Source of the DNA: Leclercia adecarboxylata
Lineage (GTDB): Bacteria; Pseudomonadota; Gammaproteobacteria; Enterobacterales; Enterobacteriaceae
Assembly (NCBI GenBank): GCA_002360945.1
Contig: DERO01000004.1
Location: 138,781 to 202,780, forward strand
Direction of reading: 5' to 3'
DNA: 64,000 bases
Under the pieces are notes generated by a model. That model had not been told where the DNA came from, ran no database searches, and saw nothing but the letters and a program-made list of their open reading frames with translations. A program made the position numbers and the translations under genes. Of this stretch, positions 1 through 64,000 are shown one piece after another (position 1 is the first letter of the stretch; each line of letters begins with the position of its first letter).

Positions 1-2
1 CG

Positions 3-1370
3 GTTTATAACCCGGCCACCGGCGAGGTGCTGCTGGAGATTGCCGAAGCCAGCGCGGAGCAGGTGGACGCTGCGGTGCAGGCCGCCGATCGCGCCTTCCG
101 CCAGTGGGGGCAGACCACGCCGAAAGCGCGTGCCGAGTGCCTGCTAAAGCTGGCGGATGTGATTGAGCAGAACGCCGAGACTTTCGCCCGACTGGAGTCG
201 CTGAACTGCGGCAAACCGCTGCACTGCGTGTTGAACGACGAGATCCCGGCCATTGTCGATGTGTTCCGCTTCTTTGCGGGTGCCACCCGCTGCCTGAACG
301 GCCTCGCCGCCGGGGAGTATATGGAAGGGCACACCTCGATGATCCGCCGCGATCCGGTGGGTGTGGTGGCTTCCATCGCTCCGTGGAACTACCCGCTGAT
401 GATGGCGGCGTGGAAGCTGGGCCCGGCGCTGGCGGCGGGGAACTGCGTGGTGCTCAAGCCGTCGGAGATCACCCCGCTGACCGCCCTGAAGCTGGCCGAG
501 CTGGCAAAAGATATCTTCCCGGCCGGGGTGATTAACGTCCTGTTTGGCCGGGGTAAAACCGTGGGCGATCCGCTGACCGGCCACGACAAGGTGCGGATGG
601 TCTCCCTGACCGGCTCGATTGCTACCGGGGAGCACATCATTTCCCATACCGCGCCGTCGATTAAGCGTACCCATATGGAGCTGGGCGGCAAAGCGCCGGT
701 GATTGTCTTTAACGACGCCGATATCGACGCGGTGGTCGAGGGCGTGCGTACCTTTGGCTTCTACAACGCCGGGCAGGACTGCACCGCGGCCTGCCGCATC
801 TATGCCCAGAAAGAGGTCTATAACGCGCTGGTGGAAAAACTGGGCGTCGCCGTCGCCAGCCTGAAAATGGGTGCCCCGGAGGATGAGACCACCGAGCTCG
901 GGCCGGTGAGCTCCGCCGCCCATCTGACCCGCGTCAGCGAGGCGGTGGAACGCGCCAAAGCCCTGCCGCACATCCACGTGGTGACCGGCGGAAACGTGGC
1001 GGGCGGCAAAGGGTACTACTTCCAGCCGACCCTGCTGGCCGGGGCGAAGCAGGAGGATGAGATTATCCAGCGCGAGGTCTTCGGCCCGGTGGTGAGCGTC
1101 ACTGTGTTCGACGACGAAGAGCAGGTGCTGGACTGGGCCAACGACTCACAGTACGGCCTCGCCTCGTCGGTGTGGACTCAGGACGTGGGCCGCGCGCACC
1201 GCATGAGCGCCCGCCTGCAGTACGGCTGCACCTGGGTGAACACCCACTTTATGCTGGTAAGCGAAATGCCGCACGGCGGGCAGAAGCTATCCGGCTACGG
1301 CAAGGATATGTCGATGTACGGGCTGGAGGATTACACCGTGGTACGGCATGTGATGGTGAAGCACGGATAA
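3..1370 (+). CDS. patD: gamma-aminobutyraldehyde dehydrogenase, 5' partial
   Basis: NAD-dependent aldehyde dehydrogenase that oxidises 4-aminobutanal to GABA in putrescine breakdown. The frame is open from the first bases of the window and the residues before the first ATG (VYNPATGE) already match the family, so the true start lies upstream; roughly 20 residues are missing. Visible motifs are the cofactor region SIAPWNYPL, the general-base segment MELGGKAP and the catalytic cysteine in [10 protein letters not shown]. The sequence closely follows E. coli YdcW/PatD as I recall it, to the C-terminal VVRHVMVK. A terminator follows directly, so it is the last gene of its unit and the core-genome left flank of the dpd island. 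Confidence 0.95.
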
Positions 1371-1377
1371 AGACCGG

Positions 1378-1414
1378 GCGGCTGCGACGGGGGTTATGCC
1401 GCAGCCGCTGTTTT
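1378..1414 (+). terminator. intrinsic terminator after patD
   Basis: GCGGCTGCG (1378-1386) pairs perfectly with CGCAGCCGC (1400-1408) around a 13-nt loop and is followed by TGTTTT. It starts 8 bases after the patD stop codon. Confidence 0.75.
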
Positions 1415-1680
1415 ACGGTGTGGTGATATTTAAAAGTGCGCCCTGCATTTATTACATATCCTCGCGAAGCAGAGCGCAATATTTTGTCATTTCAGGATGT
1501 ACTACGAAAAAATCTCGCGATGAATCTATTTAAATGTCATCACCACATTATTAGCCCGCTCTGGCATTAGTTTTAAATGACCGCTCCCTGCATAATCTGA
1601 CGTTAATCACATCACGACATTATCAAATTTTCGTACCATACTTAGGCCGTCAACGTTAAGTCAGAAACTGGGGGAGTAAT
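1415..1680. other. AT-rich junction between core genome and dpd island, with an inverted repeat
   Basis: No gene is seen here. Base composition drops sharply compared with patD. An imperfect inverted repeat is present: TGTGGTGATATTTAAA at 1419-1434 is matched on the other strand at 1529-1547, where three extra bases (GTC) interrupt it. GGGGGAG at about 1671 is the ribosome binding site of the next gene. The segment probably holds the promoter for that gene and the left end of the island, but no attachment-site duplicate was recognised. Confidence 0.4.
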
Positions 1681-1914
1681 ATGTCAGCGTTCGATACACA
1701 AGTAGCAATGGACATTGTGACCCGTTCCACGGGAGGGTTTAGTTATGACACGCTGGCCAGGGCATTGATTTTAAATGTCCAAACTGAAAACTCTGAGGCT
1801 CTTCTGGAGGAGTGCCAACGCTTTTGCCTGGCGCTGGAAGAAAGGGGGCTGTTGAGAAAATGCACGCATTGTACCCATCCTCAGGATGTCTACTTCGAGT
1901 ATGTTCCTCATTAA
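1681..1914 (+). CDS. small protein of unknown function, first gene of the dpd island
   Basis: This 77-residue protein starts at ATG 1681 behind a strong GGGGGAG ribosome binding site. I do not recognise the family. The N-terminal half (FSYDTLARALIL, then LLEECQRFCLALEERGLL) looks helical, with a spacing that would fit a small winged-helix fold. The C-terminus CTHCTHPQDVYFEYVPH has two cysteines and three histidines and could be a beta hairpin or a small metal site. It lies 103 bases upstream of dpdC on the same strand, so it may be a regulator or accessory of the modification genes, or simply island cargo. No function is assigned. Confidence 0.6.
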   Translation: MSAFDTQVAMDIVTRSTGGFSYDTLARALILNVQTENSEALLEECQRFCLALEERGLLRKCTHCTHPQDVYFEYVPH

Positions 1915-2017
1915 TCGTCTATCCCTGGAACAATTTTTGGGGATGTAATACGCGTTGCTTTTAACGGTCGCCTTTCTGAGATACCTTTGTGACAGAAAAT
2001 TGAGTCGAGGGTAGGGT

Positions 2018-2974
2018 GTGAACCGCATCAATCTGATCACGACATGCACCAATGGCAAGCATGGCGACAAGAATAACCTGTTGAGTTTAAGTGAATATTT
2101 GTCTAAGGGGATCGCTTCTGCCGATCTCATTGACGCCTGGTGCGATACCTTAAATGCCACGCTTTCATCGTCCGCGTTAATACAGGTTGAAAACCTTTAT
2201 AAAGGCGGCCATTGGGCAACAGCAAAAGCCATACGTGAAGAATATTCGGTTGATTTGTGGGCTCTCTCTGCTGGACTGGGTCTTTTGCATTGCGAAGATA
2301 AAGTCGTGCCGTATAAAGCCACCTTTGCCAAAGGATATCAGGAGTCGATCCCCTTATTTACCGATGTCTATTCCGGAAAAACCTTTCATAAAGTCTGGTG
2401 GCAGGCGATTACGGACAGATCCTTTTTTAAATCTGCACATCCCACTTCCCTCACGGAGTTGATGAGAGCGAGACCGGGGGATTATTTTGTTATTTGCGGC
2501 TCGCCTGATTATATCAATGCAATAGAATCTGATCTCGTTAGCGGTTTGAATTATCTGGAATCGTCGAAAAAACAACTCGTGATTATCACGTCAAAAAAAA
2601 CTACGGCCTCTCTGGACGACTATTTCCTGACGAGTAACCATAATATAGCCGGGTGGTTTAAATGTAATATGTTGATGCTGAATATCATGTTAGCGCACTA
2701 TTTTATAAAAACCTTTAAGGTTAACGCGCATGATGATTTTAGCGTTGTTACACAGCTATTATCGGCACAATTTCACGCCTTACCTGCGAAAGCAGCCACC
2801 AGGGGCGTTAAACGACAGGCTGAGGAAGTCCAGGCCTATATTTCAACGCTTCTGCAGCAGCAACCCGCTATTAGCGCAACGCAGGCACTGCGCACCTTTC
2901 GTGATGCAGGCAACGCGTTTGAGGAAAAGCGTTTTCGGGCGCTGTTTCAGGCTGTCGCAACCGGCAAAGCCTAA
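2018..2974 (+). CDS. dpdC: DpdC-like preQ0-DNA tailoring protein (DUF6884/YaaA-like fold)
   Basis: Likely converts preQ0 already placed in DNA to the amido-deazaguanine form, the role assigned to DpdC in the described system. The 318-residue protein begins at GTG 2018, preceded by GAGGGTAGGG. Its N-terminal domain shows the signature of DUF6884-type proteins: a beta strand ending in LITTCTNGKHG (usual form SCSKSK), ENLYKGGHW, then LWALSAGLGLL (usual form LSAKYGLL) and VVPYKATF. Residues from about 150 onward are less conserved and include GDYFVICGSPDYI. Assignment to DpdC rests on fold motifs and on position directly before dpdA and dpdB. The gene is noticeably AT-rich. Confidence 0.72.
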   Translation: MNRINLITTCTNGKHGDKNNLLSLSEYLSKGIASADLIDAWCDTLNATLSSSALIQVENLYKGGHWATAKAIREEYSVDLWALSAGLGLLHCEDKVVPYKATFAKGYQESIPLFTDVYSGKTFHKVWWQAITDRSFFKSAHPTSLTELMRARPGDYFVICGSPDYINAIESDLVSGLNYLESSKKQLVIITSKKTTASLDDYFLTSNHNIAGWFKCNMLMLNIMLAHYFIKTFKVNAHDDFSVVTQLLSAQFHALPAKAATRGVKRQAEEVQAYISTLLQQQPAISATQALRTFRDAGNAFEEKRFRALFQAVATGKA

Positions 2975-3045
2975 TGTCCCGACTGAAGTTTTGTGATAAA
3001 ATCCCGCGTTTTTTAGACTGTGTTGTGGCGTGACAGGAGAGCAGG

Positions 3046-4296
3046 TTGTCGAAGCTAAAGTACTTTTTCCCTGATAGTCAGGATTTTATCGATCCAAGTT
3101 TCGACTTCGTGCGTGAAACGCGCAATGAACATCGTGTACGCCAGCGCGATGACCATTATCCGCATGAAGTTTTTCCCTACCCTTATGATGGGATGCTGGT
3201 CTCCAAGGCGGTAGTTGATGGCCTGGGGGGCGGTGAGAGTAAATACACGCGTGCTCAGAGACTGCGCTACTTCCGCAATGGCATGAAGCATTTCTTCCGT
3301 TTGCCGGAAACAATGGAGGCGATGGGAGATTGCGGGGCATTTACTTATGTGAATCAGGATGTTCCTCCCTATCGCGTCGATGAAGTCATCGAGTTTTACG
3401 AGACATCGCGTTTCAATTACGGCGTCTCGCTTGACCATATTATTTTTGGTTATGAAAAGCCTGGCGAGGTTTTCAGTGGCGACGTGCTGGCTGAATGTCG
3501 CCGTCGTCAGGATATCACCCTGACGCTGGCGCAGGAGTTTCTGTCATCATCGAAAGGGAGTTGTTTCCAGCCCTTTGGCGTCGCGCACGGCTGGAACAAG
3601 CACTCGTATCGCCAGTCTGTCGAAGCGTTGCTGGCTATGGGCTATAAAAATATTACTATGGGGGGTATGGTGCCGTTGAAAACGACACAGATCCTTGAAA
3701 CCCTTGTAGAAATTAAGCCCATCCTTAAAAGTGATACCCATATTCATTTACTGGGTATCGCCCGCCCGGAGAGCTTTGCTGATTTTATCCGTTTGGGTGT
3801 GACCAGCATCGACTCCACCACACCGCTACAGCAGGCCTTTAAGGATCGTAAAAATAATTACCATACGCCTGATGGCCCGGCTTACACCGCGGTTCGTGTA
3901 CCGCAATTCGATGCCAATCCCAGCCTGAGTCGCAAAATCAAATCAGGGGTTGTCGATCAAGATTTAGCGCGTCATTTAGAGAAAGATGCCTTGCATGCCC
4001 TGTTCGAATATGACAAAGGGGCGATGACGCTGGCAGATACGCTGGAGGCGCTCATGGCCTATGAACGCTTACATGCCGGAGAGAAAGATGCAGAGAAGAT
4101 GCGTCCTGACTATGAGCGAACGCTTGGCGATCGGCCATGGAAACAGTGCCAGTGCAATATTTGTAAAGCGATCGGTATAAACGTCATTATTTTCCGCGGT
4201 GCCGAACGCAACCGACGCCGGGGATTCCACAACATTCAAGTGCTGTATAGTCGATTACAGCGCACATTGTCATCACGCTCAGAGGAACAATCATGA
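3046..4296 (+). CDS. dpdA: DpdA, TGT-like DNA 7-deazaguanine transglycosylase
   Basis: Exchanges guanine in DNA for preQ0, as tRNA-guanine transglycosylases do in tRNA. The 416-residue protein starts at TTG 3046 behind CAGGAGAG; no ATG fits as well. Family residues are visible: the first catalytic aspartate in MGDCGAF (D95), the FGVAHGW and GGMVPL segments of the base pocket, HLLGIARPE, and the nucleophile region SIDSTTP (D256). A C-terminal zinc site is built by C368, C370, C373 and H395, the CxCxxC...H pattern of TGT enzymes. Its stop overlaps the dpdB start as ATGA, so the two are translationally coupled. Confidence 0.9.
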   Translation: MSKLKYFFPDSQDFIDPSFDFVRETRNEHRVRQRDDHYPHEVFPYPYDGMLVSKAVVDGLGGGESKYTRAQRLRYFRNGMKHFFRLPETMEAMGDCGAFTYVNQDVPPYRVDEVIEFYETSRFNYGVSLDHIIFGYEKPGEVFSGDVLAECRRRQDITLTLAQEFLSSSKGSCFQPFGVAHGWNKHSYRQSVEALLAMGYKNITMGGMVPLKTTQILETLVEIKPILKSDTHIHLLGIARPESFADFIRLGVTSIDSTTPLQQAFKDRKNNYHTPDGPAYTAVRVPQFDANPSLSRKIKSGVVDQDLARHLEKDALHALFEYDKGAMTLADTLEALMAYERLHAGEKDAEKMRPDYERTLGDRPWKQCQCNICKAIGINVIIFRGAERNRRRGFHNIQVLYSRLQRTLSSRSEEQS

Positions 4297-5420
4297 GTGA
4301 GTTTCGTGTCCCTGCCTTGCGTATCCGACAAGGTGAGAAGAGACAACTTTTTAGCCTCGCGATTGAGGGCAAGCAAATCAGTAAGGTTGCTGCGATAGCC
4401 CGTATTCGACGTGGGGAAGAGAGCCTGGTGGGCTATCAGCGTCCCGAAGTACGTAACCATATCCGTGAGATCCAGCGTTATATTGAAAGCGCTAATCCTA
4501 TGATCCCCAACCCTGTCATTATTGCGTTTGACCAGCGCGTTCGCTTTGAACCGCTGTCGGAAAACAGTGATATGGGCCATTTAGTCATTCCTTACTCCGA
4601 AGCACAAGACTTTGAAAAACCGGGTTTTATCGTGGACGGGCAGCAGCGTACTGCGGCTTTACGTGAAGCGGATATCAACTCGTTTATGATGCCCGTATCG
4701 GCATTTATCGCGAACGATGCCGAAGAGCAGCGCGAGCAGTTTATGCTGGTAAACTCAACTAAACCGCTGCCAAAAACGCTGCTCTATGAACTGGCTCCCC
4801 ATACCCATGGTCGTTTGCCGTCAGATTTGCAGACGCGTAAATTCCCTTCGTTATTGACTCAGCGCCTGAACTTTGGGGAAGGGCCGCTTGCTGGACGCAT
4901 TAAGACAGCAACGAATCCGGACGGTGTGATTGCTGATAACTCAATGATTAAAATGATCGACGCGAGCCTGCGTGAAGGGGCACTTTACCGTTTCCGCGAT
5001 CCGGCAACCGGTCTTGGTGATGAAGATAAGATGGTCAAACTGCTGAATCATTTCTGGTCAGCCGTTGAAATTGTCTTTACCGATGATTGGGACAAAAAGC
5101 CTCGCTACTCTCGCTTGTTGCATGGCGTGGGTATTTTTGCGCTGGGCAGTCTTATGGACGAAATCGATCAGGTACATCAGGAGTATCAGGGAGAACCCGG
5201 CTGGACAGACATTCCACCTATTACACGCTTTGTGGCGGAGCTGAACCGCATCAAGCCACTGTGTGCGTGGAGCGCGGGCGTCTGGAATCTCGGCACTGAT
5301 GTTGATGGTCAACCGATTACCCGTAAGTGGAATGAGGTGCAGAATCTGTCGAAGGATATCTCACTGGTGACCGATTATCTGGTGACTAATTATATCAAAT
5401 TAGTTAATGCTACAATTTAA
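4293..5420 (+). CDS. dpdB: DpdB, DndB/DGQHR-type protein
   Basis: Partner of DpdA required for preQ0 insertion into DNA in the described system. The 375-residue protein carries the DGQHR-family signature at residues 115-119 (DGQQR) inside FIVDGQQRTAAL, followed by FMLVNSTKPLPKTL, the same layout as the phosphorothioate regulator DndB and ParB-like proteins. The ATG overlaps the dpdA stop by four bases. It is the last gene of the modification block and is followed 20 bases later by a strong terminator, so modification and restriction genes are transcribed separately. Confidence 0.88.
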   Translation: MSEFRVPALRIRQGEKRQLFSLAIEGKQISKVAAIARIRRGEESLVGYQRPEVRNHIREIQRYIESANPMIPNPVIIAFDQRVRFEPLSENSDMGHLVIPYSEAQDFEKPGFIVDGQQRTAALREADINSFMMPVSAFIANDAEEQREQFMLVNSTKPLPKTLLYELAPHTHGRLPSDLQTRKFPSLLTQRLNFGEGPLAGRIKTATNPDGVIADNSMIKMIDASLREGALYRFRDPATGLGDEDKMVKLLNHFWSAVEIVFTDDWDKKPRYSRLLHGVGIFALGSLMDEIDQVHQEYQGEPGWTDIPPITRFVAELNRIKPLCAWSAGVWNLGTDVDGQPITRKWNEVQNLSKDISLVTDYLVTNYIKLVNATI

Positions 5421-5440
5421 GCCATAAGTTAAATTTCAAG

Positions 5441-5467
5441 CCCCTTATTGTTAATAAGGGGTTTTTT
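5441..5467 (+). terminator. intrinsic terminator after dpdB
   Basis: CCCCTTATT (5441-5449) pairs with AATAAGGGG (5453-5461) around a GTT loop and is followed by six T residues. It closes the dpdC-dpdA-dpdB unit. Confidence 0.92.
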
Positions 5468-5733
5468 AAAATTAATGAAATGATTTCATCAGGTAATTTG
5501 TCTTTCCGGATATTATTTCTTCAGTTGCCATAATGAATCTGCTAAATCATTAAAAATGCCTGATTTTCATTGTTTTTTATTACTGTGACCGCGGTCACTG
5601 CTCGTTTGAATTTCGCCTGAAACCCTTATTATTTGTAATTGCTTAATAGGATTATTCTCCGTATATTTATTTTCAATACCGATGCGATTCATTTTCCGTA
5701 ATGGAAACTCAGCACTGATTGCCAATAGATATC
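5468..5733 (+). promoter_or_regulatory. promoter region of the dpd restriction operon with a 14-bp palindrome
   Basis: This 266-base AT-rich gap has no gene. It contains a perfect palindrome, GTGACCGCGGTCAC, at 5585-5598, GC-rich in an otherwise AT-rich context, about 136 bases before the dpdE start. The size and symmetry fit an operator for a dimeric regulator of dpdE to dpdD. I could not place -35 and -10 boxes with certainty; the AT-rich stretch 5625-5680 is the likely promoter area. Confidence 0.5.
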
Positions 5734-8700
5734 ATGACAATACACTCCCGTTCGTTCTCAGCAGGTGATCTGGTGACATCGCCGCGTTTTAGCGGTATCG
5801 CCAAAATTGTCCAGTTTTTGTCCCCAGAGACGGTAGAAATAGCCTGGTTCTACTCCCCCCTTCAGGCGGAGATGTATCGACAGGCTGTGGCGATTAGCAC
5901 CCTGGTGCTGGCTGAGCTGCATGAGGAATGTACTGTCTATTTTCGCTCGCCGACAAGCGGCCTGTGGTGCAGGGCGAGCTACGGTGGCGCAAAACCCGAT
6001 AACAAGCATTGCCTGATGCTCTCCCAGGGGGAAAGCGTGGAGGTTGAACTCTGCGACATCTTTTACCCCAACTATGGAAAGTACCAGCCGATGGATCCTG
6101 CCCATTTCCTGGCTGCCCGTGCTAACGATGCACATGATTTCTATCCGCTGCGTGAAAAATTCGTTAACGCATGGATAAAGCAGCGCGCCGCTTGCCGTTC
6201 AATGTCATCCCTCATTAGCAGCCGTGTGGAAATCGAACCGCATCAAATTGCTGTGGCCTGCCGTATTTTGCAGGATGAGAATCCTAAATACCTGCTGGCT
6301 GATGAAGTGGGGTTGGGCAAAACGATTCAGGCGGGTTTGGTCATTCGTGAGCACGTGCTGGAGTTGAAACGGAACGCCAGAGTGCTGATTTTAGTTCCGC
6401 AGGCGTTACTCTCGCAATGGCGGAACGAGTTGATAAACCGTTTCGATCTCGCGGATGTGATGGAAGGCGGACGCTCCTGCCAGATCCTGCTCCGCACCCA
6501 TGCACAGCTGGATGACGTGGTGCCGGAGAAATGGCCGCCGACACTCATTGCGGTTGATGAAGCGCATCAACTCGCCAGTCTCGCCTGGGGCCAGCAGCAT
6601 ACGTCTCGCTTTAAAAAGATGGCACGTCTTTGCCATCTGTCCCGGGTGGCACTGTTGTTATCAGGCACGCCGATGAACGGTAATGAGCGTAACTTTCTTG
6701 CCATGTTGCACTGCCTGAACCCCGAAGGATGGACGCTTGACGACGCTGGCATCGCGCAGTTTTTACGGCGCACAGAGGAACGTACGCATCTTGGAGGGAT
6801 TTACAGTTCACTGCAACCCGACACGCCCAATGCGGTGATCGAAAGCAGCCTCGAAGAGTTGAGTGAGCAATTTGGCGATGATGAGCCTTTGATGGCCCAG
6901 GTTGCCGCACTTCGTCCGCTGGTCGATTTCTTCGCGGAAGAGGCAGGGGAGGAACGTACTCAACGTATCCTCGCGCTGCGGAACTGGATCGGGGAAAACT
7001 ATCGTCTGTACCATCGCTTATTGCGTAACCGCCGTGATAATCCGGCCTTGTCCTGGCTCTTCCCCGGGCTGGATGGCGTACAGATGGCACACTGGGATGT
7101 GGCCCCGAATGAGGTCACGCTTGATGAACTCCTGGAAGAGTACCGAAGCTGTGCCTCTGTCTATCCACATCTGTACCCGAATTTCACCGCCCGGAATGGC
7201 CTGGCATGGCTCGATGCCCATTTTACCAGCCCATTGATACTGACGCGTCTGGCAAAACAGGTACTGGACAACGGGGCGGGGAGTGCTGAGGAGCAGGCGT
7301 TACTGGAGCAGATCATCAGTACGGCGAGGCAAGAGCAGAAACGCAAAGATGATCTGTTAAGTGAGCAACTGGCGCGGTGGTTTACCGAACATCCTCAGGG
7401 GAAAGCGGTAGTCTTTTGCGCTGAAGAGTCAGCGGCAGCGCGCTTATTCGTCAAACTGGGCATGACCCTCTCGCAACGTGTGATTCGTCACCAGCCGGAT
7501 GAGCCCGATAATGTCATGACGCTCGCCGGCAACTGGCAAATTATGGTGTGCGATAAGCGCGGAGAAGATGGCCTTAACCTGCATGGCGAACAGCGTCTGG
7601 CCGTTCATTATGCATTAAGCCGCGACTTCAACCGCTTCGAGCAACGCCTTGGCCGCTTTAATCGCTACAGTTCAACGCTGAATTCCAGCAAGGTACAAAG
7701 CCTTATCCTGCTGCCGTCCCGGGCAAGCCTCACGCAGGCGTGGCTGACGCTGCTGGATCAGGGCATTGGGCTGTTCAACAACAGTGTTGCAAGCCTGCAG
7801 TTTGTGCTTGAAACCAAACTGGAAGAGACATGGCAGCGTTTTCTGCGTGAAGGGGTGAAAGCCCTGGAGGCGGCAACTGAAGATTTCCGTGGTGAATCCG
7901 GGCTGATCGCGCTGGAGCGACAGCGTGTGAATACCCAGGAGAACCTCCTGTCCATGGAGCAGGAGGTCATTGCAGCGCGCGAGTTTGCCGAGCAACTCCT
8001 TCATGCCGAGCATGAGGCGGAGGAGCAGGCGGTTGATCTGCTGCGATGGGTAACAGATGCGTTGAAATTTGTTCAGTATCCGGATGAGAAAAAAGGGTTC
8101 CGTTTGCGCTTTGAGCGCGGAAACCGGCGTGAAAAAACGCGGGTGGATATCCCGACCTTCCTGAATAAATGTCTGCTCGGGATGGATTACTCAAAAGGGT
8201 ATCCCCCAACCAGCGCAGCGATGAGCCTTGAACGTGGTGAGGTCAGCACCAGCGATAGCGCCCTGTACCCGTTCCGCTATGGTCAACCTTTCCTCGAAAC
8301 GGTCTGGGATCTGATGCAGGAGGATCCGCGTGGGACGACAATGGCGATTTTACGCATGGAGAAAAGCAGCGGCAAAAAGCGCTATTCGCCTGCCCTGTAT
8401 TGTCATTTTCACTGGCTGGTTACGGCGGATGCCGAAGGGGATTTTTCTGCATCAGGGCAACGTCGCCGGGATGCGAAATTTGCGCCGCGAATGGTGAGCT
8501 TCTGGCTTGATGACTTAAACGAGGTCGCCAGTGAAGAGACCTGCGAGACGCTGGAAAAACCTGACGATCTCAAAGGCAATGACGACTATGAAGATTACAA
8601 CCTTCTCTCAGAAGGTTGGGTTTCGATCGAGCAATGGTTCCCGGCCCCGAACTGGCAGGCCACCATTTTGAAAATGGCGCAGGAGGCGCAAGCCATCGCA

Positions 8701-8805
8701 CAGCAGCGCGTCGAAAATGCCGAAGGCGTGACCCTGCATTATCAACTGATGGCGATTAAGGCCGTTATTCTTTGTACACGGGAAACATTCCTGGGAGAAA
8801 ACTAG
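5734..8805 (+). CDS. dpdE: DpdE, SNF2-family helicase
   Basis: Superfamily-2 ATPase of the SNF2/RapA type, part of the restriction arm that acts on DNA lacking the deazaguanine mark. About 1023 residues. The helicase core is complete: PHQIAVA before motif I, DEVGLGKT (D190-T197), DEAH (275-278), LLLSGTPMNG (motif III), AVVFCAEESAAA (motif IV region), and GEDGLNLHGEQ with FEQRLGRFNRY (motifs V and VI). The long C-terminal part (about 690-1023) has a charged helical stretch and no known domain. I chose ATG 5734; an in-frame TTG at 5719 is possible, and neither has a strong ribosome binding site. First gene of an eight-gene overlapping operon. Confidence 0.88.
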   Translation: MTIHSRSFSAGDLVTSPRFSGIAKIVQFLSPETVEIAWFYSPLQAEMYRQAVAISTLVLAELHEECTVYFRSPTSGLWCRASYGGAKPDNKHCLMLSQGESVEVELCDIFYPNYGKYQPMDPAHFLAARANDAHDFYPLREKFVNAWIKQRAACRSMSSLISSRVEIEPHQIAVACRILQDENPKYLLADEVGLGKTIQAGLVIREHVLELKRNARVLILVPQALLSQWRNELINRFDLADVMEGGRSCQILLRTHAQLDDVVPEKWPPTLIAVDEAHQLASLAWGQQHTSRFKKMARLCHLSRVALLLSGTPMNGNERNFLAMLHCLNPEGWTLDDAGIAQFLRRTEERTHLGGIYSSLQPDTPNAVIESSLEELSEQFGDDEPLMAQVAALRPLVDFFAEEAGEERTQRILALRNWIGENYRLYHRLLRNRRDNPALSWLFPGLDGVQMAHWDVAPNEVTLDELLEEYRSCASVYPHLYPNFTARNGLAWLDAHFTSPLILTRLAKQVLDNGAGSAEEQALLEQIISTARQEQKRKDDLLSEQLARWFTEHPQGKAVVFCAEESAAARLFVKLGMTLSQRVIRHQPDEPDNVMTLAGNWQIMVCDKRGEDGLNLHGEQRLAVHYALSRDFNRFEQRLGRFNRYSSTLNSSKVQSLILLPSRASLTQAWLTLLDQGIGLFNNSVASLQFVLETKLEETWQRFLREGVKALEAATEDFRGESGLIALERQRVNTQENLLSMEQEVIAAREFAEQLLHAEHEAEEQAVDLLRWVTDALKFVQYPDEKKGFRLRFERGNRREKTRVDIPTFLNKCLLGMDYSKGYPPTSAAMSLERGEVSTSDSALYPFRYGQPFLETVWDLMQEDPRGTTMAILRMEKSSGKKRYSPALYCHFHWLVTADAEGDFSASGQRRRDAKFAPRMVSFWLDDLNEVASEETCETLEKPDDLKGNDDYEDYNLLSEGWVSIEQWFPAPNWQATILKMAQEAQAIAQQRVENAEGVTLHYQLMAIKAVILCTRETFLGEN

Positions 8806-11279
8806 TGGAGTTTGATGATGCCCAATGGCCTTTACTGCGCGATGCGCTGAAAGGTAATCGCGATCGCCAGCATGAAATAACAGAGCCCTTTTATCGTCGG
8901 TTATTAACACTACAGAGCGATGACCGTTGTGGGCCGGGCGATCGACTCCATGCTTATTACGATGCGTTACAGTGTGCCAGAGCGACAGGCGCCCGCTTGC
9001 TTCGCCTGCCATCGCCTGACAAACAGCTGAGCGAAGATACCCTGGCGCGTTTTGGACTGAAACGTTGCCCCGACTTACTTTCAGAGATCATGCTGGCGGA
9101 CGCATCACTCGCAGTGCCTGCGGCCTTTGAGGCGGTATGGCGGCATGAAAAGAGGCGTACGTTATCACCGTCGCCGCTGGATGCCCTGATTGCCAGCCAG
9201 CTGAAAGATCCCACTTACCATCACTATACCTGCGCAGGCCAGCAGGCTGCTGTCCGGGCAGTGCTGACCAGCCCGCAGGATAAAACGCTGATCGTCAATT
9301 TACCGACCGGGGCGGGAAAGACATTTGTCATCCATGCTCTGATGTTTAACACCCCAAAAGACCAGCTGACGCTGGTGATTGTGCCAACGATAGGTCTGGC
9401 TATCGAACAGGCTCAGCGAGCCAAAGAGATGCTGGAAAAGGCCAACGCCGATCACGGTGGTGCCTATGCCTGGTACGGCGATCAGTCATCGCAGGAGCGG
9501 GCGGAGATCCTTCAGCGTCTCAAATCCGGTGAACAGCGTATTCTGTTCTGTTCGCCAGAGTCTGCCAGGGGCGGGTTGCTCACCTCACTGTTTATGCTGG
9601 CTGAAAAAGGTCAGCTGGGCGCAATGGTAGTGGATGAGGCCCATCTAATCGATCAATGGGGCGCGGAATTTCGTCCTCAATTTCAGTTGCTTTCTCCTCT
9701 GGTTACCTCACTGACCGATGTCTCTCCTCAGGGATTTCGAACCGTACTTCTCTCCGCGACCTGGCATCAGGCGACCCTGGATACGGTGAAGCAGCTCTTT
9801 GTCAGTGATGCCGATAACTGTATCGACATCAATGGCAGCTTTTTACGCCCGGAGCCAGCCTGGTTTGTTAACCGGGAAGCAGATGAACAGCATCATCGTC
9901 AGCGTGTCATGGAGGCCATTGCGCTATTACCACGCCCCTTAATCGTCTACGCGACAAAAGTGGGCGAGGCAGAGTACTGGTATCAATGGCTTCAGGAACA
10001 GGGCTATCAGCGAAGTGGTCTGTTCCATGGCAATACGTCAGTAAAAGAGCGCGAGCGCCTGATTGATGACTGGCGAGACGATCGCCTGGATATCATGGTG
10101 GCAACGTCGGCATTTGGTGTGGGAATGGATAAAAGTAACGTGCGCGCCGTGCTGCATGTTGCGGTTCCGGAGAATATCGATCGCCTGTATCAGGAGAGCG
10201 GCAGGGGAGGGCGTGACGGCAAGGCCTGTATCGCCTGGTTGATCTACCATCCTGCACAGCTGAACGTCGCGGCCAGACTGAATCGCCGAAAGCTCATTGG
10301 TGCCCGCAAAGGCTTAATGCGCTGGCAGGCGATGCATCAGGATGCACCCCTCGTCGCAAATAATCGCCTGACTGTCGATCTCGCCAGCCGTCACCCCGAA
10401 ATCAATTTTGGTTCTGACAATAATGTGGCCTGGAACTGGCGAACCCTGTTGCTGATGCGCCGGGCGGGTATTTTACGCCTGCACTTCCCGGCACCGGATG
10501 TGAAGAGCGCTGTAGACGACCTGTCTGATGATAAAGCCGTTGACCGCTATTTCGACGACTACTTTAGCCACGTTCAGGTTGAACTGCGTCGTGGCGATCA
10601 CCTGTCTCCGGCATTATGGCAAAACACCCTGCAACGCTATCGGGCAGAGGAGTTCCTCTCCCGGGAGCGCGGATTCACGGTGCTGGCCGAATGGCTCGAA
10701 AATCCCCTGCAGGAAGGATTTTGTAAACAGCTCGGCAAAATTTATACCGTGAACGGCGATATGCCGGAGCTCGCCTGCGGCGGTTGTCCCGCCTGTCGCG
10801 CCCAACAGCGTGGCCTTAATACGCCAACGCTCGGCAACACGGTGCATATGAGTGGTTTTCGGGAAGACAGCTGGTTTGGCGAGCTGCAACGCGTCTACTA
10901 CAGCGAAAATACGGCGGGAAAATTACTGCTCCGACACTGGCAATACTGGATTGCAGGCCTGCTGCAGCAAAGGCGCATTATGGCCATCCGCGCCAGCCGG
11001 ACAGTGCTGGATGAACTCGCCAAAATTCTCCCGAAAGGGACGCCGTTCTGGTGTGCGCTGGAACCGGACGATCGCAACCTTTTCTGGGATGAACTCATTC
11101 TGGTTATGCCGGAGGACCATTTCCCGCTGACCGAAAAAAATGATGGTTTGAACCGAATTTATGTTGCCCCTCGCCAGCGCAAGGATGCTTTGCATCCCGC
11201 GCGTGAATGGTGGGAGAGCGACCCAGAGGCGCAGAGCCTGGAACATTTTCAAAGGATCCTAAGCGATGTCAATAATTAA
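8805..11279 (+). CDS. dpdF: DpdF, RecQ-like helicase
   Basis: ATP-dependent DNA helicase of the RecQ branch, 824 residues, in the restriction arm. Motif I LPTGAGKT lies at 166-173, DEAH at 277-280, then LLSATWHQAT (motif III), LFHGNTSVKERERL, VATSAFGVGMDKSNV (motif V) and YQESGRGGRDG (motif VI). A cysteine cluster near residue 657 (ACGGCPAC) resembles the RecQ zinc region. The start is GTG 8805, which shares its G with the last base of the dpdE stop (TAGTG) and has GGGAG seven bases upstream; an upstream TTG at 8772 is less likely. Confidence 0.88.
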   Translation: MEFDDAQWPLLRDALKGNRDRQHEITEPFYRRLLTLQSDDRCGPGDRLHAYYDALQCARATGARLLRLPSPDKQLSEDTLARFGLKRCPDLLSEIMLADASLAVPAAFEAVWRHEKRRTLSPSPLDALIASQLKDPTYHHYTCAGQQAAVRAVLTSPQDKTLIVNLPTGAGKTFVIHALMFNTPKDQLTLVIVPTIGLAIEQAQRAKEMLEKANADHGGAYAWYGDQSSQERAEILQRLKSGEQRILFCSPESARGGLLTSLFMLAEKGQLGAMVVDEAHLIDQWGAEFRPQFQLLSPLVTSLTDVSPQGFRTVLLSATWHQATLDTVKQLFVSDADNCIDINGSFLRPEPAWFVNREADEQHHRQRVMEAIALLPRPLIVYATKVGEAEYWYQWLQEQGYQRSGLFHGNTSVKERERLIDDWRDDRLDIMVATSAFGVGMDKSNVRAVLHVAVPENIDRLYQESGRGGRDGKACIAWLIYHPAQLNVAARLNRRKLIGARKGLMRWQAMHQDAPLVANNRLTVDLASRHPEINFGSDNNVAWNWRTLLLMRRAGILRLHFPAPDVKSAVDDLSDDKAVDRYFDDYFSHVQVELRRGDHLSPALWQNTLQRYRAEEFLSRERGFTVLAEWLENPLQEGFCKQLGKIYTVNGDMPELACGGCPACRAQQRGLNTPTLGNTVHMSGFREDSWFGELQRVYYSENTAGKLLLRHWQYWIAGLLQQRRIMAIRASRTVLDELAKILPKGTPFWCALEPDDRNLFWDELILVMPEDHFPLTEKNDGLNRIYVAPRQRKDALHPAREWWESDPEAQSLEHFQRILSDVNN

Positions 11280-12161
11280 CAAGGCACATCCGGGAAGTCA
11301 GATTCGCCTGCTGTGTATGATTGATCGGGCGTTAAACCGCCGACTGCAACAGCCCGTCAGCAGCGAGGAGTTGATTGAGACGCTGCGTCCGGAAGAACTA
11401 CCGGATTCAGATACGGGCAGGGAGCGTTTGCCCAAAAACCTCAACTTCTGGATTGAGGAAGGTCTGTGGAAGAGCGATGCCGACGGCATCAGCAGCCAGT
11501 TTATTACGGCGAATGAAAACGATCTCCCGGCACGCGTTCTTCGACTGATTATTGAAAATGAGAAAGGCACTCTGCTGACAGGATCGCGGGGGCAGCCATT
11601 CCTTCTGGGCATCTCTGCGCTCTACACGCACGATCAGTTTACGTTTCGGGGCAACAATACCCTGAAAAAAGAGGACGTTTCCCCCCTCGTTGGCCCTCTG
11701 TTCAGCGACGCCAATGCCGGGGATGAAAAGCGAAGATTAAACACCTCTGAAGACAGTGAATTATTACGTTACGGACAGTTTCTGGGGTTTCTTGAACCCC
11801 ACCTGGACGGAGGATATCTGCTGGATCCTACGCGGGCGATTACGCCGGTGCTTCCCGCCCTGTTCAACAATGACAGCCAACTGCAAATAAAAGAGTTTAT
11901 GGCGCGCCTTGTCGAGTATCTGCCGATGCTGGATGGTGGGAGCTATCGCCAGATCGTCGAACCGCTGATGGACAATATCCACCATGACAACCAACGTCAT
12001 CAGATCAGCAAAGCAGTCAGCCATGCGCTTTTCCGTCTGGAAGCGTCCTTCACGATTGGTTTTGACACGCTCGCAGATGACAGCGATGCCCTCTTCCTGC
12101 AGCACCCGGACGGCTCAACAAGACAAATCAGTTCCATACTCCTGCGAGAGGTGAATAGCTA

Positions 12162-12162
<1 letters not shown>
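11266..12162 (+). CDS. dpdG: DpdG, restriction-arm protein without recognised domain
   Basis: A 298-residue protein that overlaps dpdF by 14 bases and shares the A of its stop codon with the dpdH start (TAATG). The N-terminus (IRLLCMIDRALNRRL, then SSEELIETLRPEEL and LPKNLNFWIEEGLW) has the pattern of a winged-helix domain. The rest is acidic and helical with no catalytic motif that I can see. It is named DpdG by order and size within a dpd cluster, so the identity depends on context. It may be an adaptor for the adjacent ATPase DpdH. Confidence 0.7.
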
Positions 12163-15315
<3,153 letters not shown>

Positions 15316-15329
<14 letters not shown>

Positions 15330-16059
15330 GGCACAGCTGGCGGAACTCCGCGAACAATACGACATCAAGCGTAAATCCAGTGATGTTGAAACGGTACTGA
15401 ATAAGTACGGCAAGATCACGGCGAATTTTTCGCCTCTGGCAAATACGTCCAGAACGTTGGCCCAACGTTTTGCGACGCTTTCGCGGCTACCTGACGACGT
15501 CCCGCGTGACGTCGTGCTGACGACGGATGAGCTCGAAAAGTTAAAAGCGGCGCTGCGCTACATGAAGGACTTCATCGCGCTAATGGCGGAGAAGGGTGAA
15601 AATGCCGGCGAGATGAATGAGTTAGGGTTGGCTGAGGAAGCAATCAGGGGCTGCAACACGACGCTTGCCGGTAAAATTGGCGATACCTGGGAGGCGTTTA
15701 TCGCTCACCAGGTGAGCCTGTCCATGCAGGAGGAAGCCTTACTGGAACAACCGCGCCTGCTACAGCCGGACGTTTATGCACGTTATCTTGAGCAGGAAAA
15801 GGTGTTCCGTGAGGCGATTAAAGCCCTGCCGGACAGCGATATCGCTCCACAGCACATTATGGAGACGGGCAAAAAGCTGGCGGCAATAAAAAGTGAAATG
15901 AAGCTCGATGCTCCGGATGATGTTATAGCCTTCTTCGCTGCGTTAAATATGAGTCAGCAGGCCCCTCTGGCGCTGTTGACTCCGACGGTGCTGGAGTGGA
16001 TTACGGCGCATAAAATGCAATCAAAACTGGTTGTCAAACGTAAAGGCTTGCATGGATGA
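15316..16059 (+). CDS. dpdI: DpdI, restriction-arm protein without recognised domain
   Basis: About 247 residues. The reading frame is open further upstream, but the plausible starts are tandem ATGs at 15313 and 15316, which follow GGGGGG at the right spacing and overlap the end of dpdH; I chose the second. The N-terminus MTTLKAQLAELREQYDIKRK is a predicted coiled coil, and the rest is helical with no catalytic motif visible. The stop overlaps the dpdJ start as ATGA. Identity as DpdI is by order and size. Confidence 0.68.
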
Positions 16060-19000
16060 GTTCGGTAACCATAGAAAAACTGTACGAAGTTCTGGATGAA
16101 CTGGAAGCGCGCGAGAATGCGCTTCTGGTGTGGGGAGATACCGGCGGCTTTTTCAATGATGACGAGATCAATGACGTCATTAAGGAAAAGTTGCCGAATG
16201 AGGATCCCGTTGAGGTCCTGACGGAACTCATCGATAAGGCGATGCTTATTCAGGTTCCTCATCCCTATCTTCCGTCCGCATGGCGTACCCGCATGGGGGA
16301 GTCGGTTCATCTCTATCGCAACCAACGTCAGTGGTTTCTCGAGAAACCCCTCGAAACCAGCCGGACGCTGGTTTCAGATTTTCGCTTTATACGGCAGCAG
16401 CGAACCTATCCGGACCGTAAACACTTACCGGAGGATTTGCTCGCTCAGTGGCGGGATGACCTGCCTCTGAGTGAGCGAGAGCTGAACATCATGCGCGCCG
16501 CGTTAGCGCCGGTCGACAAATTCCTTCTTGCGGGTTTCCAGTCGCGTGCGACGTCGCGCATTATCCACTTCTGGCGGCGTCACAGCGCCCCTGTTGATAG
16601 TGCCAGCGGAACCATCGTGTGCGCAGGCACGGGCAGCGGCAAAACGCTCTCTTTTTACCTGCCAGCCATTACCAGCCTGGCGGAAGAGATTTGCCGCAAC
16701 GCGCAGCCTAAGGTCCGCATTCTGGCCATTTATCCGCGTAAAGAGTTGCTGAAAGATCAGTTTATGGAAACCTGGGCGCAGTGCCGGAAACTGGACGCCT
16801 TTCTTGAAAGTAACGGTGCGCGTAAGCTGCGTATCGGCTCTTACTACGGCGATACGCCCAAAAGCGTGAAAGATGCGCAAGAAAAAATTGAAGATAAGGC
16901 CGGGATAGCGTTCGATCTTCTCCGCTGTCCGGTTAAAGGCTGCGGGGGCGACATTCACTGGCGTCGTGAAGATATCCTGGCAGGAAGAGAGATCCTGCGT
17001 TGTAAAAAATGTCAGCACCAGATCGACAATAGTGAAGTCCTTGTCACCCGCGAGACGCAGCGTAACACGTTGCAGCCAGACATCCTTTTCACCACCACAG
17101 AAATGCTCAACCAACAGCTGAACAACCGGTCGGCCCAGAAGTTGTTTGGCACGGGAAGAGACGCCGGGCCGAAGCTGGTTCTGCTGGACGAAGTGCATAC
17201 CTACGGCGGCACGACGGGGGCGCAGACGGCCTACCTGTTGCGGCGATGGATGCAGCGTGGCGGCAACCTGCCCCACTTCGTCGGTCTTTCCGCAACGCTG
17301 GCAGACGCGCAGGCATTTTTTGCTGAGCTTATCGGTGCTCCGGTAGGCAATGTTGAGCTTGTCCAGCCGCTCGAAGACGAGATGATTGCCGAAGGGGCCG
17401 AGTATCTGCTGGCGTTACGCGGCGATCCCGTTTCAGAGACCGCTCTGCTTTCCACGACTATCCAGACCAGTATGCTGACGACGCGAATCCTGGATACCAA
17501 CGAGCCCGTCTCCGAAGGGACATGGGGACAAAAAACCTTTGTTTTCTCAGATAACCTGGATGGGATTAACCGTTTATACGGGCAACTCAGCGATGCTGAA
17601 GGGTGGGACGTCGGCGGACCTACGCCGGTAACAAGTCATGCACCGCTGGCGTCGTTACGTGCTTCTCAAGGCAGCGTTAACAAACAGACTGAGTTGGGAC
17701 AGAACTGGCGGGCAAGTGAAAAGATCGGCCATCAACTGAGTGTGCGGAAACGCGTATCGCGTACTTCCAGTCAGGATGCCGGGGTTGATGCACTGGCTGA
17801 CATCGTTGTGGCAACGGCCTCTCTGGAGGTCGGGTATAACGATCCGCGCGTTGGCGCGGTGATCCAGCATAAAGCACCGGGCGATGTTGCCTCCTATCTG
17901 CAGCGAAAAGGGCGTGCAGGGCGTCCCAGAGGTATGCGCCCATGGATGCTGATCGTCCTTTCAGAATTTGGCCGCGATCGGGTTGCTTTCCAGCGCTATG
18001 AAGAACTCGTCAGCCCTGAAATTAAACGTCAGGGCCTGCCGATGCGTAACCAGCATATTCAGAAAATGCAGGCGGCGATGGCAACACTCGACTGGTTGAG
18101 CCAGAACGGTAATTTCTGGGATATATGGTCGTTGCTGCGCTATCCGGGTAAAAGCGACTGGAAGACTACACAATACAATGAGTTGCAGACGCTGATTGAA
18201 AGCGTGATACAGGGTGGTAGAGCGCTTAATGCGTTAACAAAATATTTATGCCACGCTTTGCAGCTGAAGGATGAAGAGGTGCAACCTCTGTTATGGAACG
18301 CGCCTCGCTCGCTCATGTTTGAGTTTCTTCCGACGCTGTTACGTAATCTGAAAAGTCACTGGGCGGAAAATGGTCAGCCCTGGTCGATCCCGTCGAACAG
18401 CGGGCGCTCGCCTGCGCCTGAATTTATTCCCCAGACATTATTCAGCGATCTCAATCTCCCGAGCCTGTCTATCCGGTTAGAACGCAACACCCGCAAGGGT
18501 GACAAATGGGAAGAACTTCCGTTCTGGCAGGGAATGCGGGAATTTGCGCCAGGTCGCCTCTCTAAACGCTACGCGGTGAGCAGCGATAAAAATACGGACT
18601 GGCTGGTGCCTGAGGGATTCGAACCCGCTATCGGAAATTACTCGGCAAATTTCCCGATTCACGAGGCTTTTGGCGACGCTTATCAGCTTGAGTGTAAGAT
18701 TGAGCACAACGACCAGCTAATCAATATCGTTAAACCTTCCCGGGTATTGACGAAAAGAGCCGATATCAAGCGGATCGGTGATAAGAGTAACGCCCAGCTG
18801 TACTGGCATTTGCATCTGGTCAATTCAGATGCAGCCCTTTGCCACGATGTACCCAAAGGGGCATGGCGGCCGGTGTTGCGCGACGTCAGTTTCTTTAACC
18901 ATCAACATATGACCGCCCTTGAGCTGGTGCGTTACACCACCGGGGCTCTGGCTTCTTTACGCTTCAAAAACAAGCAGAAAGATCGCGCCTGGATTGATTT

Positions 19001-20507
19001 TCAGTGGACTGAAAACGGGCAGATCGCCGGGGTTGGCGCACGCCAATGGGTTGACGCCATGCGCCTGCGTTTTGTTCTCAGCCATGAAGAGGTTGCGCGG
19101 CTGGTGAACAATCCAGACATTTTGCGAGGATTGCGCCCGGTCTATTTCCACCATCTGGTAAAAAGCTTACCGATCTTTGAATTTGATGAGTTCAAAGCGA
19201 ACTGGGTGATAGAGTGTTTTCTGGCGCTTCTGGCAGAAACCATGATGGTCAAACCGGACCTTACGCTGCGTGAAGCGCTGGCTTATATCGCCACGGAAGA
19301 GGGTATTAAAGCGCTTCCTGAGATCCCTGCCAGCCTCTTCCAGCCCGATCAGTTTGACGATGAAGGAACGGAACAGCAGCTGCAAATCGCGTTGCGGGAG
19401 CTGCTGTCCAGTGTCGACGTGCAGCAGCAACTGCTCAATTGTGCTGAGGTCCTGTGGAAGCCCGTAAACGAACTGGAGGGCTTCACCGACTGGGCGCGTC
19501 AGGTACTGGCGGATACGTTGGCTGCAGGTGTTCATCAGACACTGTGCTGCATTTTACCTGATGTTGACGAGAGAGCGGTGGTAACCGAATCCCGTTGGGT
19601 ACAGGATAACGAGGGACGTAACGAATGGCTGGAGGTATGGCTTACGGAAGTCGAATCCGGTGGCAGCGGCATCCTTGTTCGTCTCCAGGAAGCCTGGTTC
19701 CGCGATCCTGTTCAGTTCCTCAACATCATGGTCAGAAACCTTTCACCGGGGGATTACGAACAGATTGATTACGATCTACAAAATCTCCTTGAGATACTGA
19801 AAGTGTCTCCGGAACTGCAGAATGCCTTCCGCCAGGTTCGGCAGGCAGAAAATTACGAGGCGCGCAGAGAGGCAAATAAGCAGCTGCAGTTCGAACTGCG
19901 TCGCCTCGGGTTCAGACTCTCGCATAGCTTTACCACCGTCCTGTATTCGCGCATTTTGCGGGCGGGCAGTTCGGACGCCACGGATCATACGATGCAAACG
20001 CTGCTGGCAAACTGGCGTGAGCTTGAAACACGGGCCGCCATTGAGTTCAATCTTAACATTGCTGCCCACGCGATGGCCGTGGAAGCGTGCGGTGAAGACG
20101 CTGGCGCAGCAGAAATCTTTTTAGCCCAGTGCCGTAATCAGAACCTCCTGTGGCCGCGCGGCTATACCATCCGCCAGGCGGAGCTTAACTATTACAACCC
20201 CTACAATTCCCGGAAATTAATTACCGAGCGACTGCTCGCAGGGGCGCTTTTTGATGACAAACTTATCAATGTTGAGGCCTCGTCAGAAAACTGGCTCAAG
20301 GAGGTCCATGATGCGTTGCGTGCCAATGGACGTGTCAATCTGACGATATCCCGTGCCCAGCAGGACGAGTTACATACTTTTATCGCCAGACTGCACATAG
20401 AGCCGTTGGATTACCTTGGGCTGTTCCTGTACCCCCGAATTGGGGAACTGCGTCGCGAGCAGGGTTGCATTATTCTGCGCGTTGAAATGGCGGAGGCACT
20501 GCAATGA
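16056..20507 (+). CDS. dpdJ: DpdJ, large DEVH helicase with zinc ribbon
   Basis: Superfamily-2 helicase of 1483 residues. Motif I GTGSGKT is at 191-197, DEVH at 378-381, VGLSATLADA is motif III, and VATASLEVGYNDPRVG plus QRKGRAGRPRG are motifs V and VI. Inserted between motifs I and II is a zinc ribbon (C291, C296, C316, C319). The C-terminal 800 residues show no known domain. Such MrfA/Lhr-like helicases with cysteine inserts are common in defence systems. It overlaps both neighbours by four bases. Confidence 0.88.
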   Translation: MSSVTIEKLYEVLDELEARENALLVWGDTGGFFNDDEINDVIKEKLPNEDPVEVLTELIDKAMLIQVPHPYLPSAWRTRMGESVHLYRNQRQWFLEKPLETSRTLVSDFRFIRQQRTYPDRKHLPEDLLAQWRDDLPLSERELNIMRAALAPVDKFLLAGFQSRATSRIIHFWRRHSAPVDSASGTIVCAGTGSGKTLSFYLPAITSLAEEICRNAQPKVRILAIYPRKELLKDQFMETWAQCRKLDAFLESNGARKLRIGSYYGDTPKSVKDAQEKIEDKAGIAFDLLRCPVKGCGGDIHWRREDILAGREILRCKKCQHQIDNSEVLVTRETQRNTLQPDILFTTTEMLNQQLNNRSAQKLFGTGRDAGPKLVLLDEVHTYGGTTGAQTAYLLRRWMQRGGNLPHFVGLSATLADAQAFFAELIGAPVGNVELVQPLEDEMIAEGAEYLLALRGDPVSETALLSTTIQTSMLTTRILDTNEPVSEGTWGQKTFVFSDNLDGINRLYGQLSDAEGWDVGGPTPVTSHAPLASLRASQGSVNKQTELGQNWRASEKIGHQLSVRKRVSRTSSQDAGVDALADIVVATASLEVGYNDPRVGAVIQHKAPGDVASYLQRKGRAGRPRGMRPWMLIVLSEFGRDRVAFQRYEELVSPEIKRQGLPMRNQHIQKMQAAMATLDWLSQNGNFWDIWSLLRYPGKSDWKTTQYNELQTLIESVIQGGRALNALTKYLCHALQLKDEEVQPLLWNAPRSLMFEFLPTLLRNLKSHWAENGQPWSIPSNSGRSPAPEFIPQTLFSDLNLPSLSIRLERNTRKGDKWEELPFWQGMREFAPGRLSKRYAVSSDKNTDWLVPEGFEPAIGNYSANFPIHEAFGDAYQLECKIEHNDQLINIVKPSRVLTKRADIKRIGDKSNAQLYWHLHLVNSDAALCHDVPKGAWRPVLRDVSFFNHQHMTALELVRYTTGALASLRFKNKQKDRAWIDFQWTENGQIAGVGARQWVDAMRLRFVLSHEEVARLVNNPDILRGLRPVYFHHLVKSLPIFEFDEFKANWVIECFLALLAETMMVKPDLTLREALAYIATEEGIKALPEIPASLFQPDQFDDEGTEQQLQIALRELLSSVDVQQQLLNCAEVLWKPVNELEGFTDWARQVLADTLAAGVHQTLCCILPDVDERAVVTESRWVQDNEGRNEWLEVWLTEVESGGSGILVRLQEAWFRDPVQFLNIMVRNLSPGDYEQIDYDLQNLLEILKVSPELQNAFRQVRQAENYEARREANKQLQFELRRLGFRLSHSFTTVLYSRILRAGSSDATDHTMQTLLANWRELETRAAIEFNLNIAAHAMAVEACGEDAGAAEIFLAQCRNQNLLWPRGYTIRQAELNYYNPYNSRKLITERLLAGALFDDKLINVEASSENWLKEVHDALRANGRVNLTISRAQQDELHTFIARLHIEPLDYLGLFLYPRIGELRREQGCIILRVEMAEALQ

Positions 20508-21052
20508 TGCATAACACCACGCAACGACAGATTTTTATCCACGGCCCGGGTGGGCAGAGTGCGCTAAAAGAAGTGCTGGGAGCGCAACTGGTTGCACTCA
20601 TGATGAACCCGCAGCCCCTCTGGCTGGTATCGCCCTGGGTGAGTAATTTTACGGTGCTGGATAACCGTTCCGGCAACTGGGATTATGTTGAGCCGGCCTG
20701 GGGTAACCGGGAAATATACTTCCTTGAGTTGCTTGCCGGTATGGTGAACTACGGTGTTGAGCTGAAAATGGTGACCAGAAACCAGCCGATTAATAGCGAT
20801 TTTGTGAAGCAGTTACGCAACCGGCTCCATGAGAAAGCCGTTTTTCATCATATGTGGAGCGATGCGCTTCATACTAAGGGCTTGCTTTCACATGCTTTCT
20901 TTCTGCAGGGTTCAATGAATTTCACCTGGAGCGGATCAAATCGCAATGAAGAATGTATGGTACTGACCAATGACCGGGACATCATCACCACGTCGCGCAT
21001 GGAGTTTGAAAAACAGTACCTCTTTGCGAAGCAGCAGGAGATGAGCGAATGA
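20504..21052 (+). CDS. dpdK: DpdK, phospholipase-D-like nuclease
   Basis: A 182-residue protein with a single PLD half-site: H123-T-K125 followed by G136-S-M-N139 and NRNEE, the HxK...GSxN arrangement of PLD-superfamily nucleases, which act as dimers. It is the only obvious nuclease of the island and so the likely DNA-cutting component. Two adjacent ATGs (20504, 20507) are possible; the first overlaps the dpdJ stop in ATGA form. Its own stop overlaps the dpdD start in the same way. No signal peptide is seen. Confidence 0.85.
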   Translation: MMHNTTQRQIFIHGPGGQSALKEVLGAQLVALMMNPQPLWLVSPWVSNFTVLDNRSGNWDYVEPAWGNREIYFLELLAGMVNYGVELKMVTRNQPINSDFVKQLRNRLHEKAVFHHMWSDALHTKGLLSHAFFLQGSMNFTWSGSNRNEECMVLTNDRDIITTSRMEFEKQYLFAKQQEMSE

Positions 21053-23199
21053 TAGCGCCTCCGCAATGGCTGGAAACGTTTTACCAGTCCAGCGATGAAA
21101 AAATCGATCTCCAGCGCGTGCTTACGCAGCGTTATGCGCCTGAATTCAACGGCTGGCTTTTACCGTTGATTGAGGCGGTAAACAAAAAGCAGATGCCGTG
21201 CTTTATTCCTTCCGCCAGGCCCGACCTGCAGATTTATGCCCTGGCGCCTGATGCCAAAAGTCTGGATGAGCTTCGCCTGTTTTTGATTGCCGGATTGGGA
21301 TCGGCGGATACCCCCTCTGATTTCCTGATACGCTGTAAAGCCGACAACGATGCTGAAGCCTTGTTGCTGGAGCAATCGCCTGACGGATTTATCCGTTTTT
21401 CGCTTCACCCCAGTGTGGAGAAAAATACCGACAGTCGGGATCGCGTATTCGGTTTCCTGGCAGAGTTGAATAATCTTTATACGTTGCGTCCTCAGCTTTC
21501 GTCTGCAGCGCGTCGTCCCACAGGCCGTATTCTTCGTGATTTTTATACGGCTATCTATGCGCGGGATGGGCAGTCTGCCGAGGCTTATCTGGGAGAGATC
21601 CGCAGTAACAACATCCTTTCGCCGCGGAACATTCTCTTCCTTGAGCTGTTCGCACTAGCCGCAGGCTCCCGATGGGAGCATATCGTCGCGCATGAAAAGA
21701 TAGGCGACGTGCTGGCAGGGCGGATCCCTTTAAATATCCAGAGCTTGCTGGTCCGTACCCTTGGCCACCTGGGGTTGGATCGCCTGCTGACGGACGGTTT
21801 CCAGGCGCTGCCTCTGGAAGAAGCGAGGGCGATGAGTCAGCGTTTACTGCCGCTATTCACTGTGACCCCCGGGTTCCCCCATCAGGCAGGCAGTCTGCGC
21901 GACTGGCAACTCTGGTCTACAGGCGCAGCGCTGGTGGGCTTTGCTGGCTGGGAAAGCGCGACCACAATTTTACCCGACCAGTGGAAAACCGCGCTCAGGG
22001 ATTGGGTTGCCGGGCAAACCGCGCCGAATGAAAGCGTCATCCCTGCACCAGTACAGACCCCCGTCCTTATTATCTCCCCTGCCCAGGCGACGGAAATGCT
22101 GCAGGAAACGCTTATTGCCAGTACCGAGCGGGAGCTGGAGATCTATTCGCTGCTCAGCGCGATGCCTGACGTTACCCAACAAACGCTGCGGCAGAATGCG
22201 AAACTGTGGCGTTTATGGGAGGAGCTTCAGGATAAGTTCCGCGTGGGCAACTACGGCTGGATGCAGTGGCTGGATGATATTGGCAACACCAACGACGTGG
22301 CCCAACTCGAACAACTACGTCAACGTATGGACGGGCAGTGGAGAGAGTGGCTGGTTTCATCTTTTGATGAGGCTGTCATCATCGCTTTTCTGGAAAAGGG
22401 CTTAAGCCTCGAGCAAGGCAAAGTCTTGCGCGATACGCTGCCGGTATTTCTTGCGTGGGCCGATCATACCGATCTTTCAGCCTCCTCCCGGCTCTGGCTG
22501 GCCTGGTTAACGTTACTGGCAGCTGACGATATCCATTTCGAACAGGATGTTCGACTGGGCGGCATGCTTCTTGAAAAATGTCTGACAGGACAATTTTCTG
22601 TCGATGAGTACAAAGACGCACTTGATGCCTGCGAGGAGATCTGGGTTAAAAATGCCTCCGTTCGCGCGCTGTCTTACGCTTTTGATACGGCGGAAATATT
22701 GCTCGATGCGCCTGTTCCTGACCCGCAACTGAGACAGAACTATTGGCAGAAATTGCAAATAGAGGCGTTGAAGCGGTGGGGCCGACTTGATAACAGTCTG
22801 CAGCTCTTCGTTCGCGTTTTGGCCACGCATTTTCTCGGGAAAGAGGCTGAAAATGCGTTCCCGCAAGAGCAGGATGACAGTGCAGTCGTCTCTTCCTTCC
22901 ACCGCGATCTTAGTGGGAAACTACTGGGTATCTACAGCCTGACGGAAGGTGCGGCACGTCGTTGTAAAGATGTCTTAATGAGACTGTATCCGGGACTTTT
23001 GGTTGAAACCAATAAAGATCATGTCTCTACACCAGCACTGGTCAATCTGGCTGAAAAAGCGGATTACTTTATTTTTGCCAGTGGTAGTGCAAAACATCAG
23101 GCATTTTATACCGTATCGGATTGCCGCAAAGCGATCATTTACCCCTCAGGTAAAGGGGTATCCAGTATGGTTGCGGCTTTCATACAAGCGTTGGGTTAA
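21049..23199 (+). CDS. dpdD: DpdD, large restriction-arm protein of unknown fold
   Basis: A 716-residue protein ending the operon. It has no motif that I can assign. The N-terminal third contains a domain with GWLLPLIEAVNKKQMPCFIPSA-like alternating strands and helices, the middle is mostly helical, and the final 80 residues (ADYFIFASGSAKHQAFYTV, then YPSGKGVSSMVAAF) resemble a Rossmann-like sensing domain. It is named DpdD by size and by being the one family member not otherwise accounted for. The start overlaps dpdK as ATGA. Confidence 0.68.
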   Translation: MIAPPQWLETFYQSSDEKIDLQRVLTQRYAPEFNGWLLPLIEAVNKKQMPCFIPSARPDLQIYALAPDAKSLDELRLFLIAGLGSADTPSDFLIRCKADNDAEALLLEQSPDGFIRFSLHPSVEKNTDSRDRVFGFLAELNNLYTLRPQLSSAARRPTGRILRDFYTAIYARDGQSAEAYLGEIRSNNILSPRNILFLELFALAAGSRWEHIVAHEKIGDVLAGRIPLNIQSLLVRTLGHLGLDRLLTDGFQALPLEEARAMSQRLLPLFTVTPGFPHQAGSLRDWQLWSTGAALVGFAGWESATTILPDQWKTALRDWVAGQTAPNESVIPAPVQTPVLIISPAQATEMLQETLIASTERELEIYSLLSAMPDVTQQTLRQNAKLWRLWEELQDKFRVGNYGWMQWLDDIGNTNDVAQLEQLRQRMDGQWREWLVSSFDEAVIIAFLEKGLSLEQGKVLRDTLPVFLAWADHTDLSASSRLWLAWLTLLAADDIHFEQDVRLGGMLLEKCLTGQFSVDEYKDALDACEEIWVKNASVRALSYAFDTAEILLDAPVPDPQLRQNYWQKLQIEALKRWGRLDNSLQLFVRVLATHFLGKEAENAFPQEQDDSAVVSSFHRDLSGKLLGIYSLTEGAARRCKDVLMRLYPGLLVETNKDHVSTPALVNLAEKADYFIFASGSAKHQAFYTVSDCRKAIIYPSGKGVSSMVAAFIQALG

Positions 23200-23206
23200 A
23201 AGGGTT

Positions 23207-23275
23207 GCCCGGCGGCGCTGCGCTTGCACGGGCCTACGGATATTGTAGGCCGGGTAAGCGCAGCGCCACCCGGCG
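23207..23275. repeat. BIME (paired REP elements) at the right edge of the dpd island
   Basis: Two REP units face each other: GCCCGGCGGCGCTGCG with its partner CGGGCCTACGG, and GTAGGCCGGGTAAGCG with CGCCACCCGGC. Such units are typical of enterobacterial intergenic spaces and match the elements at 55921 and 62549. It begins seven bases after the dpdD stop. Confidence 0.9.
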
Positions 23276-23343
23276 CTTCTATTTTTATGCGTCGATAAAC
23301 ATGCTAAAGAAGTGACATTAACCCCTATCCAGGACTAGCCCCC

Positions 23344-23769
23344 ATGCTCCACGCCCTCAACCACCTGACTCTCGCCGTCAGCAACCTGCCGGCCAGCATC
23401 GCTTTCTGGCGCGATCTTCTCGGTCTGCGCCTGCACGCCGAATGGCACTCCGGGGCGTATCTTACCTGTGGCGATCTCTGGCTCTGCCTGTCATATGATG
23501 GCACCCGACAATTCATCCCGCCGCAGAACAGCGACTACACCCACTACGCCTTCTCTATCGAACCAGAACACTTCGAAACCTTTACGCAAAAGCTCAGAGA
23601 CGCTGGCGTCACCGTCTGGAAAGAGAACAAAAGCGAAGGGGAGTCGTTCTACTTTCTCGACCCGGACGGGCACAAGCTGGAACTGCACGTGGGGGATCTC
23701 GCCGCGCGGCTGGCGGCGTGTCGGCAGAAGCCTTATTCGGGAATGGTGTTCACCTCAGCCGACGCTTAG
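23344..23769 (+). CDS. fosA: FosA fosfomycin glutathione transferase
   Basis: Mn- and K-dependent enzyme that opens the fosfomycin epoxide with glutathione, giving intrinsic low-level resistance. At 141 residues it matches the chromosomal FosA2-type length. VOC-superfamily metal ligands are present: H7 in ALNHLTL, H67 in DYTHYAF and E113 in HKLELHVG, together with the potassium-loop region [10 protein letters not shown]. The gene is monocistronic; its end overlaps the convergent LacI gene by four bases. The codon pattern and GC content match the core genome rather than the neighbouring island. Confidence 0.92.
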
Positions 23770-24773
23770 CGCGAGCTGGATGCCCGCACCTTCAGCCTGC
23801 CCGCCAGGGTCACGTGCGTGGCGGCATCTTCCTGATTGCACAAATACTCCACGGCCAGCCGGCCCAGCTCGCTGTAAGGCAGTTGAATACTGGTAAGCGA
23901 CGGGGTGAGCTGCTCGGAAATCTTCTGGTCGTCGTAGCCGGCCAGCAGCATATCGTCCGGAATTTTCACGCCGCCGGCCGTCAACGCCTGATAGCAGCCA
24001 ATCGCCAGCCAGTCGCTGGCGCAGAAGATGGCGTCCGGGCGTTCATCCAGGTCCATCAGCGCCCGGGTGGCGGTATAAGACTCGCTGAACTGCCAGTTGG
24101 TCTGACGCACCAGACGGTCATCGCAGGGGAGGCCGGCCTGCTGCAACGCGGCCTGATAGCCTGCCAGCCGCTGGCGGGAGGCCTCCATCCAGTTTTCCCC
24201 GGTGATGTGCGCGATGCGCGTCGCGCCGCAGGCGATGAGATGTTTTGTCACCTGGAAGGCGTTGGCGAAGTCGTCCGGGATAAATGACGGCAGCAGCGGC
24301 GATGCCGGATCGCGCTGGTTGAGCAGCACCAGCGGAATGCGGGTGCAGTCCTGAAAATCGGTCATATCCACCAGGGTGGTGACAGGGGAGGCAAGCATAA
24401 TCCCCACACAGTTGCGCTTCTCCAGCTGGCGAATGATGTTCAGGGCCAGTTTCACATCGTCGCCGTAATCATAAACGGTGAGCAGCGCTTCGTTGCGCCA
24501 GGCCGCTTCCCGCGCCTGGCTGATGGCATCGATAAAGGGATCGTAACTCTGCAGGGAGCTGACCAGCAGGGCGATCTCCTCCTGGTTGCGCGGAGCATGG
24601 ATGGCGGGCAGGCGGTCGTAGCCCAACTCGGTCGCCACGCCGATTACCCGCTGACGGGTCTCGTCGCTGAGCTTGATGTTGCGGGACTGATTGAGTACCA
24701 GGGAAACGGTCGCCTGCGACACGCCCGCCGTTCGCGCAATATCATTCATCGTGACTTTGTTTTTCCGCTTCAT
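23766..24773 (-). CDS. LacI-family sugar repressor
   Basis: A 335-residue repressor with an N-terminal helix-turn-helix ([21 protein letters not shown]) and a periplasmic-binding-protein-like effector domain (ISLVV-type strands such as [14 protein letters not shown] and [14 protein letters not shown]). The start has GGGAGAG six bases upstream. It diverges from a glycosidase and transporter operon that it probably represses until the sugar enters the cell. The effector is unknown. Confidence 0.9.
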
Positions 24774-24958
24774 CCGTTCTCTCCCTCCTGCGACATCGCA
24801 TCATACCTTAACTGTCCGCTTTAGCGCCGCCGATCACGTTTCTTCTTCACGCAGCAGCGATCTTTGTGAGTGCGGTCGCTTTTCTGCACAACACGATTTG
24901 CGCATTCCCGCTTCGACTAATATTTATTAGCTAAATATTATCAGCAAGAGGAGCAACG
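24774..24958. promoter_or_regulatory. divergent promoter region of LacI regulator and glycosidase operon
   Basis: This 185-base gap separates divergent genes. An AT-rich imperfect dyad centred on TTAG-CTAA (about 24920-24943, eight of twelve positions symmetric) lies just before the AGGAG ribosome binding site of the glycosidase gene, a plausible operator position. It lacks the central CG common in LacI-family operators, so the assignment is tentative. Confidence 0.35.
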
Positions 24959-26047
24959 ATGAAAGAGCAATGGAGTAAGCAGCAGGCGCAGGCGTGGTAT
25001 CAGCAGCAAGGTTGGCTGTGCGGGTTTAACTATCTGCCGTCCACGGCGGTGAACTGGACCGATATCTGGCAAAAAGAGACCTTCGATGCCACCACTATCG
25101 ACCGTGAACTGGGCTGGGCGGCGGACGCGGGATATAACACGCTGCGCATCAACCTGCCGTTTATCGTCTGGGAGCACGACCGTGACGGCCTGATGGCGCG
25201 CATCGATCGCTTCCTGACCATCGCCGACAGCCACGGCATTAGCACCATGCTGACGTTAATGGACGACTGCGGCTTTTCCGGGGATGAGCCCTACCTCGGG
25301 CCGCAAAAAGCACCCGTGGCGGGGAAACACAACAGCCAGGCGGCGGCCAGTCCGGGGCGTGACAAGGTCTGCGATCCCGACTGCTGGCCGCAGATTGAGC
25401 GCTATATCCGCGACGTTATTCGCCAGTTCCGCGACGATAAACGCGTGCTGCTGTGGGATCTCTACAACGAGCCAGGCAACCGCGGCATTTTTGCCACCGG
25501 TACCGAAGAGGTGCTGTACGACGCAAAACTGGAAACCTATGCCCATGATCTGATGAAGCTGGCCTTCCAGTGGGCGCGTGAAGAAGATCCTTCCCAGCCG
25601 CTCACGGTCTGCGCGTGGCGCCTGCCAGCGGAAGAGGAGGGCGAGACCTTTTATCAGCACCCGCTGGATCAAACCGCGCTGGAACTGTCGGACGTGGTGA
25701 GCTACCACGCCTACACCAACACCGGCCGCATGACGGCGATTATCCAGCAGCTCCAGCAGTTGGGCCGCCCGATCTTCTGTACCGAATGGCTGGCGCGCCA
25801 CGTGGGCGGCACCATCGAAGAGCAGCTGCCGCTGATGTATATGGCGAAAGTCGCACCCTATCAGTGGGGGCTGGTGCGCGGCAAAACCCAGACCTGGCTG
25901 CCGTGGCCGGTGGTGATGAAAGAGTCCGCCGACTACTGCCGCCTGTGGTTCCACGATGTGTTTGAAGAGAACGGCATCCCGTTCTCACGCACTGAAATCG
26001 CGCTGATGCGCAAGCTGCGCAATATCGCTTCGAACGCGCAAGTCTAA
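24959..26047 (+). CDS. intracellular clan GH-A glycosidase (GH5-like)
   Basis: Probable retaining beta-glycosidase, 362 residues, without a signal peptide, so it works on sugars already imported. The TIM-barrel landmarks of clan GH-A are visible: [10 protein letters not shown] at strand 1, TLRINLPF at strand 2, the acid/base glutamate in [10 protein letters not shown] (E171) and the nucleophile in IFCTEWLAR (E276). AGGAG precedes the ATG. It is cotranscribed with the downstream GPH transporter, which points to a beta-glucoside, beta-mannoside or related oligosaccharide; the exact substrate cannot be read from the sequence. Confidence 0.85.
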
Positions 26048-26056
26048 TAATAACGA

Positions 26057-26076
26057 CCCGGCGGTTCGCCGCCGGG
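26057..26076 (+). other. UUCG hairpin between glycosidase and transporter genes
   Basis: CCCGGCGG and CCGCCGGG form a perfect 8-bp stem around a TTCG loop in the 45-base spacer. There is no T tract, so it probably stabilises or processes the mRNA rather than terminating it. Confidence 0.6.
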
Positions 26077-26092
26077 CAACCAGGTACGCACT

Positions 26093-27484
26093 ATGGCAAT
26101 GACAATGAAAATACCGTCTCGCGAGTTGTGGTCTTACTTTGGCTATGGTTTAGGTCAGTGTTTTAGCTTTGGTTTAGTGGGTTCGTTTATTAACTATTTT
26201 TACACCGACGTGCTGGGGATCTCCGCCCTGGCGGCGAGCACCATCTTTCTGATTGCCCGGGCATGGGATGCGGTTCACGATCCGCTGTTTGCCAGCATTA
26301 TGGACACCATTAACAGCCGTTTCGGCAAGTTTCGCCACTTTATGCTGATTGCTCCGCTGCTGATCACCGGCGTCACCCTGCTGTCGTTCTACAAAATCGA
26401 AGCGGACATGACCACCAAAATCCTCTACGCCGGGGTGACCTATATTCTGTGGGGGACGCTGTACGCCATCTCGGATATCCCGTTCTGGTCGATGTCCTCG
26501 GTGATGACCAACGACTCCGGTCAGCGCACCCGCGCGGTGACGGCGGCGATGCTGGGGGTGAATGCCGGGATTGCCTGCGCCAACATCTTCTTCCCGAAGC
26601 TGGCGGCCTTCTTCGCCCAGCACAGCAACGACAAAGGCTACTTTATGGCGGCCCTGGTGATGATGCTGGTCGGCCTGCCGCTGATGCTTAACGGTTTTAT
26701 GCAGATCAAGGAGCGCGTGCCGCCGAGCCCGGAAAAGGTGACGATGCGCGATACCTTCCACAACCTGCGTCAGAACAAGCCGCTGTTTGTCATCCTGATT
26801 TCATTCTTTTTCTGTGTGTTCCATAACGTCGCGGGCGGCATCTACATCTACTTCTTTATCTACAACATGGGCGATGGCGGCCTGCAGATGGCGATCGGCA
26901 TTATGGGGATTGTGGCGGCGGTAGTGTGCCTGATTGCCCCGATGCTGACGCGCCGGATGCAGAAGCGAAAGCTGTTTATGATCCTCTGCGGGCTGGATAT
27001 CGCGGTGCGCGTGGTGATGTGGTTTGCCGGCTATCAGCACACGACGCTGCTGTTTATCCTGCTCGGCCTCAGCACCCTGTTCGTGATGATGACCAACATC
27101 CTCACCTCGTCGATGATTGCCGACACCATTGAGTATGCCGAGTACCACACTCACAAGCGCTGCGCAGCCATTACCTTTTCCGGGCAGACCTTTACCGGCA
27201 AGATGTCGGTGGCGGTGGGCGGCGGGTTAATCGGGGTATTTTTGACCCTGATTGACTATGTGCCGCAGGCGCAAACCCAGAGCGACAGCGTGCTGTCGGG
27301 GCTGTTCTTCGGCATCTGCCTGCTGCCGGCGATAGGTTCGCTGATCCGCCTTGGAGTGATGTCGCGCTTTACCTTCACCGAGGAGAAGCATGCGGAGATC
27401 TGTCGGCTGCTGGCGGAGCGCCAGAGTGGCACGGTGGATGAACACGATGAGGAGCGACTGGATCGCCCGGCGACGGCAAACTAA
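26093..27484 (+). CDS. GPH-family sugar:cation symporter
   Basis: Inner-membrane glycoside-pentoside-hexuronide transporter of 463 residues with twelve predicted membrane segments, related to MelB, XylP and YicJ. The N-terminal pattern GYGLGQCFSFGLVGSFINYFY and the loop RAWDAVHDPLFASIMD, whose aspartates bind cation and sugar in MelB, are characteristic. It most likely imports the substrate for the adjacent glycosidase. The start ATGGCAATGACAATG offers three nearby ATGs; the first is used here. A strong terminator follows. Confidence 0.9.
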   Translation: MAMTMKIPSRELWSYFGYGLGQCFSFGLVGSFINYFYTDVLGISALAASTIFLIARAWDAVHDPLFASIMDTINSRFGKFRHFMLIAPLLITGVTLLSFYKIEADMTTKILYAGVTYILWGTLYAISDIPFWSMSSVMTNDSGQRTRAVTAAMLGVNAGIACANIFFPKLAAFFAQHSNDKGYFMAALVMMLVGLPLMLNGFMQIKERVPPSPEKVTMRDTFHNLRQNKPLFVILISFFFCVFHNVAGGIYIYFFIYNMGDGGLQMAIGIMGIVAAVVCLIAPMLTRRMQKRKLFMILCGLDIAVRVVMWFAGYQHTTLLFILLGLSTLFVMMTNILTSSMIADTIEYAEYHTHKRCAAITFSGQTFTGKMSVAVGGGLIGVFLTLIDYVPQAQTQSDSVLSGLFFGICLLPAIGSLIRLGVMSRFTFTEEKHAEICRLLAERQSGTVDEHDEERLDRPATAN

Positions 27485-27491
27485 AAAAAGC

Positions 27492-27522
27492 CTGACGCCT
27501 GTTTAGCAGGCGTCAGTGTTTT
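27492..27522 (+). terminator. intrinsic terminator after the GPH transporter gene
   Basis: CTGACGCCTG (27492-27501) pairs perfectly with CAGGCGTCAG (27507-27516) around TTTAG and is followed by TGTTTT. Confidence 0.9.
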
Positions 27523-27657
27523 AACGACTGTTTCACTATGTGAAACATTTCTCTCACAGCTTCTTTGATACCCCTCACGCAACCAGCGGCCTCGCTCGCC
27601 AGCCTCCCTGCATTCCTTACACTCAGTTCAAACACATCACGCAGATTAACTCCGTGC

Positions 27658-27675
27658 TTAACCTCGGGAGGTTAA
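27658..27675 (+). promoter_or_regulatory. inverted repeat covering the ribosome binding site of the MHS transporter gene
   Basis: TTAACCTC (27658-27665) and GAGGTTAA (27668-27675) are exact inverted repeats separated by GG and end directly at the ATG. The Shine-Dalgarno GGGAGG lies inside. In RNA this would form a hairpin hiding the site; in DNA it could be an operator. The rest of the 151-base leader shows no clear promoter boxes. Confidence 0.55.
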
Positions 27676-28998
27676 ATGGCTAACACCGATTCTCAATACG
27701 CCGACGGCTATTCGTCTACAGAGCAGGGCGCACCTGCCCAAAGCCGTACCAAAATGATGCTCTCGGCGGGCATCGGGCATTTTATCGAGTGGTTTGATTT
27801 CGGGCTGTACGGCACCCTGGCGGCGATTATCGCCACCAACTTCTTCGCTAGCGGCGATCCGGTTATCGGGCTGCTGAAATCCTTCGCGGTCTTCGGCTCT
27901 GGCTTTCTGATGCGTCCGCTGGGTGGGCTTTTCTTTGGCTCGATGGGCGATCGGTTAGGGCGGCGCAAGGTGCTGGTGACCGTCATCGTCATCACCTCCT
28001 GCTCCACCTTCGTGATGGGCATTTTGCCGACCTGGCATCAGGTAGGGATACTTGCCCCGGTGCTGTTGGTGATTACCCGTCTGGTGCAGGGCTTTGCCGC
28101 TGGCGGTGAAAGCTCAGGCGTCATTACCTATCTGGCCGAAAGCGCCAAACCCAACCGTCGCGCCACGCTCACCTGCTGGAGTGAAAACTTCAGTTTTATG
28201 GCCTTCGTCTGTGGCTCCGGGCTGGTGCTGTTTCTCACCCATACGCTCGGCGAAAGCGCCATGAACGACTGGGGCTGGCGTATACCGTTCCTGCTGGCGG
28301 CCCCACTGGGGTTAGGCGGGCTGTATATGCGCAGGAATATGGAAGACTCCAGCGAATTTAAAAAGCTCAAACAGGCCGGCAAGCTGGAGAAAGCGCCCCT
28401 GCGCAAATCCCTCTCCACCTCTTCACGCGCCTTGTTGTTCTGCACCGGCTTCGTGGTGGTCAAAGCGGTCAGCAGCTGGGTGCTGCAGTCCTTTATGCCG
28501 GGCTACCTTTCGACCCATTTGCACTACAGCAAAACCGACGCCTATCTCATCACCACGCTCGGATTACTGAGCGTCGCGGTCTGTATGCCGATCACCGGCT
28601 ATCTCTCCGATATCTGGGGACGCCGCCCGCTGATGCTGATGGGCTGCGGAGGCTTCATCCTGCTCACTTACCCGGCCATGCTGGTGATGAGCCAGGGATC
28701 GGTGGGGTCCTCCATCGCGGCCATGAGCATGCTGGGCATCTTTGTCGCCATGTTTAACGGCGGCTGCGGCGCGGCGATGGTTGAACTGTTCCCGACCGCC
28801 ATTCGCTACGGCAGCATCGCCATCGCCTACAACCTTACCGTGGCGATCTTCGGCGGCGTCACGCCGCTGGCATCCGCCAGCCTGATCTCGCTAACCGGCG
28901 ATCCGCTTTCCCCGGCGTGGTACGTGATGATCACCGCGCTTATCTCATTCATTGCCGTGTGGCTGGCCAAAGAGACCGCCGGCAAGGTGCTGGATTAA
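27676..28998 (+). CDS. MHS-family (MFS) metabolite:H+ symporter
   Basis: Inner-membrane importer of 440 residues, of the metabolite:H+ symporter family that includes ShiA, ProP and KgtP. The family signature IGHFIEWFDFGLYG is at membrane segment 1, the MFS loop GSMGDRLGRRKVL follows, and VQGFAAGGESSG lies in segment 4. Its place at the head of a sugar-acid operon makes an aldonate or similar acid the likely substrate; the family usually moves organic acids or betaines, which fits. The next start lies 17 bases after the stop. Confidence 0.88.
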   Translation: MANTDSQYADGYSSTEQGAPAQSRTKMMLSAGIGHFIEWFDFGLYGTLAAIIATNFFASGDPVIGLLKSFAVFGSGFLMRPLGGLFFGSMGDRLGRRKVLVTVIVITSCSTFVMGILPTWHQVGILAPVLLVITRLVQGFAAGGESSGVITYLAESAKPNRRATLTCWSENFSFMAFVCGSGLVLFLTHTLGESAMNDWGWRIPFLLAAPLGLGGLYMRRNMEDSSEFKKLKQAGKLEKAPLRKSLSTSSRALLFCTGFVVVKAVSSWVLQSFMPGYLSTHLHYSKTDAYLITTLGLLSVAVCMPITGYLSDIWGRRPLMLMGCGGFILLTYPAMLVMSQGSVGSSIAAMSMLGIFVAMFNGGCGAAMVELFPTAIRYGSIAIAYNLTVAIFGGVTPLASASLISLTGDPLSPAWYVMITALISFIAVWLAKETAGKVLD

Positions 28999-29015
28999 CT
29001 GTTCCCGGAGTTGTT

Positions 29016-30167
29016 ATGAAAATACGTCACGTTGAATGCTTTCCGCTGAAGATTACCCCAAAGCAGGCCTATCTCGGGGGGAGCGTCGAGGGGCATGACA
29101 GCGATTACTACTATCGCCCGGAGTACCGCTGCGTCTACTCGCGCAAAATGGAGACCTGCCTGGTCAAAATTACCACCGACGACGGCTGCGTAGGCTGGGG
29201 TGAAGCGCTGGCCCCGGTGGTTCCGCAGGTCATTGCGGAGCTCATCACCCAGCTCTTCGCACCGCTGCTGATCGGGCAATCGGCTTTTTCAAGCGGGGTG
29301 CTGAACGCCCGCATGTACGATGCCATGCGCGATCGCGGTCATATCACCGGCTACCACATCGATGCCCTTGCCGCCGTGGATATCGCCCTGTGGGATCTCA
29401 AAGGCAAGCTGCTCGGCCAGCCGGTCTGGCAACTGCTGGGCGGCGCTTATCGTCAGACGATCCCCTGTTATGTTTCCGGACTGCCAGAGCCCGACCTGCC
29501 GGCGCGTTGCCAGCTGGCGAAACGCTGGCAGGAGAAGGGCTTTAATGCCGTCAAGCTGGCGCTGGGCTACGGGGTGCGGGAAGACATTGCCAACGTGAAG
29601 GCCATCCGTGAAACCCTGGGCGAAGAGGCGCAAATCTTCCTTGATGCCCACTGGAATTACAGCGTGGCAGAAGCCGCCGGGCTGGCGACGGCGTTGCGCG
29701 AGTACGGCGTCGGTTTTCTCGAAGCGCCGCTGTTGCCGGAAGACGTGGCAGGGCACCGTGAGCTGCGGGCCAAAAGCCCGGTGGCGATTGCGCTGGGCGA
29801 AACCGAGCGCACCCGCTACCAGTTCAAACCCTTTATCGAGCAGCGGGCGGCGGACATTCTGCAGCCGGACGTGGGCCGCACCGGCATCAGCGAGCTGATG
29901 CATATCGCCTCGCTGGCGGAGACCTGGAACCTGAAGGTCGCCCCGCATCTCAGCGTCGGTCTTGCGCCCTGTATCGCGGCGTCGCTGCACGTCGCCGCCG
30001 CCATCCCCAATCTCTACATGCTGGAGTATCAGCCTCCGGTCTTTGAGATTGCCAACCAACTTCTCACCACGCCGCTCATCTGCCAGCAGGGGGAGTACCA
30101 ACTGCCGCAGGGGCCGGGGCTGGGTATTGAAATCAATGAAGACGCCGTCATGGAGGCAACATGTTAA
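29016..30167 (+). CDS. enolase-superfamily sugar-acid dehydratase (MR/MLE family)
   Basis: Probably dehydrates an aldonate to a 2-keto-3-deoxy acid. The 383-residue protein has the mandelate racemase-type layout: base K180 in AVKLAL, metal ligands D210 (FLDAHWN), E236 (FLEAPL) and E262 (LGETERTR), then the D285-H311 dyad (QPDVGRTG, APHLSVG). Position 182, the second lysine of the usual KxK, is alanine, so H311 may be the main base. The N-terminal cap contains a long loop rich in Tyr and Arg (SDYYYRPEYR). ATG 29016 follows CCCGGAG; an open frame further upstream lies inside the transporter gene. The exact substrate is uncertain. Confidence 0.85.
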   Translation: MKIRHVECFPLKITPKQAYLGGSVEGHDSDYYYRPEYRCVYSRKMETCLVKITTDDGCVGWGEALAPVVPQVIAELITQLFAPLLIGQSAFSSGVLNARMYDAMRDRGHITGYHIDALAAVDIALWDLKGKLLGQPVWQLLGGAYRQTIPCYVSGLPEPDLPARCQLAKRWQEKGFNAVKLALGYGVREDIANVKAIRETLGEEAQIFLDAHWNYSVAEAAGLATALREYGVGFLEAPLLPEDVAGHRELRAKSPVAIALGETERTRYQFKPFIEQRAADILQPDVGRTGISELMHIASLAETWNLKVAPHLSVGLAPCIAASLHVAAAIPNLYMLEYQPPVFEIANQLLTTPLICQQGEYQLPQGPGLGIEINEDAVMEATC

Positions 30168-31057
30168 AAGGCAACGTACCGATTCTGGCCACCGCGTTTG
30201 ATACAGAGGGCGAAGTGGATTTCGCCTCGATGGAGCGGCTGGTGAAATTCCTTCTGCAACAGGGCATCGATGGCCTGGCGCTGTTCGGCAATGCCTCTGA
30301 AGGCTATGCCCTGACCCTGGACGAGAAAGAGGCGCTGTTCGCCTGCGTGAAAAACCTCACCGGCGATCTGCCGCTGGTGGCCGCCGCCGGGGGGGCCGCC
30401 TCTGCGGTGGCGATAGAAGAGATCGTCCGGATACAGCGCTGGGGGGCGCAGGTGGCGATGGTCAATCCGCCGTCGGTCGTCAAACCCGGCCCGGAGGAGA
30501 TCGTCAATTTTTATCGGGATATCTGCGCGGCCTGCGATATCGACATCATGATTCAGGACGCACCGCTGATGACCGGGGTCAACATCCCGGTGGCCACCCT
30601 GGTCACGCTGTGCCAGTCGTTTCCGGCGATCAAGTACATCAAAGTGGAGCAACCGCCCACCACGCTGAAAATCACCGCTCTGAAGCAGGCGCTGGGCGAC
30701 AGCGTCGGGCTGTTCGGCGGCCTGAACGCCGGTTTTCTCTACGAAGAGCTACGCCGCGGCGTGATCGGCACCATGCCCGCCTGCGAATTCCCGGACGTCA
30801 TCAACATGATTTTGCAGGCCTGGCAGCATAATCCGCAGGAAGCGCAGTCGCTCTTTTACCGCTATCTTCCCTTCCTGCGCTATGGCGTGCAGCCGGGTAT
30901 CGGCGTGGCGATCCACAAAACCGTGCTGCACCGGGCGGGGATCTTCACCACCGACGTGGTGCGCGAACCGGCCAAACGGCTGGACGCGGTCACCCGCGAC
31001 GAATTGCAGGATCTCACCGACGCGCTGCCGCTGGCAGTGTTTGGATCGCGGGTATGA
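30161..31057 (+). CDS. DHDPS/NAL-family aldolase or dehydratase
   Basis: A (beta/alpha)8 class I lyase of 298 residues in the dihydrodipicolinate synthase family. The Schiff-base lysine is K161 in YIKVEQPP, and GNASEGYALTLDEKE matches the pyruvate-binding loop (usually GTTGE). The family tyrosine segment, normally YNxP, reads MIQDAP, so the usual catalytic tyrosine is absent; related sugar-acid enzymes also vary here. It overlaps the dehydratase gene by seven bases and the kinase gene by four. It may act on the 2-keto-3-deoxy acid made upstream. Confidence 0.82.
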   Translation: MLKGNVPILATAFDTEGEVDFASMERLVKFLLQQGIDGLALFGNASEGYALTLDEKEALFACVKNLTGDLPLVAAAGGAASAVAIEEIVRIQRWGAQVAMVNPPSVVKPGPEEIVNFYRDICAACDIDIMIQDAPLMTGVNIPVATLVTLCQSFPAIKYIKVEQPPTTLKITALKQALGDSVGLFGGLNAGFLYEELRRGVIGTMPACEFPDVINMILQAWQHNPQEAQSLFYRYLPFLRYGVQPGIGVAIHKTVLHRAGIFTTDVVREPAKRLDAVTRDELQDLTDALPLAVFGSRV

Positions 31058-31947
31058 ATTACATTGCCGTTGACTGGGGTACCAGCAATTTCCGGGCGAT
31101 CGGCGTGCGTGACGGCCAGGTGATCCGCACCGTGCAGGACACCTGCGGCGTGGCCACCTGCGAGCGCGCTGAATTGCCGTCGATCCTGCGTAAGCAGTTG
31201 CTGCGGCTGGAAGACGCCTGGGACCCGCATCTGCCCGTACTGCTGTGCGGCATGATTGGCAGCAATATTGGTATTGCCGATGCGGGCTACATGGCGTTGC
31301 CGCTTAGCTTCCGCGACCTGCTGGGCAAGGGCCGCGAACTGCCCGGTATCCTCAGCAACCCGCTGACCTTGCGACCCGGTATCTGCGATCCGCTGGCCAA
31401 CGAAGTCTGCCGGGGCGAAGAGATGCAGCTAGCCGGGGCCATCGCCCTGACGGACGCCTGCACCTTTGCCGCCGTGGGCACCCACAGCAAATGGATGACC
31501 ATTGACCGCCAGCAGCAGCGCGTGACGGGCCTGCGCACCCTGATGACCGGCGAGCTCTATCACCTGGTGTTAAATCATTCGGTGGTGGGTAGAGGGCTCC
31601 CGCCTCAGGTGACCTCCGCCAGCGCCTTCAGCGAGGGCGTTGCCGTGGCGCAATCGATCGAGGCCGGGCGGGGCGAACTGGTGAGCGAGCTGTTCCGCTG
31701 CCGGGGGCGGTACATTCTGGGGGATCTCGACCCGGCCAGCGCCGCCAGCTGGCTCTCCGGCCTGCTGATTGGGCACGAGATCCTGCGCGGTCACCCGGGG
31801 AATGCGCGCGTCTGTTTTATCGGCAGCCGCGCCTTGCTTCCCCTCTACCAGCAGGCCTGCGAGCAAATCGGGCTGCCTTGCTCCACCCTGGAGGCGGAAA
31901 CCGCGCTGATTGCCGGGCTCAATGAGGTATTTCGACATGATGGCTAG
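31054..31947 (+). CDS. dgoK: 2-dehydro-3-deoxygalactonokinase-like sugar-acid kinase
   Basis: Phosphorylates a 2-keto-3-deoxy sugar acid with ATP, the DgoK step. The 297-residue protein has the family start YIAVDWGTSNFRA, the phosphate-1 motif of this ASKHA-fold kinase, and CGMIGSNIGIADAGY, which matches MVGSNVG in E. coli DgoK. AAVGTHSKWM and FIGSRALLPLY are further family segments. The start overlaps the upstream stop (ATGA) and its end overlaps the aldolase start. The family is clear; whether galactonate is the true substrate is not. Confidence 0.85.
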   Translation: MNYIAVDWGTSNFRAIGVRDGQVIRTVQDTCGVATCERAELPSILRKQLLRLEDAWDPHLPVLLCGMIGSNIGIADAGYMALPLSFRDLLGKGRELPGILSNPLTLRPGICDPLANEVCRGEEMQLAGAIALTDACTFAAVGTHSKWMTIDRQQQRVTGLRTLMTGELYHLVLNHSVVGRGLPPQVTSASAFSEGVAVAQSIEAGRGELVSELFRCRGRYILGDLDPASAASWLSGLLIGHEILRGHPGNARVCFIGSRALLPLYQQACEQIGLPCSTLEAETALIAGLNEVFRHDG

Positions 31948-32578
31948 CGCCGGGATTATTGCGATTTTACGTGGCATCACCCCTGCCGATTGCGTGGAGC
32001 AGGTGGCCTGTCTGCGCGATCATGGCATCACCACGGTTGAGATCACCACCAACTCACCGGAGTGGATCATCAGCCTGCGACGGCTGCGTGATGCCTTTAG
32101 CGATGGGGTGTCGGTGGGCGCAGGCACGGTGTTAACGCCAGAGCATGTCGATCTCTGCGCCGCCGCCGGAGGGCAATTTATCCTCACCCCCAACCTCGAT
32201 CTGCGGGTGATCCACGCGGCAAAACGCCAGGGGCTGGGGGTGTGCGCAGGGGTAATGACGCCCAGCGAGATTTTCAGCGCCTGCGAGGCGGGGGCCGACG
32301 TGCTGAAGATTTTCCCGGCCAGCGCCCTGCCGGATAACTATCCGCAACTGATCAAGGGCCCGCTGTCCGCGCCGGTGCGCTTTTCGGCGGTGGGGGGCGT
32401 GGACGTCAATAACGCCGCCGATTACCTGCGCTACTACGACAGCGTGGGGATCGGCAGTGCGCTCTATCGCCCCGGGCAGCCGGTCGCCACCACGGCGGAG
32501 CGCTGCGTGCAACTACTAGAGGGGCGGGAGCGCGGAGCCGCTAATTTTGCGCGCGGCAGAGATCAGAAAATGGCGTAG
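31937..32578 (+). CDS. dgoA: KDPG/KDPGal-type aldolase
   Basis: Cleaves 2-keto-3-deoxy-6-phospho-sugar acid to pyruvate and glyceraldehyde 3-phosphate, closing the pathway. With the ATG at 31937 (GAGG nine bases upstream) it has 213 residues; ATG 31922 and a more distant TTG are alternatives. Catalytic residues are E35 in TVEITTNSP and the Schiff-base lysine K124 in LKIFPAS; IIAILRG opens strand 1 as in DgoA and Eda. The C-terminal tail (GAANFARGRDQKMA) is unusual and is encoded by DNA that also codes, on the other strand, for the end of the IclR regulator. Confidence 0.85.
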   Translation: MMASAGIIAILRGITPADCVEQVACLRDHGITTVEITTNSPEWIISLRRLRDAFSDGVSVGAGTVLTPEHVDLCAAAGGQFILTPNLDLRVIHAAKRQGLGVCAGVMTPSEIFSACEAGADVLKIFPASALPDNYPQLIKGPLSAPVRFSAVGGVDVNNAADYLRYYDSVGIGSALYRPGQPVATTAERCVQLLEGRERGAANFARGRDQKMA

Positions 32579-33205
32579 TTTGTCGATGTCCAGCTTATCG
32601 CCCTGGATGTTCGACAGGGCGATGGCGGCCTGCATGCCCGGAATAATGCAGGCCATCCGGTAATCCGTTTCGTTAAAGGTTTTACCAAACACCTGATGGC
32701 GCCGGGCCTCTTCGATATCGCGTTTGAGCAGCTGGTAATCGTGTACGCCGAGGCGAGCCACGATCTCTTCGTCACTCATGGCCGACAGCAGCTTGATACC
32801 AATCACCGAGTCATGCACCGGAAACGATTCGTAGTTTCCGATGGCTCTGGCGATGCTTTTGCCGCCGCGGGTATGAATGAGATACACCACGTTTTTGCCG
32901 CTTAACACCCCCACGACAATCGACACCGAGTGGCTGCCGGTCTCCTCCAGCATCTCCAGCACGGCGGTATAAAACGCCGAATTATGGATCGCGTTCGCCG
33001 AGAGGCGATGGATGCCCATCCCCAGGCTGTACTTGCGCCTGGCGTCCTGCTGCACCATCTCCAGCGCCAGCAGCGTTTGCATCAGGCGGGAGACTTTCGC
33101 CGGATCCAGCCCCATCTCACGGCCAATCTCACGAATACCAAAAGCACGACTCCCTGTCGCCAGCAGATTAAGGCAACGGAATGCGTCAAAGACAGTGCTG
33201 TTCAT
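32516..33205 (-). CDS. IclR-family regulator of the sugar-acid operon
   Basis: A 229-residue regulator with an N-terminal winged helix (FGIREIGREMGLDPAKVSRLMQTL) and a GAF-like IclR effector domain (SIARAIGNYESFPVHDSVIGIKLLSAM). GGAAGA precedes the ATG. It is convergent with the aldolase gene and overlaps it by 63 bases, so it is probably coadapted with that operon. Known dgo operons use a GntR-type regulator (DgoR), so this is a different control arrangement. The effector is likely an intermediate of the pathway. Confidence 0.88.
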   Translation of the reverse strand: MNSTVFDAFRCLNLLATGSRAFGIREIGREMGLDPAKVSRLMQTLLALEMVQQDARRKYSLGMGIHRLSANAIHNSAFYTAVLEMLEETGSHSVSIVVGVLSGKNVVYLIHTRGGKSIARAIGNYESFPVHDSVIGIKLLSAMSDEEIVARLGVHDYQLLKRDIEEARRHQVFGKTFNETDYRMACIIPGMQAAIALSNIQGDKLDIDKLRHFLISAARKISGSALPPL

Positions 33206-33302
33206 TTCATCTTCCGGGCAAGGTATTCAGGGATTTGAGTGTAAGGGGAGAAGGAGAAGAAAAGTATTGTCGGCAACGACGAGTGTGAACGCGACAGGAA
33301 AA

Positions 33303-33332
33303 AAGAATAACCGGGGAACTTACGCTCCCCGG
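33303..33332 (-). terminator. terminator of the alpha/beta-hydrolase gene
   Basis: CCGGGGA (33311-33317) pairs with TCCCCGG (33326-33332). On the minus strand the stem is followed by a T-rich run ending in six Ts (33301-33308 region), just after the hydrolase stop at 33340. Confidence 0.65.
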
Positions 33333-33339
33333 CAACGCC

Positions 33340-34161
33340 TTACAGCGACTTCACAAACGTCAGCAGATCTTCGTTCAGCTGGTCCTGATGGGTCAGCGCA
33401 AAGCCGTGCGGTGCATTGTCATACACCTTCAGTTCCGCCTTGCTAATCAGCTCCGCCGCCACTTTACCGGTGGTGTCGAACGGCACGATCTGGTCGTTGC
33501 TGCCGTGGATCACCAGCGTCGGGACGTCGACTTTTGCCATATCCGGGCGGAAGTCGGTTTCGGCAAAGGCGGTCACGCAGTCGAGGGTGCCTTTCAGCGA
33601 TGCCAGCAGGGCGATGTTCAGGGTCTGGGTCAGCCCGCCTTCCGACACTTTTTGTCCGGCATTAAGGCCGTAGAACGGGGTAGCGAAGTCGCTGATAAAC
33701 TGAGCGCGATCTTTCAGCAGACCGTCACGAATACCGGCGAAGACGGACTGATCCACACCCTGCGGGTAAGAGTCGGATTTGCCAAAGATCGGCGTTACCG
33801 CCCCCAGCAGCGCCAGACCGGCCACGCGGTCGGTGCCGTAGGTGCCGATATAACGGCTCACGTCGCCGCCGCCCATCGAGAAGCCTACCAGCGTCACGTC
33901 GCGCAGATCGAGCGCGGTGATCAGGTCGTTGATGTCGGAGGCAAAGGTGTCGTAGTCATAGCCATTCCACGGCTGATCCGAACGGCCAAAGCCGCGGCGG
34001 TCGAAGGCGATGGCGCGGAAACCGCGTTCCGCCAGATAGTTAAGCTGGCTGTCCCACATGTCGGCATCCAGCGGCCAGCCGTGGCTGAACAGCACCGGTT
34101 TACCTGCACCCCAGTCTTTGTAATAAATCTGAGTGCCATCTTTCGCTTTAATCGTCGCCAT
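33340..34161 (-). CDS. alpha/beta hydrolase, non-haem chloroperoxidase-like
   Basis: Cytoplasmic serine hydrolase of 273 residues in the family often annotated as non-haem chloroperoxidase or arylesterase. The nucleophile is S95 in GFSMGGG, the oxyanion segment is FSHGWPLD, the acid is in HGSNDQIVPFD and the histidine in APHGFALTH. GAGGAAGAG precedes the start. It reads in the same direction as the MFS gene 30 bases upstream and could be part of that unit. The physiological ester is unknown. Confidence 0.87.
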   Translation of the reverse strand: MATIKAKDGTQIYYKDWGAGKPVLFSHGWPLDADMWDSQLNYLAERGFRAIAFDRRGFGRSDQPWNGYDYDTFASDINDLITALDLRDVTLVGFSMGGGDVSRYIGTYGTDRVAGLALLGAVTPIFGKSDSYPQGVDQSVFAGIRDGLLKDRAQFISDFATPFYGLNAGQKVSEGGLTQTLNIALLASLKGTLDCVTAFAETDFRPDMAKVDVPTLVIHGSNDQIVPFDTTGKVAAELISKAELKVYDNAPHGFALTHQDQLNEDLLTFVKSL

Positions 34162-34191
34162 AGTCTCTTCCTCAAGGTGTTGTTTTAGGTT

Positions 34192-35802
34192 TTAAACCGG
34201 CGCTACCAGATAGCGGGTCGCCGGGGGGGCTTCGCCCTGATGGAAAGCCAGCACGCGGCTTTGCAGCAGGTGGTCATTCATGGTGTGGCGCTCCTGCAGG
34301 CGGAGGTGTTCCACCCAGGATCCCATCAGGAAAGTCTCGACAAAGAGACCCGGCTGGTCGATATCTTCATACACCGCCCAGCTGATGGCACCTGCGCGGC
34401 GGCGCACCCGGCGCAGCTCGTGGACGGCCTGCAGGAAATCGCTTACCGCTTCAGGGTCGATCAGATACTCGCAGGAGACCAGCACCGGGCCGCGCTCGTT
34501 GGGGATGCTCTCCCGCGCATCGTCGGCAATCAGGCCGCTGGTATCGAGGTTCAGGTTGGGATCTTTTTCCAGCTTCCAGCGCAGCACCGTGGCGCTGGCC
34601 AGCAGCATGCCGAGCGTCGCCACGCAGAGTGAGGTGGCGGTGTTCACGTGCGAGGCAATCTGCCCCCACAGGGCGCTGCCCGCGGTCATCGAGCCGAAAA
34701 AGACCGTCAGATAGACCGCCAGCGCCCGGGCTTTAACCCAACGCGCGGCGCTGCGCTGTGCCCCAAGATTGAGGGTCGAGAGCACCGCGATCCACGCAAA
34801 GCCGGTGAAGAACTCAAACAGGTTCAGCAGCCAGAAGTGGCGCACAAAGGCCAGGGCCAGCATGGTAATGGCGAAGACCAGGCTTGCCGCCACCATCAGC
34901 CGGTCGGCGTTCAGGCGCTGGCGCAGACGCGGCAGCAGCACCGCCCCGGCAATCGCCCCCAGGCCGATGCAGGCCAGCATGATGCCGTACCCCGCCGGGC
35001 CGAGGCCCAGCTCGCGACGCGCCACCAGCGGCAGCAATGCCCAGCCCGCGCTGGCGAAGACGAAGAACGCCACGGTGCGGATCAACACGTTACGCAGCAC
35101 CGGCGCGGCGTGCACGTAGCGCACCCCGGCGCGCACCGCCGAGAAGAAGTGCTCCGGCGGCAGGCGCTGCACGGAAGCGGCAGGCTTCCAGCGCCACAGC
35201 ACCCAGGCCACGCCCAGCACCGACAGGGCGTTGAGCAGGAACACCATCCAGGGGCCGGCCAGCGAGAGCAAAAAGCCCCCCAGCGCCGGGCCGATGGCGC
35301 GACTGATGTTGATCCCCAGCGAGTTGAGCGCCACCGCCGGGCCCAGCTCCGCCTTGCTCACCAGATCCGGCACCACCGCCTGAAACGGCGGCGAACTCAT
35401 GGCGCTGCCGACGCTCAGCAGAAAGGCCGCGGCCAGCAGCACCGTCGGCGTGACGTGCCCGGTAAAGGAGAGGATCGCCAGCCCCGCAGCGGCAATAAAC
35501 ATCCACAGCTGGGAGAAGAGCAGGTATTTACGCCGGTCGACGATATCCGCCATCACCCCGGAGGGCAGGGCGAAGAGGAACATCGGCAGGCTGCTCGCCG
35601 CCTGAACCAGGGCGATATCCAGCGGATCGGCGCTGAGGGTCAGCATGCTCCAGTTGACCCCCACGTCGCTCATCCACGAGCCAACGTTCGATACTACCGT
35701 GGCGATCCACAGCATGCGGAATACCCGCTGATGCAGCGGCTGCCAGGTGGACATCGTCGGGGCAGGCGGATGCTCCACGTGCGCGTCGGTGATCTGGGTC
35801 AT
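34192..35802 (-). CDS. MFS exporter with C-terminal ABM-like domain
   Basis: Major-facilitator protein of 536 residues. Residues 1-410 hold about eleven to twelve membrane segments, with VVSNVGSWMSDVGVNW at segment 1 and the loop SGVMADIVDRRKYLL, typical of the MFS_3/EntS-like branch. The last 110 residues (ALLVSCEYLIDP-type strand, AVHELRRVRRRAG, LFVETFLMGSW) form a soluble domain resembling an antibiotic-biosynthesis-monooxygenase dimeric barrel, a known companion in this branch. ATG 35802 has GGAGAG upstream and is preferred to an ATG 36 bases earlier. It overlaps the DoxX gene by four bases. Confidence 0.85.
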   Translation of the reverse strand: MTQITDAHVEHPPAPTMSTWQPLHQRVFRMLWIATVVSNVGSWMSDVGVNWSMLTLSADPLDIALVQAASSLPMFLFALPSGVMADIVDRRKYLLFSQLWMFIAAAGLAILSFTGHVTPTVLLAAAFLLSVGSAMSSPPFQAVVPDLVSKAELGPAVALNSLGINISRAIGPALGGFLLSLAGPWMVFLLNALSVLGVAWVLWRWKPAASVQRLPPEHFFSAVRAGVRYVHAAPVLRNVLIRTVAFFVFASAGWALLPLVARRELGLGPAGYGIMLACIGLGAIAGAVLLPRLRQRLNADRLMVAASLVFAITMLALAFVRHFWLLNLFEFFTGFAWIAVLSTLNLGAQRSAARWVKARALAVYLTVFFGSMTAGSALWGQIASHVNTATSLCVATLGMLLASATVLRWKLEKDPNLNLDTSGLIADDARESIPNERGPVLVSCEYLIDPEAVSDFLQAVHELRRVRRRAGAISWAVYEDIDQPGLFVETFLMGSWVEHLRLQERHTMNDHLLQSRVLAFHQGEAPPATRYLVAPV

Positions 35803-36212
35803 GCGAATCTCTCCGTGGTACGCGAGCGGATCCGCCACGCGCCGGGGCCGGTGATCGCCAGCGTGGTGAAGATAATCAGCAGCAGCCAGCCAAACTGGCC
35901 TTCGGCAATCGACCAGCCCGGATGCACCACCAGCATCGCCACCAGCAGCACGGCAATGATCGGCACGCAGGCCAGCCGGGTCGCCACGCCGAACAGGATC
36001 AGGATCGGGCAGATCACCTCGGCGACGATCGCCGGGATCAGGCTGAAGTACGGCCCGAAGCCAAAGGGATCTTCGATCCGCGTCAGTTCTTCGCTGAAAT
36101 GCATGATCTTCGGCAGGCCGTGCACGTACAACAGCAGCAGGCTACCGGCGATCCGCAGGAAGAACAGCCCCAGGTCAATCCGGGGCAGGTTAGGTTGGGT
36201 TGAGTTCATCAT
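35799..36212 (-). CDS. DoxX-family membrane protein
   Basis: A 137-residue inner-membrane protein with four hydrophobic helices (GLFFLRIAGSLLLLYVHGL, the segment around AEVICPILILFGVATRL, and two more), matching the DoxX/YphA pattern. Family members are linked to respiratory or redox membrane complexes, but the role is unclear. Two tandem ATGs (36212, 36209) are possible. It lies between the amidohydrolase gene (2 bases away) and the MFS gene (4-base overlap), so the three are cotranscribed. Confidence 0.82.
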   Translation of the reverse strand: MMNSTQPNLPRIDLGLFFLRIAGSLLLLYVHGLPKIMHFSEELTRIEDPFGFGPYFSLIPAIVAEVICPILILFGVATRLACVPIIAVLLVAMLVVHPGWSIAEGQFGWLLLIIFTTLAITGPGAWRIRSRTTERFA

Positions 36213-36214
36213 GA

Positions 36215-38086
36215 TCAGAACGCGAAGCAGCTGCAGCCCAGCGCTCCCCAGAAGGCGTTATCGTCGGCCACCGGCATCTCTGCGGTGCGGGCAAAGTCGT
36301 GGGAATGGTTGTGCACCCCGCACGGGCCGCTGCAGTGGTGCACCGCGCTCATTCCCACACGGGCGGCCTGCGGTGGCGCGGATCGGTAGTGGCCCGGCAC
36401 CTTGACCACCGGCGACCACTCCGGCAACACCGGGATGGCAGGCGGGGCCAGCGGGCCGAAGCTGCCTGCGGCGTAGACGATGTTGCCATCCACCACCGTC
36501 AGCACCGACTCGATGCCCTTAATTTCCTCTTCCGGCACGCGGAAGAAGTCTTTGCTCAGCACCGCCAGATCCGCGAGCTGGCCCTTTTTGATCTGGCCTT
36601 TCTGGCTCTGCTCGTTGGAGAACCACGCGCTGCCCTGGGTCCAGAGCATCAGAGCGGTGTCGCGATCCAGACGGGCGCTGTGATCGTACATCTGCATCCC
36701 GCCGACGGTGCGGCCGGAGACCAGCCAGTAGAGCGCGGTCCAGGGGTTGTAGCTCGCCACGCGGGTGGCGTCGGTGCCCAGGCCCACCGGCACGCCGGTC
36801 TCCAGCATGCGGGTGACCGGCGGCGTGTGGCGCACCGCTTCCATCCCGTAACGCTCGGCGAAGTACTCGCCCTGGAAGGCCATGCGGTGCTGCACGGCGA
36901 TGCCGCCGCCGAGGGCCTTGATGCGGTCGATGTTGCGCTGGGTGACGGTCTCGGCGTGGTCAAAGAACCAGTGCAGGCCGTCGAAGGGGATCTCGCGGTT
37001 GACCTTCTCGAAAACGTCCAGCATGCGGCTGATGGACTCGTCGTAGGTGGCGTGGAGGCGGAACGGCCAGCGGTGCTCCACCAGATGGCGCACCACGCGC
37101 TCCAGTTCGTCCTCCATGCCGGGGGCCAGATCCGGGCGCGGCTCGAGGAAATCCTCGAAGTCGGCGGCGGAAAACACCAGCATTTCGCCCGCGCCGTTAT
37201 GGCGGAAGAAGTCGGTGCCCTGGCCCGGCTTGAGCATGTCGGTCCACTTCTCGAAATCTTCCAGCTCGTGGCCTGGGCGCTGGGTAAAGAGGTTGTAAGC
37301 GATGCGGATCGTCATCTGCTTTTTGTCGTGCAGCTCGGCGATCACCTCGTAGTCTTCCGGGTAGTTCTGGAAACCGCCGCCGGCGTCGATGGCGCTGGTT
37401 AAGCCCAGACGGTTCAGCTCGCGCATAAACTGGCGGGTGGAGTTCACCTGCTGCTCGAGGGGCAGTTTTGGCCCTTTGGCAAGGGTGGCATAGAGGATCA
37501 TGGCGTTCGGACGGGCGATCAGCATCCCGGTCGGGTTGCCGTTGGCGTCGCGCTGGATCTCACCCCCCGGCGGATTTGGCGTGTCTTTGGTGTAGCCGAC
37601 TACCTTCAGCGCCGCGCGGTTGAGCAGGGCGCGGTCGTACAGGTGCAGGATAAACACCGGGGTCTCCGGCGCGGCCTCGTTGATCTCGTCCAGGGTCGGC
37701 ATCCGGCGTTCGGCAAACTGGAACTCGCTCCAGCCGCCCACCACCCGCACCCACTGGGGTGACGGGGTGCGCAGGGCCTGCTCTTTCAGCATCCGCAGGG
37801 CGTCGGCCAGCGACGGCACCCCTTCCCAGCGCAGTTCGAGGTTGTAGTTCAGCCCGCCGCGGATCAGGTGCAGGTGCGAGTCGTTCAGGCCGGGGATGGC
37901 GGTGTGGCCTTTGAGATCCACCACTTTGGTGGCGTCGTCGTGGTACTGCATCACCTCGGCAACGGTGCCCACGGCAAGAAATTTGCCGTCACGCACGGCC
38001 ACGGCTTCGGCGAGAGGATTTTCACGATCGACGGTATGAAACTGGCCATTCACCAGAATCAAATCTGCTTTGGCAGAGGAAGTCAT
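36215..38086 (-). CDS. YtcJ-like amidohydrolase (amidohydrolase 3 family)
   Basis: Metal-dependent hydrolase of 623 residues, related to YtcJ and N-substituted formamide deformylases. It has the N-terminal beta sandwich (DLILVNGQFHTVD), the first metal site GLNDSHLHLIRGG, HATYDESISRML and WFFDHAETV in the middle, and PVGLGTDATRVASYNPW near the end. The C-terminal 60 residues carry an unusual Cys/His-rich tail, HHCSGPCGVHNHSHDF and GCSCF, that may bind an additional metal. AGGAG lies six bases before the ATG. First gene of the leftward operon, divergent from an isochorismatase-like gene. Confidence 0.85.
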   Translation of the reverse strand: MTSSAKADLILVNGQFHTVDRENPLAEAVAVRDGKFLAVGTVAEVMQYHDDATKVVDLKGHTAIPGLNDSHLHLIRGGLNYNLELRWEGVPSLADALRMLKEQALRTPSPQWVRVVGGWSEFQFAERRMPTLDEINEAAPETPVFILHLYDRALLNRAALKVVGYTKDTPNPPGGEIQRDANGNPTGMLIARPNAMILYATLAKGPKLPLEQQVNSTRQFMRELNRLGLTSAIDAGGGFQNYPEDYEVIAELHDKKQMTIRIAYNLFTQRPGHELEDFEKWTDMLKPGQGTDFFRHNGAGEMLVFSAADFEDFLEPRPDLAPGMEDELERVVRHLVEHRWPFRLHATYDESISRMLDVFEKVNREIPFDGLHWFFDHAETVTQRNIDRIKALGGGIAVQHRMAFQGEYFAERYGMEAVRHTPPVTRMLETGVPVGLGTDATRVASYNPWTALYWLVSGRTVGGMQMYDHSARLDRDTALMLWTQGSAWFSNEQSQKGQIKKGQLADLAVLSKDFFRVPEEEIKGIESVLTVVDGNIVYAAGSFGPLAPPAIPVLPEWSPVVKVPGHYRSAPPQAARVGMSAVHHCSGPCGVHNHSHDFARTAEMPVADDNAFWGALGCSCFAF

Positions 38087-38150
38087 AACTGCTCCTGACT
38101 GAGAGAGGAAATGTCAGGATTATTGGAACCGGTTACCGGAAAAAACCAGT

Positions 38151-38234
38151 TATACAAAGGGATAGCTATACCAAAGTATAACTATACCTGCGTATAACTA
38201 TACGAAAGGTTAATTATACAAAGAGATAATTACG
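38151..38234. promoter_or_regulatory. five tandem 16-bp repeats in a divergent promoter region
   Basis: TATAC begins at 38151, 38167, 38183, 38199 and 38215, an exact 16-base period. The unit consensus is about TATACnAAGnnATAAC. At each junction the sequence approaches the dyad GTATA-N2-TATAC. The array sits in the 237-base space between the amidohydrolase operon and the isochorismatase-like gene. It looks like a cooperative operator for a dimeric regulator, but no regulator gene lies next to it. Confidence 0.75.
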
Positions 38235-38323
38235 CCAGGGCGAAGAGTCATCCAGGATACAGGTATCGCATCGTCGCCGCGTCGTGCGACGGATTTCACC
38301 TGTTAACCTCACTGGATACCATT

Positions 38324-39016
38324 ATGTCTAACTCCAAACTCGAAGTATTAACTCCCGACAACTGTCAGATGATCTTCATCGACCAGCAGCCGCAGATGGC
38401 GTTTGGCGTGCAGTCTATCGACCGTCAGGTGCTGAAAAACAACGTAGTGGGGCTGGCGAAAGCGGCCAAAGTGTTCAACATCCCAACCATCATCACCACC
38501 GTTGAAACCCAGAGTTTCTCCGGCAACACCTTCCCGGAGCTGCTGGACGTCTTCCCGGGTAAAGACATTCTTGAGCGTACCTCCATGAACTCCTGGGATG
38601 ACCAGAAGGTGCGTGACGCCCTGAAAGCTAACGGCAAGAAGAAAGTGGTGGTTTCCGGCCTGTGGACCGAAGTGTGCAACAACACCTTCGCCCTGTGCGC
38701 GATGCTGGAAGGCGACTACGAGATCTACATGGTAGCTGACGCCTCCGGCGGCACCTCGAAAGAGGCCCACGACTTCGCGATGCAGCGCATGATCCAGGCC
38801 GGCGTGATCCCGGTAACCTGGCAGCAGGTGCTGCTGGAGTGGCAGCGTGACTGGGCCCACAAAGAGACCTACAACGCGGTGATGGATATCGTGCGTGAGC
38901 ACTCCGGTGCCTACGGCATGGGTGTGGACTACGCCTACACCATGGTGCACAAAGCCCCGTCTCGCCAGACGAGCGAGCACCAAACCCTGGCGCCGGTTCC
39001 GGCCCCGGTTCGCTAA
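38324..39016 (+). CDS. isochorismatase-like hydrolase (YcaC-related)
   Basis: Cysteine hydrolase of 230 residues in the YcaC/isochorismatase fold. The triad residues D20 (IFIDQQPQM) and C118 (LWTEVCNNTFA) are in place, and VADASGGTSKEAHD matches the helix after the active site. YcaC-like proteins probably cleave small amides, carbamates or similar substrates, which suits the divergent amidohydrolase. The last 20 residues are Pro/Ala-rich and look disordered. It is the first gene of the rightward unit containing XapX and signalling genes. Confidence 0.87.
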   Translation: MSNSKLEVLTPDNCQMIFIDQQPQMAFGVQSIDRQVLKNNVVGLAKAAKVFNIPTIITTVETQSFSGNTFPELLDVFPGKDILERTSMNSWDDQKVRDALKANGKKKVVVSGLWTEVCNNTFALCAMLEGDYEIYMVADASGGTSKEAHDFAMQRMIQAGVIPVTWQQVLLEWQRDWAHKETYNAVMDIVREHSGAYGMGVDYAYTMVHKAPSRQTSEHQTLAPVPAPVR

Positions 39017-39022
39017 GTTTTC

Positions 39023-39054
39023 AGCGGCAGGCTGGGCCCTCATCCGGCCTGCTG
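39023..39054 (+). other. intercistronic hairpin after the hydrolase gene
   Basis: GCAGGC near 39026 pairs with GCCTGC near 39046 within a longer imperfect stem, followed by only two Ts. It may attenuate transcription into the XapX genes. Confidence 0.45.
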
Positions 39055-39075
39055 TTGACCTCTCTGGAGTCCACC

Positions 39076-39285
39076 ATGAGTACTGGGTTAATTTCCCTCG
39101 CAGCAGGCGTGCTGATCGGCCTGCTGTACGCGCTGCTGAAAGTCCGTTCCCCCGCGCCGCCCGCGCTGGCATTGATTGGCCTGCTGGGGATGCTGGCTGG
39201 CGAACAGGCCACCCGCCATTTTCTGCATGCTGACGACAGCGCGCAAAAGGCGCCCGTCGCCGTTACCACAGGAGCCTCGTCATGA
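39076..39285 (+). CDS. XapX-family small membrane protein 1
   Basis: A 69-residue protein with the XapX-domain pattern: helix ISLAAGVLIGLLYALL, the motif KVRSPAPPALALIGLLGML, then GEQ. Two membrane helices are predicted. The ATG at 39076 follows CTGGAG; an in-frame upstream start is unlikely. The function of XapX proteins is not known; they often sit near metabolite-specific genes. The stop overlaps the next XapX start (ATGA). Confidence 0.82.
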   Translation: MSTGLISLAAGVLIGLLYALLKVRSPAPPALALIGLLGMLAGEQATRHFLHADDSAQKAPVAVTTGASS

Positions 39286-39539
39286 AAGCCTGGGTCGTTT
39301 CGCTGAGCTGTGGAATTCTGGCAGGGGTGATTTATGCCGCAATTGATGTACACTCGCCCGCGCCACCGGTTGTCGCCCTGTTGGGGCTGTTTGGCATGCT
39401 GGTGGGCGAACAGCTGATCCCGATTGGCCGCCGCCTGTTCAGCCGCCAGCTGACGATGGCGTGGTTTCGCCATGAATGCGTCCCCAAAATCAGCGGCACT
39501 CCACCTCCGGCCCGTCCTGGCGACGGTAGCGAGGGTTAA
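39282..39539 (+). CDS. XapX-family small membrane protein 2
   Basis: A second XapX protein, 85 residues, with CGILAGVIYAAIDVHSPAPPVVALLG and MLVGEQ in register with the first copy, so the pair arose by duplication or forms a heteromer. It carries an extra C-terminal tail of about 40 residues, basic and then Pro/Gly-rich, absent from copy 1. It overlaps copy 1 by four bases. Confidence 0.82.
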   Translation: MKAWVVSLSCGILAGVIYAAIDVHSPAPPVVALLGLFGMLVGEQLIPIGRRLFSRQLTMAWFRHECVPKISGTPPPARPGDGSEG

Positions 39540-39565
39540 TCACCTTTAGTTTGAGGAACACGAGC

Positions 39566-39934
39566 ATGCCGCAGCGCATAGCCATCATTGATGACGAACG
39601 GTCTGTTCGCAGCGGGTTAAGCAACCTGCTGCAGTCGGAGGGGTATGCCACAGAAGCCTTCGACTCGGCGGAGGGGTTTCTCAGCCACCCCACCGCGCTG
39701 GCAGACGCGGCGCTGGTCATCGCCGACATCCGTCTGCGGGGGATGACGGGTCTCGAGATGCTCGACAAACTGCACCTTATCGCCCCCTCGCCGCCGCCGC
39801 TTATTTTTATCTCCGGTCATGCGGATGAAAACATCCAACGCTACGCTGTTGAACACGGCGCTGTTGTTTTTCTGCGCAAACCGATTAATGTCGATGTGCT
39901 GCTGGCGCACATTCAACGCGCGCTCGCCACCTGA
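39566..39934 (+). CDS. single-domain response-regulator receiver
   Basis: A 122-residue stand-alone receiver domain: acidic pair D9-D10, phosphoacceptor D54 in VIADIRLRG, the serine of FISGH and conserved K105 in LRKPIN. It has no output domain, so it probably acts as a phosphate relay or sink for the large sensor kinase encoded 60 bases downstream. ATG 39566 has GAGGA eight bases upstream; an upstream TTG is less likely. Confidence 0.88.
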   Translation: MPQRIAIIDDERSVRSGLSNLLQSEGYATEAFDSAEGFLSHPTALADAALVIADIRLRGMTGLEMLDKLHLIAPSPPPLIFISGHADENIQRYAVEHGAVVFLRKPINVDVLLAHIQRALAT

Positions 39935-39993
39935 CAACACCTGCAAAACCGATCCCACGAGAACCATTAATAAAGAACAAGAAGGAAACGTGG

Positions 39994-42900
39994 ATGAACA
40001 ACCCATCGCTGCCTGCGCTCTGGCCTGCCCCCGAAAATTTAGCGGAAGGGCGGGCTTTTGTGCTTAAAGAAGACGTCATATTTACCCCGTTAGGGCAGGA
40101 GGGGAGCCTCTGCTGGCTCAATGCCCGTCTGCCCACCTCCGGCGGGTCGTTTATCATCGCCACCGGGGTGAGCGATGAAGAAGAGGCCAGCGCAACGCGC
40201 CTGCTGCGTAACGAGTTTGCCCTGCGGGAGTACCTGAGCGACGACTGGGCCATCCGCCCGGTGGCCAGCACGCAGTATCACGGGCGCTTTGCACTGGTTT
40301 ATGCCCCCTTTTCGTTTGTGCTGTTAACCCGGATCGTCGGCGCGCCGATGGCCTGTATCCAGAGCTTTCTTGAACTGGCGATCCGCATCAGCCTGCCCCT
40401 GCGCCTGATGCATCTGCGCAACCTGGTGCACGGCGATATCAAGCCCGGCAATATCTTCATTCACGATGACAACCGCTGTCGGCTGGGGGGCTTTGGCCTC
40501 TCGTCCGGCACCTCGGAAGAGATCCAGCAATCCCGGCTGGCGGTGGTGGGCGGTACCCCCGCCTACATGTCGCCGGAGCACACCACCCGCACCCATCGCG
40601 CGGTGGATAACCGCAGCGATCTCTACAGCCTGGGCGTAGTCCTTTACGAGCTGCTCACCGGCAGCCTGCCGTTTGAGCTGGGCGGCGAGGATCAGGGCAA
40701 GTGGGCGCACTACCATATTGCCTCCGAGCCTCACGCCCCCGGCGAGGTCTGTCCCGGCGTGCCCGCCATGCTGTCGACCATCGTCCTCAAGCTGCTGGCG
40801 AAAAAACCGGAGAACCGCTATCAGACCGTTGATGGCCTGATTGCCGACCTGCGCCGCTGCCAGGCCACCCTGAGCGAAGACGGGGAGATCGCTGCCTTTA
40901 TCCCCGGCCTGCAGGACCGCTCCCCGGCTTTTCATCTTACCGACACCCTGTACACCGCCCATCCTCAGGCGGCGGAGCTTCTCCACGCCTTTGAGCGGGT
41001 CAATCGCGATGCCATCGCCGGATTTGTGGCGATTAGCGGCCCGTCGGGGATCGGCAAATCGTCACTGATCGCCTCAGGGCTGAAGGCTCTGCAAAACCGC
41101 AGCGTGCTGTTGGCGGTGGGCAAGGTGGACCAGTTTTCCCCCACGCTGCCCTACGCGGCGCTGACCTCGGCGTTTCGTAACCTGGCGTTGCATCTGCTGG
41201 GGCTGTCGGCGGAGGAGGTATCCCAGTGGAAGGTCCGCCTGTCCCGCGAGCTGGAGGGCTACGAAGCCCTGGCCGTCAGCCTGGTGCCGGAGCTGCGGCT
41301 GCTGCTGGATAACAAGCCGCGCTTCTCCAGCGACATCTTCTCCATCGACGCCCGGGCGCGCTTCAGCCACATGGTGCTGGCCCTGGTGAAGGCCTTTGCC
41401 AGCGCGGGCTGCCCGCTGGTGCTGCTGCTGGACGATATCCACTGGATCGACCCCGCCAGCCTGCAAATCCTGGAGTACCTGCTGACCCACGCCAGCACCG
41501 TGCCGCTGCTGATGGTGGTGGCGCACCGGGATGCCTGCTCGCTGCCGGACGACACCCTGCATCATCAGCTGGCGAGCCTGCACCTGGCCTCGCGTAATAC
41601 CACCGAGCTGCGCCCGGAGCCGCTGTCGGTGAAGGCCGTGTCGCGCTGGCTGGCGGATATCTTCCATACTCGCTCGGCCAGCACCCTCGATCTGGCCGGG
41701 CTGATCCACGAAAAAACCGGCGGCAACCCGCTGTTTGTCCATGAGTTTTTCCGCCGCATCGTCGATGACGGGCTGGTGACGCACAACAAATACCAGGATA
41801 AGTGGCACTACGATCTGCACGCTATCCGCACCCGGCACTACACCGAAAACGTGGTCACCCTGGTACTGCAGCAGCTGGAGGAGATGCCGGAAGAGACCCA
41901 GCTGCTGCTGGGCCGCATCGCCTGCCTCGGCGGCAGCGGCGAGCTGGAGATGGTCTGCCGGGTGGTGGCGATGTCGGTCGCGGAGATCCGCTATGCCCTG
42001 CACCCGGCGGTGACGGCGCAGCTGATTACCCTCAACGCCGGGAGCTATGCCTTTACCCACGACCGGGTGCAGGAGGCGGCCTTCGCCCTGCTGGATAATG
42101 CCGAGCGCAGCCGCCTGCACCTGACCACCGCCAGCCTGCTGGCGGAGTCGGCCCGTCAGGCGGCGGGCAACGAGATCCTCTTCCGCGCCGTGCATCACGT
42201 CACGGCGGCGCTGGACTGCATTCAGCCTGCGCCCCAGCGTCAGATGTTCCGCGAGCTGAGCCTGCTGGCGGCCCGCCGCGCCCGCCGCTCGGGGGATTAC
42301 CTCTCGGCCCTGAGCTATATCCAGACCGCCCGCGCACTGGGCAACGCCGGTGCGCTGCCGGAGAGCGCCAGCGACTTCACCCTCGACAGCGAGGAGGCCG
42401 GGTGCCAGTTTGCGCTGGGCAATCTCGACTGCACCCGCCGATTGTGCGACCGCATTCTCAACTCTCCCGGCGGGCTGGCGGAAAAAGCGCTGGCGGCGAA
42501 CCTGCTGGCCGAAGTCTATATGCGCCAGTCCGACAACCGGCTGGCGCTGGAGGCGGCCCTGAGCTGGCTGGCGGTGTTTGGCATTCACGTCAGCCGCTAC
42601 CCGGAAGCCGCCGAGTGCGACGAGGCCTGGCACAGCCTGTGCAACCGCGTCGGCGATAACCCGCAGGGCCATTTTGCCGGGCTGCCGCTGATGACCGACG
42701 GCGACACCGAGGCGGTGATGAACCTGCTCAACAGCGCATGCGTGTTCGCCAGCTTTACCCGCTCGCGCCTGCATTTCATTCTGCTGTGCCGGATGATGCA
42801 CCTGACGCTGGATCACGGCATTACCGGCGCGTCCGCCCCGGCGATGGCGTGGTTCGGGGTGTTGATTGGCCACCGCTACGCCGAGTATCGCCTCGGCTTC

Positions 42901-45597
42901 CAGTACGGCACCCTGGCGCGGGAGTTGGTCAACCGCCACGGCTACGACGCCTTTGAGGCTAAAACCCTGCTGCCGCTGGATCAGCTCAGCGTCTGGACCC
43001 AGCCGCTGGGCTACACCATCGAGTGCGCCAAGGCCTGCTTCACCTCCGCCGTCACCCACGGGGACATGACGGTGGCCTGCTTTGCCGCCTGTCATCAGGT
43101 AATCAACTTCCTTACCCGGGGCGATCACCTCGACGGGGTGCTGACCAGCATCGAGCGCGGCCTGGCCTTTGTGCGCAAAACCCATTACCAGGACGTGGAG
43201 GCGATCCTGCTGATGCAACGTCACTACGTGGAGCACCTGCGCACCCCGGTGAGCGGCCACTGGACCGCCAGCGAGGTGCTGCCGCACTCCCTGCTGCCCG
43301 CTGCCGCAGAGCAGGCCACGGAGCAGACCTCCACCATGCTGTTTTGGTTCTGGCTCTATCGCGGGATGGCCCACTTCGCCTGCGGCGAGTTCCCGCAGGC
43401 GGCAGAGAATCTCGAGCAGGCCGGGCAGTTTGCCTGGTCCGCGCCGGGCCATATTCATCTGCTGGATTATCATCTTTACAGCGCCCTGGCGCTCTCCCAG
43501 CAGCTGACCCCGGAGACCTTTTCCGCCGACCTGCGCCGCCAGATCCATCTGCATTACGACAAAATTGCCCTCTGGGCGCGGATCAACCCGGCCAACTTTG
43601 CCGATAAAGAGGCGCTGATCTACGCCGAGATCGTCCGGCTGGACGGCATGAACAGTATCGCCCTTGAGCAGTACGAGAAGGCGGTGCGCCTGTCGCGCGA
43701 CGGCGGTTTTAACCCATTCAACGCCCTGGCCCACGAGCTGGCCGGACGCTTCGCCCACGCCTGCGGCTACACCACCGCCGCCGATGCCCATTTCCGCGGG
43801 GCGATGACCGCCTGGGGACGGACCGGGGCGCAGTCCAAAATTCGCCAGCTGGAGCGGGATTTCCCGTACCTGCTGGCCCCCGGCCAGGCCAACGCCTGGG
43901 ACACGGTGGCCTTTGCCCGTAACGAGGAGATCCGCGATCTGCAGAGCGTGATCAAGGCTTCGCGCGCCCTGTCGGAGGAGATCAACCTCGAGCGGCTGAT
44001 CGAAACCCTGATGACCATCCTGCTGGAGCGGGCCGGGGCCCAGCGCGGCTTGTTGATCCGGGTGAATGACAACAACATCCCGGAGATCGAGGCCAGCGCC
44101 AGCACCACCACCGACGGGGTGCGGGTGCAGATCCGCAAAGAGGTGCCGATGGCCACCGACATGCCGCTGACGGTGCTGGCGGCGGTGATCCGCACCGGGC
44201 AGGAGATCCACACCGGCAAACCGGAGGAGTTCCACCCCTTCAGCCAGGACCCGTATCTGGTGACCTCCGGGGCGGCGGTGATGTGCGTCCCGATGTTCAA
44301 GCAGGCCCGGCTGGTGGGGGTGCTCTATCTGGAGAACCGCCTGATGCCGGAGGTCTTTACCGTGGAACACTCCCGGGTGGTGAGCCTGCTGGGGGCGCAC
44401 GCCGCCATCTCGCTGGAGACCGCCCGGCTGTACGCGGAATTGCTGGAAGAGAACCTCCAGCGCCGTCGGGTCGAGAAAGAGCTGAGGGCCAGCCAGACCT
44501 CACTGATGCTGGGGGAGCAGATCAGCCACACCGGCAGCTGGCGCTGGGAGCTGCAGCAGGATCTGATGTTTATGTCGGAAGAGTACGCCCGCATTCTCGG
44601 CCTGCCGGAGAAACAGAAGATGATCTCGATGGCCGAGTTCCTCACCTTCGTGCATCAGGATGACTATCCGCGCATCAGCACCCTGGTGACCGAGAGCGTG
44701 CGCAACGGCCTGACCATGCGCGCCGAGTTCCGCATTATCCGCGCCGACGGTGCCACCCGCACCATTCTGGGGATTGGCGATCCGGTGGGGGTGGGCAGCG
44801 AAGTGAATGAGTATTACGGCATCATCACCGACATCACCACCCAGCGGACGGCGGAAGATGCCATGCGCGTGGCCCAGGCGGAGCTGGCCCGCGTTTCGCG
44901 CGCCACCACCGTCGGGCAGCTCACCTCGTCCATCGCCCATGAGATCAACCAGCCGCTGATGTCGATTGTCGCCAACGCCGGGGCCAGCCTGCGCTGGCTC
45001 AACCGCGATCCGGCCCGGCTGGATAAGGCCCGCATCGGGCTGGAGGAGATCGTCTCCGAGGGCGAGCGGGCAGGGGAGATTATCCGCAGCCTGCAGTCCC
45101 TTACCCGCAAGCAGGATCCGGTCTTCGCCCGCATCGATCTGCACTATCTGGTGCGGCACATCATCACCCTGTCGCGCAGCCAGCTGGAGCAGCGGCGGAT
45201 CAGCGTCATCTATGCCCTGGCGGCGACGGACAGCTTTATCGTGGGGGACAGCGTACAGATCCAGCAGGTGCTGCTGAACCTGGTGATGAACGCGATAGAG
45301 GCGATGGCTGAGGTGAAAGAGCGGCCCGGCACGCTGGAACTCTCCACCACAAACCCGGAGGGCGGGGGGATCACTTTTGAAATCGCCGACAGCGGTACCG
45401 GCATCGGGCCGGGGCTGAGCGAGCGCATCTTTGACTCGTTCTACTCCACCAAAGCCCAGGGGATGGGGGTGGGGCTGACCATCAGCTACAGCATTATCGA
45501 GCGTCACCGGGGCAAGCTGACGGCCCGCAACCGCCAGCCACACGGCTCTGTTTTTGCCTTTACCCTGCCACTGGCGGCGAGCGAGGCGTCACTCTGA
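39994..45597 (+). CDS. giant kinase-like / AAA-like ATPase / GAF-PAS histidine kinase fusion
   Basis: Cytoplasmic sensor of 1867 residues. Residues about 20-290 form a Ser/Thr kinase-like domain (HGDIKPGN at 146-153). About 320-700 is a STAND/AAA-like ATPase with Walker A GPSGIGKS (349-356) and LVLLLDDIHWID. About 700-1300 is a helical repeat region. A GAF domain follows (about 1330-1480), then a PAS domain (about 1505-1620), and a HisKA/HATPase module with phosphoacceptor H1649 in AHEINQPL and N/G boxes NLVMNAIEAM and GTGIG. The kinase-like domain seems inactive: the DFG motif reads GFG (166-168) and no beta-3 lysine is seen. The likely partners are the receivers encoded on each side. Confidence 0.88.
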   Translation: MNNPSLPALWPAPENLAEGRAFVLKEDVIFTPLGQEGSLCWLNARLPTSGGSFIIATGVSDEEEASATRLLRNEFALREYLSDDWAIRPVASTQYHGRFALVYAPFSFVLLTRIVGAPMACIQSFLELAIRISLPLRLMHLRNLVHGDIKPGNIFIHDDNRCRLGGFGLSSGTSEEIQQSRLAVVGGTPAYMSPEHTTRTHRAVDNRSDLYSLGVVLYELLTGSLPFELGGEDQGKWAHYHIASEPHAPGEVCPGVPAMLSTIVLKLLAKKPENRYQTVDGLIADLRRCQATLSEDGEIAAFIPGLQDRSPAFHLTDTLYTAHPQAAELLHAFERVNRDAIAGFVAISGPSGIGKSSLIASGLKALQNRSVLLAVGKVDQFSPTLPYAALTSAFRNLALHLLGLSAEEVSQWKVRLSRELEGYEALAVSLVPELRLLLDNKPRFSSDIFSIDARARFSHMVLALVKAFASAGCPLVLLLDDIHWIDPASLQILEYLLTHASTVPLLMVVAHRDACSLPDDTLHHQLASLHLASRNTTELRPEPLSVKAVSRWLADIFHTRSASTLDLAGLIHEKTGGNPLFVHEFFRRIVDDGLVTHNKYQDKWHYDLHAIRTRHYTENVVTLVLQQLEEMPEETQLLLGRIACLGGSGELEMVCRVVAMSVAEIRYALHPAVTAQLITLNAGSYAFTHDRVQEAAFALLDNAERSRLHLTTASLLAESARQAAGNEILFRAVHHVTAALDCIQPAPQRQMFRELSLLAARRARRSGDYLSALSYIQTARALGNAGALPESASDFTLDSEEAGCQFALGNLDCTRRLCDRILNSPGGLAEKALAANLLAEVYMRQSDNRLALEAALSWLAVFGIHVSRYPEAAECDEAWHSLCNRVGDNPQGHFAGLPLMTDGDTEAVMNLLNSACVFASFTRSRLHFILLCRMMHLTLDHGITGASAPAMAWFGVLIGHRYAEYRLGFQYGTLARELVNRHGYDAFEAKTLLPLDQLSVWTQPLGYTIECAKACFTSAVTHGDMTVACFAACHQVINFLTRGDHLDGVLTSIERGLAFVRKTHYQDVEAILLMQRHYVEHLRTPVSGHWTASEVLPHSLLPAAAEQATEQTSTMLFWFWLYRGMAHFACGEFPQAAENLEQAGQFAWSAPGHIHLLDYHLYSALALSQQLTPETFSADLRRQIHLHYDKIALWARINPANFADKEALIYAEIVRLDGMNSIALEQYEKAVRLSRDGGFNPFNALAHELAGRFAHACGYTTAADAHFRGAMTAWGRTGAQSKIRQLERDFPYLLAPGQANAWDTVAFARNEEIRDLQSVIKASRALSEEINLERLIETLMTILLERAGAQRGLLIRVNDNNIPEIEASASTTTDGVRVQIRKEVPMATDMPLTVLAAVIRTGQEIHTGKPEEFHPFSQDPYLVTSGAAVMCVPMFKQARLVGVLYLENRLMPEVFTVEHSRVVSLLGAHAAISLETARLYAELLEENLQRRRVEKELRASQTSLMLGEQISHTGSWRWELQQDLMFMSEEYARILGLPEKQKMISMAEFLTFVHQDDYPRISTLVTESVRNGLTMRAEFRIIRADGATRTILGIGDPVGVGSEVNEYYGIITDITTQRTAEDAMRVAQAELARVSRATTVGQLTSSIAHEINQPLMSIVANAGASLRWLNRDPARLDKARIGLEEIVSEGERAGEIIRSLQSLTRKQDPVFARIDLHYLVRHIITLSRSQLEQRRISVIYALAATDSFIVGDSVQIQQVLLNLVMNAIEAMAEVKERPGTLELSTTNPEGGGITFEIADSGTGIGPGLSERIFDSFYSTKAQGMGVGLTISYSIIERHRGKLTARNRQPHGSVFAFTLPLAASEASL

Positions 45598-45606
45598 GGG
45601 CAGGCT

Positions 45607-46206
45607 TCAGGCCAGGCGCTCGGCGGCCCTGACCAGATCCGCCAGCGAGCGGGCCTGCATTTTGTCCATCACCCGACGGCGGTGGACTTTGACGGTGATT
45701 TCACTTACCCCCAGCTCGGCGGCGATCTGCTTGTTCAGCATGCCGCTGATCGCCAGCTTCAGCACCTGCTGCTCGCGCGGGGTGAGGGAGAGGTGGCGCT
45801 GCCTGAGGGAGTACTGCTCGCGCAGGTGCGAGGCGTTATCTTCCGCCAGCTTTAGCGCCGCGCCAATCGAGTCGATCAGATCGTTCGATGCGACCGGCTT
45901 GGTGAGAAACTCGTACGCGCCGCCCTTCATCGCCTTCACCGACATGGGAATAGTGCCGTGGCCGGTGAGGTAGATAATGGGGATTTCGCGCCCGCTGGCC
46001 TTCAGGGTATCCGCTACCTCAAACCCGCTGATGGTGGGCATCTGCATATCGAGGATCACGCAGGAGGGCACATCTTCAAAGGTATGCTGCAGAAAAGATT
46101 CTGCCGAGGAGAAGTCGAGGGCGTTCAGCCCCGCAGATTCCAGCAGCCCGACTACGGACCGCCTGACAGCGTGATCATCATCAACGACGTAAACAATGTG
46201 TTCCAT
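45607..46206 (-). CDS. FixJ/NarL-type response regulator
   Basis: A 199-residue two-domain regulator. The receiver has DDD at 9-11, phosphoacceptor D53 in CVILDMQMP and K103 in FLTKPV. A LuxR-type helix-turn-helix follows (LTPREQQVLKLAISGMLNKQIAAELGVS-like, broken by no gap). I start at ATG 46206, which has GGGGC upstream; an ATG 12 bases earlier is possible. The gene converges on the giant kinase gene, ending 9 bases from it, and is the likely transcriptional output of that kinase. Confidence 0.9.
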   Translation of the reverse strand: MEHIVYVVDDDHAVRRSVVGLLESAGLNALDFSSAESFLQHTFEDVPSCVILDMQMPTISGFEVADTLKASGREIPIIYLTGHGTIPMSVKAMKGGAYEFLTKPVASNDLIDSIGAALKLAEDNASHLREQYSLRQRHLSLTPREQQVLKLAISGMLNKQIAAELGVSEITVKVHRRRVMDKMQARSLADLVRAAERLA

Positions 46207-46494
46207 TAATAGCCCCAATGATTCAGCCTGACAGAGATGAGAGGATTTCGCCCAGCGTGAAAACCACCTCCGTACAGTTCAAGCGGTTATGGCGGCAGCT
46301 TTCGAACGCAACAACTCTAACACATTAATTATCATTATCATTTAACAATATGATAACTATATGAAAGCGATATGGGATTTTTCAAAACCGCTTTTCACAC
46401 TGGGTAAGCGTAGGCCAGGAATGGTTAAATTGTCGCCAATGGAGAAGGGGGAATTTATAAACGCAGTGGGTTCAGGTGCCTGCCAGAGAAAGGG
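46207..46494. other. intergenic region, no gene seen
   Basis: These 288 bases lie between the FixJ-like regulator start and the 3' end of the PIN gene. An AT-rich stretch at 46320-46375 probably holds the regulator promoter, reading left. No clear terminator, RNA gene or repeat was found. Confidence 0.5.
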
Positions 46495-47070
46495 CTAAAT
46501 CATCACTCTGTATTTTTCCAGCTCAGTCACTGTTTTTGGCAAACCTAACTGCAGCAGGCTTTGCAAAAATTGGTCTGGCGTGAGGGGAGGGTTGCGCAGG
46601 TGTGAACGCTGCATTCTCACCGCCTCAAGAACCAGCGCATGGTTCAGGTCGAAAAGGTCCGACAAAAACTCATCCGGGTGAAGCGCTTCGACATCAAATT
46701 CAGCGAGGCTTCCAGCCGGGAAATCGTCAAGATTGTAGGTCACAATCACTTCGGAATCCGAACGAATAGCCGCGGCAAGTACATGCCTGTCATCCCGATC
46801 CGGCAGGCTAAGACCATCAATAATGCTCTCATAGCCTGAGACGCAGGCATCGGCGAAGGCTTTATTCATGAGCATTTCGGTGCGCTTCAGCTGGCCTGCC
46901 GTGATATCAGGACGATTGATAAGCAGATTTCGCTGCCACTCATCATGTATCTGGGTAGTCCATTTGGGTTGATATAAGCCCATCTTCCCAATATGCATGA
47001 GGAGATCCCGCAGCATTGATGGGTATAGTACGCAGGCATCAAGAACGACGGGATAAGGTGAGTGCGTCAT
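46495..47070 (-). CDS. PIN-domain toxin
   Basis: Probable Mg-dependent RNase toxin, 191 residues. The PIN acidic residues are visible: D11 in VVLDACVLYPS, the acidic cluster SLPDRDDRHVLAAA and the late VTYNLDDFP. The C-terminal 60 residues extend past the usual PIN core. Its ATG overlaps the antitoxin stop by one base (TGATG), the coupling typical of toxin-antitoxin pairs. Confidence 0.85.
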   Translation of the reverse strand: MTHSPYPVVLDACVLYPSMLRDLLMHIGKMGLYQPKWTTQIHDEWQRNLLINRPDITAGQLKRTEMLMNKAFADACVSGYESIIDGLSLPDRDDRHVLAAAIRSDSEVIVTYNLDDFPAGSLAEFDVEALHPDEFLSDLFDLNHALVLEAVRMQRSHLRNPPLTPDQFLQSLLQLGLPKTVTELEKYRVMI

Positions 47071-47531
47071 CAGTAAAAGCCAAGCTCCTGACTTTGTTCC
47101 GTCAGTTCGCGAAGGGCTTGTATGCTCTCTGCATCACGCTGATCTTTGTACTTCATCAGGTCTGCGAAAAGAATGCGGCGATGACGGCCAGTTTTATGGA
47201 AAGGTAGCTTGCCTTCCTCGAGAAGTTTCACCATATGTGGGCGAGAAACATTCAGGATATTGGCTGCTTCCTGCGTGGTTAATTCAGCATGTACGGGCAC
47301 AACCTGCACGGCGTTGCCCGCGGCCAGTTCACCCAGAATGCTCATCAGAAGCGTCAGTGAAGAGGTTGGCAGCTCAATCTGATGAGTGACATCCTGTGCA
47401 TCCTGGATCGTAATTTTTTGCGTTTCCTGCTTGGTGGACAGAAACGTAGCAAGCTCCCTTTGTCCGCGTACAGCTGCCTCAATCTCCTTTGGAGCCGGTA
47501 ACGTAAGGCTGTTCAGAAGTGAGTTTGTCAT
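47070..47531 (-). CDS. antitoxin with excisionase-type HTH
   Basis: DNA-binding antitoxin, about 153 residues, encoded upstream of the PIN toxin. The C-terminal half contains an excisionase/MerR-like helix-turn-helix: LTTQEAANILNVSRPHMVKLL, split by EEGKLPFHKTGRHRR, with LFADLMKYKDQRD after it. The N-terminal half probably dimerises or binds the toxin. I chose ATG 47531 (GGAA upstream); ATG 47561 or a longer form is possible. It likely represses its own operon at AAACGAAA repeats upstream. Confidence 0.82.
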   Translation of the reverse strand: MTNSLLNSLTLPAPKEIEAAVRGQRELATFLSTKQETQKITIQDAQDVTHQIELPTSSLTLLMSILGELAAGNAVQVVPVHAELTTQEAANILNVSRPHMVKLLEEGKLPFHKTGRHRRILFADLMKYKDQRDAESIQALRELTEQSQELGFY

Positions 47532-47606
47532 TTCAGTATTCCAGTTAGTGTCGAGTTTCATGTTTACGATGAGTAAAAGTTCACCATAGAGAACTGTAAT
47601 CGAAAC

Positions 47607-47640
47607 AAACGAAAAGCACAATAAACGAAATAAACGAAAA
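47607..47640 (-). promoter_or_regulatory. AAACGAAA repeats upstream of the toxin-antitoxin pair
   Basis: AAACGAAA occurs at 47607, 47623 and 47632 (TTTCGTTT when read toward the antitoxin gene), 75 to 110 bases before the antitoxin start. This is a plausible autoregulatory operator. Confidence 0.5.
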
Positions 47641-47661
47641 GCCCCGCATTGCGGGGCTTTT
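47637..47661 (-). terminator. bidirectional terminator after the VOC-protein gene
   Basis: GCCCCGC (47641-47647) and GCGGGGC (47651-47657) form a perfect stem around ATT, with four As before and four Ts after, so it works in either direction. It ends the leftward MFS-VOC operon. Confidence 0.88.
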
Positions 47662-47687
47662 GCTTCAGGTATTATTCAGTGGGACGA

Positions 47688-48074
47688 TCACTCCCCCACC
47701 AGCTCAATCCGGTTCCCGTCCGGATCCGCAATCACCGCTTCATAATAGCCGTCGCCGGTCATCCGGGGGGCGCTCAGGAGCGTGTTGTTTAACCGCGCCT
47801 GCTCCGCCATGCGATCCACATCCGCTTTGCTACCGACGTTCAGGGCAATATGCGCCCAGCCGACAAACTCCGGGTGAGATGGGGAATCGGCCAGATCGGG
47901 GACGGTCATCAGCTCGATGGTCGGTCCGTCGCTGAGGGTCATAAAGTGCGACGCAAACCCCGGGCGGTTTTTACTCAGGTAGCGTTCGTTGCGGTGTGCG
48001 CCAAATACGGTTTCCCAGAAATGGACCTGAGCGTCCAGGTTGTGTGTCCAGAGTGCGACGTGTGCAATATTCAT
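47688..48074 (-). CDS. VOC-family (glyoxalase/dioxygenase fold) protein
   Basis: A 128-residue metal-dependent VOC protein. The ligands expected in the fold can be seen: H5 in IAHVALWT, E54 in TIELMT, H76 in GWAHIALN and the final glutamate in DPDGNRIELVGE. The substrate is unknown; similar proteins act on aldehydes or modify small molecules. It starts one base after the MFS stop, so the two are cotranscribed under the DeoR-controlled promoter. Confidence 0.85.
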   Translation of the reverse strand: MNIAHVALWTHNLDAQVHFWETVFGAHRNERYLSKNRPGFASHFMTLSDGPTIELMTVPDLADSPSHPEFVGWAHIALNVGSKADVDRMAEQARLNNTLLSAPRMTGDGYYEAVIADPDGNRIELVGE

Positions 48075-48075
48075 A

Positions 48076-49233
48076 TCATCCCTCGCTGCGGGCGGGTTGG
48101 TTAGCGGTGACGGTCACGGACAGCGCGGCGACGACCAGCATCAGCAGCATAATGACCATAAACGCCTGGGTTAAGGAGGTGGCATGGGCCACGTAACCGA
48201 TAATGGCGGGCCCGGCGAGTACGCCGAGGTAGCCCAGAGTGGTGATGGCCGGGACGGCGACCGCCTGCGGCATGCGGGTCTGACGGCCAACGGCAGAGAA
48301 CATCACCGGCACGATATTGGCGCAGCCGGCACCCACCAGCACGTAGCCCAGCAGCGACAGCTGCCACAGCGGCATAAAGGTCACCAGCGCAAAGCCGACG
48401 GCGGCAACGATCGCGCCACCCACTACCGCGCGCAGGGCCCCTGTGCGGGCGATCAGTTTGTCGCCGGTTAAGCGGAAAATCGTCATCGCCACCGCAAAGC
48501 AGGTGAAGCCCAGCCCGCCCAGCGACTCCGGTACGCCGCGCACCTCGGTGAGGAACACCGCGCTCCAGTCCAGCACCGTCCCTTCGGCAAGAAACACTGC
48601 AAAGCAGATAGCGCCAATCAGCAGCACCGCGCCGCGCGGCACGGCAAACGCCGGGCCGGAGGCAGGGTTAGCCCAGGGCAGCAGCCCTTTCAGGCTGAAG
48701 GCCAGCATCAAAATAACGCTCAGGATGATAATCAGGCAGGCGACAAAGGCGCTGGCCCCGAGGGTCAGCAGCAGGGTCATTGCCCCCGCGCCCGCGATGC
48801 CGCCGACGCTGTACATGCCGTGAAAGCCGGACATCACTGGCTTAGGTGAATCGCGCTCGACGATGATCGCCTGGATGTTCATGGCGCAGTCCGTCACCCC
48901 CACGCCGACGCCGAATAGCAGCAAGATGGCAGCCAGCAGGCGCGGATCCGGAACGATCGCCAGCAGCGGAGTGGTGAGCAGCACGATCGCCATCGCGGTA
49001 ACAATCACCCGACGGCAGCCGTAGCGGCTGGTCAGCATCCCGGTGAGCGGCATCGCAATTAACGCCCCCATCCCCAGGCACAGCAGCAGCGAGCCAAGCG
49101 TGGCCTCGTTAACGCCGGTATTGGCTTTGGCGTAAGGGACCAGCACCGCCCAGGTGGCAGTCACGTAGCCGGCAATAAAAAAGACGATCCGGGTGGCAAG
49201 CCGCTGGACGGCTCCGGTGGTCTGAGGGGTCAT
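48076..49233 (-). CDS. MFS transporter (FucP/YfcJ-like)
   Basis: A 385-residue inner-membrane transporter with twelve predicted helices. FFIAGYVTATWAVLVPY is segment 1, TSRYGCRRVIV the conserved loop, and MNIQAIIVERDSPKPVMSG with FHGMYSVGGIAGAG follows the pattern of sugar-type MFS proteins such as FucP and YbjJ. The substrate cannot be read from the sequence. Its ATG overlaps the stop of a 52-residue upstream ORF. The divergent DeoR regulator suggests a sugar or sugar derivative. Confidence 0.82.
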   Translation of the reverse strand: MTPQTTGAVQRLATRIVFFIAGYVTATWAVLVPYAKANTGVNEATLGSLLLCLGMGALIAMPLTGMLTSRYGCRRVIVTAMAIVLLTTPLLAIVPDPRLLAAILLLFGVGVGVTDCAMNIQAIIVERDSPKPVMSGFHGMYSVGGIAGAGAMTLLLTLGASAFVACLIIILSVILMLAFSLKGLLPWANPASGPAFAVPRGAVLLIGAICFAVFLAEGTVLDWSAVFLTEVRGVPESLGGLGFTCFAVAMTIFRLTGDKLIARTGALRAVVGGAIVAAVGFALVTFMPLWQLSLLGYVLVGAGCANIVPVMFSAVGRQTRMPQAVAVPAITTLGYLGVLAGPAIIGYVAHATSLTQAFMVIMLLMLVVAALSVTVTANQPARSEG

Positions 49234-49388
49234 TTCACATCCTTATAAGGTTTCAGTAACGGGGAGGCCGGTATTTTGCGCTGCACCTTCTCCCCGGGGC
49301 GCGAATTTGCGGTCACAGGCGCAAACAGGAAGCCGTCATGAGGGTGGGTGGCGGGCACCTGCTGGCGGTAATCATCATAGTATTTCAT
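49230..49388 (-). CDS. 52-residue protein translationally coupled to the MFS gene
   Basis: A short gene: ATG at 49388 with GGAG seven bases upstream, ending in TGA that overlaps the MFS start as ATGA. The product begins MKYYDDYRQQVPATHPHDG and ends LLKPYKDVK; it is hydrophilic, with no membrane segment or signal. I do not recognise it. The good ribosome binding site and the overlap argue that it is translated. It could be a small enzyme subunit, a leader that sets MFS expression, or a remnant. Confidence 0.65.
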   Translation of the reverse strand: MKYYDDYRQQVPATHPHDGFLFAPVTANSRPGEKVQRKIPASPLLKPYKDVK

Positions 49389-49437
49389 CGTGACGCTCCG
49401 GTTTCTGACCTGATGGATTGACAGAGCGCGCCGGTAT

Positions 49438-49459
49438 GCAACATTATGCGCATTGTTGC
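49438..49459. promoter_or_regulatory. inverted repeat in the DeoR/MFS divergent promoter
   Basis: GCAACA and TGTTGC face each other across 10 bases that include the palindrome ATGCGCAT. It lies midway between the divergent micro-ORF and DeoR gene, so it is a candidate DeoR-family operator. Confidence 0.5.
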
Positions 49460-49486
49460 TCGATTCAAATCCAGAGAAGATAATTC

Positions 49487-50257
49487 ATGCTCGATTATGC
49501 AGCTTTCCCGGAACAACGACAAGATCTGATCCGCCAGATCCTGCAGGAAAATGGCAGGGTGGTCTGCGCCGAACTGGCGACCCGGATGCAGGTGTCGGAA
49601 CATACCATTCGCCGCGATTTACATGAGCTTAGCAAAGAGGGGTTCTGTAAGAAGGTCTACGGCGGGGCGGTGCTGCAGCTGGCAGATGCCGGAAATTTCT
49701 ACAGCCGCGAGCAAAAAAATCACGCAAAAAAAGTCACGATCGCGCAGAAAGCGGCAACCCTGATCAAAGCCGGAAGCTGCATTTTTATCGATACCGGCAC
49801 CACCAACCTCGCCCTGGCGAAGGCGCTGCCGCCGGATCTGGCTATTACCGTGGTGACTAACTCCCCGGCCATCGCCGCGGAGCTGCTGCGCCATCCCTTG
49901 TGCGAGGTGATCATCACCGGCGGCCAGATCCAGCGGACCTCTGGCGGCGCGGTGGGGGCCACGGCGGCGAGTCAGATCCAGGGGATTATTTTCGATCAGG
50001 CGTTTATCGGCGGCTGTGCGATGGATCCGGGCATGGGGCTGACCGGTTTCGACTTTGCCGATTGCGAGTTCAAGAAGGCGGTGATCGGCCAGAGCAGCCA
50101 GACCATTGTGGCGCTCACCACCGATAAAATTCCCGGCGTGGCGCGCTTTGTGGTAGCGAAAAGCAGCGATATCGACGTGCTGGTGGTGGAGGCGAGCCTG
50201 GATCAGGAGGCGATCGCGGCCTTTGCGGCACAGGATGTGCGGGTGATTACCGCTTAA
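49487..50257 (+). CDS. DeoR-family transcriptional repressor
   Basis: A 256-residue regulator with an N-terminal winged helix (ELATRMQVSEHTIRRDLHEL) and the DeoR sensor domain, recognised by IFIDTGTTNLALAKAL and ITVVTNSPAIAAEL, which resemble the phosphosugar isomerase fold. The effector is probably a phosphorylated sugar. It is divergent from the micro-ORF, MFS and VOC genes. Its 3' end overlaps the next, convergent, gene by four bases. Confidence 0.9.
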   Translation: MLDYAAFPEQRQDLIRQILQENGRVVCAELATRMQVSEHTIRRDLHELSKEGFCKKVYGGAVLQLADAGNFYSREQKNHAKKVTIAQKAATLIKAGSCIFIDTGTTNLALAKALPPDLAITVVTNSPAIAAELLRHPLCEVIITGGQIQRTSGGAVGATAASQIQGIIFDQAFIGGCAMDPGMGLTGFDFADCEFKKAVIGQSSQTIVALTTDKIPGVARFVVAKSSDIDVLVVEASLDQEAIAAFAAQDVRVITA

Positions 50258-50550
50258 CGCACCTCAAACACCACCGCCGTCCAGTTGACGCGGGTGGAGG
50301 GCGGAAACGCGGGGCAGGGGTCGATCCGGCTACAGGCCCCCGACCAGATAAAGGTATCTTCATCAATCCGGTACCAGTGCGGATTGCCCTGTACCGCATC
50401 CCCCACCACCGTCGCCTGCACGCTGATACGGCTTCCCGCCAGCAGCTCGCCGGCCACAGGCGCAAACACGGACGGACTCTCCTTGCGCGTATAGACACCC
50501 ATCAGGGTCTTCACATCGGCGGAAACGGGCAGTTCGATGAACGGGCTCAT
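50254..50550 (-). CDS. hypothetical protein, SH3-like
   Basis: A 98-residue protein of unknown function when started at ATG 50550 (GAGG six bases upstream); ATG 50562 would add four residues. ESPSVFAPVAGELLAGSRISVQATVVGD followed by HWYRIDEDTFIWSGACSRI has the strand pattern and the closing W-S-G of bacterial SH3 domains. No signal peptide is seen. Convergent with the DeoR gene. Confidence 0.65.
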   Translation of the reverse strand: MSPFIELPVSADVKTLMGVYTRKESPSVFAPVAGELLAGSRISVQATVVGDAVQGNPHWYRIDEDTFIWSGACSRIDPCPAFPPSTRVNWTAVVFEVR

Positions 50551-50755
50551 GGCAGGCCTCATAACAGTGCACTCTTTGTGATTAACGATATAAGTCACTC
50601 TGTAACTCGCGATCACGATAAAGCGTGAAACTGTCAGGCTGTGTCATGCGAAAGGCTGAATGCGCAGAATTCATCCCCGCTTGACCCACGACAAGGCAGA
50701 CCGGCCCGGCCTCTCTCTATAATCAGGCCCGTTTATCTTCTCACTGGTGCTAACC

Positions 50756-51877
50756 ATGGCGTATCAACTCAACCTGAACTGGCCGGAATTTTTAGAAAAA
50801 TACTGGCAAAAGAAACCTGTCGTTTTAAAGAACGCCCTGCCCAATTTTATCGATCCTATCAGCCCGGACGAGCTGGCAGGGCTGGCGATGGAGCCGGAAG
50901 TGGACAGCCGCCTGGTCAGCCATAAAGAGGGTAAATGGCAGGCCAGCAACGGTCCGTTCGAGCACTTCGACGGCTTAGGCGAAACCGGCTGGTCGCTGCT
51001 GGCCCAGGCGGTCAACCACTGGCACGCCCCGGCTGCCGAGCTGGTACGTCCGTTCCGCGTGCTGCCGGACTGGCGTCTGGACGATCTGATGATCTCCTTC
51101 TCCGTCCCGGGCGGCGGCGTGGGCCCGCATATCGATCAGTACGATGTGTTTATCATTCAGGGGATGGGTAGCCGCCGCTGGCGCGTGGGGGACAAGCTGC
51201 CAATGCGTCAGTTCTGTCCGCATCCGGCGCTGCTGCATGTCGATCCTTTTGAACCGATCATCGATGAAGATCTGGCCCCGGGGGATATCCTCTACATTCC
51301 GCCGGGATTCCCGCACGACGGCTTTACCCACGAGACGGCGCTGAACTATTCGGTGGGCTTCCGTGGCCCGAACGGCCGGGATCTGATCAGCAGCTTTGCC
51401 GATTACGCCCTGGAAAACGATCTGGGCGGCGAGCACTACAGCGATCCGGATCTGACCTGCCGCGAGCACCCGGGCCGGGTGGAGGAGTACGAACTGGAGC
51501 GCCTGCGCAAGATGATGATCGAGATGATCAGCCAGCCGGAGGACTTCAGGCAGTGGTTTGGCAGCTTTATCTCCACCCCGCGTCACGAGCTGGATATCGC
51601 GCCTGCCGAGCCGGAATATACAGCGGAAGAGGTGCTCGACGCGCTGCTGGGCGGGGAAATCCTGACTCGCCTGAGCGGACTGCGGGTGCTGAACATCGGC
51701 GGCAGCTTCTTTATCAACAGCGAACAGCTGGAGACGGTGGACGCAACGGCGGCGGATGCGCTATGCCGCTACACCGAGTTGGGCCAGGCGGAGCTCGGCG
51801 CGGCCCTGCAAAACCCGGCGTTTGTGGAAGAGCTGACCGGGCTGATTAACCAGGGCTACTGGTTCTTCGACGAGTGA
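50756..51877 (+). CDS. roxA: RoxA/YcfD-type ribosomal oxygenase (L16 arginine hydroxylase)
   Basis: JmjC-type Fe(II)/2-oxoglutarate oxygenase; E. coli RoxA hydroxylates an arginine of ribosomal protein L16. At 373 residues from ATG 50756 it has the same length as the E. coli protein, and the iron ligands fall at the same numbers, H125 and D127 in GPHIDQYD and H187 in FPHDGF. The cupin strand DLMISFSVPGGGVG and the 2-oxoglutarate region match. The C-terminal winged-helix part is more divergent. It lacks the phoPQ neighbours usual for ycfD, so it may be a relocated orthologue or a paralogue. A TATAAT box is at 50718. Confidence 0.88.
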   Translation: MAYQLNLNWPEFLEKYWQKKPVVLKNALPNFIDPISPDELAGLAMEPEVDSRLVSHKEGKWQASNGPFEHFDGLGETGWSLLAQAVNHWHAPAAELVRPFRVLPDWRLDDLMISFSVPGGGVGPHIDQYDVFIIQGMGSRRWRVGDKLPMRQFCPHPALLHVDPFEPIIDEDLAPGDILYIPPGFPHDGFTHETALNYSVGFRGPNGRDLISSFADYALENDLGGEHYSDPDLTCREHPGRVEEYELERLRKMMIEMISQPEDFRQWFGSFISTPRHELDIAPAEPEYTAEEVLDALLGGEILTRLSGLRVLNIGGSFFINSEQLETVDATAADALCRYTELGQAELGAALQNPAFVEELTGLINQGYWFFDE

Positions 51878-51918
51878 TCGCACAGGCGGCGCGGAGCACA
51901 GGCCCCACGCCGCCATCT

Positions 51919-52104
51919 TTACGCCGCGAGGATATGACAGGCTTTCCAGTAGTCAAGAAGGCGCTCGTCATCGCTTTCGCGCTCGGCTTTACTTTTCATG
52001 GCCCGTGCCAGATTCTCTCTCGACACTTCCTGGCCTTTTTGCACAACATCTAAAACCGCTTCACCAAGAGCCAGGGATATTTCGGTACGATTGGCTTCTA
52101 CCAT
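51919..52104 (-). CDS. small YmgB/AriR-like protein
   Basis: A 61-residue, mostly helical, charged protein. I start it at ATG 52104 because GGAGG lies six bases upstream. The segment LALGEAVLDVVQKGQEVSRENLARAM resembles the YmgB/AriR family of small biofilm and acid-response regulators, whose members begin with a similar LGEAV...NKxNI helix pair. The similarity is from memory and weak, so the family call is tentative. Confidence 0.6.
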   Translation of the reverse strand: MVEANRTEISLALGEAVLDVVQKGQEVSRENLARAMKSKAERESDDERLLDYWKACHILAA

Positions 52105-52315
52105 ATATGCCTCCATGTTGAGTGCGTGATGGTAATTATGCGGCATAATAACGATGCTGGAATATTTCTCAGTCCATTCTTATATATTTAATACATCCTC
52201 TCCCGCGCTGCGGGAATAATGTTTCGAAATGCTAATGAGACGGGAAATAGCCTGGTTATGGTCTACAGTTAGTTTCGTGTCACAACCCGTAGAAACCTGT
52301 TGAGGAGAATGAATT

Positions 52316-52549
52316 ATGGTAAACAAGAGCGAAATCAAGGAACATACTCCGGTTATTGCAAGCTGCGGTCACCATGTCGGCACGGTAGACCATCTTGATG
52401 GTGAGCGTATTAAGCTGGCAAAAAACGATTCTGAATCCGGCGGTAAACACCATTATATTCCGCTGGAATGGGTCGATAAAATTGAAGGCAATAAAGTGGT
52501 GCTGAATAAGAATCACGAAGAGACTTTTGCCAGTTGGCAAGAAGCCTGA
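52316..52549 (+). CDS. DUF2171 protein
   Basis: A 77-residue cytoplasmic protein behind a strong GAGGAG site. KEHTPVIASCGHHVGTVDHLDGERIKL and HYIPLEWVDKIEGNKVVLNK match the PRC-barrel-like DUF2171 pattern, often stress- or stationary-phase-associated. It stands alone and is followed by a strong hairpin. Confidence 0.82.
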   Translation: MVNKSEIKEHTPVIASCGHHVGTVDHLDGERIKLAKNDSESGGKHHYIPLEWVDKIEGNKVVLNKNHEETFASWQEA

Positions 52550-52574
52550 TTAACAGTATTGCCGTAAAATAATA

Positions 52575-52605
52575 TTTAAACGCTGGCATCCTGCCAGCGT
52601 TTAAA
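52575..52605 (+). terminator. hairpin terminator after the DUF2171 gene
   Basis: TTTAAACGCTGGCA pairs perfectly over 14 bases with TGCCAGCGTTTAAA around a TCC loop. The only T-rich segment is part of the stem, so termination may be partial. Confidence 0.65.
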
Positions 52606-52697
52606 TAGGTATTAAGCGAAGCGGAATATACCTGCATTGCCGCCGCGTTAAAGGAGTGATACTGTTTTATTTTTAATAGCTTCCTCCAGGCACAGGT

Positions 52698-53678
52698 ATG
52701 TCCAACACAACGCTCACTCATCCGACCGCTGCCACGAAAAAAACCTTTTCGGTGGCCGACTTTAAGGTCTTTGGCGAGCGCTACGGCATCGACTACCGCT
52801 TTCCCCTGCTGACGGATGCCTGTGCCAGCACCAGCCCCGTTTTGCACGGCGATGTTGAAGAGATGACCCTCCCGTCCGGCATCTCCTTAACCCATTCCGA
52901 CGTGCGCGTTCTTCAACCCTATGAAACCACCTCCCGCCACAGCAGCCCGCTGTATGTACTGGTGGTGCTCGAAGGCTGCGTGACCCTGACCCTCAGCGGC
53001 GAAGTGTACGCGGTGCATCCCGGCATGGCCTTCAGCGCCAGGCTGAGCGAACAGCAGGCGATGTCTGCCCGTCATGACGCCGATATCGCCCTGAAAACCC
53101 TCTCTTTTGGCGTTTATCCCGACGATGCCCGCCGTGAAAGCCTGCTCGCCTCTCTGCTGGCGCAATGGGAGAAACTTAACGCCCCCACCTTTGTCTGGCA
53201 GGTGCCAGACTTTGTGCTGGCCGGCATTCAGCATGCCCGGCAGCGCGAGCGCAGTAGCCTGTCGCGCCAGCTGCTGCTGGAAGGGGTGATGTACCAGCTG
53301 CTGGGCCACGGCCTGCACCTGCGGGAGCAGCAGGGCACGGCGCTGCCCGTCGCGTCCGGCGGGGAGCACGCCCGGCTGGAGCAGGTCCGTCATCTGCTGG
53401 CACAGAGTCCCGAGCAGGACTACACCCTCGCCCAGCTGGCAGCCCGCGCGGCGATGAGCCCCAGCAGCCTGCGGAGCAAGTTCCGCCAGGCCTACGGCTG
53501 CACGGTGTTCGACTACCTGCGCGACTGCCGCCTCGCGCTGGCGCGCCGCTATCTGCTGGAGGGCCACAGCGTGCAGCAGGCGGCATGGATGTCGGGCTAT
53601 CAGCACGCCACCAACTTTGCCACCGCCTTTCGTCGCCGCTACGGCGTCTGCCCCGGCGCGGTGCGCAGCAGCCAGTAA
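52698..53678 (+). CDS. foxR: AraC-family siderophore regulator (FoxR-like)
   Basis: A 326-residue activator with an N-terminal cupin-like sensor domain (HSSPLYVLVVLEGCVTLTLSG) and a C-terminal AraC DNA-binding domain with two helix-turn-helix elements (YTLAQLAARAAMSPSSLRSKF and VQQAAWMSGYQHATNFATAF). Its layout is that of PchR/FoxR-type regulators, which sense imported ferri-siderophore. It lies 140 bases upstream of a TonB-dependent receptor gene on the same strand, which it probably activates. Confidence 0.83.
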   Translation: MSNTTLTHPTAATKKTFSVADFKVFGERYGIDYRFPLLTDACASTSPVLHGDVEEMTLPSGISLTHSDVRVLQPYETTSRHSSPLYVLVVLEGCVTLTLSGEVYAVHPGMAFSARLSEQQAMSARHDADIALKTLSFGVYPDDARRESLLASLLAQWEKLNAPTFVWQVPDFVLAGIQHARQRERSSLSRQLLLEGVMYQLLGHGLHLREQQGTALPVASGGEHARLEQVRHLLAQSPEQDYTLAQLAARAAMSPSSLRSKFRQAYGCTVFDYLRDCRLALARRYLLEGHSVQQAAWMSGYQHATNFATAFRRRYGVCPGAVRSSQ

Positions 53679-53772
53679 TCCGCTTTTCCCTTGATCGCCA
53701 ACGCCATTCGTGCGGTTTGGCATTGCGCATACGTACTCTGGCGGCGCGCATAGCTATCTTCCAAATGAAAAA

Positions 53773-53791
53773 GGTAATAATTCTTATTAAC
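53773..53791 (+). promoter_or_regulatory. Fur-box-like site upstream of foxA
   Basis: A 19-base stretch starting GGTAATAATTC matches the E. coli Fur consensus at about 13 of 19 positions. It is 27 bases before the foxA start, the position expected for iron repression. Confidence 0.6.
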
Positions 53792-53817
53792 AATTAGAAA
53801 TGCCTTTGGAGATTTTC

Positions 53818-55908
53818 ATGTTCGCTAAAACGCGGCTGGCACTGCTGGTGGGATGGGTTACCGGGAGCGTCGCGCTTCCTCTGATGGCGCAGGAGACGCC
53901 GAAAACCGAAACCGTGGTGGTAACGTCACAGATGCAGAGCGGGGCCACCAAGCTGGCGACCCCGGATATCGAGACCCCGCAGGCGGTGTCGATCGTCACC
54001 CGCGAGCAGTTTGAAGAGCAGGGTGCCACCAGCGTGCGTCAGGCGGTGAGCTACACCCCGGGCGTCTACAGCAACCAGATCGGCGCCTCGAACCGCTTCG
54101 ACTACATCGTGCTGCGCGGCTTCTCCGACGGCAGCCTGGACAACGTCTACCTCGACGGCCTGAAGATGATGGGCGACACCAACTCCCACAGCTCGCTGGT
54201 GGTCGATCCCTGGTTCCTGGAAAATATTGAAGTGGTGCGCGGCCCGGCCTCGGTGCTGTACGGCCGTTCCTCCCCGGGCGGGATCGTAGCGCTCACCTCG
54301 CGCAAACCTTCGTTCGATCCGGGCGGCGAGATCAAGCTGTTCGCCGGGAACAACGATCAGCGCGGGGCGATGTTTGACGTTACCGGCGCGCTGGATGATA
54401 ACGATCGCGTGGCGGCCCGTCTGAGCGGCATGACCCGCTATGCCGACTCCCAGTTCGATCCGCTGAAGGAGGAGCGCTACGCCCTGATGCCGAGCCTGAC
54501 CTGGCGCATCACCGATAACACCCGCCTCGATCTGATGGCCTATCTCCACCGCGACCCTGAGGGCGGCAGCCACTCCGGCCTGCCGTACGACGGCACCGTG
54601 GTTCCGCACGACGGCAAGATGATCTCCAATACCTTCTTTGAAGGCGAGGACGATTACGACAAGTACGATCGCCGCGAGAACATGGTCGGCTACAACATCG
54701 AGCATATGTTTGACAGCGGCTGGTCGGTGCGCCAGAAGCTGCGTTATCTGCACACCAAAGTAGAGCTGAATCAGGTCTATGCCGCCGGCTGGCTGAACGA
54801 AACCGAGCTTAACCGCGGCTACTCCGGCTCGGACGAGAAGATGGATGCCATCACTCTGGATAACCAGATCGACGGCAGCTTCGATACCTGGGCGGTGAAC
54901 CACCGGGTGCTGATCGGCCTTGATTATCAGGATCGCAGCAACAACACCACCGGCTACTACGGCGGCTTCCCGCCGATCGACGCTTTCCATCCGGTGTACG
55001 GTGCGAAGCCGGACTACATCACCATGTACAGCCAGGAGAAGCACAAGCTGCGCCAGACCGGCTACTACCTGCAGGATCAGCTCTCGCTGGACCGCTGGCG
55101 GCTGACCCTGGGCGGGCGCTACGATCAGGTGAGCGTCTCGAATATCGACAAGCTCAACGATACCCGCAGCGATCTGGACAAGAACAACTTCAGCAGCCGC
55201 GCGGCGCTACTGTACCTGTTTGATAACGGCATCGCGCCGTACATCAGCTACTCCACCGCCTTTACGCCGACCAGCTTTGCCGATGCCAACGGCGATCTGC
55301 TGGATCCAATGGAAGGCAAGCAGTGGGAAGCGGGCGTGAAGTTTGAGCCGGAAGGGATGAACAGCCAGTTCAGCGCCTCGGTGTTCCGCATCAACCAGAA
55401 AAATATCGCCACCAAAGAGGAGCCGACCGATCCGTACCGCTCTATCGGTGAAATCGAATCCGAAGGGGTAGAGCTGGAAGCGGTGGGGCAGCTGACCGAC
55501 AGCCTGCGCCTGCAGGCGGCCTATACCTATACCGACATCCGCTACAAGAAGAGCAGCCCGGAGGAAGAGGGCAAGCGGGCGGTCTATGCGCCACGCAATA
55601 TGGCCAGCGGCTGGCTCAGCTATGACGTCAAAACCGGGCCGCTCGATGGCCTGACGGTGGGATCCGGCGTGCGTTACGTCAACGGCGTGACCAGCGATCG
55701 CATGAACACCCACACGCTGCCATCGTATACGCTGGTGGATCTGGCGGTAGGCTATGATCTGTCGAAGGTCGGGCTGACCGGCGTGAGCGCCCAGCTGAAC
55801 GTCAATAACCTGACGGACGAAAGCTACGTCGCGGCCTGTAACTCGCTCTCATACTGCTACTTTGGTGCCGAGCGCAGCATCGTCGGCAGCGTGTCGTGGA
55901 AGTTCTGA
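53818..55908 (+). CDS. foxA: FoxA-type TonB-dependent ferrioxamine receptor
   Basis: Outer-membrane receptor of 696 residues that imports ferric hydroxamate siderophores with TonB energy. ATG 53818 has GGAG seven bases upstream; an ATG 18 bases earlier is less likely. A signal peptide ends near ALPLMAQ. The TonB box lies in TETVVVTS, the plug follows (QAVSIVTREQFEEQGA, RGFSDGSLDNVYLDGL, VRGPASVLYGRSSPGG), and the barrel ends in the typical aromatic GSVSWKF. The length and sequence suit FoxA; ferrioxamine specificity is inferred. Fur and the upstream AraC regulator probably control it. Confidence 0.86.
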   Translation: MFAKTRLALLVGWVTGSVALPLMAQETPKTETVVVTSQMQSGATKLATPDIETPQAVSIVTREQFEEQGATSVRQAVSYTPGVYSNQIGASNRFDYIVLRGFSDGSLDNVYLDGLKMMGDTNSHSSLVVDPWFLENIEVVRGPASVLYGRSSPGGIVALTSRKPSFDPGGEIKLFAGNNDQRGAMFDVTGALDDNDRVAARLSGMTRYADSQFDPLKEERYALMPSLTWRITDNTRLDLMAYLHRDPEGGSHSGLPYDGTVVPHDGKMISNTFFEGEDDYDKYDRRENMVGYNIEHMFDSGWSVRQKLRYLHTKVELNQVYAAGWLNETELNRGYSGSDEKMDAITLDNQIDGSFDTWAVNHRVLIGLDYQDRSNNTTGYYGGFPPIDAFHPVYGAKPDYITMYSQEKHKLRQTGYYLQDQLSLDRWRLTLGGRYDQVSVSNIDKLNDTRSDLDKNNFSSRAALLYLFDNGIAPYISYSTAFTPTSFADANGDLLDPMEGKQWEAGVKFEPEGMNSQFSASVFRINQKNIATKEEPTDPYRSIGEIESEGVELEAVGQLTDSLRLQAAYTYTDIRYKKSSPEEEGKRAVYAPRNMASGWLSYDVKTGPLDGLTVGSGVRYVNGVTSDRMNTHTLPSYTLVDLAVGYDLSKVGLTGVSAQLNVNNLTDESYVAACNSLSYCYFGAERSIVGSVSWKF

Positions 55909-55920
55909 GTCGTTAACATC

Positions 55921-55952
55921 GCCCGGTGGCGCTACGCTTACCGGGCCTACGG
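55921..55952. repeat. REP element
   Basis: GCCCGGTGGCGCTACGC with the partner CCGGGCCTACGG, 12 bases after the foxA stop, is a single enterobacterial REP unit. Confidence 0.85.
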
Positions 55953-55958
55953 TTTTCG

Positions 55959-55979
55959 CCCTCTCCCTGTGGGAGAGGG
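55959..55979. repeat. short palindromic repeat, copy 1
   Basis: CCCTCTCCC and GGGAGAGGG around TGT. An identical copy occurs at 57759-57779. It is a common small dispersed hairpin in Enterobacter-type genomes and may also act as a terminator for the convergent foxA and yjiR genes. Confidence 0.8.
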
Positions 55980-55991
55980 CATCAGGCCGCA

Positions 55992-57407
55992 CTACGCCTC
56001 CATCGCAATATGAATCGCCTCGCCCATTTTCTTTAACGCCTCACGGTTTTTTTCGGTCGGCGGTAGCGCCACGTTGATCCGCAGGCAGTTGCGATACTTC
56101 CCTGACGCCGAAAACAGCGATCCCGCCGCGGCCTGGATCTTCAGGCGACACAGCTGCTTGCTGACGCACACCATGTCCACCTGTTCCGGCAGCTCCACCC
56201 ACAGCAGGAAACTGCCCTGCGGGCGCGTGACGCAGATCTCTGACGGGAAATACTGCCGCACCCAGCAGGTGTAGCGCTCCATATTCTGCTGATAAATCTG
56301 GCGCATACGGCGCACGTGGCGATGGTAGTGCCCGTCGCGGATAAAGGCCGCCACCGCCATCTGTGTACCCGGCACGTTAAACCCGCCTGCGGCATATTTC
56401 ATGTGCATCACCCGGTCGTAATACCGCCCCGGCACAATCCAGCCGACGCGCAGCCCGGGGGCCACGGTTTTGGTAAAGGAGCTGCACAGCAGCACGCGGC
56501 CGTCGATATCAAAGGAGTGGATGGTGCGCGGGCGCGGGTACTCCGCCGCCAGCTCGCCGTAAATATCATCCTCCACGATGACGATATCGTGGCGCTGGGC
56601 CAGGGCCAGCACCTGACGTTTGCGCGCCTCCGGCATGATAAACCCGAGCGGGTTATTGCAGTTGGGGACCAGGATCACCGCTTTGATCGGCCACTGCTCC
56701 AGGGCCAGCTCCAGGGCTTCAATGCTGATCCCGGTTTCCGGATCGGTGGGGATCTCGATCGCCTTGATATTAAACCCGCGCAGCATCTGCATGGTGCCGT
56801 GGAACGACGGCGACTCCACCGCCACGATATCCCCCGGCTGGCACACCGACAGCAGCGCCAGCGACAGCGCCCCGTGACAGCCGTTGGTGATCACAATCTC
56901 GTTCGCCGCCACCGTCGAACCGCCGTCCAGCATCAGGCGGGCGATCTGCTCGCGCAGCTCCAGCCGTCCTTCCAGTACGTCGTAGCTCAGCATCTCCCCG
57001 GGCTGGTGCTGAGCAATGCGGCTCATCTCGCGCCACAGCGGCTTGAGGCTCGGCTGGTTCAGATCCGGCGAGCCGCCGCCAAAGGAGATCATCTCTTTAT
57101 CGGCGCGGGCATCGAGGAGCATCATCACCTCATCCCACTGGGTCACCTCTACCGGACGCTGCACCGGGCGAGTCATCGCCGGGACGGGCGGCTGTGCTTT
57201 GCGCGAGGAGACGAAGTAGCCGGAGCGCGGCTGGGGGGTGATCAGCTGCAGGTTTTCGAGGATCTGATAGGCCTGCTGTATGGTGCTGATGCTGACGCCG
57301 TGCTCCTGGCTCAGTGCGCGCACCGAGGGTAAACGCTCCCCGCTGCGATACAGCCCTTGTTCAATGCGTTGGGCCAGAAGATTGGCCAGATGTTGGTAGC
57401 GCGTCAT
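55992..57407 (-). CDS. yjiR: MocR-family PLP-dependent regulator YjiR
   Basis: A 471-residue regulator with an N-terminal GntR-type winged helix (LPSVRALSQEHGVSISTIQQAY) and a C-terminal aminotransferase-like domain binding PLP through K313 in SSFTKTVAPGL. PNCNNPLGFIMP and VEDDIYGE are further fold-I landmarks. It follows E. coli YjiR closely along its length as I recall it. ATG 57407 is the conserved start (MTRYQHLA); an upstream in-frame ATG would add 25 unrelated residues. Divergent from yjiS, with four related boxes in the space between. Confidence 0.93.
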   Translation of the reverse strand: MTRYQHLANLLAQRIEQGLYRSGERLPSVRALSQEHGVSISTIQQAYQILENLQLITPQPRSGYFVSSRKAQPPVPAMTRPVQRPVEVTQWDEVMMLLDARADKEMISFGGGSPDLNQPSLKPLWREMSRIAQHQPGEMLSYDVLEGRLELREQIARLMLDGGSTVAANEIVITNGCHGALSLALLSVCQPGDIVAVESPSFHGTMQMLRGFNIKAIEIPTDPETGISIEALELALEQWPIKAVILVPNCNNPLGFIMPEARKRQVLALAQRHDIVIVEDDIYGELAAEYPRPRTIHSFDIDGRVLLCSSFTKTVAPGLRVGWIVPGRYYDRVMHMKYAAGGFNVPGTQMAVAAFIRDGHYHRHVRRMRQIYQQNMERYTCWVRQYFPSEICVTRPQGSFLLWVELPEQVDMVCVSKQLCRLKIQAAAGSLFSASGKYRNCLRINVALPPTEKNREALKKMGEAIHIAMEA

Positions 57408-57428
57408 GCTGTATCCTCGGTTGTCACC

Positions 57429-57529
57429 ATACAGATGCAAAGACCAGTACAGATTGCGGCGAAAAATGCCATTCAGAGGCATTATTAGCGGATCTGTATG
57501 TTAAATAAAAGTAGATTTTGAATCTGTAT
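57429..57529. promoter_or_regulatory. four ACAGAT boxes between yjiR and yjiS
   Basis: ATACAGAT at 57429, GTACAGAT at 57447, and the opposite orientation ATCTGTAT at 57492 and 57522. Two direct repeats thus face two direct repeats in a 176-base divergent region. MocR regulators bind direct repeats, so this is the probable YjiR operator. Confidence 0.68.
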
Positions 57530-57583
57530 TGTCCTCCCTGATTTCCGTGATGATAACCCCACTGAGACGATGAGGAGCGCATC

Positions 57584-57745
57584 ATGGAATTTTACGAAAA
57601 CCGGGCCAAACGGCCGTTTGCGGTGTTTATCTGGATCGGGCGGGCAGTGAAACAGTGGTATCGCATTAACCGCACGCGCCGCATTTTAAGTCAGATGAGC
57701 GATGAGCAATTGAAGGATGTCGGGCTGTCGCGATTTGATGTATAG
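57584..57745 (+). CDS. yjiS: YjiS, DUF1127 small protein
   Basis: A 53-residue protein behind a strong GAGGAG site. MEFYENRAKRPF matches the start of E. coli YjiS, and the DUF1127 core is RRILSQMSDEQLKDVGLSRFD. DUF1127 proteins are small arginine-rich factors, several linked to RNA or phosphate metabolism; the role of YjiS is not established. Divergent from yjiR and probably under its control. Confidence 0.9.
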   Translation: MEFYENRAKRPFAVFIWIGRAVKQWYRINRTRRILSQMSDEQLKDVGLSRFDV

Positions 57746-57758
57746 GGAATTGTTTTCT

Positions 57759-57779
57759 CCCTCTCCCTGTGGGAGAGGG
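57759..57779. repeat. short palindromic repeat, copy 2
   Basis: Identical to the element at 55959-55979, here 13 bases after the yjiS stop and extended by GGGGTGAGGGCCTCAC. It lies between two convergent genes. Confidence 0.8.
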
Positions 57780-57793
57780 GCGGGGTGAGGGCC

Positions 57794-58048
57794 TCACTCT
57801 ACGGTGGATTTCCCGGTGTTCTCCGCAATACGGCGCAAATATTCGTTATTTTTAAACGCCACCATAATCAACTCGAACATCACGCGGGTGCCGATCAGGC
57901 TGAACACCATGCCGAAAAAGCCGGCAATGAGATGTTCGGTAAACATCGAGTAGATCCCGCCGAGCAGGATAAACAGCATGGCGATCCAGTAGAAGAAGAC
58001 CAGCACGCGCGGCGTTAACAGATAGTCGAATCCCAGAAGTGATTTCAT
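57794..58048 (-). CDS. DUF4282-like membrane protein
   Basis: An 84-residue protein with two membrane helices (VLVFFYWIAMLFILLGGIYSM and a glycine-rich GFFGMVFSLIGTRVMFELIM) and a charged C-terminus NNEYLRRIAENTG. This fits the DUF4282 family, whose function is unknown. It is monocistronic. Confidence 0.78.
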   Translation of the reverse strand: MKSLLGFDYLLTPRVLVFFYWIAMLFILLGGIYSMFTEHLIAGFFGMVFSLIGTRVMFELIMVAFKNNEYLRRIAENTGKSTVE

Positions 58049-58164
58049 TTTTTCTTGTCCTTAGAAATAGTAAATTTGCGCGTTGATTATAAAGGCAGTC
58101 GCGGTAATTCATACCTTTATGATTATCTGAAATAAGAATTTTATGATGCAAAATCAGGGGGTTG

Positions 58165-59556
58165 CTATTTCAGAAGATCGCAGGTCTGGCTTTTCGGTCG
58201 CGTGAGCAGCGCAACGGCCTCGTCGTAACTGCGCACGTTGTTATACCCCATCACCAGCCCGTAGCGTTTGACCGACCCGCTGTACCACGCCGACAGGGCA
58301 TTGACCTGCAGCTGCTGCTGTTGCCAGCAGTGGGCGATCTCCCGGTCGCAGCTGCCTCTGGTTAAAAACGCCACGATATGCATCCCGCCGTCGTTCTGCT
58401 CGGTGAAGAACCGATCCCCGTAGACCTCGTGCAGGGCGGCAATCATCCAGTCCCGCCGCTGCTGATAGAGGGCGCGCATCTTTTTCAGATGGCGGAAGAA
58501 GTGGCCGTTGTTGAGAAAGGCGGTGAGGATCTTCTGCGTCAGCACCGGCTGGCCGCTGGCGAGCAGATCGGCGCAGTCGTTAAAGGCCGATACCGTGCTG
58601 GCGGGCATCACCACGTAGCCGAGGCGCAGGGACGGCATCACGGTTTTGCTGAAGGTGCCCATGTAAATCACCCGATCCTGACGATCGAGGCTTTTCAGCG
58701 ACGGCAGCACCTTGCGGGTGTAGTGAAACTCGCCGTCATAGTCATCTTCGATGATCCACGCCTCGTTCTGCCCGGCCCAGTCGAGCAGCTGCTGCCTGCG
58801 CGGCAGCGAGAGCGTGACCGCCAGCGGGCTCTGGTGCGATGGGGTGACGATGGCAAACCGGGCGTCGGCGTGGTGGCGCAGCAGGTAATCGATATCCATG
58901 CCGGAACGATCCACCGGCACGGTGTGCAGGCGCGGCACGATCCGCCGGAGCAGCTGCTGGCCCATAAAATAGCCAGGATCCTCAAACACCACCTTATCGT
59001 TGCGGCTGGCGAGGGTGTCGAGGATCAGCCGCAGGCTGCCGCTGTAGCCGCTGGTGATCAGCACCTGATCCGGCGTGCAGGACAAGCCGCGCGAGATATT
59101 CAGGTAGCTGGCGATGGCCTGACGCAGAGGGCTCCAGCCCATCACCGGCGGGTTGAGCATCTCCTCCTGGCGCATGGCGCGCACCGCCTGACCGGCCAGC
59201 AGCAGCCATTTTTTATAGGGGAAGCTGTCCAGTGCCGGGATGCCGGGGCGCAAAAAGCCTGCCCGTTCCCGCTGGCTGACCAGCGATTCCGGCAGCTGGC
59301 CCGTCAGCGGGTCATCGGGCGGCGGAGGCGTAACGGGGAGGGTTAAGTCCGGGTTCACCCGCGTGCCGCGCGCCCCCTGACTCACCAGATAGCCCTCGCC
59401 GATCAGAATGGCATAGGCGGTTTCGACGGTTTTGCGCGCCACTTTGAGATCTTCCGCCAGCACGCGGATGGCAGGCACTTTGTCGCCAGGCTTGAGGATC
59501 CCGCGGGTAATGTTGTCCCGGTAGCGGGTGTAGATGGCGTGATAGCCCGGCTTCAT
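58165..59556 (-). CDS. second MocR-family PLP-dependent regulator (PdxR-like)
   Basis: A 463-residue regulator with a GntR helix-turn-helix (VPAIRVLAEDLKVARKTVETAY) and an aminotransferase-like domain with PLP lysine K304 in GTFSKTVMPSLRLG and IIEDDYDGEFHY. A proline-rich linker (TLPVTPPPPDD) joins the two domains. It is divergent from a carboxymuconolactone-decarboxylase-family gene and probably regulates it. The ligand is unknown. Confidence 0.88.
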   Translation of the reverse strand: MKPGYHAIYTRYRDNITRGILKPGDKVPAIRVLAEDLKVARKTVETAYAILIGEGYLVSQGARGTRVNPDLTLPVTPPPPDDPLTGQLPESLVSQRERAGFLRPGIPALDSFPYKKWLLLAGQAVRAMRQEEMLNPPVMGWSPLRQAIASYLNISRGLSCTPDQVLITSGYSGSLRLILDTLASRNDKVVFEDPGYFMGQQLLRRIVPRLHTVPVDRSGMDIDYLLRHHADARFAIVTPSHQSPLAVTLSLPRRQQLLDWAGQNEAWIIEDDYDGEFHYTRKVLPSLKSLDRQDRVIYMGTFSKTVMPSLRLGYVVMPASTVSAFNDCADLLASGQPVLTQKILTAFLNNGHFFRHLKKMRALYQQRRDWMIAALHEVYGDRFFTEQNDGGMHIVAFLTRGSCDREIAHCWQQQQLQVNALSAWYSGSVKRYGLVMGYNNVRSYDEAVALLTRPKSQTCDLLK

Positions 59557-59657
59557 GTCCTACCTCGTTTCGCGCTTTTTGTATCTTTTTACTATGTCAT
59601 GAACGGCGTAGATTTGCCCCATCGCATTTCATATGCCGCACATCAAGAGGAAAGACA

Positions 59658-60137
59658 ATGAGCACTCGCGTAAATCATCATAAAGCCACACCTGCCCTCG
59701 CTAAAGCGCTGTCCGACCTGAGCATGGCGGTGGGCCAGACCTCCATCGACCCGGCGCTGAAGCACCTGATCGACATCCGCGTCTCCCAGCTCAACGGCTG
59801 TACCTTCTGTCTGGATATGCACTCGAAAGAGGCAAAAATTGCCGGGGAGCGCGAGCTGCGCCTGTACCATCTGGCCGCATGGCGCGAGTCACCGCTGTTC
59901 AGCGCCCGTGAAAAAGCGGCGCTGGCCTTCACCGAAGCCCTGACCCAGATTGGGCCACACGGCGTCAGCGACGTGCTCTACCGCAGCGTGGCGGAACACT
60001 ATTCAGAGATTGAGATCTCCGAGTTGAACTTTGCGATCGTGGCGATCAACGCCTGGAACCGTCTGGGGATCACCTCCCGTATGGAACCGGGCGCGCTGGA
60101 TGCGGCCTACGGCCTGAACAAAGCTAACCTCGAGTAA
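59658..60137 (+). CDS. carboxymuconolactone decarboxylase / AhpD-like protein
   Basis: A 159-residue alpha-helical protein with the AhpD core CTFCLDMH (C48, C51, H55), the redox CxxC and histidine of alkylhydroperoxidase-type family members. ELNFAIVAINAWNRLGI matches the C-terminal helix pair. It may protect against peroxides or reactive electrophiles. The gene follows AGAGGAAAG, is divergent from the MocR gene, and overlaps the convergent LysR gene by 14 bases. Confidence 0.88.
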   Translation: MSTRVNHHKATPALAKALSDLSMAVGQTSIDPALKHLIDIRVSQLNGCTFCLDMHSKEAKIAGERELRLYHLAAWRESPLFSAREKAALAFTEALTQIGPHGVSDVLYRSVAEHYSEIEISELNFAIVAINAWNRLGITSRMEPGALDAAYGLNKANLE

Positions 60138-61026
60138 GGCCGCGCTCGCGGATCATCGCCACCAGCGCCCGCAGCCCCGGCGGGACGTGGCGATGACCGG
60201 GGTAGTAAAGGCGCAGCCCGGCAAAGGGCTGCGACCATTCCTCCAGCACGCTCACCAGCTCCCCGCTTTCCAGCTCCTGCTGGATATAGAGTTCCGGTAA
60301 AAATCCCACCCCCAGCCCGGCTTTGACTGCCCGGATCGAAGCAAAGAGATCCGAGGTGGCGAAACGCGGCGGCACCGCCAGGGCGATCTGCTCCCCGCGT
60401 CGCGCCAGCTCCCAGCGATAGATCCCCCCGTGGGCCATCCGCATGCCGATCCCCTGATGATAGAGCAGATCGTCCGGGGTTTGCGGGGTGCCGTAGCGGG
60501 CAAAATAGTCCGGCGTGGCGGTGACCAGCTGACGAATATCCGGCGTGAGCGGCACGGCGATCATGTCCTGCGGCACTGACTCCGCGAGACGCACCCCGGC
60601 GTCGTAACCCTCCGCCACGATATCAATCATCCGCGCTTCGCTCACCGCCTCGACGCGCATTTTCGGGTAGCGGATCATAAAGTCGATCAGCAGCGCATCC
60701 AGGAACAGCGCGCCGACGTTGTTAGGAACGTTCAGGCGCAGAGTGCCGGCAGGCTCGTCGGTGTCGCTGTGGATCTCTTCATCCGCCTGACGAATTTCCT
60801 GTAGCGCCGGGCCGATCCGCGCCACATAGCGCTGCCCGGCGTCGGTGAGCCCCACGCTGCGGGTGGTGCGGTTAAACAGGCGGGTCTGCAGGCGGCTCTC
60901 CAGCCCGGCAACGGCGTTGCTCACGGCGGTGGCCGACATCCCCAGCTCCTGGGCGGCGGCGCGGAAGCTGCCGCGACGCACCACGGCCATTACCACTTCC
61001 AGCTCGGTCAGTCCTGAACGGTGCAT
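60124..61026 (-). CDS. LysR-family regulator
   Basis: A 300-residue regulator with the LysR helix-turn-helix ([26 protein letters not shown]) and a periplasmic-binding-like effector domain ([29 protein letters not shown]). It resembles the YafC/DsdC-like group that act as aldehyde- or quinone-responsive local regulators. Divergent from an aldehyde dehydrogenase with a 100-base shared promoter region containing two GATTATC motifs. Confidence 0.88.
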
Positions 61027-61126
61027 AGATTATCCTGAAAATCGAAACAACCTTTGCAGCATAGCGTGGATTATCGTAACGGAGAAGGCGTGCCAGACTG
61101 TCTCCATCCAGTCTGAGGAGGTTGTT

Positions 61127-62542
61127 ATGCAGCACATCGAACAGATCTATATCAACGGTGAATTTGTCACCCCACACGGCAGCGAGCGTTTCGATCTCTA
61201 TAACCCGGCGACGGCCCGGGTAATAGGCCAGGTACGTCTGGCCGACGCGGTGGATGCCGAACGCGCCATTGCTGCCGCGAAAGCCGCTTTTCCGGCGTGG
61301 TCGCAAACCACCAGGCAAGAGCGTATTGCCGCCCTGCAGCGGATGCAGGCTGCGGTGGCGGCCCGACACGACGATCTGCTGGAGGCGGTGATCGAGGAGT
61401 ACGGCGCGCCCGCGTCGCGCTCGGCGTGGATGGCAAGCTATCCGGCGGAGGTGATCGGCCAGGCCATCGCGGCGCTGGAGGCGTTTGAATTTGTGCGCAC
61501 TGCCGGGGCGGCACGGGTAGAGATGACCCCGCTCGGCGTCGCGGGGCTGATCACCCCGTGGAACAGCGACGCGGGCTTTATCTGCGGCAAACTGGCGGCG
61601 GCGCTGGCCGCGGGTTGCACGGCGCTGATCAAGCCCAGCGAGATGAGCGCCCTGCAGACGCAGATCGTGACCGAGGCGTTGCACGCCGCCGACCTGCCGC
61701 CAGGGGTGTTTAATATCGTCACCGGGTGCGGCGACACGGTGGGGGAGACCATCAGCCGTCACCCGCATGTTGCGAAAATCTCATTTACCGGTTCAACCCA
61801 GACCGGCAAAGCGATCCTGCGCAACGCGGCGGAGAACTTTACCCGCGTTACCCTGGAGCTGGGCGGGAAATCCCCGACGATCATTCTCGACGATGCCGAT
61901 ATCAAACAGGCGGTCCCGCTGGCGGTGCAGGCCGGGCTGATGAACAGCGGGCAGGCGTGCGTGGCCGGGACGCGCATCCTGGTGCCGCAGTCGCGGAAAG
62001 CGGAATTCGAACAGGCGCTGGCCCAGGCCATCGCGGCGGTGAAGTCCGGCGATCCGCGGGATAATGCCACCGAGGTCGGCCCGATGGTGAGCGACAAACA
62101 GTGGCAGCGGGTGCAGGGGTATATTCAGCGAGGACTGGCTGAGGGGGCGCGCCTGCTGGCGGGCGGAGAAGGGCGGCCGGAAGGCACACGGGACGGCTGG
62201 TTTGTCCGCCCGACGCTGTTTACCGACGTGCACAACCAGATGGCCATCGCCCGCGAAGAGATTTTTGGCCCGGTGCTGTGCGTGATCGCCTACCGTGATG
62301 AGGCCGAAGCCATCGCCATTGCCAACGACACCGACTACGGGCTGAGCGCGCTGGTGCTGGGGGGAGACGTGGAAAGCGCCCGCCGCGTGGCAGAGCAGAT
62401 CCAGTCCGGCCGCGTGCTGGTCAACACCCTCACCCATGAGCCCAAAGCCCCCTTTGGCGGATTCAAACACTCCGGCGTGGGGCGTGAGATGGGGACATGG
62501 GGGATCAGCGCATTTATGGAGCCGAAGTCGATCCTCGGCTAA
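61127..62542 (+). CDS. NAD(P)-dependent aldehyde dehydrogenase
   Basis: A 471-residue aldehyde dehydrogenase. E244 in TLELGGKSP is the general base and C278 in [11 protein letters not shown] is the nucleophile; [16 protein letters not shown] and [11 protein letters not shown] mark the cofactor-binding region. It uses ATG 61127 with GAGGAGG upstream; an open frame extends far upstream through the promoter and LysR gene but is not coding. The substrate is unknown. Control by the divergent LysR regulator is likely. Confidence 0.9.
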
Positions 62543-62548
62543 AACACC

Positions 62549-62620
62549 GCCCGGCGGCGCAGGCTTGCCGGGCCTACGGTTCGGGCCTTTCCAGGCCGGG
62601 TAAGCGCAGCGCCACCCGGC
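62549..62620. repeat. BIME (paired REP elements)
   Basis: GCCCGGCGGCGCAGGC with GCCGGGCCTACGG, facing AGGCCGGGTAAGCGC with GCGCCACCCGGC. It follows the aldehyde dehydrogenase stop by 7 bases. Confidence 0.88.
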
Positions 62621-62714
62621 AACCCGGTGCACGAAATAACATTTCGCTCCTCACCGAAGCATCCCTTTTTCCTTTCCTTCATCCTCTCCTTAACCTCACA
62701 ACGGAGAGATCCTC

Positions 62715-63038
62715 ATGATTGCAGTTCTGTTTGAAGCTACAGCGCAACCTGCGCATCAGGCGCGTTACCTGCAGCTGGCCGCCGAGCTAAAACCGCTGCT
62801 GGCGGATATCGACGGCTTTATCGATATCGAACGTTTTCAGAGCCTGACTACCGACGGCAAAATCCTCTCCCTCTCCTGGTGGCGGGATGAGGAAGCGATC
62901 CTGAACTGGAAGCAAAACGTCTTTCACCAGGCTGCACAGGCCGAAGGACGGGCGTCGATTTTTGCCAGCTACCGCATTCGCGTAGCGCAGGTGGTGCGGG
63001 AATACGCCTCAGAGACCGGAGGACATGCCGGTGTATGA
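62715..63038 (+). CDS. ABM-domain monooxygenase-like protein
   Basis: A 107-residue dimeric-barrel protein of the antibiotic biosynthesis monooxygenase family. IAVLFEATAQPAHQARYLQLAAEL is the first strand and helix, FIDIERFQSL and ILSLSWWRDEEAI the later strands, and WKQNVFHQAAQAEGR the usual H-bearing helix. Such proteins oxidise quinols or act as stress-response enzymes. GGAGAG precedes the start. The next gene overlaps it by 14 bases. Confidence 0.85.
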   Translation: MIAVLFEATAQPAHQARYLQLAAELKPLLADIDGFIDIERFQSLTTDGKILSLSWWRDEEAILNWKQNVFHQAAQAEGRASIFASYRIRVAQVVREYASETGGHAGV

Positions 63039-63426
63039 CGTTCATGTGATTTTCAACAACGTGCCCGGCGAGCTGGCGCGCTTTGGTCAACTGCTGGGGC
63101 AGCATGGCGTGGGGCTGGAGGGCGGCGGCGTTTTTGGCGTGGAGGCGCATTTCCTGGTGGCGGAGGGCGAAAAAGCCCGCCACGTACTGCTCGACGGCGG
63201 TTTTAACGTGCAGGCGGTGCGCAAGCCGCTGATCCGCAAGCTGAAGCAGGAACGTCCAGGCGAGCTGGGGGAGATTGCGGCCGCGCTGGCAGCCCAGGGG
63301 GTATCCATCCTGACCCAGTACAGCGATCATGCGAACCACCTTATTCTGCTGACGGATAATGATAAGCTGGCCGCAGAGATCACCGGGCCGTGGATTGCCA
63401 ATGCTAAAGACCAGTTTACCTCCTGA
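63025..63426 (+). CDS. ACT-like amino-acid-binding protein
   Basis: A 133-residue protein with two ferredoxin-like repeats of ACT type: VHVIFNNVPGELARFGQLLGQHGVGLEGGG and, after a hinge, RPGELGEIAAALAAQGVSIL. Both contain the PGEL...GV pattern seen in ligand-binding ACT domains. GGAGG lies before the ATG, inside the ABM gene. Its 3' end overlaps the ArsR gene by 26 bases. It may sense a small ligand for the operon. Confidence 0.75.
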   Translation: MPVYDVHVIFNNVPGELARFGQLLGQHGVGLEGGGVFGVEAHFLVAEGEKARHVLLDGGFNVQAVRKPLIRKLKQERPGELGEIAAALAAQGVSILTQYSDHANHLILLTDNDKLAAEITGPWIANAKDQFTS

Positions 63427-64000
63427 TAACAGCGCCGCGCTGGAGCTGGCCGTTGCTGCTGTTGCCGCTGCGATGGCCGACCCGTCCCGGGTGAAAATGC
63501 TCTGCGCCCTGATGGACGGGCGGGCGTGGACCGCCACCGAACTCAGCGCCGTGGCGGATGTGGCGCCTTCTACCGCCAGCGGGCATCTCACCCGACTGCT
63601 GGAGGGGAAGCTGATAAGCTGTCTTTCGCAGGGCCGGCATCGCTATTATCGGCTGGCGGGGCACGAGGTCGCGGAGTTGGTGGAGCAGATGATGGGGCTG
63701 TCGTGGGGGCGCATCACGCCGCCGCAGACAACAGCGCCGGAATCGATGCGCCACGCCCGCACCTGCTACGACCATCTGGCAGGCACGGTCGCGGTACAGA
63801 TGTATGACTTTATGCAGGGAGAGGGCTGGCTGGTGGCGGATGGCTCGGCCCTCACCCTCGCCGGGCGCGAGGCGTTCTTATCCCTGGGGATCGTGTTGAA
63901 TACCCGCACCCGACGTAAAGCCTGCTGCGCCTGTCTTGACTGGAGCGAGCGACGGTTCCACCTGGGCGGCGAGGCGGGGGCGGCGCTGCTGGTGCATATG
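63401..64000 (+). CDS. ArsR/SmtB-family regulator, 3' partial
   Basis: The frame starts at ATG 63401 and stays open for 200 codons to the window end, so it is partial. An ArsR winged helix is visible: MADPSRVKMLCALMDGRAWTATELS, then SGHLTRLLEGKLIS and GRHRYYRLAG. A second part contains KACCACLDWSERRFHLGG, a cysteine-rich segment seen in a subgroup of longer ArsR regulators and a possible redox or metal sensor. It is encoded in the ABM operon and probably controls it. Confidence 0.85.
   Translation, partial: MLKTSLPPDNSAALELAVAAVAAAMADPSRVKMLCALMDGRAWTATELSAVADVAPSTASGHLTRLLEGKLISCLSQGRHRYYRLAGHEVAELVEQMMGLSWGRITPPQTTAPESMRHARTCYDHLAGTVAVQMYDFMQGEGWLVADGSALTLAGREAFLSLGIVLNTRTRRKACCACLDWSERRFHLGGEAGAALLVHM

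Follow-up and report, generated by a model that had tools for sequence, protein, structure and literature searches.

Does the stretch of Leclercia adecarboxylata DNA analysed here (64,000 nucleotides in all, the window) hold a complete Dpd system, one that labels DNA with a 7-deazaguanine and attacks unlabelled DNA, and do the parts of that system share one history? We conclude, with a probability of roughly 0.8, that the window holds a complete and probably functional Dpd island, that its labelling cassette and its attack operon have been exchanged independently of each other, and that an additional small gene, orfX, is likely a regulator of the cassette. As a system the island is already known: it is Dpd.

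Gene content and inferred function

The initial annotation had proposed a complete dpdA-dpdK set. Gene identity was assessed with NCBIfam equivalog models and their curated cut-offs, with PADLOC and Pfam as further models. All eleven genes are present as open frames on one strand, in the order dpdC-A-B-E-F-G-H-I-J-K-D (2018-23199):

2018..2974, forward strand: dpdC, DUF6884-like; by family, forms ADG from preQ0 (PADLOC DpdC 2.8e-128)
3046..4296, forward strand: dpdA, DNA-guanine transglycosylase (NF041059, 577 bits, cut-off 200, 1.8e-173)
4293..5420, forward strand: dpdB, DGQHR/DndB-family ATPase partner of DpdA (NF041060, 468 bits, cut-off 300)
5719..8805, forward strand: dpdE, SNF2-type helicase (NF041062, 909 bits, cut-off 500)
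8772..11279, forward strand: dpdF, RecQ-type helicase (NF041063, 796 bits, cut-off 550)
11266..12162, forward strand: dpdG (NF041064, 275 bits, cut-off 80)
12162..15329, forward strand: dpdH, P-loop ATPase (NF041065, 679 bits, cut-off 450)
15313..16059, forward strand: dpdI, start inferred (NF041066, 121.8 bits, below the cut-off of 150)
16056..20507, forward strand: dpdJ, YprA-type DEVH helicase (NF041067, 1698 bits, cut-off 800)
20504..21052, forward strand: dpdK, PLD-family nuclease (NF041068, 180 bits, cut-off 100)
21049..23199, forward strand: dpdD (NF041061, 508 bits, cut-off 300)

The proposal hinged on the product of 3046-4296 being a DpdA/TGT protein, and this it clearly is: in addition to the NCBIfam match it exceeds the cut-off of Pfam TGT, its residues 1-416 match PDB 7UI4, 'DNA-guanine transglycosylase', over the full length (1.2e-261), and the predicted active-site and zinc residues (D95, D256 and C368, C370, C373, H395) were all located. 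The other family assignments, made originally from motifs, also stood when each protein was searched against family models, and the possibility that any gene had been misnamed was rejected. Specifically, DpdB carries DGQQR at residue 115, DpdH has GKPGVGKS at residue 71, DpdJ has DEVH at 378, and the SNF2, RecQ and DEVH helicases and the PLD nuclease were each recovered by their own models; in DpdK, an alignment of 41 sequences shows no variation at H123, K125, N139 and E150. The DUF6884-like DpdC is confirmed by PADLOC, with Pfam DUF6884 matching at E 0.0022, under its cut-off, and NCBIfam giving no match. The structural model of DpdD predicts a helical solenoid with a small C-terminal alpha/beta domain, at a mean pLDDT of 84.9 but a pTM of 0.47.

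Seven of the eight restriction genes dpdD-dpdK exceed their NCBIfam cut-offs, the exception being DpdI, whose sole PADLOC match is PADLOC DpdI (1.9e-28) and whose gene occupies the dpdI position. The longest dpdI frame starts at 15205, inside dpdH, and the DpdI models align only from residue 38-39, so that the ATGs at 15313 and 15316 are better starts. The locus thus combines a DpdA of the DNA-modifying TGT subfamily, adjoining DpdB and DpdC, and dpdD-dpdK, the make-up by which Dpd is recognized.

The host genome encodes the preQ0 pathway (folE, queD, queE and queC, each above cut-off) and a separate tgt for tRNA. A queD on the island itself, as in E. coli, was considered and discarded: the genome has a single PTPS-family match, and it lies on another contig. 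From what is known of the families, DpdA would swap guanine in DNA for host-made preQ0, assisted by the ATPase DpdB, and DpdC would convert preQ0 in DNA to its amide ADG; DNA without this label would be destroyed by dpdEFGHIJKD, which comprises three helicases, a P-loop ATPase, the PLD nuclease DpdK, the predicted solenoid DpdD and two orphans. We infer that the host DNA carries dPreQ0 or dADG, as the initial annotation had supposed. The island could instead be silent or partly broken and the DNA of the strain unmodified, and the sub-cut-off score of DpdI points that way. We consider this unlikely, since all eleven frames are open and have specific family matches, the catalytic residues are intact, and six other islands likewise label the gene in the dpdI place just 'hypothetical protein' (two name it dpdI).

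Extent and origin of the island

The dpd content of the originally proposed span, 1681..23199, was upheld. Its left edge was not, the island beginning at about 1365, and the first gene inside the span, 1681-1914, is not among the eleven dpd genes. The edges were placed by comparison with the empty site of a relative, G019:

1365..23204, strand not applicable: dpd genomic island, an insertion relative to the empty site
23207..23274, strand not applicable: REP-like palindrome at the right edge, an inverted repeat, chromosomal, with 2 matches in the aligned sequence L026

The island of ~21.8 kb is flanked by patD and the palindrome. Window positions 3-1364 and 23205-23762 match L026 804-2165 and 2175-2730, so only 9 bp separate the two flanks at the empty site, where the palindrome is present as well. 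The gene fosA (23344-23769) was considered as an island gene and dismissed: at the empty site, too, it lies to the right of the palindrome.

The window has no tRNA genes, and the identified island genes, all of them orfX or dpd genes, include no integrase or transposase. The island therefore shows no visible means of entry and, with neither a tRNA gene nor an integrase at its edge, does not have the form of a tRNA-borne integrative island, unlike islands L018, L164 and L165, which have a tRNA-Leu and an integrase. These absences are what might be said for a history in which the genus had the island from its ancestor and the relatives lost it, instead of the strain having acquired it. This history is nevertheless very improbable: DpdA above cut-off was found in none of the 196 relatives that were searched, which include 59 members of the genus, the G+C content is 8 points off its surroundings (0.528 in 1366-23204 against 0.610 elsewhere in the window) and the empty site is tight.

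A conserved gene in front of the cassette

The gene upstream of dpdC is the following, with its spacer:

1681..1914, forward strand: orfX, a predicted winged-helix protein of 77 aa, conserved partner of dpdCAB, outside the eleven named dpd genes
1915..2017, forward strand: orfX-dpdC spacer, with a hairpin that is strong in 11 of the 12 islands and weak in the window (z -1.4)

Homologues of orfX were located by tblastn. It lies directly 5' of dpdC in all 12 Enterobacterales dpd islands compared, and is as frequent as dpdA among 5,426 E. coli genomes (159 and 159); of 392 family genomes, the 8 that have orfX are the ones that have dpdA. Across 85 dpd sources, most of which span only 10 kb on either side of dpdA, it was matched in 10 and so may not be universal in dpd systems; Ferrimonas and Tolumonas have distant copies elsewhere in the island, that of Tolumonas on the opposite strand and behind dpdB. 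A 78% E. coli match that had been taken to cover orfX was put aside, as it covers window 2897-5399. Counted against the window, orfX has slightly more replaced than silent codons in each of 8 comparisons (26 against 21 for L018), these being raw counts and not dN/dS. The gene is unannotated in 21 of the 25 match rows and in all five feature tables, and the excerpts of PMC12458937, PMC12839542, PMC6884629, PMC11888242, PMC12904381, PMC6159554, PMC12707154 and PMC5567051 make no mention of it.

No family model covers orfX, Pfam having no match at E <= 10. Its predicted fold is a winged helix, similar to the domain of Fur, that fills all 77 residues, leaving no metal-binding C-terminal dimerisation domain of the kind that defines the Fur family. 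Foldseek with the model found nothing at E <= 0.001 (best 8.5e-3), so the fold call rests on the model and on VIA-align Z, for which values of 7 to 8 are common by chance.

Most likely, judging from linkage and the predicted fold, orfX is a regulator of the cassette, perhaps making labelling precede attack. A less likely alternative is that it binds DNA as an accessory subunit of the labelling machinery formed by DpdA, DpdB and DpdC. Such a role would suit the fact that orfX is exchanged together with dpdCAB rather than with the restriction operon (L018 and L019 have 97.1% DNA identity across orfX-C-A-B), and that its divergence roughly tracks that of DpdC. However, work in S. Montevideo reportedly obtained dADG with only dpdA, B and C, which would make orfX non-essential, and neither the strong hairpin that separates orfX from dpdC in most islands nor the opposite-strand copy of Tolumonas favours a subunit. 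Scans for promoters and terminators gave no more matches than shuffled sequences.

A regulator of this kind would resemble the C proteins of type II restriction-modification systems, which are likewise small proteins, encoded beside modification genes, with a DNA-binding type of fold. C proteins have a helix-turn-helix fold, whereas the orfX fold is predicted to be Fur-domain-like and winged; the position of orfX fits such a controller, the fold being predicted and no closer than 8.5e-3 in Foldseek. Constructs starting at dpdC would leave orfX out, and the gene is therefore worth including in clones and annotations of dpd islands.

Independent exchange of cassette and restriction operon

The cassette orfX-dpdCAB of E. 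coli JNE181771 (EcJNE) is 97% identical in DNA to that of plasmid pPOL9A. At the protein level the two cassettes are 98.7% identical and the restriction proteins 35.1%, with the operon inverted. The reverse is seen between Serratia and EcJNE, where the restriction proteins (85.0%) are more alike than the cassettes (83.5%). Tolumonas joins E. coli and Serratia by short branches in the restriction tree and stands far away in the cassette tree; in AU tests each half rejects the tree of the other, and one common tree is rejected in both directions.

An alternative explanation would be that nothing was exchanged and that the halves differ in rate only, dpdA and dpdB evolving slowly and the restriction genes rapidly. 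It is true that no proteins change more slowly than DpdA and DpdB, which keep 86-91% identity when the window is compared with any of the 11 other Enterobacterales islands. Still, the incongruence of the two halves refutes this explanation, which we regard as hardly credible: the discordance is reciprocal, the placement of Tolumonas conflicts, the AU tests reject a common tree both ways and 6 of the 12 Enterobacterales islands carry the restriction operon in inverted orientation. By these comparisons of sequence we show that orfX-dpdCAB has been exchanged independently of dpdEFGHIJKD, the two behaving as separate modules. The restriction operon of the window is a deep branch in one of three restriction lineages; the operon types of JNE181771 and of F8/pPOL9A stand beside that of the window.

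Because the halves are exchanged independently, what connects them is probably the label and not close contact between their proteins. We would give even odds to a broader reading, in which the gammaproteobacterial Dpd label is a shared, 'public' mark, made by one cassette with the winged-helix regulator orfX as a twelfth conserved gene. Recombination would have joined this cassette to three or more attack operons, deeply diverged yet interchangeable, so that any of them could work with the one mark. Exchangeable operons that all depend on a single label would have to recognize the same mark or the same sequence context. The attack half is the unexplained part of Dpd, and a shared mark, if it exists, is directly testable by swapping halves.

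Relation to known systems

The island has the same eleven gene families, and the same host-pathway supply of preQ0, as the dpd islands of E. coli and, as described in literature excerpts, that of Salmonella enterica Montevideo. Against four E. coli islands, its DpdA is 88-90% and its DpdB 90-91% identical. It differs from them in not lying at leuX, in having no integrase among its identified genes and no queD of its own, and in its restriction proteins, which are 36% (EcJNE), 42% (EcF8) and 54% (EcGE3, EcO15) identical.

Among other defence systems, Dnd/Ssp phosphorothioation is related through DpdB, a member of the DGQHR/DndB family, but on NCBIfam DndB, which has a cut-off of 328 bits, the DpdB of the window scores 13.1. 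According to excerpts of PMC12458937, DISARM, Druantia and ARMADA have in common a YprA-type helicase, and DISARM a PLD nuclease, as in Dpd. The Dpd label is a 7-deazaguanine and not methylation, and DpdE falls far below the DrmD cut-off (97 bits, cut-off 610), which sets the island apart from DISARM. The haloarchaeal Dpd-like hybrids named BRIGADE are described in the same excerpts as combining 7-deazaguanine genes, a YprA helicase and a PLD nuclease; they usually have two YprA helicases and are confined to halophilic archaea, whereas the window has a single DpdJ.

Gene content and site of the island

The initial annotation had read 1681-23199 as a complete dpd island, and this holds: eleven dpd genes lie on one strand, dpdC-A-B and then dpdE-F-G-H-I-J-K-D, with a 298-base gap between dpdB and dpdE. 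Nine of the eleven Dpd proteins exceed the curated NCBIfam cut-offs; DpdI reaches 121.8 bits against a cut-off of 150 and is named by PADLOC at 1.9e-28, and DpdC, without an NCBIfam match, is matched by PADLOC at 2.8e-128. With eleven neighbouring genes scoring at this level, chance can be excluded. The identity of DpdA is borne out by a full-length alignment (416 residues) to 7UI4, a solved DNA-guanine transglycosylase, and the residues singled out earlier are present.

The genome carrying the window (4.84 Mb, 52 contigs) encodes a tgt of its own, and its other contigs hold folE, queD, queE and queC for preQ0. It is the only one of 197 genomes searched, itself included, in which a DpdA passes the cut-off of 200 bits; the remaining listed matches reach at most 37 bits, a level that tRNA transglycosylases would be expected to give. 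An unannotated 'Bacteriophage sp.' scaffold (MT835580.1), whose bacterial-type DpdA is 39% identical, is the sole DpdA match at E <= 1e-5 among 50,697 phage records.

Features at the edges of the island:
27-1370, patD (aminobutyraldehyde dehydrogenase)
1681-1914, plus strand, orfX, an open reading frame of 77 aa, with GGGGGAG preceding the ATG
23207-23274, REP-like palindrome adjoining the right edge of the island
23344-23769, fosA, FosA8-family fosfomycin-resistance glutathione transferase (NF033933, 308.5 bits, cut-off 300)

In a relative with an empty site (G019), window positions 3-1364 are matched at 94%, followed by 9 bases and then by 23205-23762 at 91%, so that the island measures about 21.8 kb: it starts shortly before the patD stop codon and ends five bases past the dpdD stop. 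Two further relatives compared at the site match patD only. The GC content is 52.8% in the island and 61.0% in the remaining window; there are no tRNA genes in the window and no integrase among the identified island genes. We considered fosA as cargo of the island, but it also stands at the empty site of G019 and is therefore chromosomal; the palindrome is found there too, in two copies flanking fosA.

The genome has a second patD copy at G000:C27, about 80% identical over the stretch compared, and G019 also has a second copy. Elsewhere in the window, 27676-31947 holds an apparent sugar-acid catabolism cluster (MFS transporter, enolase-type dehydratase, DHDPS-type aldolase, DGOK kinase), and 39994-45597 encodes a very long sensor protein of 1,867 residues with protein kinase, AAA_16, GAF, PAS and histidine kinase domains. 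Low-GC patches at 46001-48000 and 52001-53000 (0.48-0.53 vs about 0.61) are possibly other acquired genes.

A small conserved gene upstream of dpdC

In a sample of 60 relatives the 59 other genomes lack orfX, and tblastn places a copy with 66% identity immediately ahead of dpdC in both E. coli JNE181771 and the Enterobacter plasmid pPOL9A. A protein search returned 46 relatives (E <= 0.01), of which none carries a Pfam domain; most are unnamed, several are called 'hypothetical protein', and the truncated name of one source starts 'Transcri'. Aligning the query with 38 of them (the 8 shorter ones omitted) reveals an invariant GGFSYDTL core. The HMM built from this alignment finds matches in 10 of 85 dpd sources, including all nine from Enterobacterales; most of the others span only 10 kb each side of dpdA, so that lack of a match there is not proven absence. 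Distant copies lie beside dpdD in the Ferrimonas island (28 bits) and behind dpdB in that of Tolumonas (5.2e-7).

The gene lies directly upstream of dpdC in all 12 Enterobacterales islands, three further E. coli records included. Nine of these were found without orfX, through the window itself, DpdA, DpdH or a dpd DNA query; the other three (E. coli F8, GE3 and O15:H12) are not independent, because their search queries contained orfX. Among 392 Enterobacteriaceae genomes orfX occurs in 8 and DpdA over the cut-off in the identical 8, and in every one of them orfX precedes dpdA by about 1.14 kb in the same orientation. Among 5,426 complete E. coli genomes orfX, dpdA and the orfX-dpdCAB cassette (at least 80% coverage) each occur in 159, compared as counts and not genome by genome. 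Three more match the cassette partially (one is listed, at 3%), and 39 of the 40 rows listed span query base 1 to 3806 or beyond, orfX included.

All eight other copies tested pairwise against the window have exactly 78 codons including the stop. For the JNE181771 copy, changes at codon positions 1, 2 and 3 number 17, 15 and 39, and the other copies give similar ratios. Silent exceed replacement codons in all 7 comparisons of the JNE181771 copy with non-window copies (2 and 0 up to 25 and 23), whereas replacement slightly exceeds silent in all 8 comparisons with the window (e.g. 26 vs 21); these are counts of changed codons, not dN/dS.

The gene is usually left out of annotation: 21 of the 25 rows shown of the 159 E. 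coli loci have no feature there and 4 have 'hypothetical protein', and the feature tables of JNE181771, pPOL9A, F8, GE3 and O15:H12 have no CDS at its place, the plasmid table being incomplete by design.

Exchange of the labelling and attack halves

We compared the 12 islands protein by protein, setting the cassette (orfX, C, A, B) against the restriction set (E to K and D); DpdI was undetected in Serratia, and DpdD of O15:H12 is incomplete because the stretch ends within it.

Identity (%) of selected island pairs, cassette and restriction set:
JNE181771 and pPOL9A: 98.7 and 35.1
GE3 and F8: 95.4 and 41.0
JNE181771 and Serratia: 83.5 and 85.0
Cedecea and P. varia: 85.9 and 93.6
Cedecea and Kluyvera: 95.8 and 67.2

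The restriction sets fall into three lineages, about 35 to 42% identical to one another.

Restriction lineages and their orientation:
R1, away from the cassette: window, P. ananatis, GE3, O15:H12
R2, away from the cassette: JNE181771, Serratia
R3, towards the cassette: F8, pPOL9A, Kluyvera, Cedecea, E. pulveris, P. varia

Among the 12 cassettes, that of the window stands furthest apart, with 77 to 80% identity to the rest. The window's restriction proteins share 53 to 54% identity with those of the other R1 members.

At the DNA level JNE181771 and GE3 are 95.5% identical from the tRNA-Leu side up to and including dpdB, after which the match breaks off and restarts at queD at 82%; JNE181771 and pPOL9A have 3,825 bases in common (97.1%), ending near the dpdB stop.

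Trees of C+A+B and of E+F+G+H+J+K+D for 14 islands, the 12 plus Ferrimonas and Tolumonas, are in conflict. In the restriction tree JNE181771, Serratia and Tolumonas form one 100% clade with short branches; in the cassette tree JNE181771 belongs to a 100% clade that excludes Serratia, with Tolumonas far off. AU tests reject the foreign tree both ways (4.4e-7; 5.4e-4). Several inner nodes of the cassette tree are weakly supported (19 to 74%), and the conclusion is independent of them. Taken from sequence comparison, this is evidence that the label and attack halves recombine as units.

Within R1, GE3 and O15:H12 share most of dpdJ, dpdK and the available part of dpdD at 93% DNA identity, and dpdE-H match only in patches at 72 to 83%; the pair thus shows a second recombination point within this operon, close to where dpdJ begins. 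In E. coli F8 only a fragment of the integrase remains and the dpd island is surrounded by several insertion-sequence genes, but the island still has orfX-dpdCAB and the inverted restriction operon.

Relation to known Dpd systems

According to PMC12839542, PMC11888242 and PMC5567051, DpdA and DpdB put preQ0 into DNA, DpdC makes ADG and the remainder restricts unmodified DNA; by analogy with the family, the proteins of the window would label and restrict in the same way. The S. Montevideo cluster is cited in PMC5567051 as restricting plasmid DNA more than 1,000-fold. PMC12458937 describes DpdJ as a YprA helicase with a PLD nuclease as associate; in DpdK the PLD residues do not vary across 41 sequences. 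Should a single labelling cassette serve three attack operons, and assuming that all natural combinations work, the interface between the halves would be the label itself.

PMC11888242 counts 37,198 dpd windows across eight bacterial phyla, and more than half of the compositions have fully intact operons. The island described here is one more of these already known dpd islands; what our analysis adds, with no claim to priority, is the overlooked conserved small gene orfX and the evidence on how the two halves of the system are exchanged.
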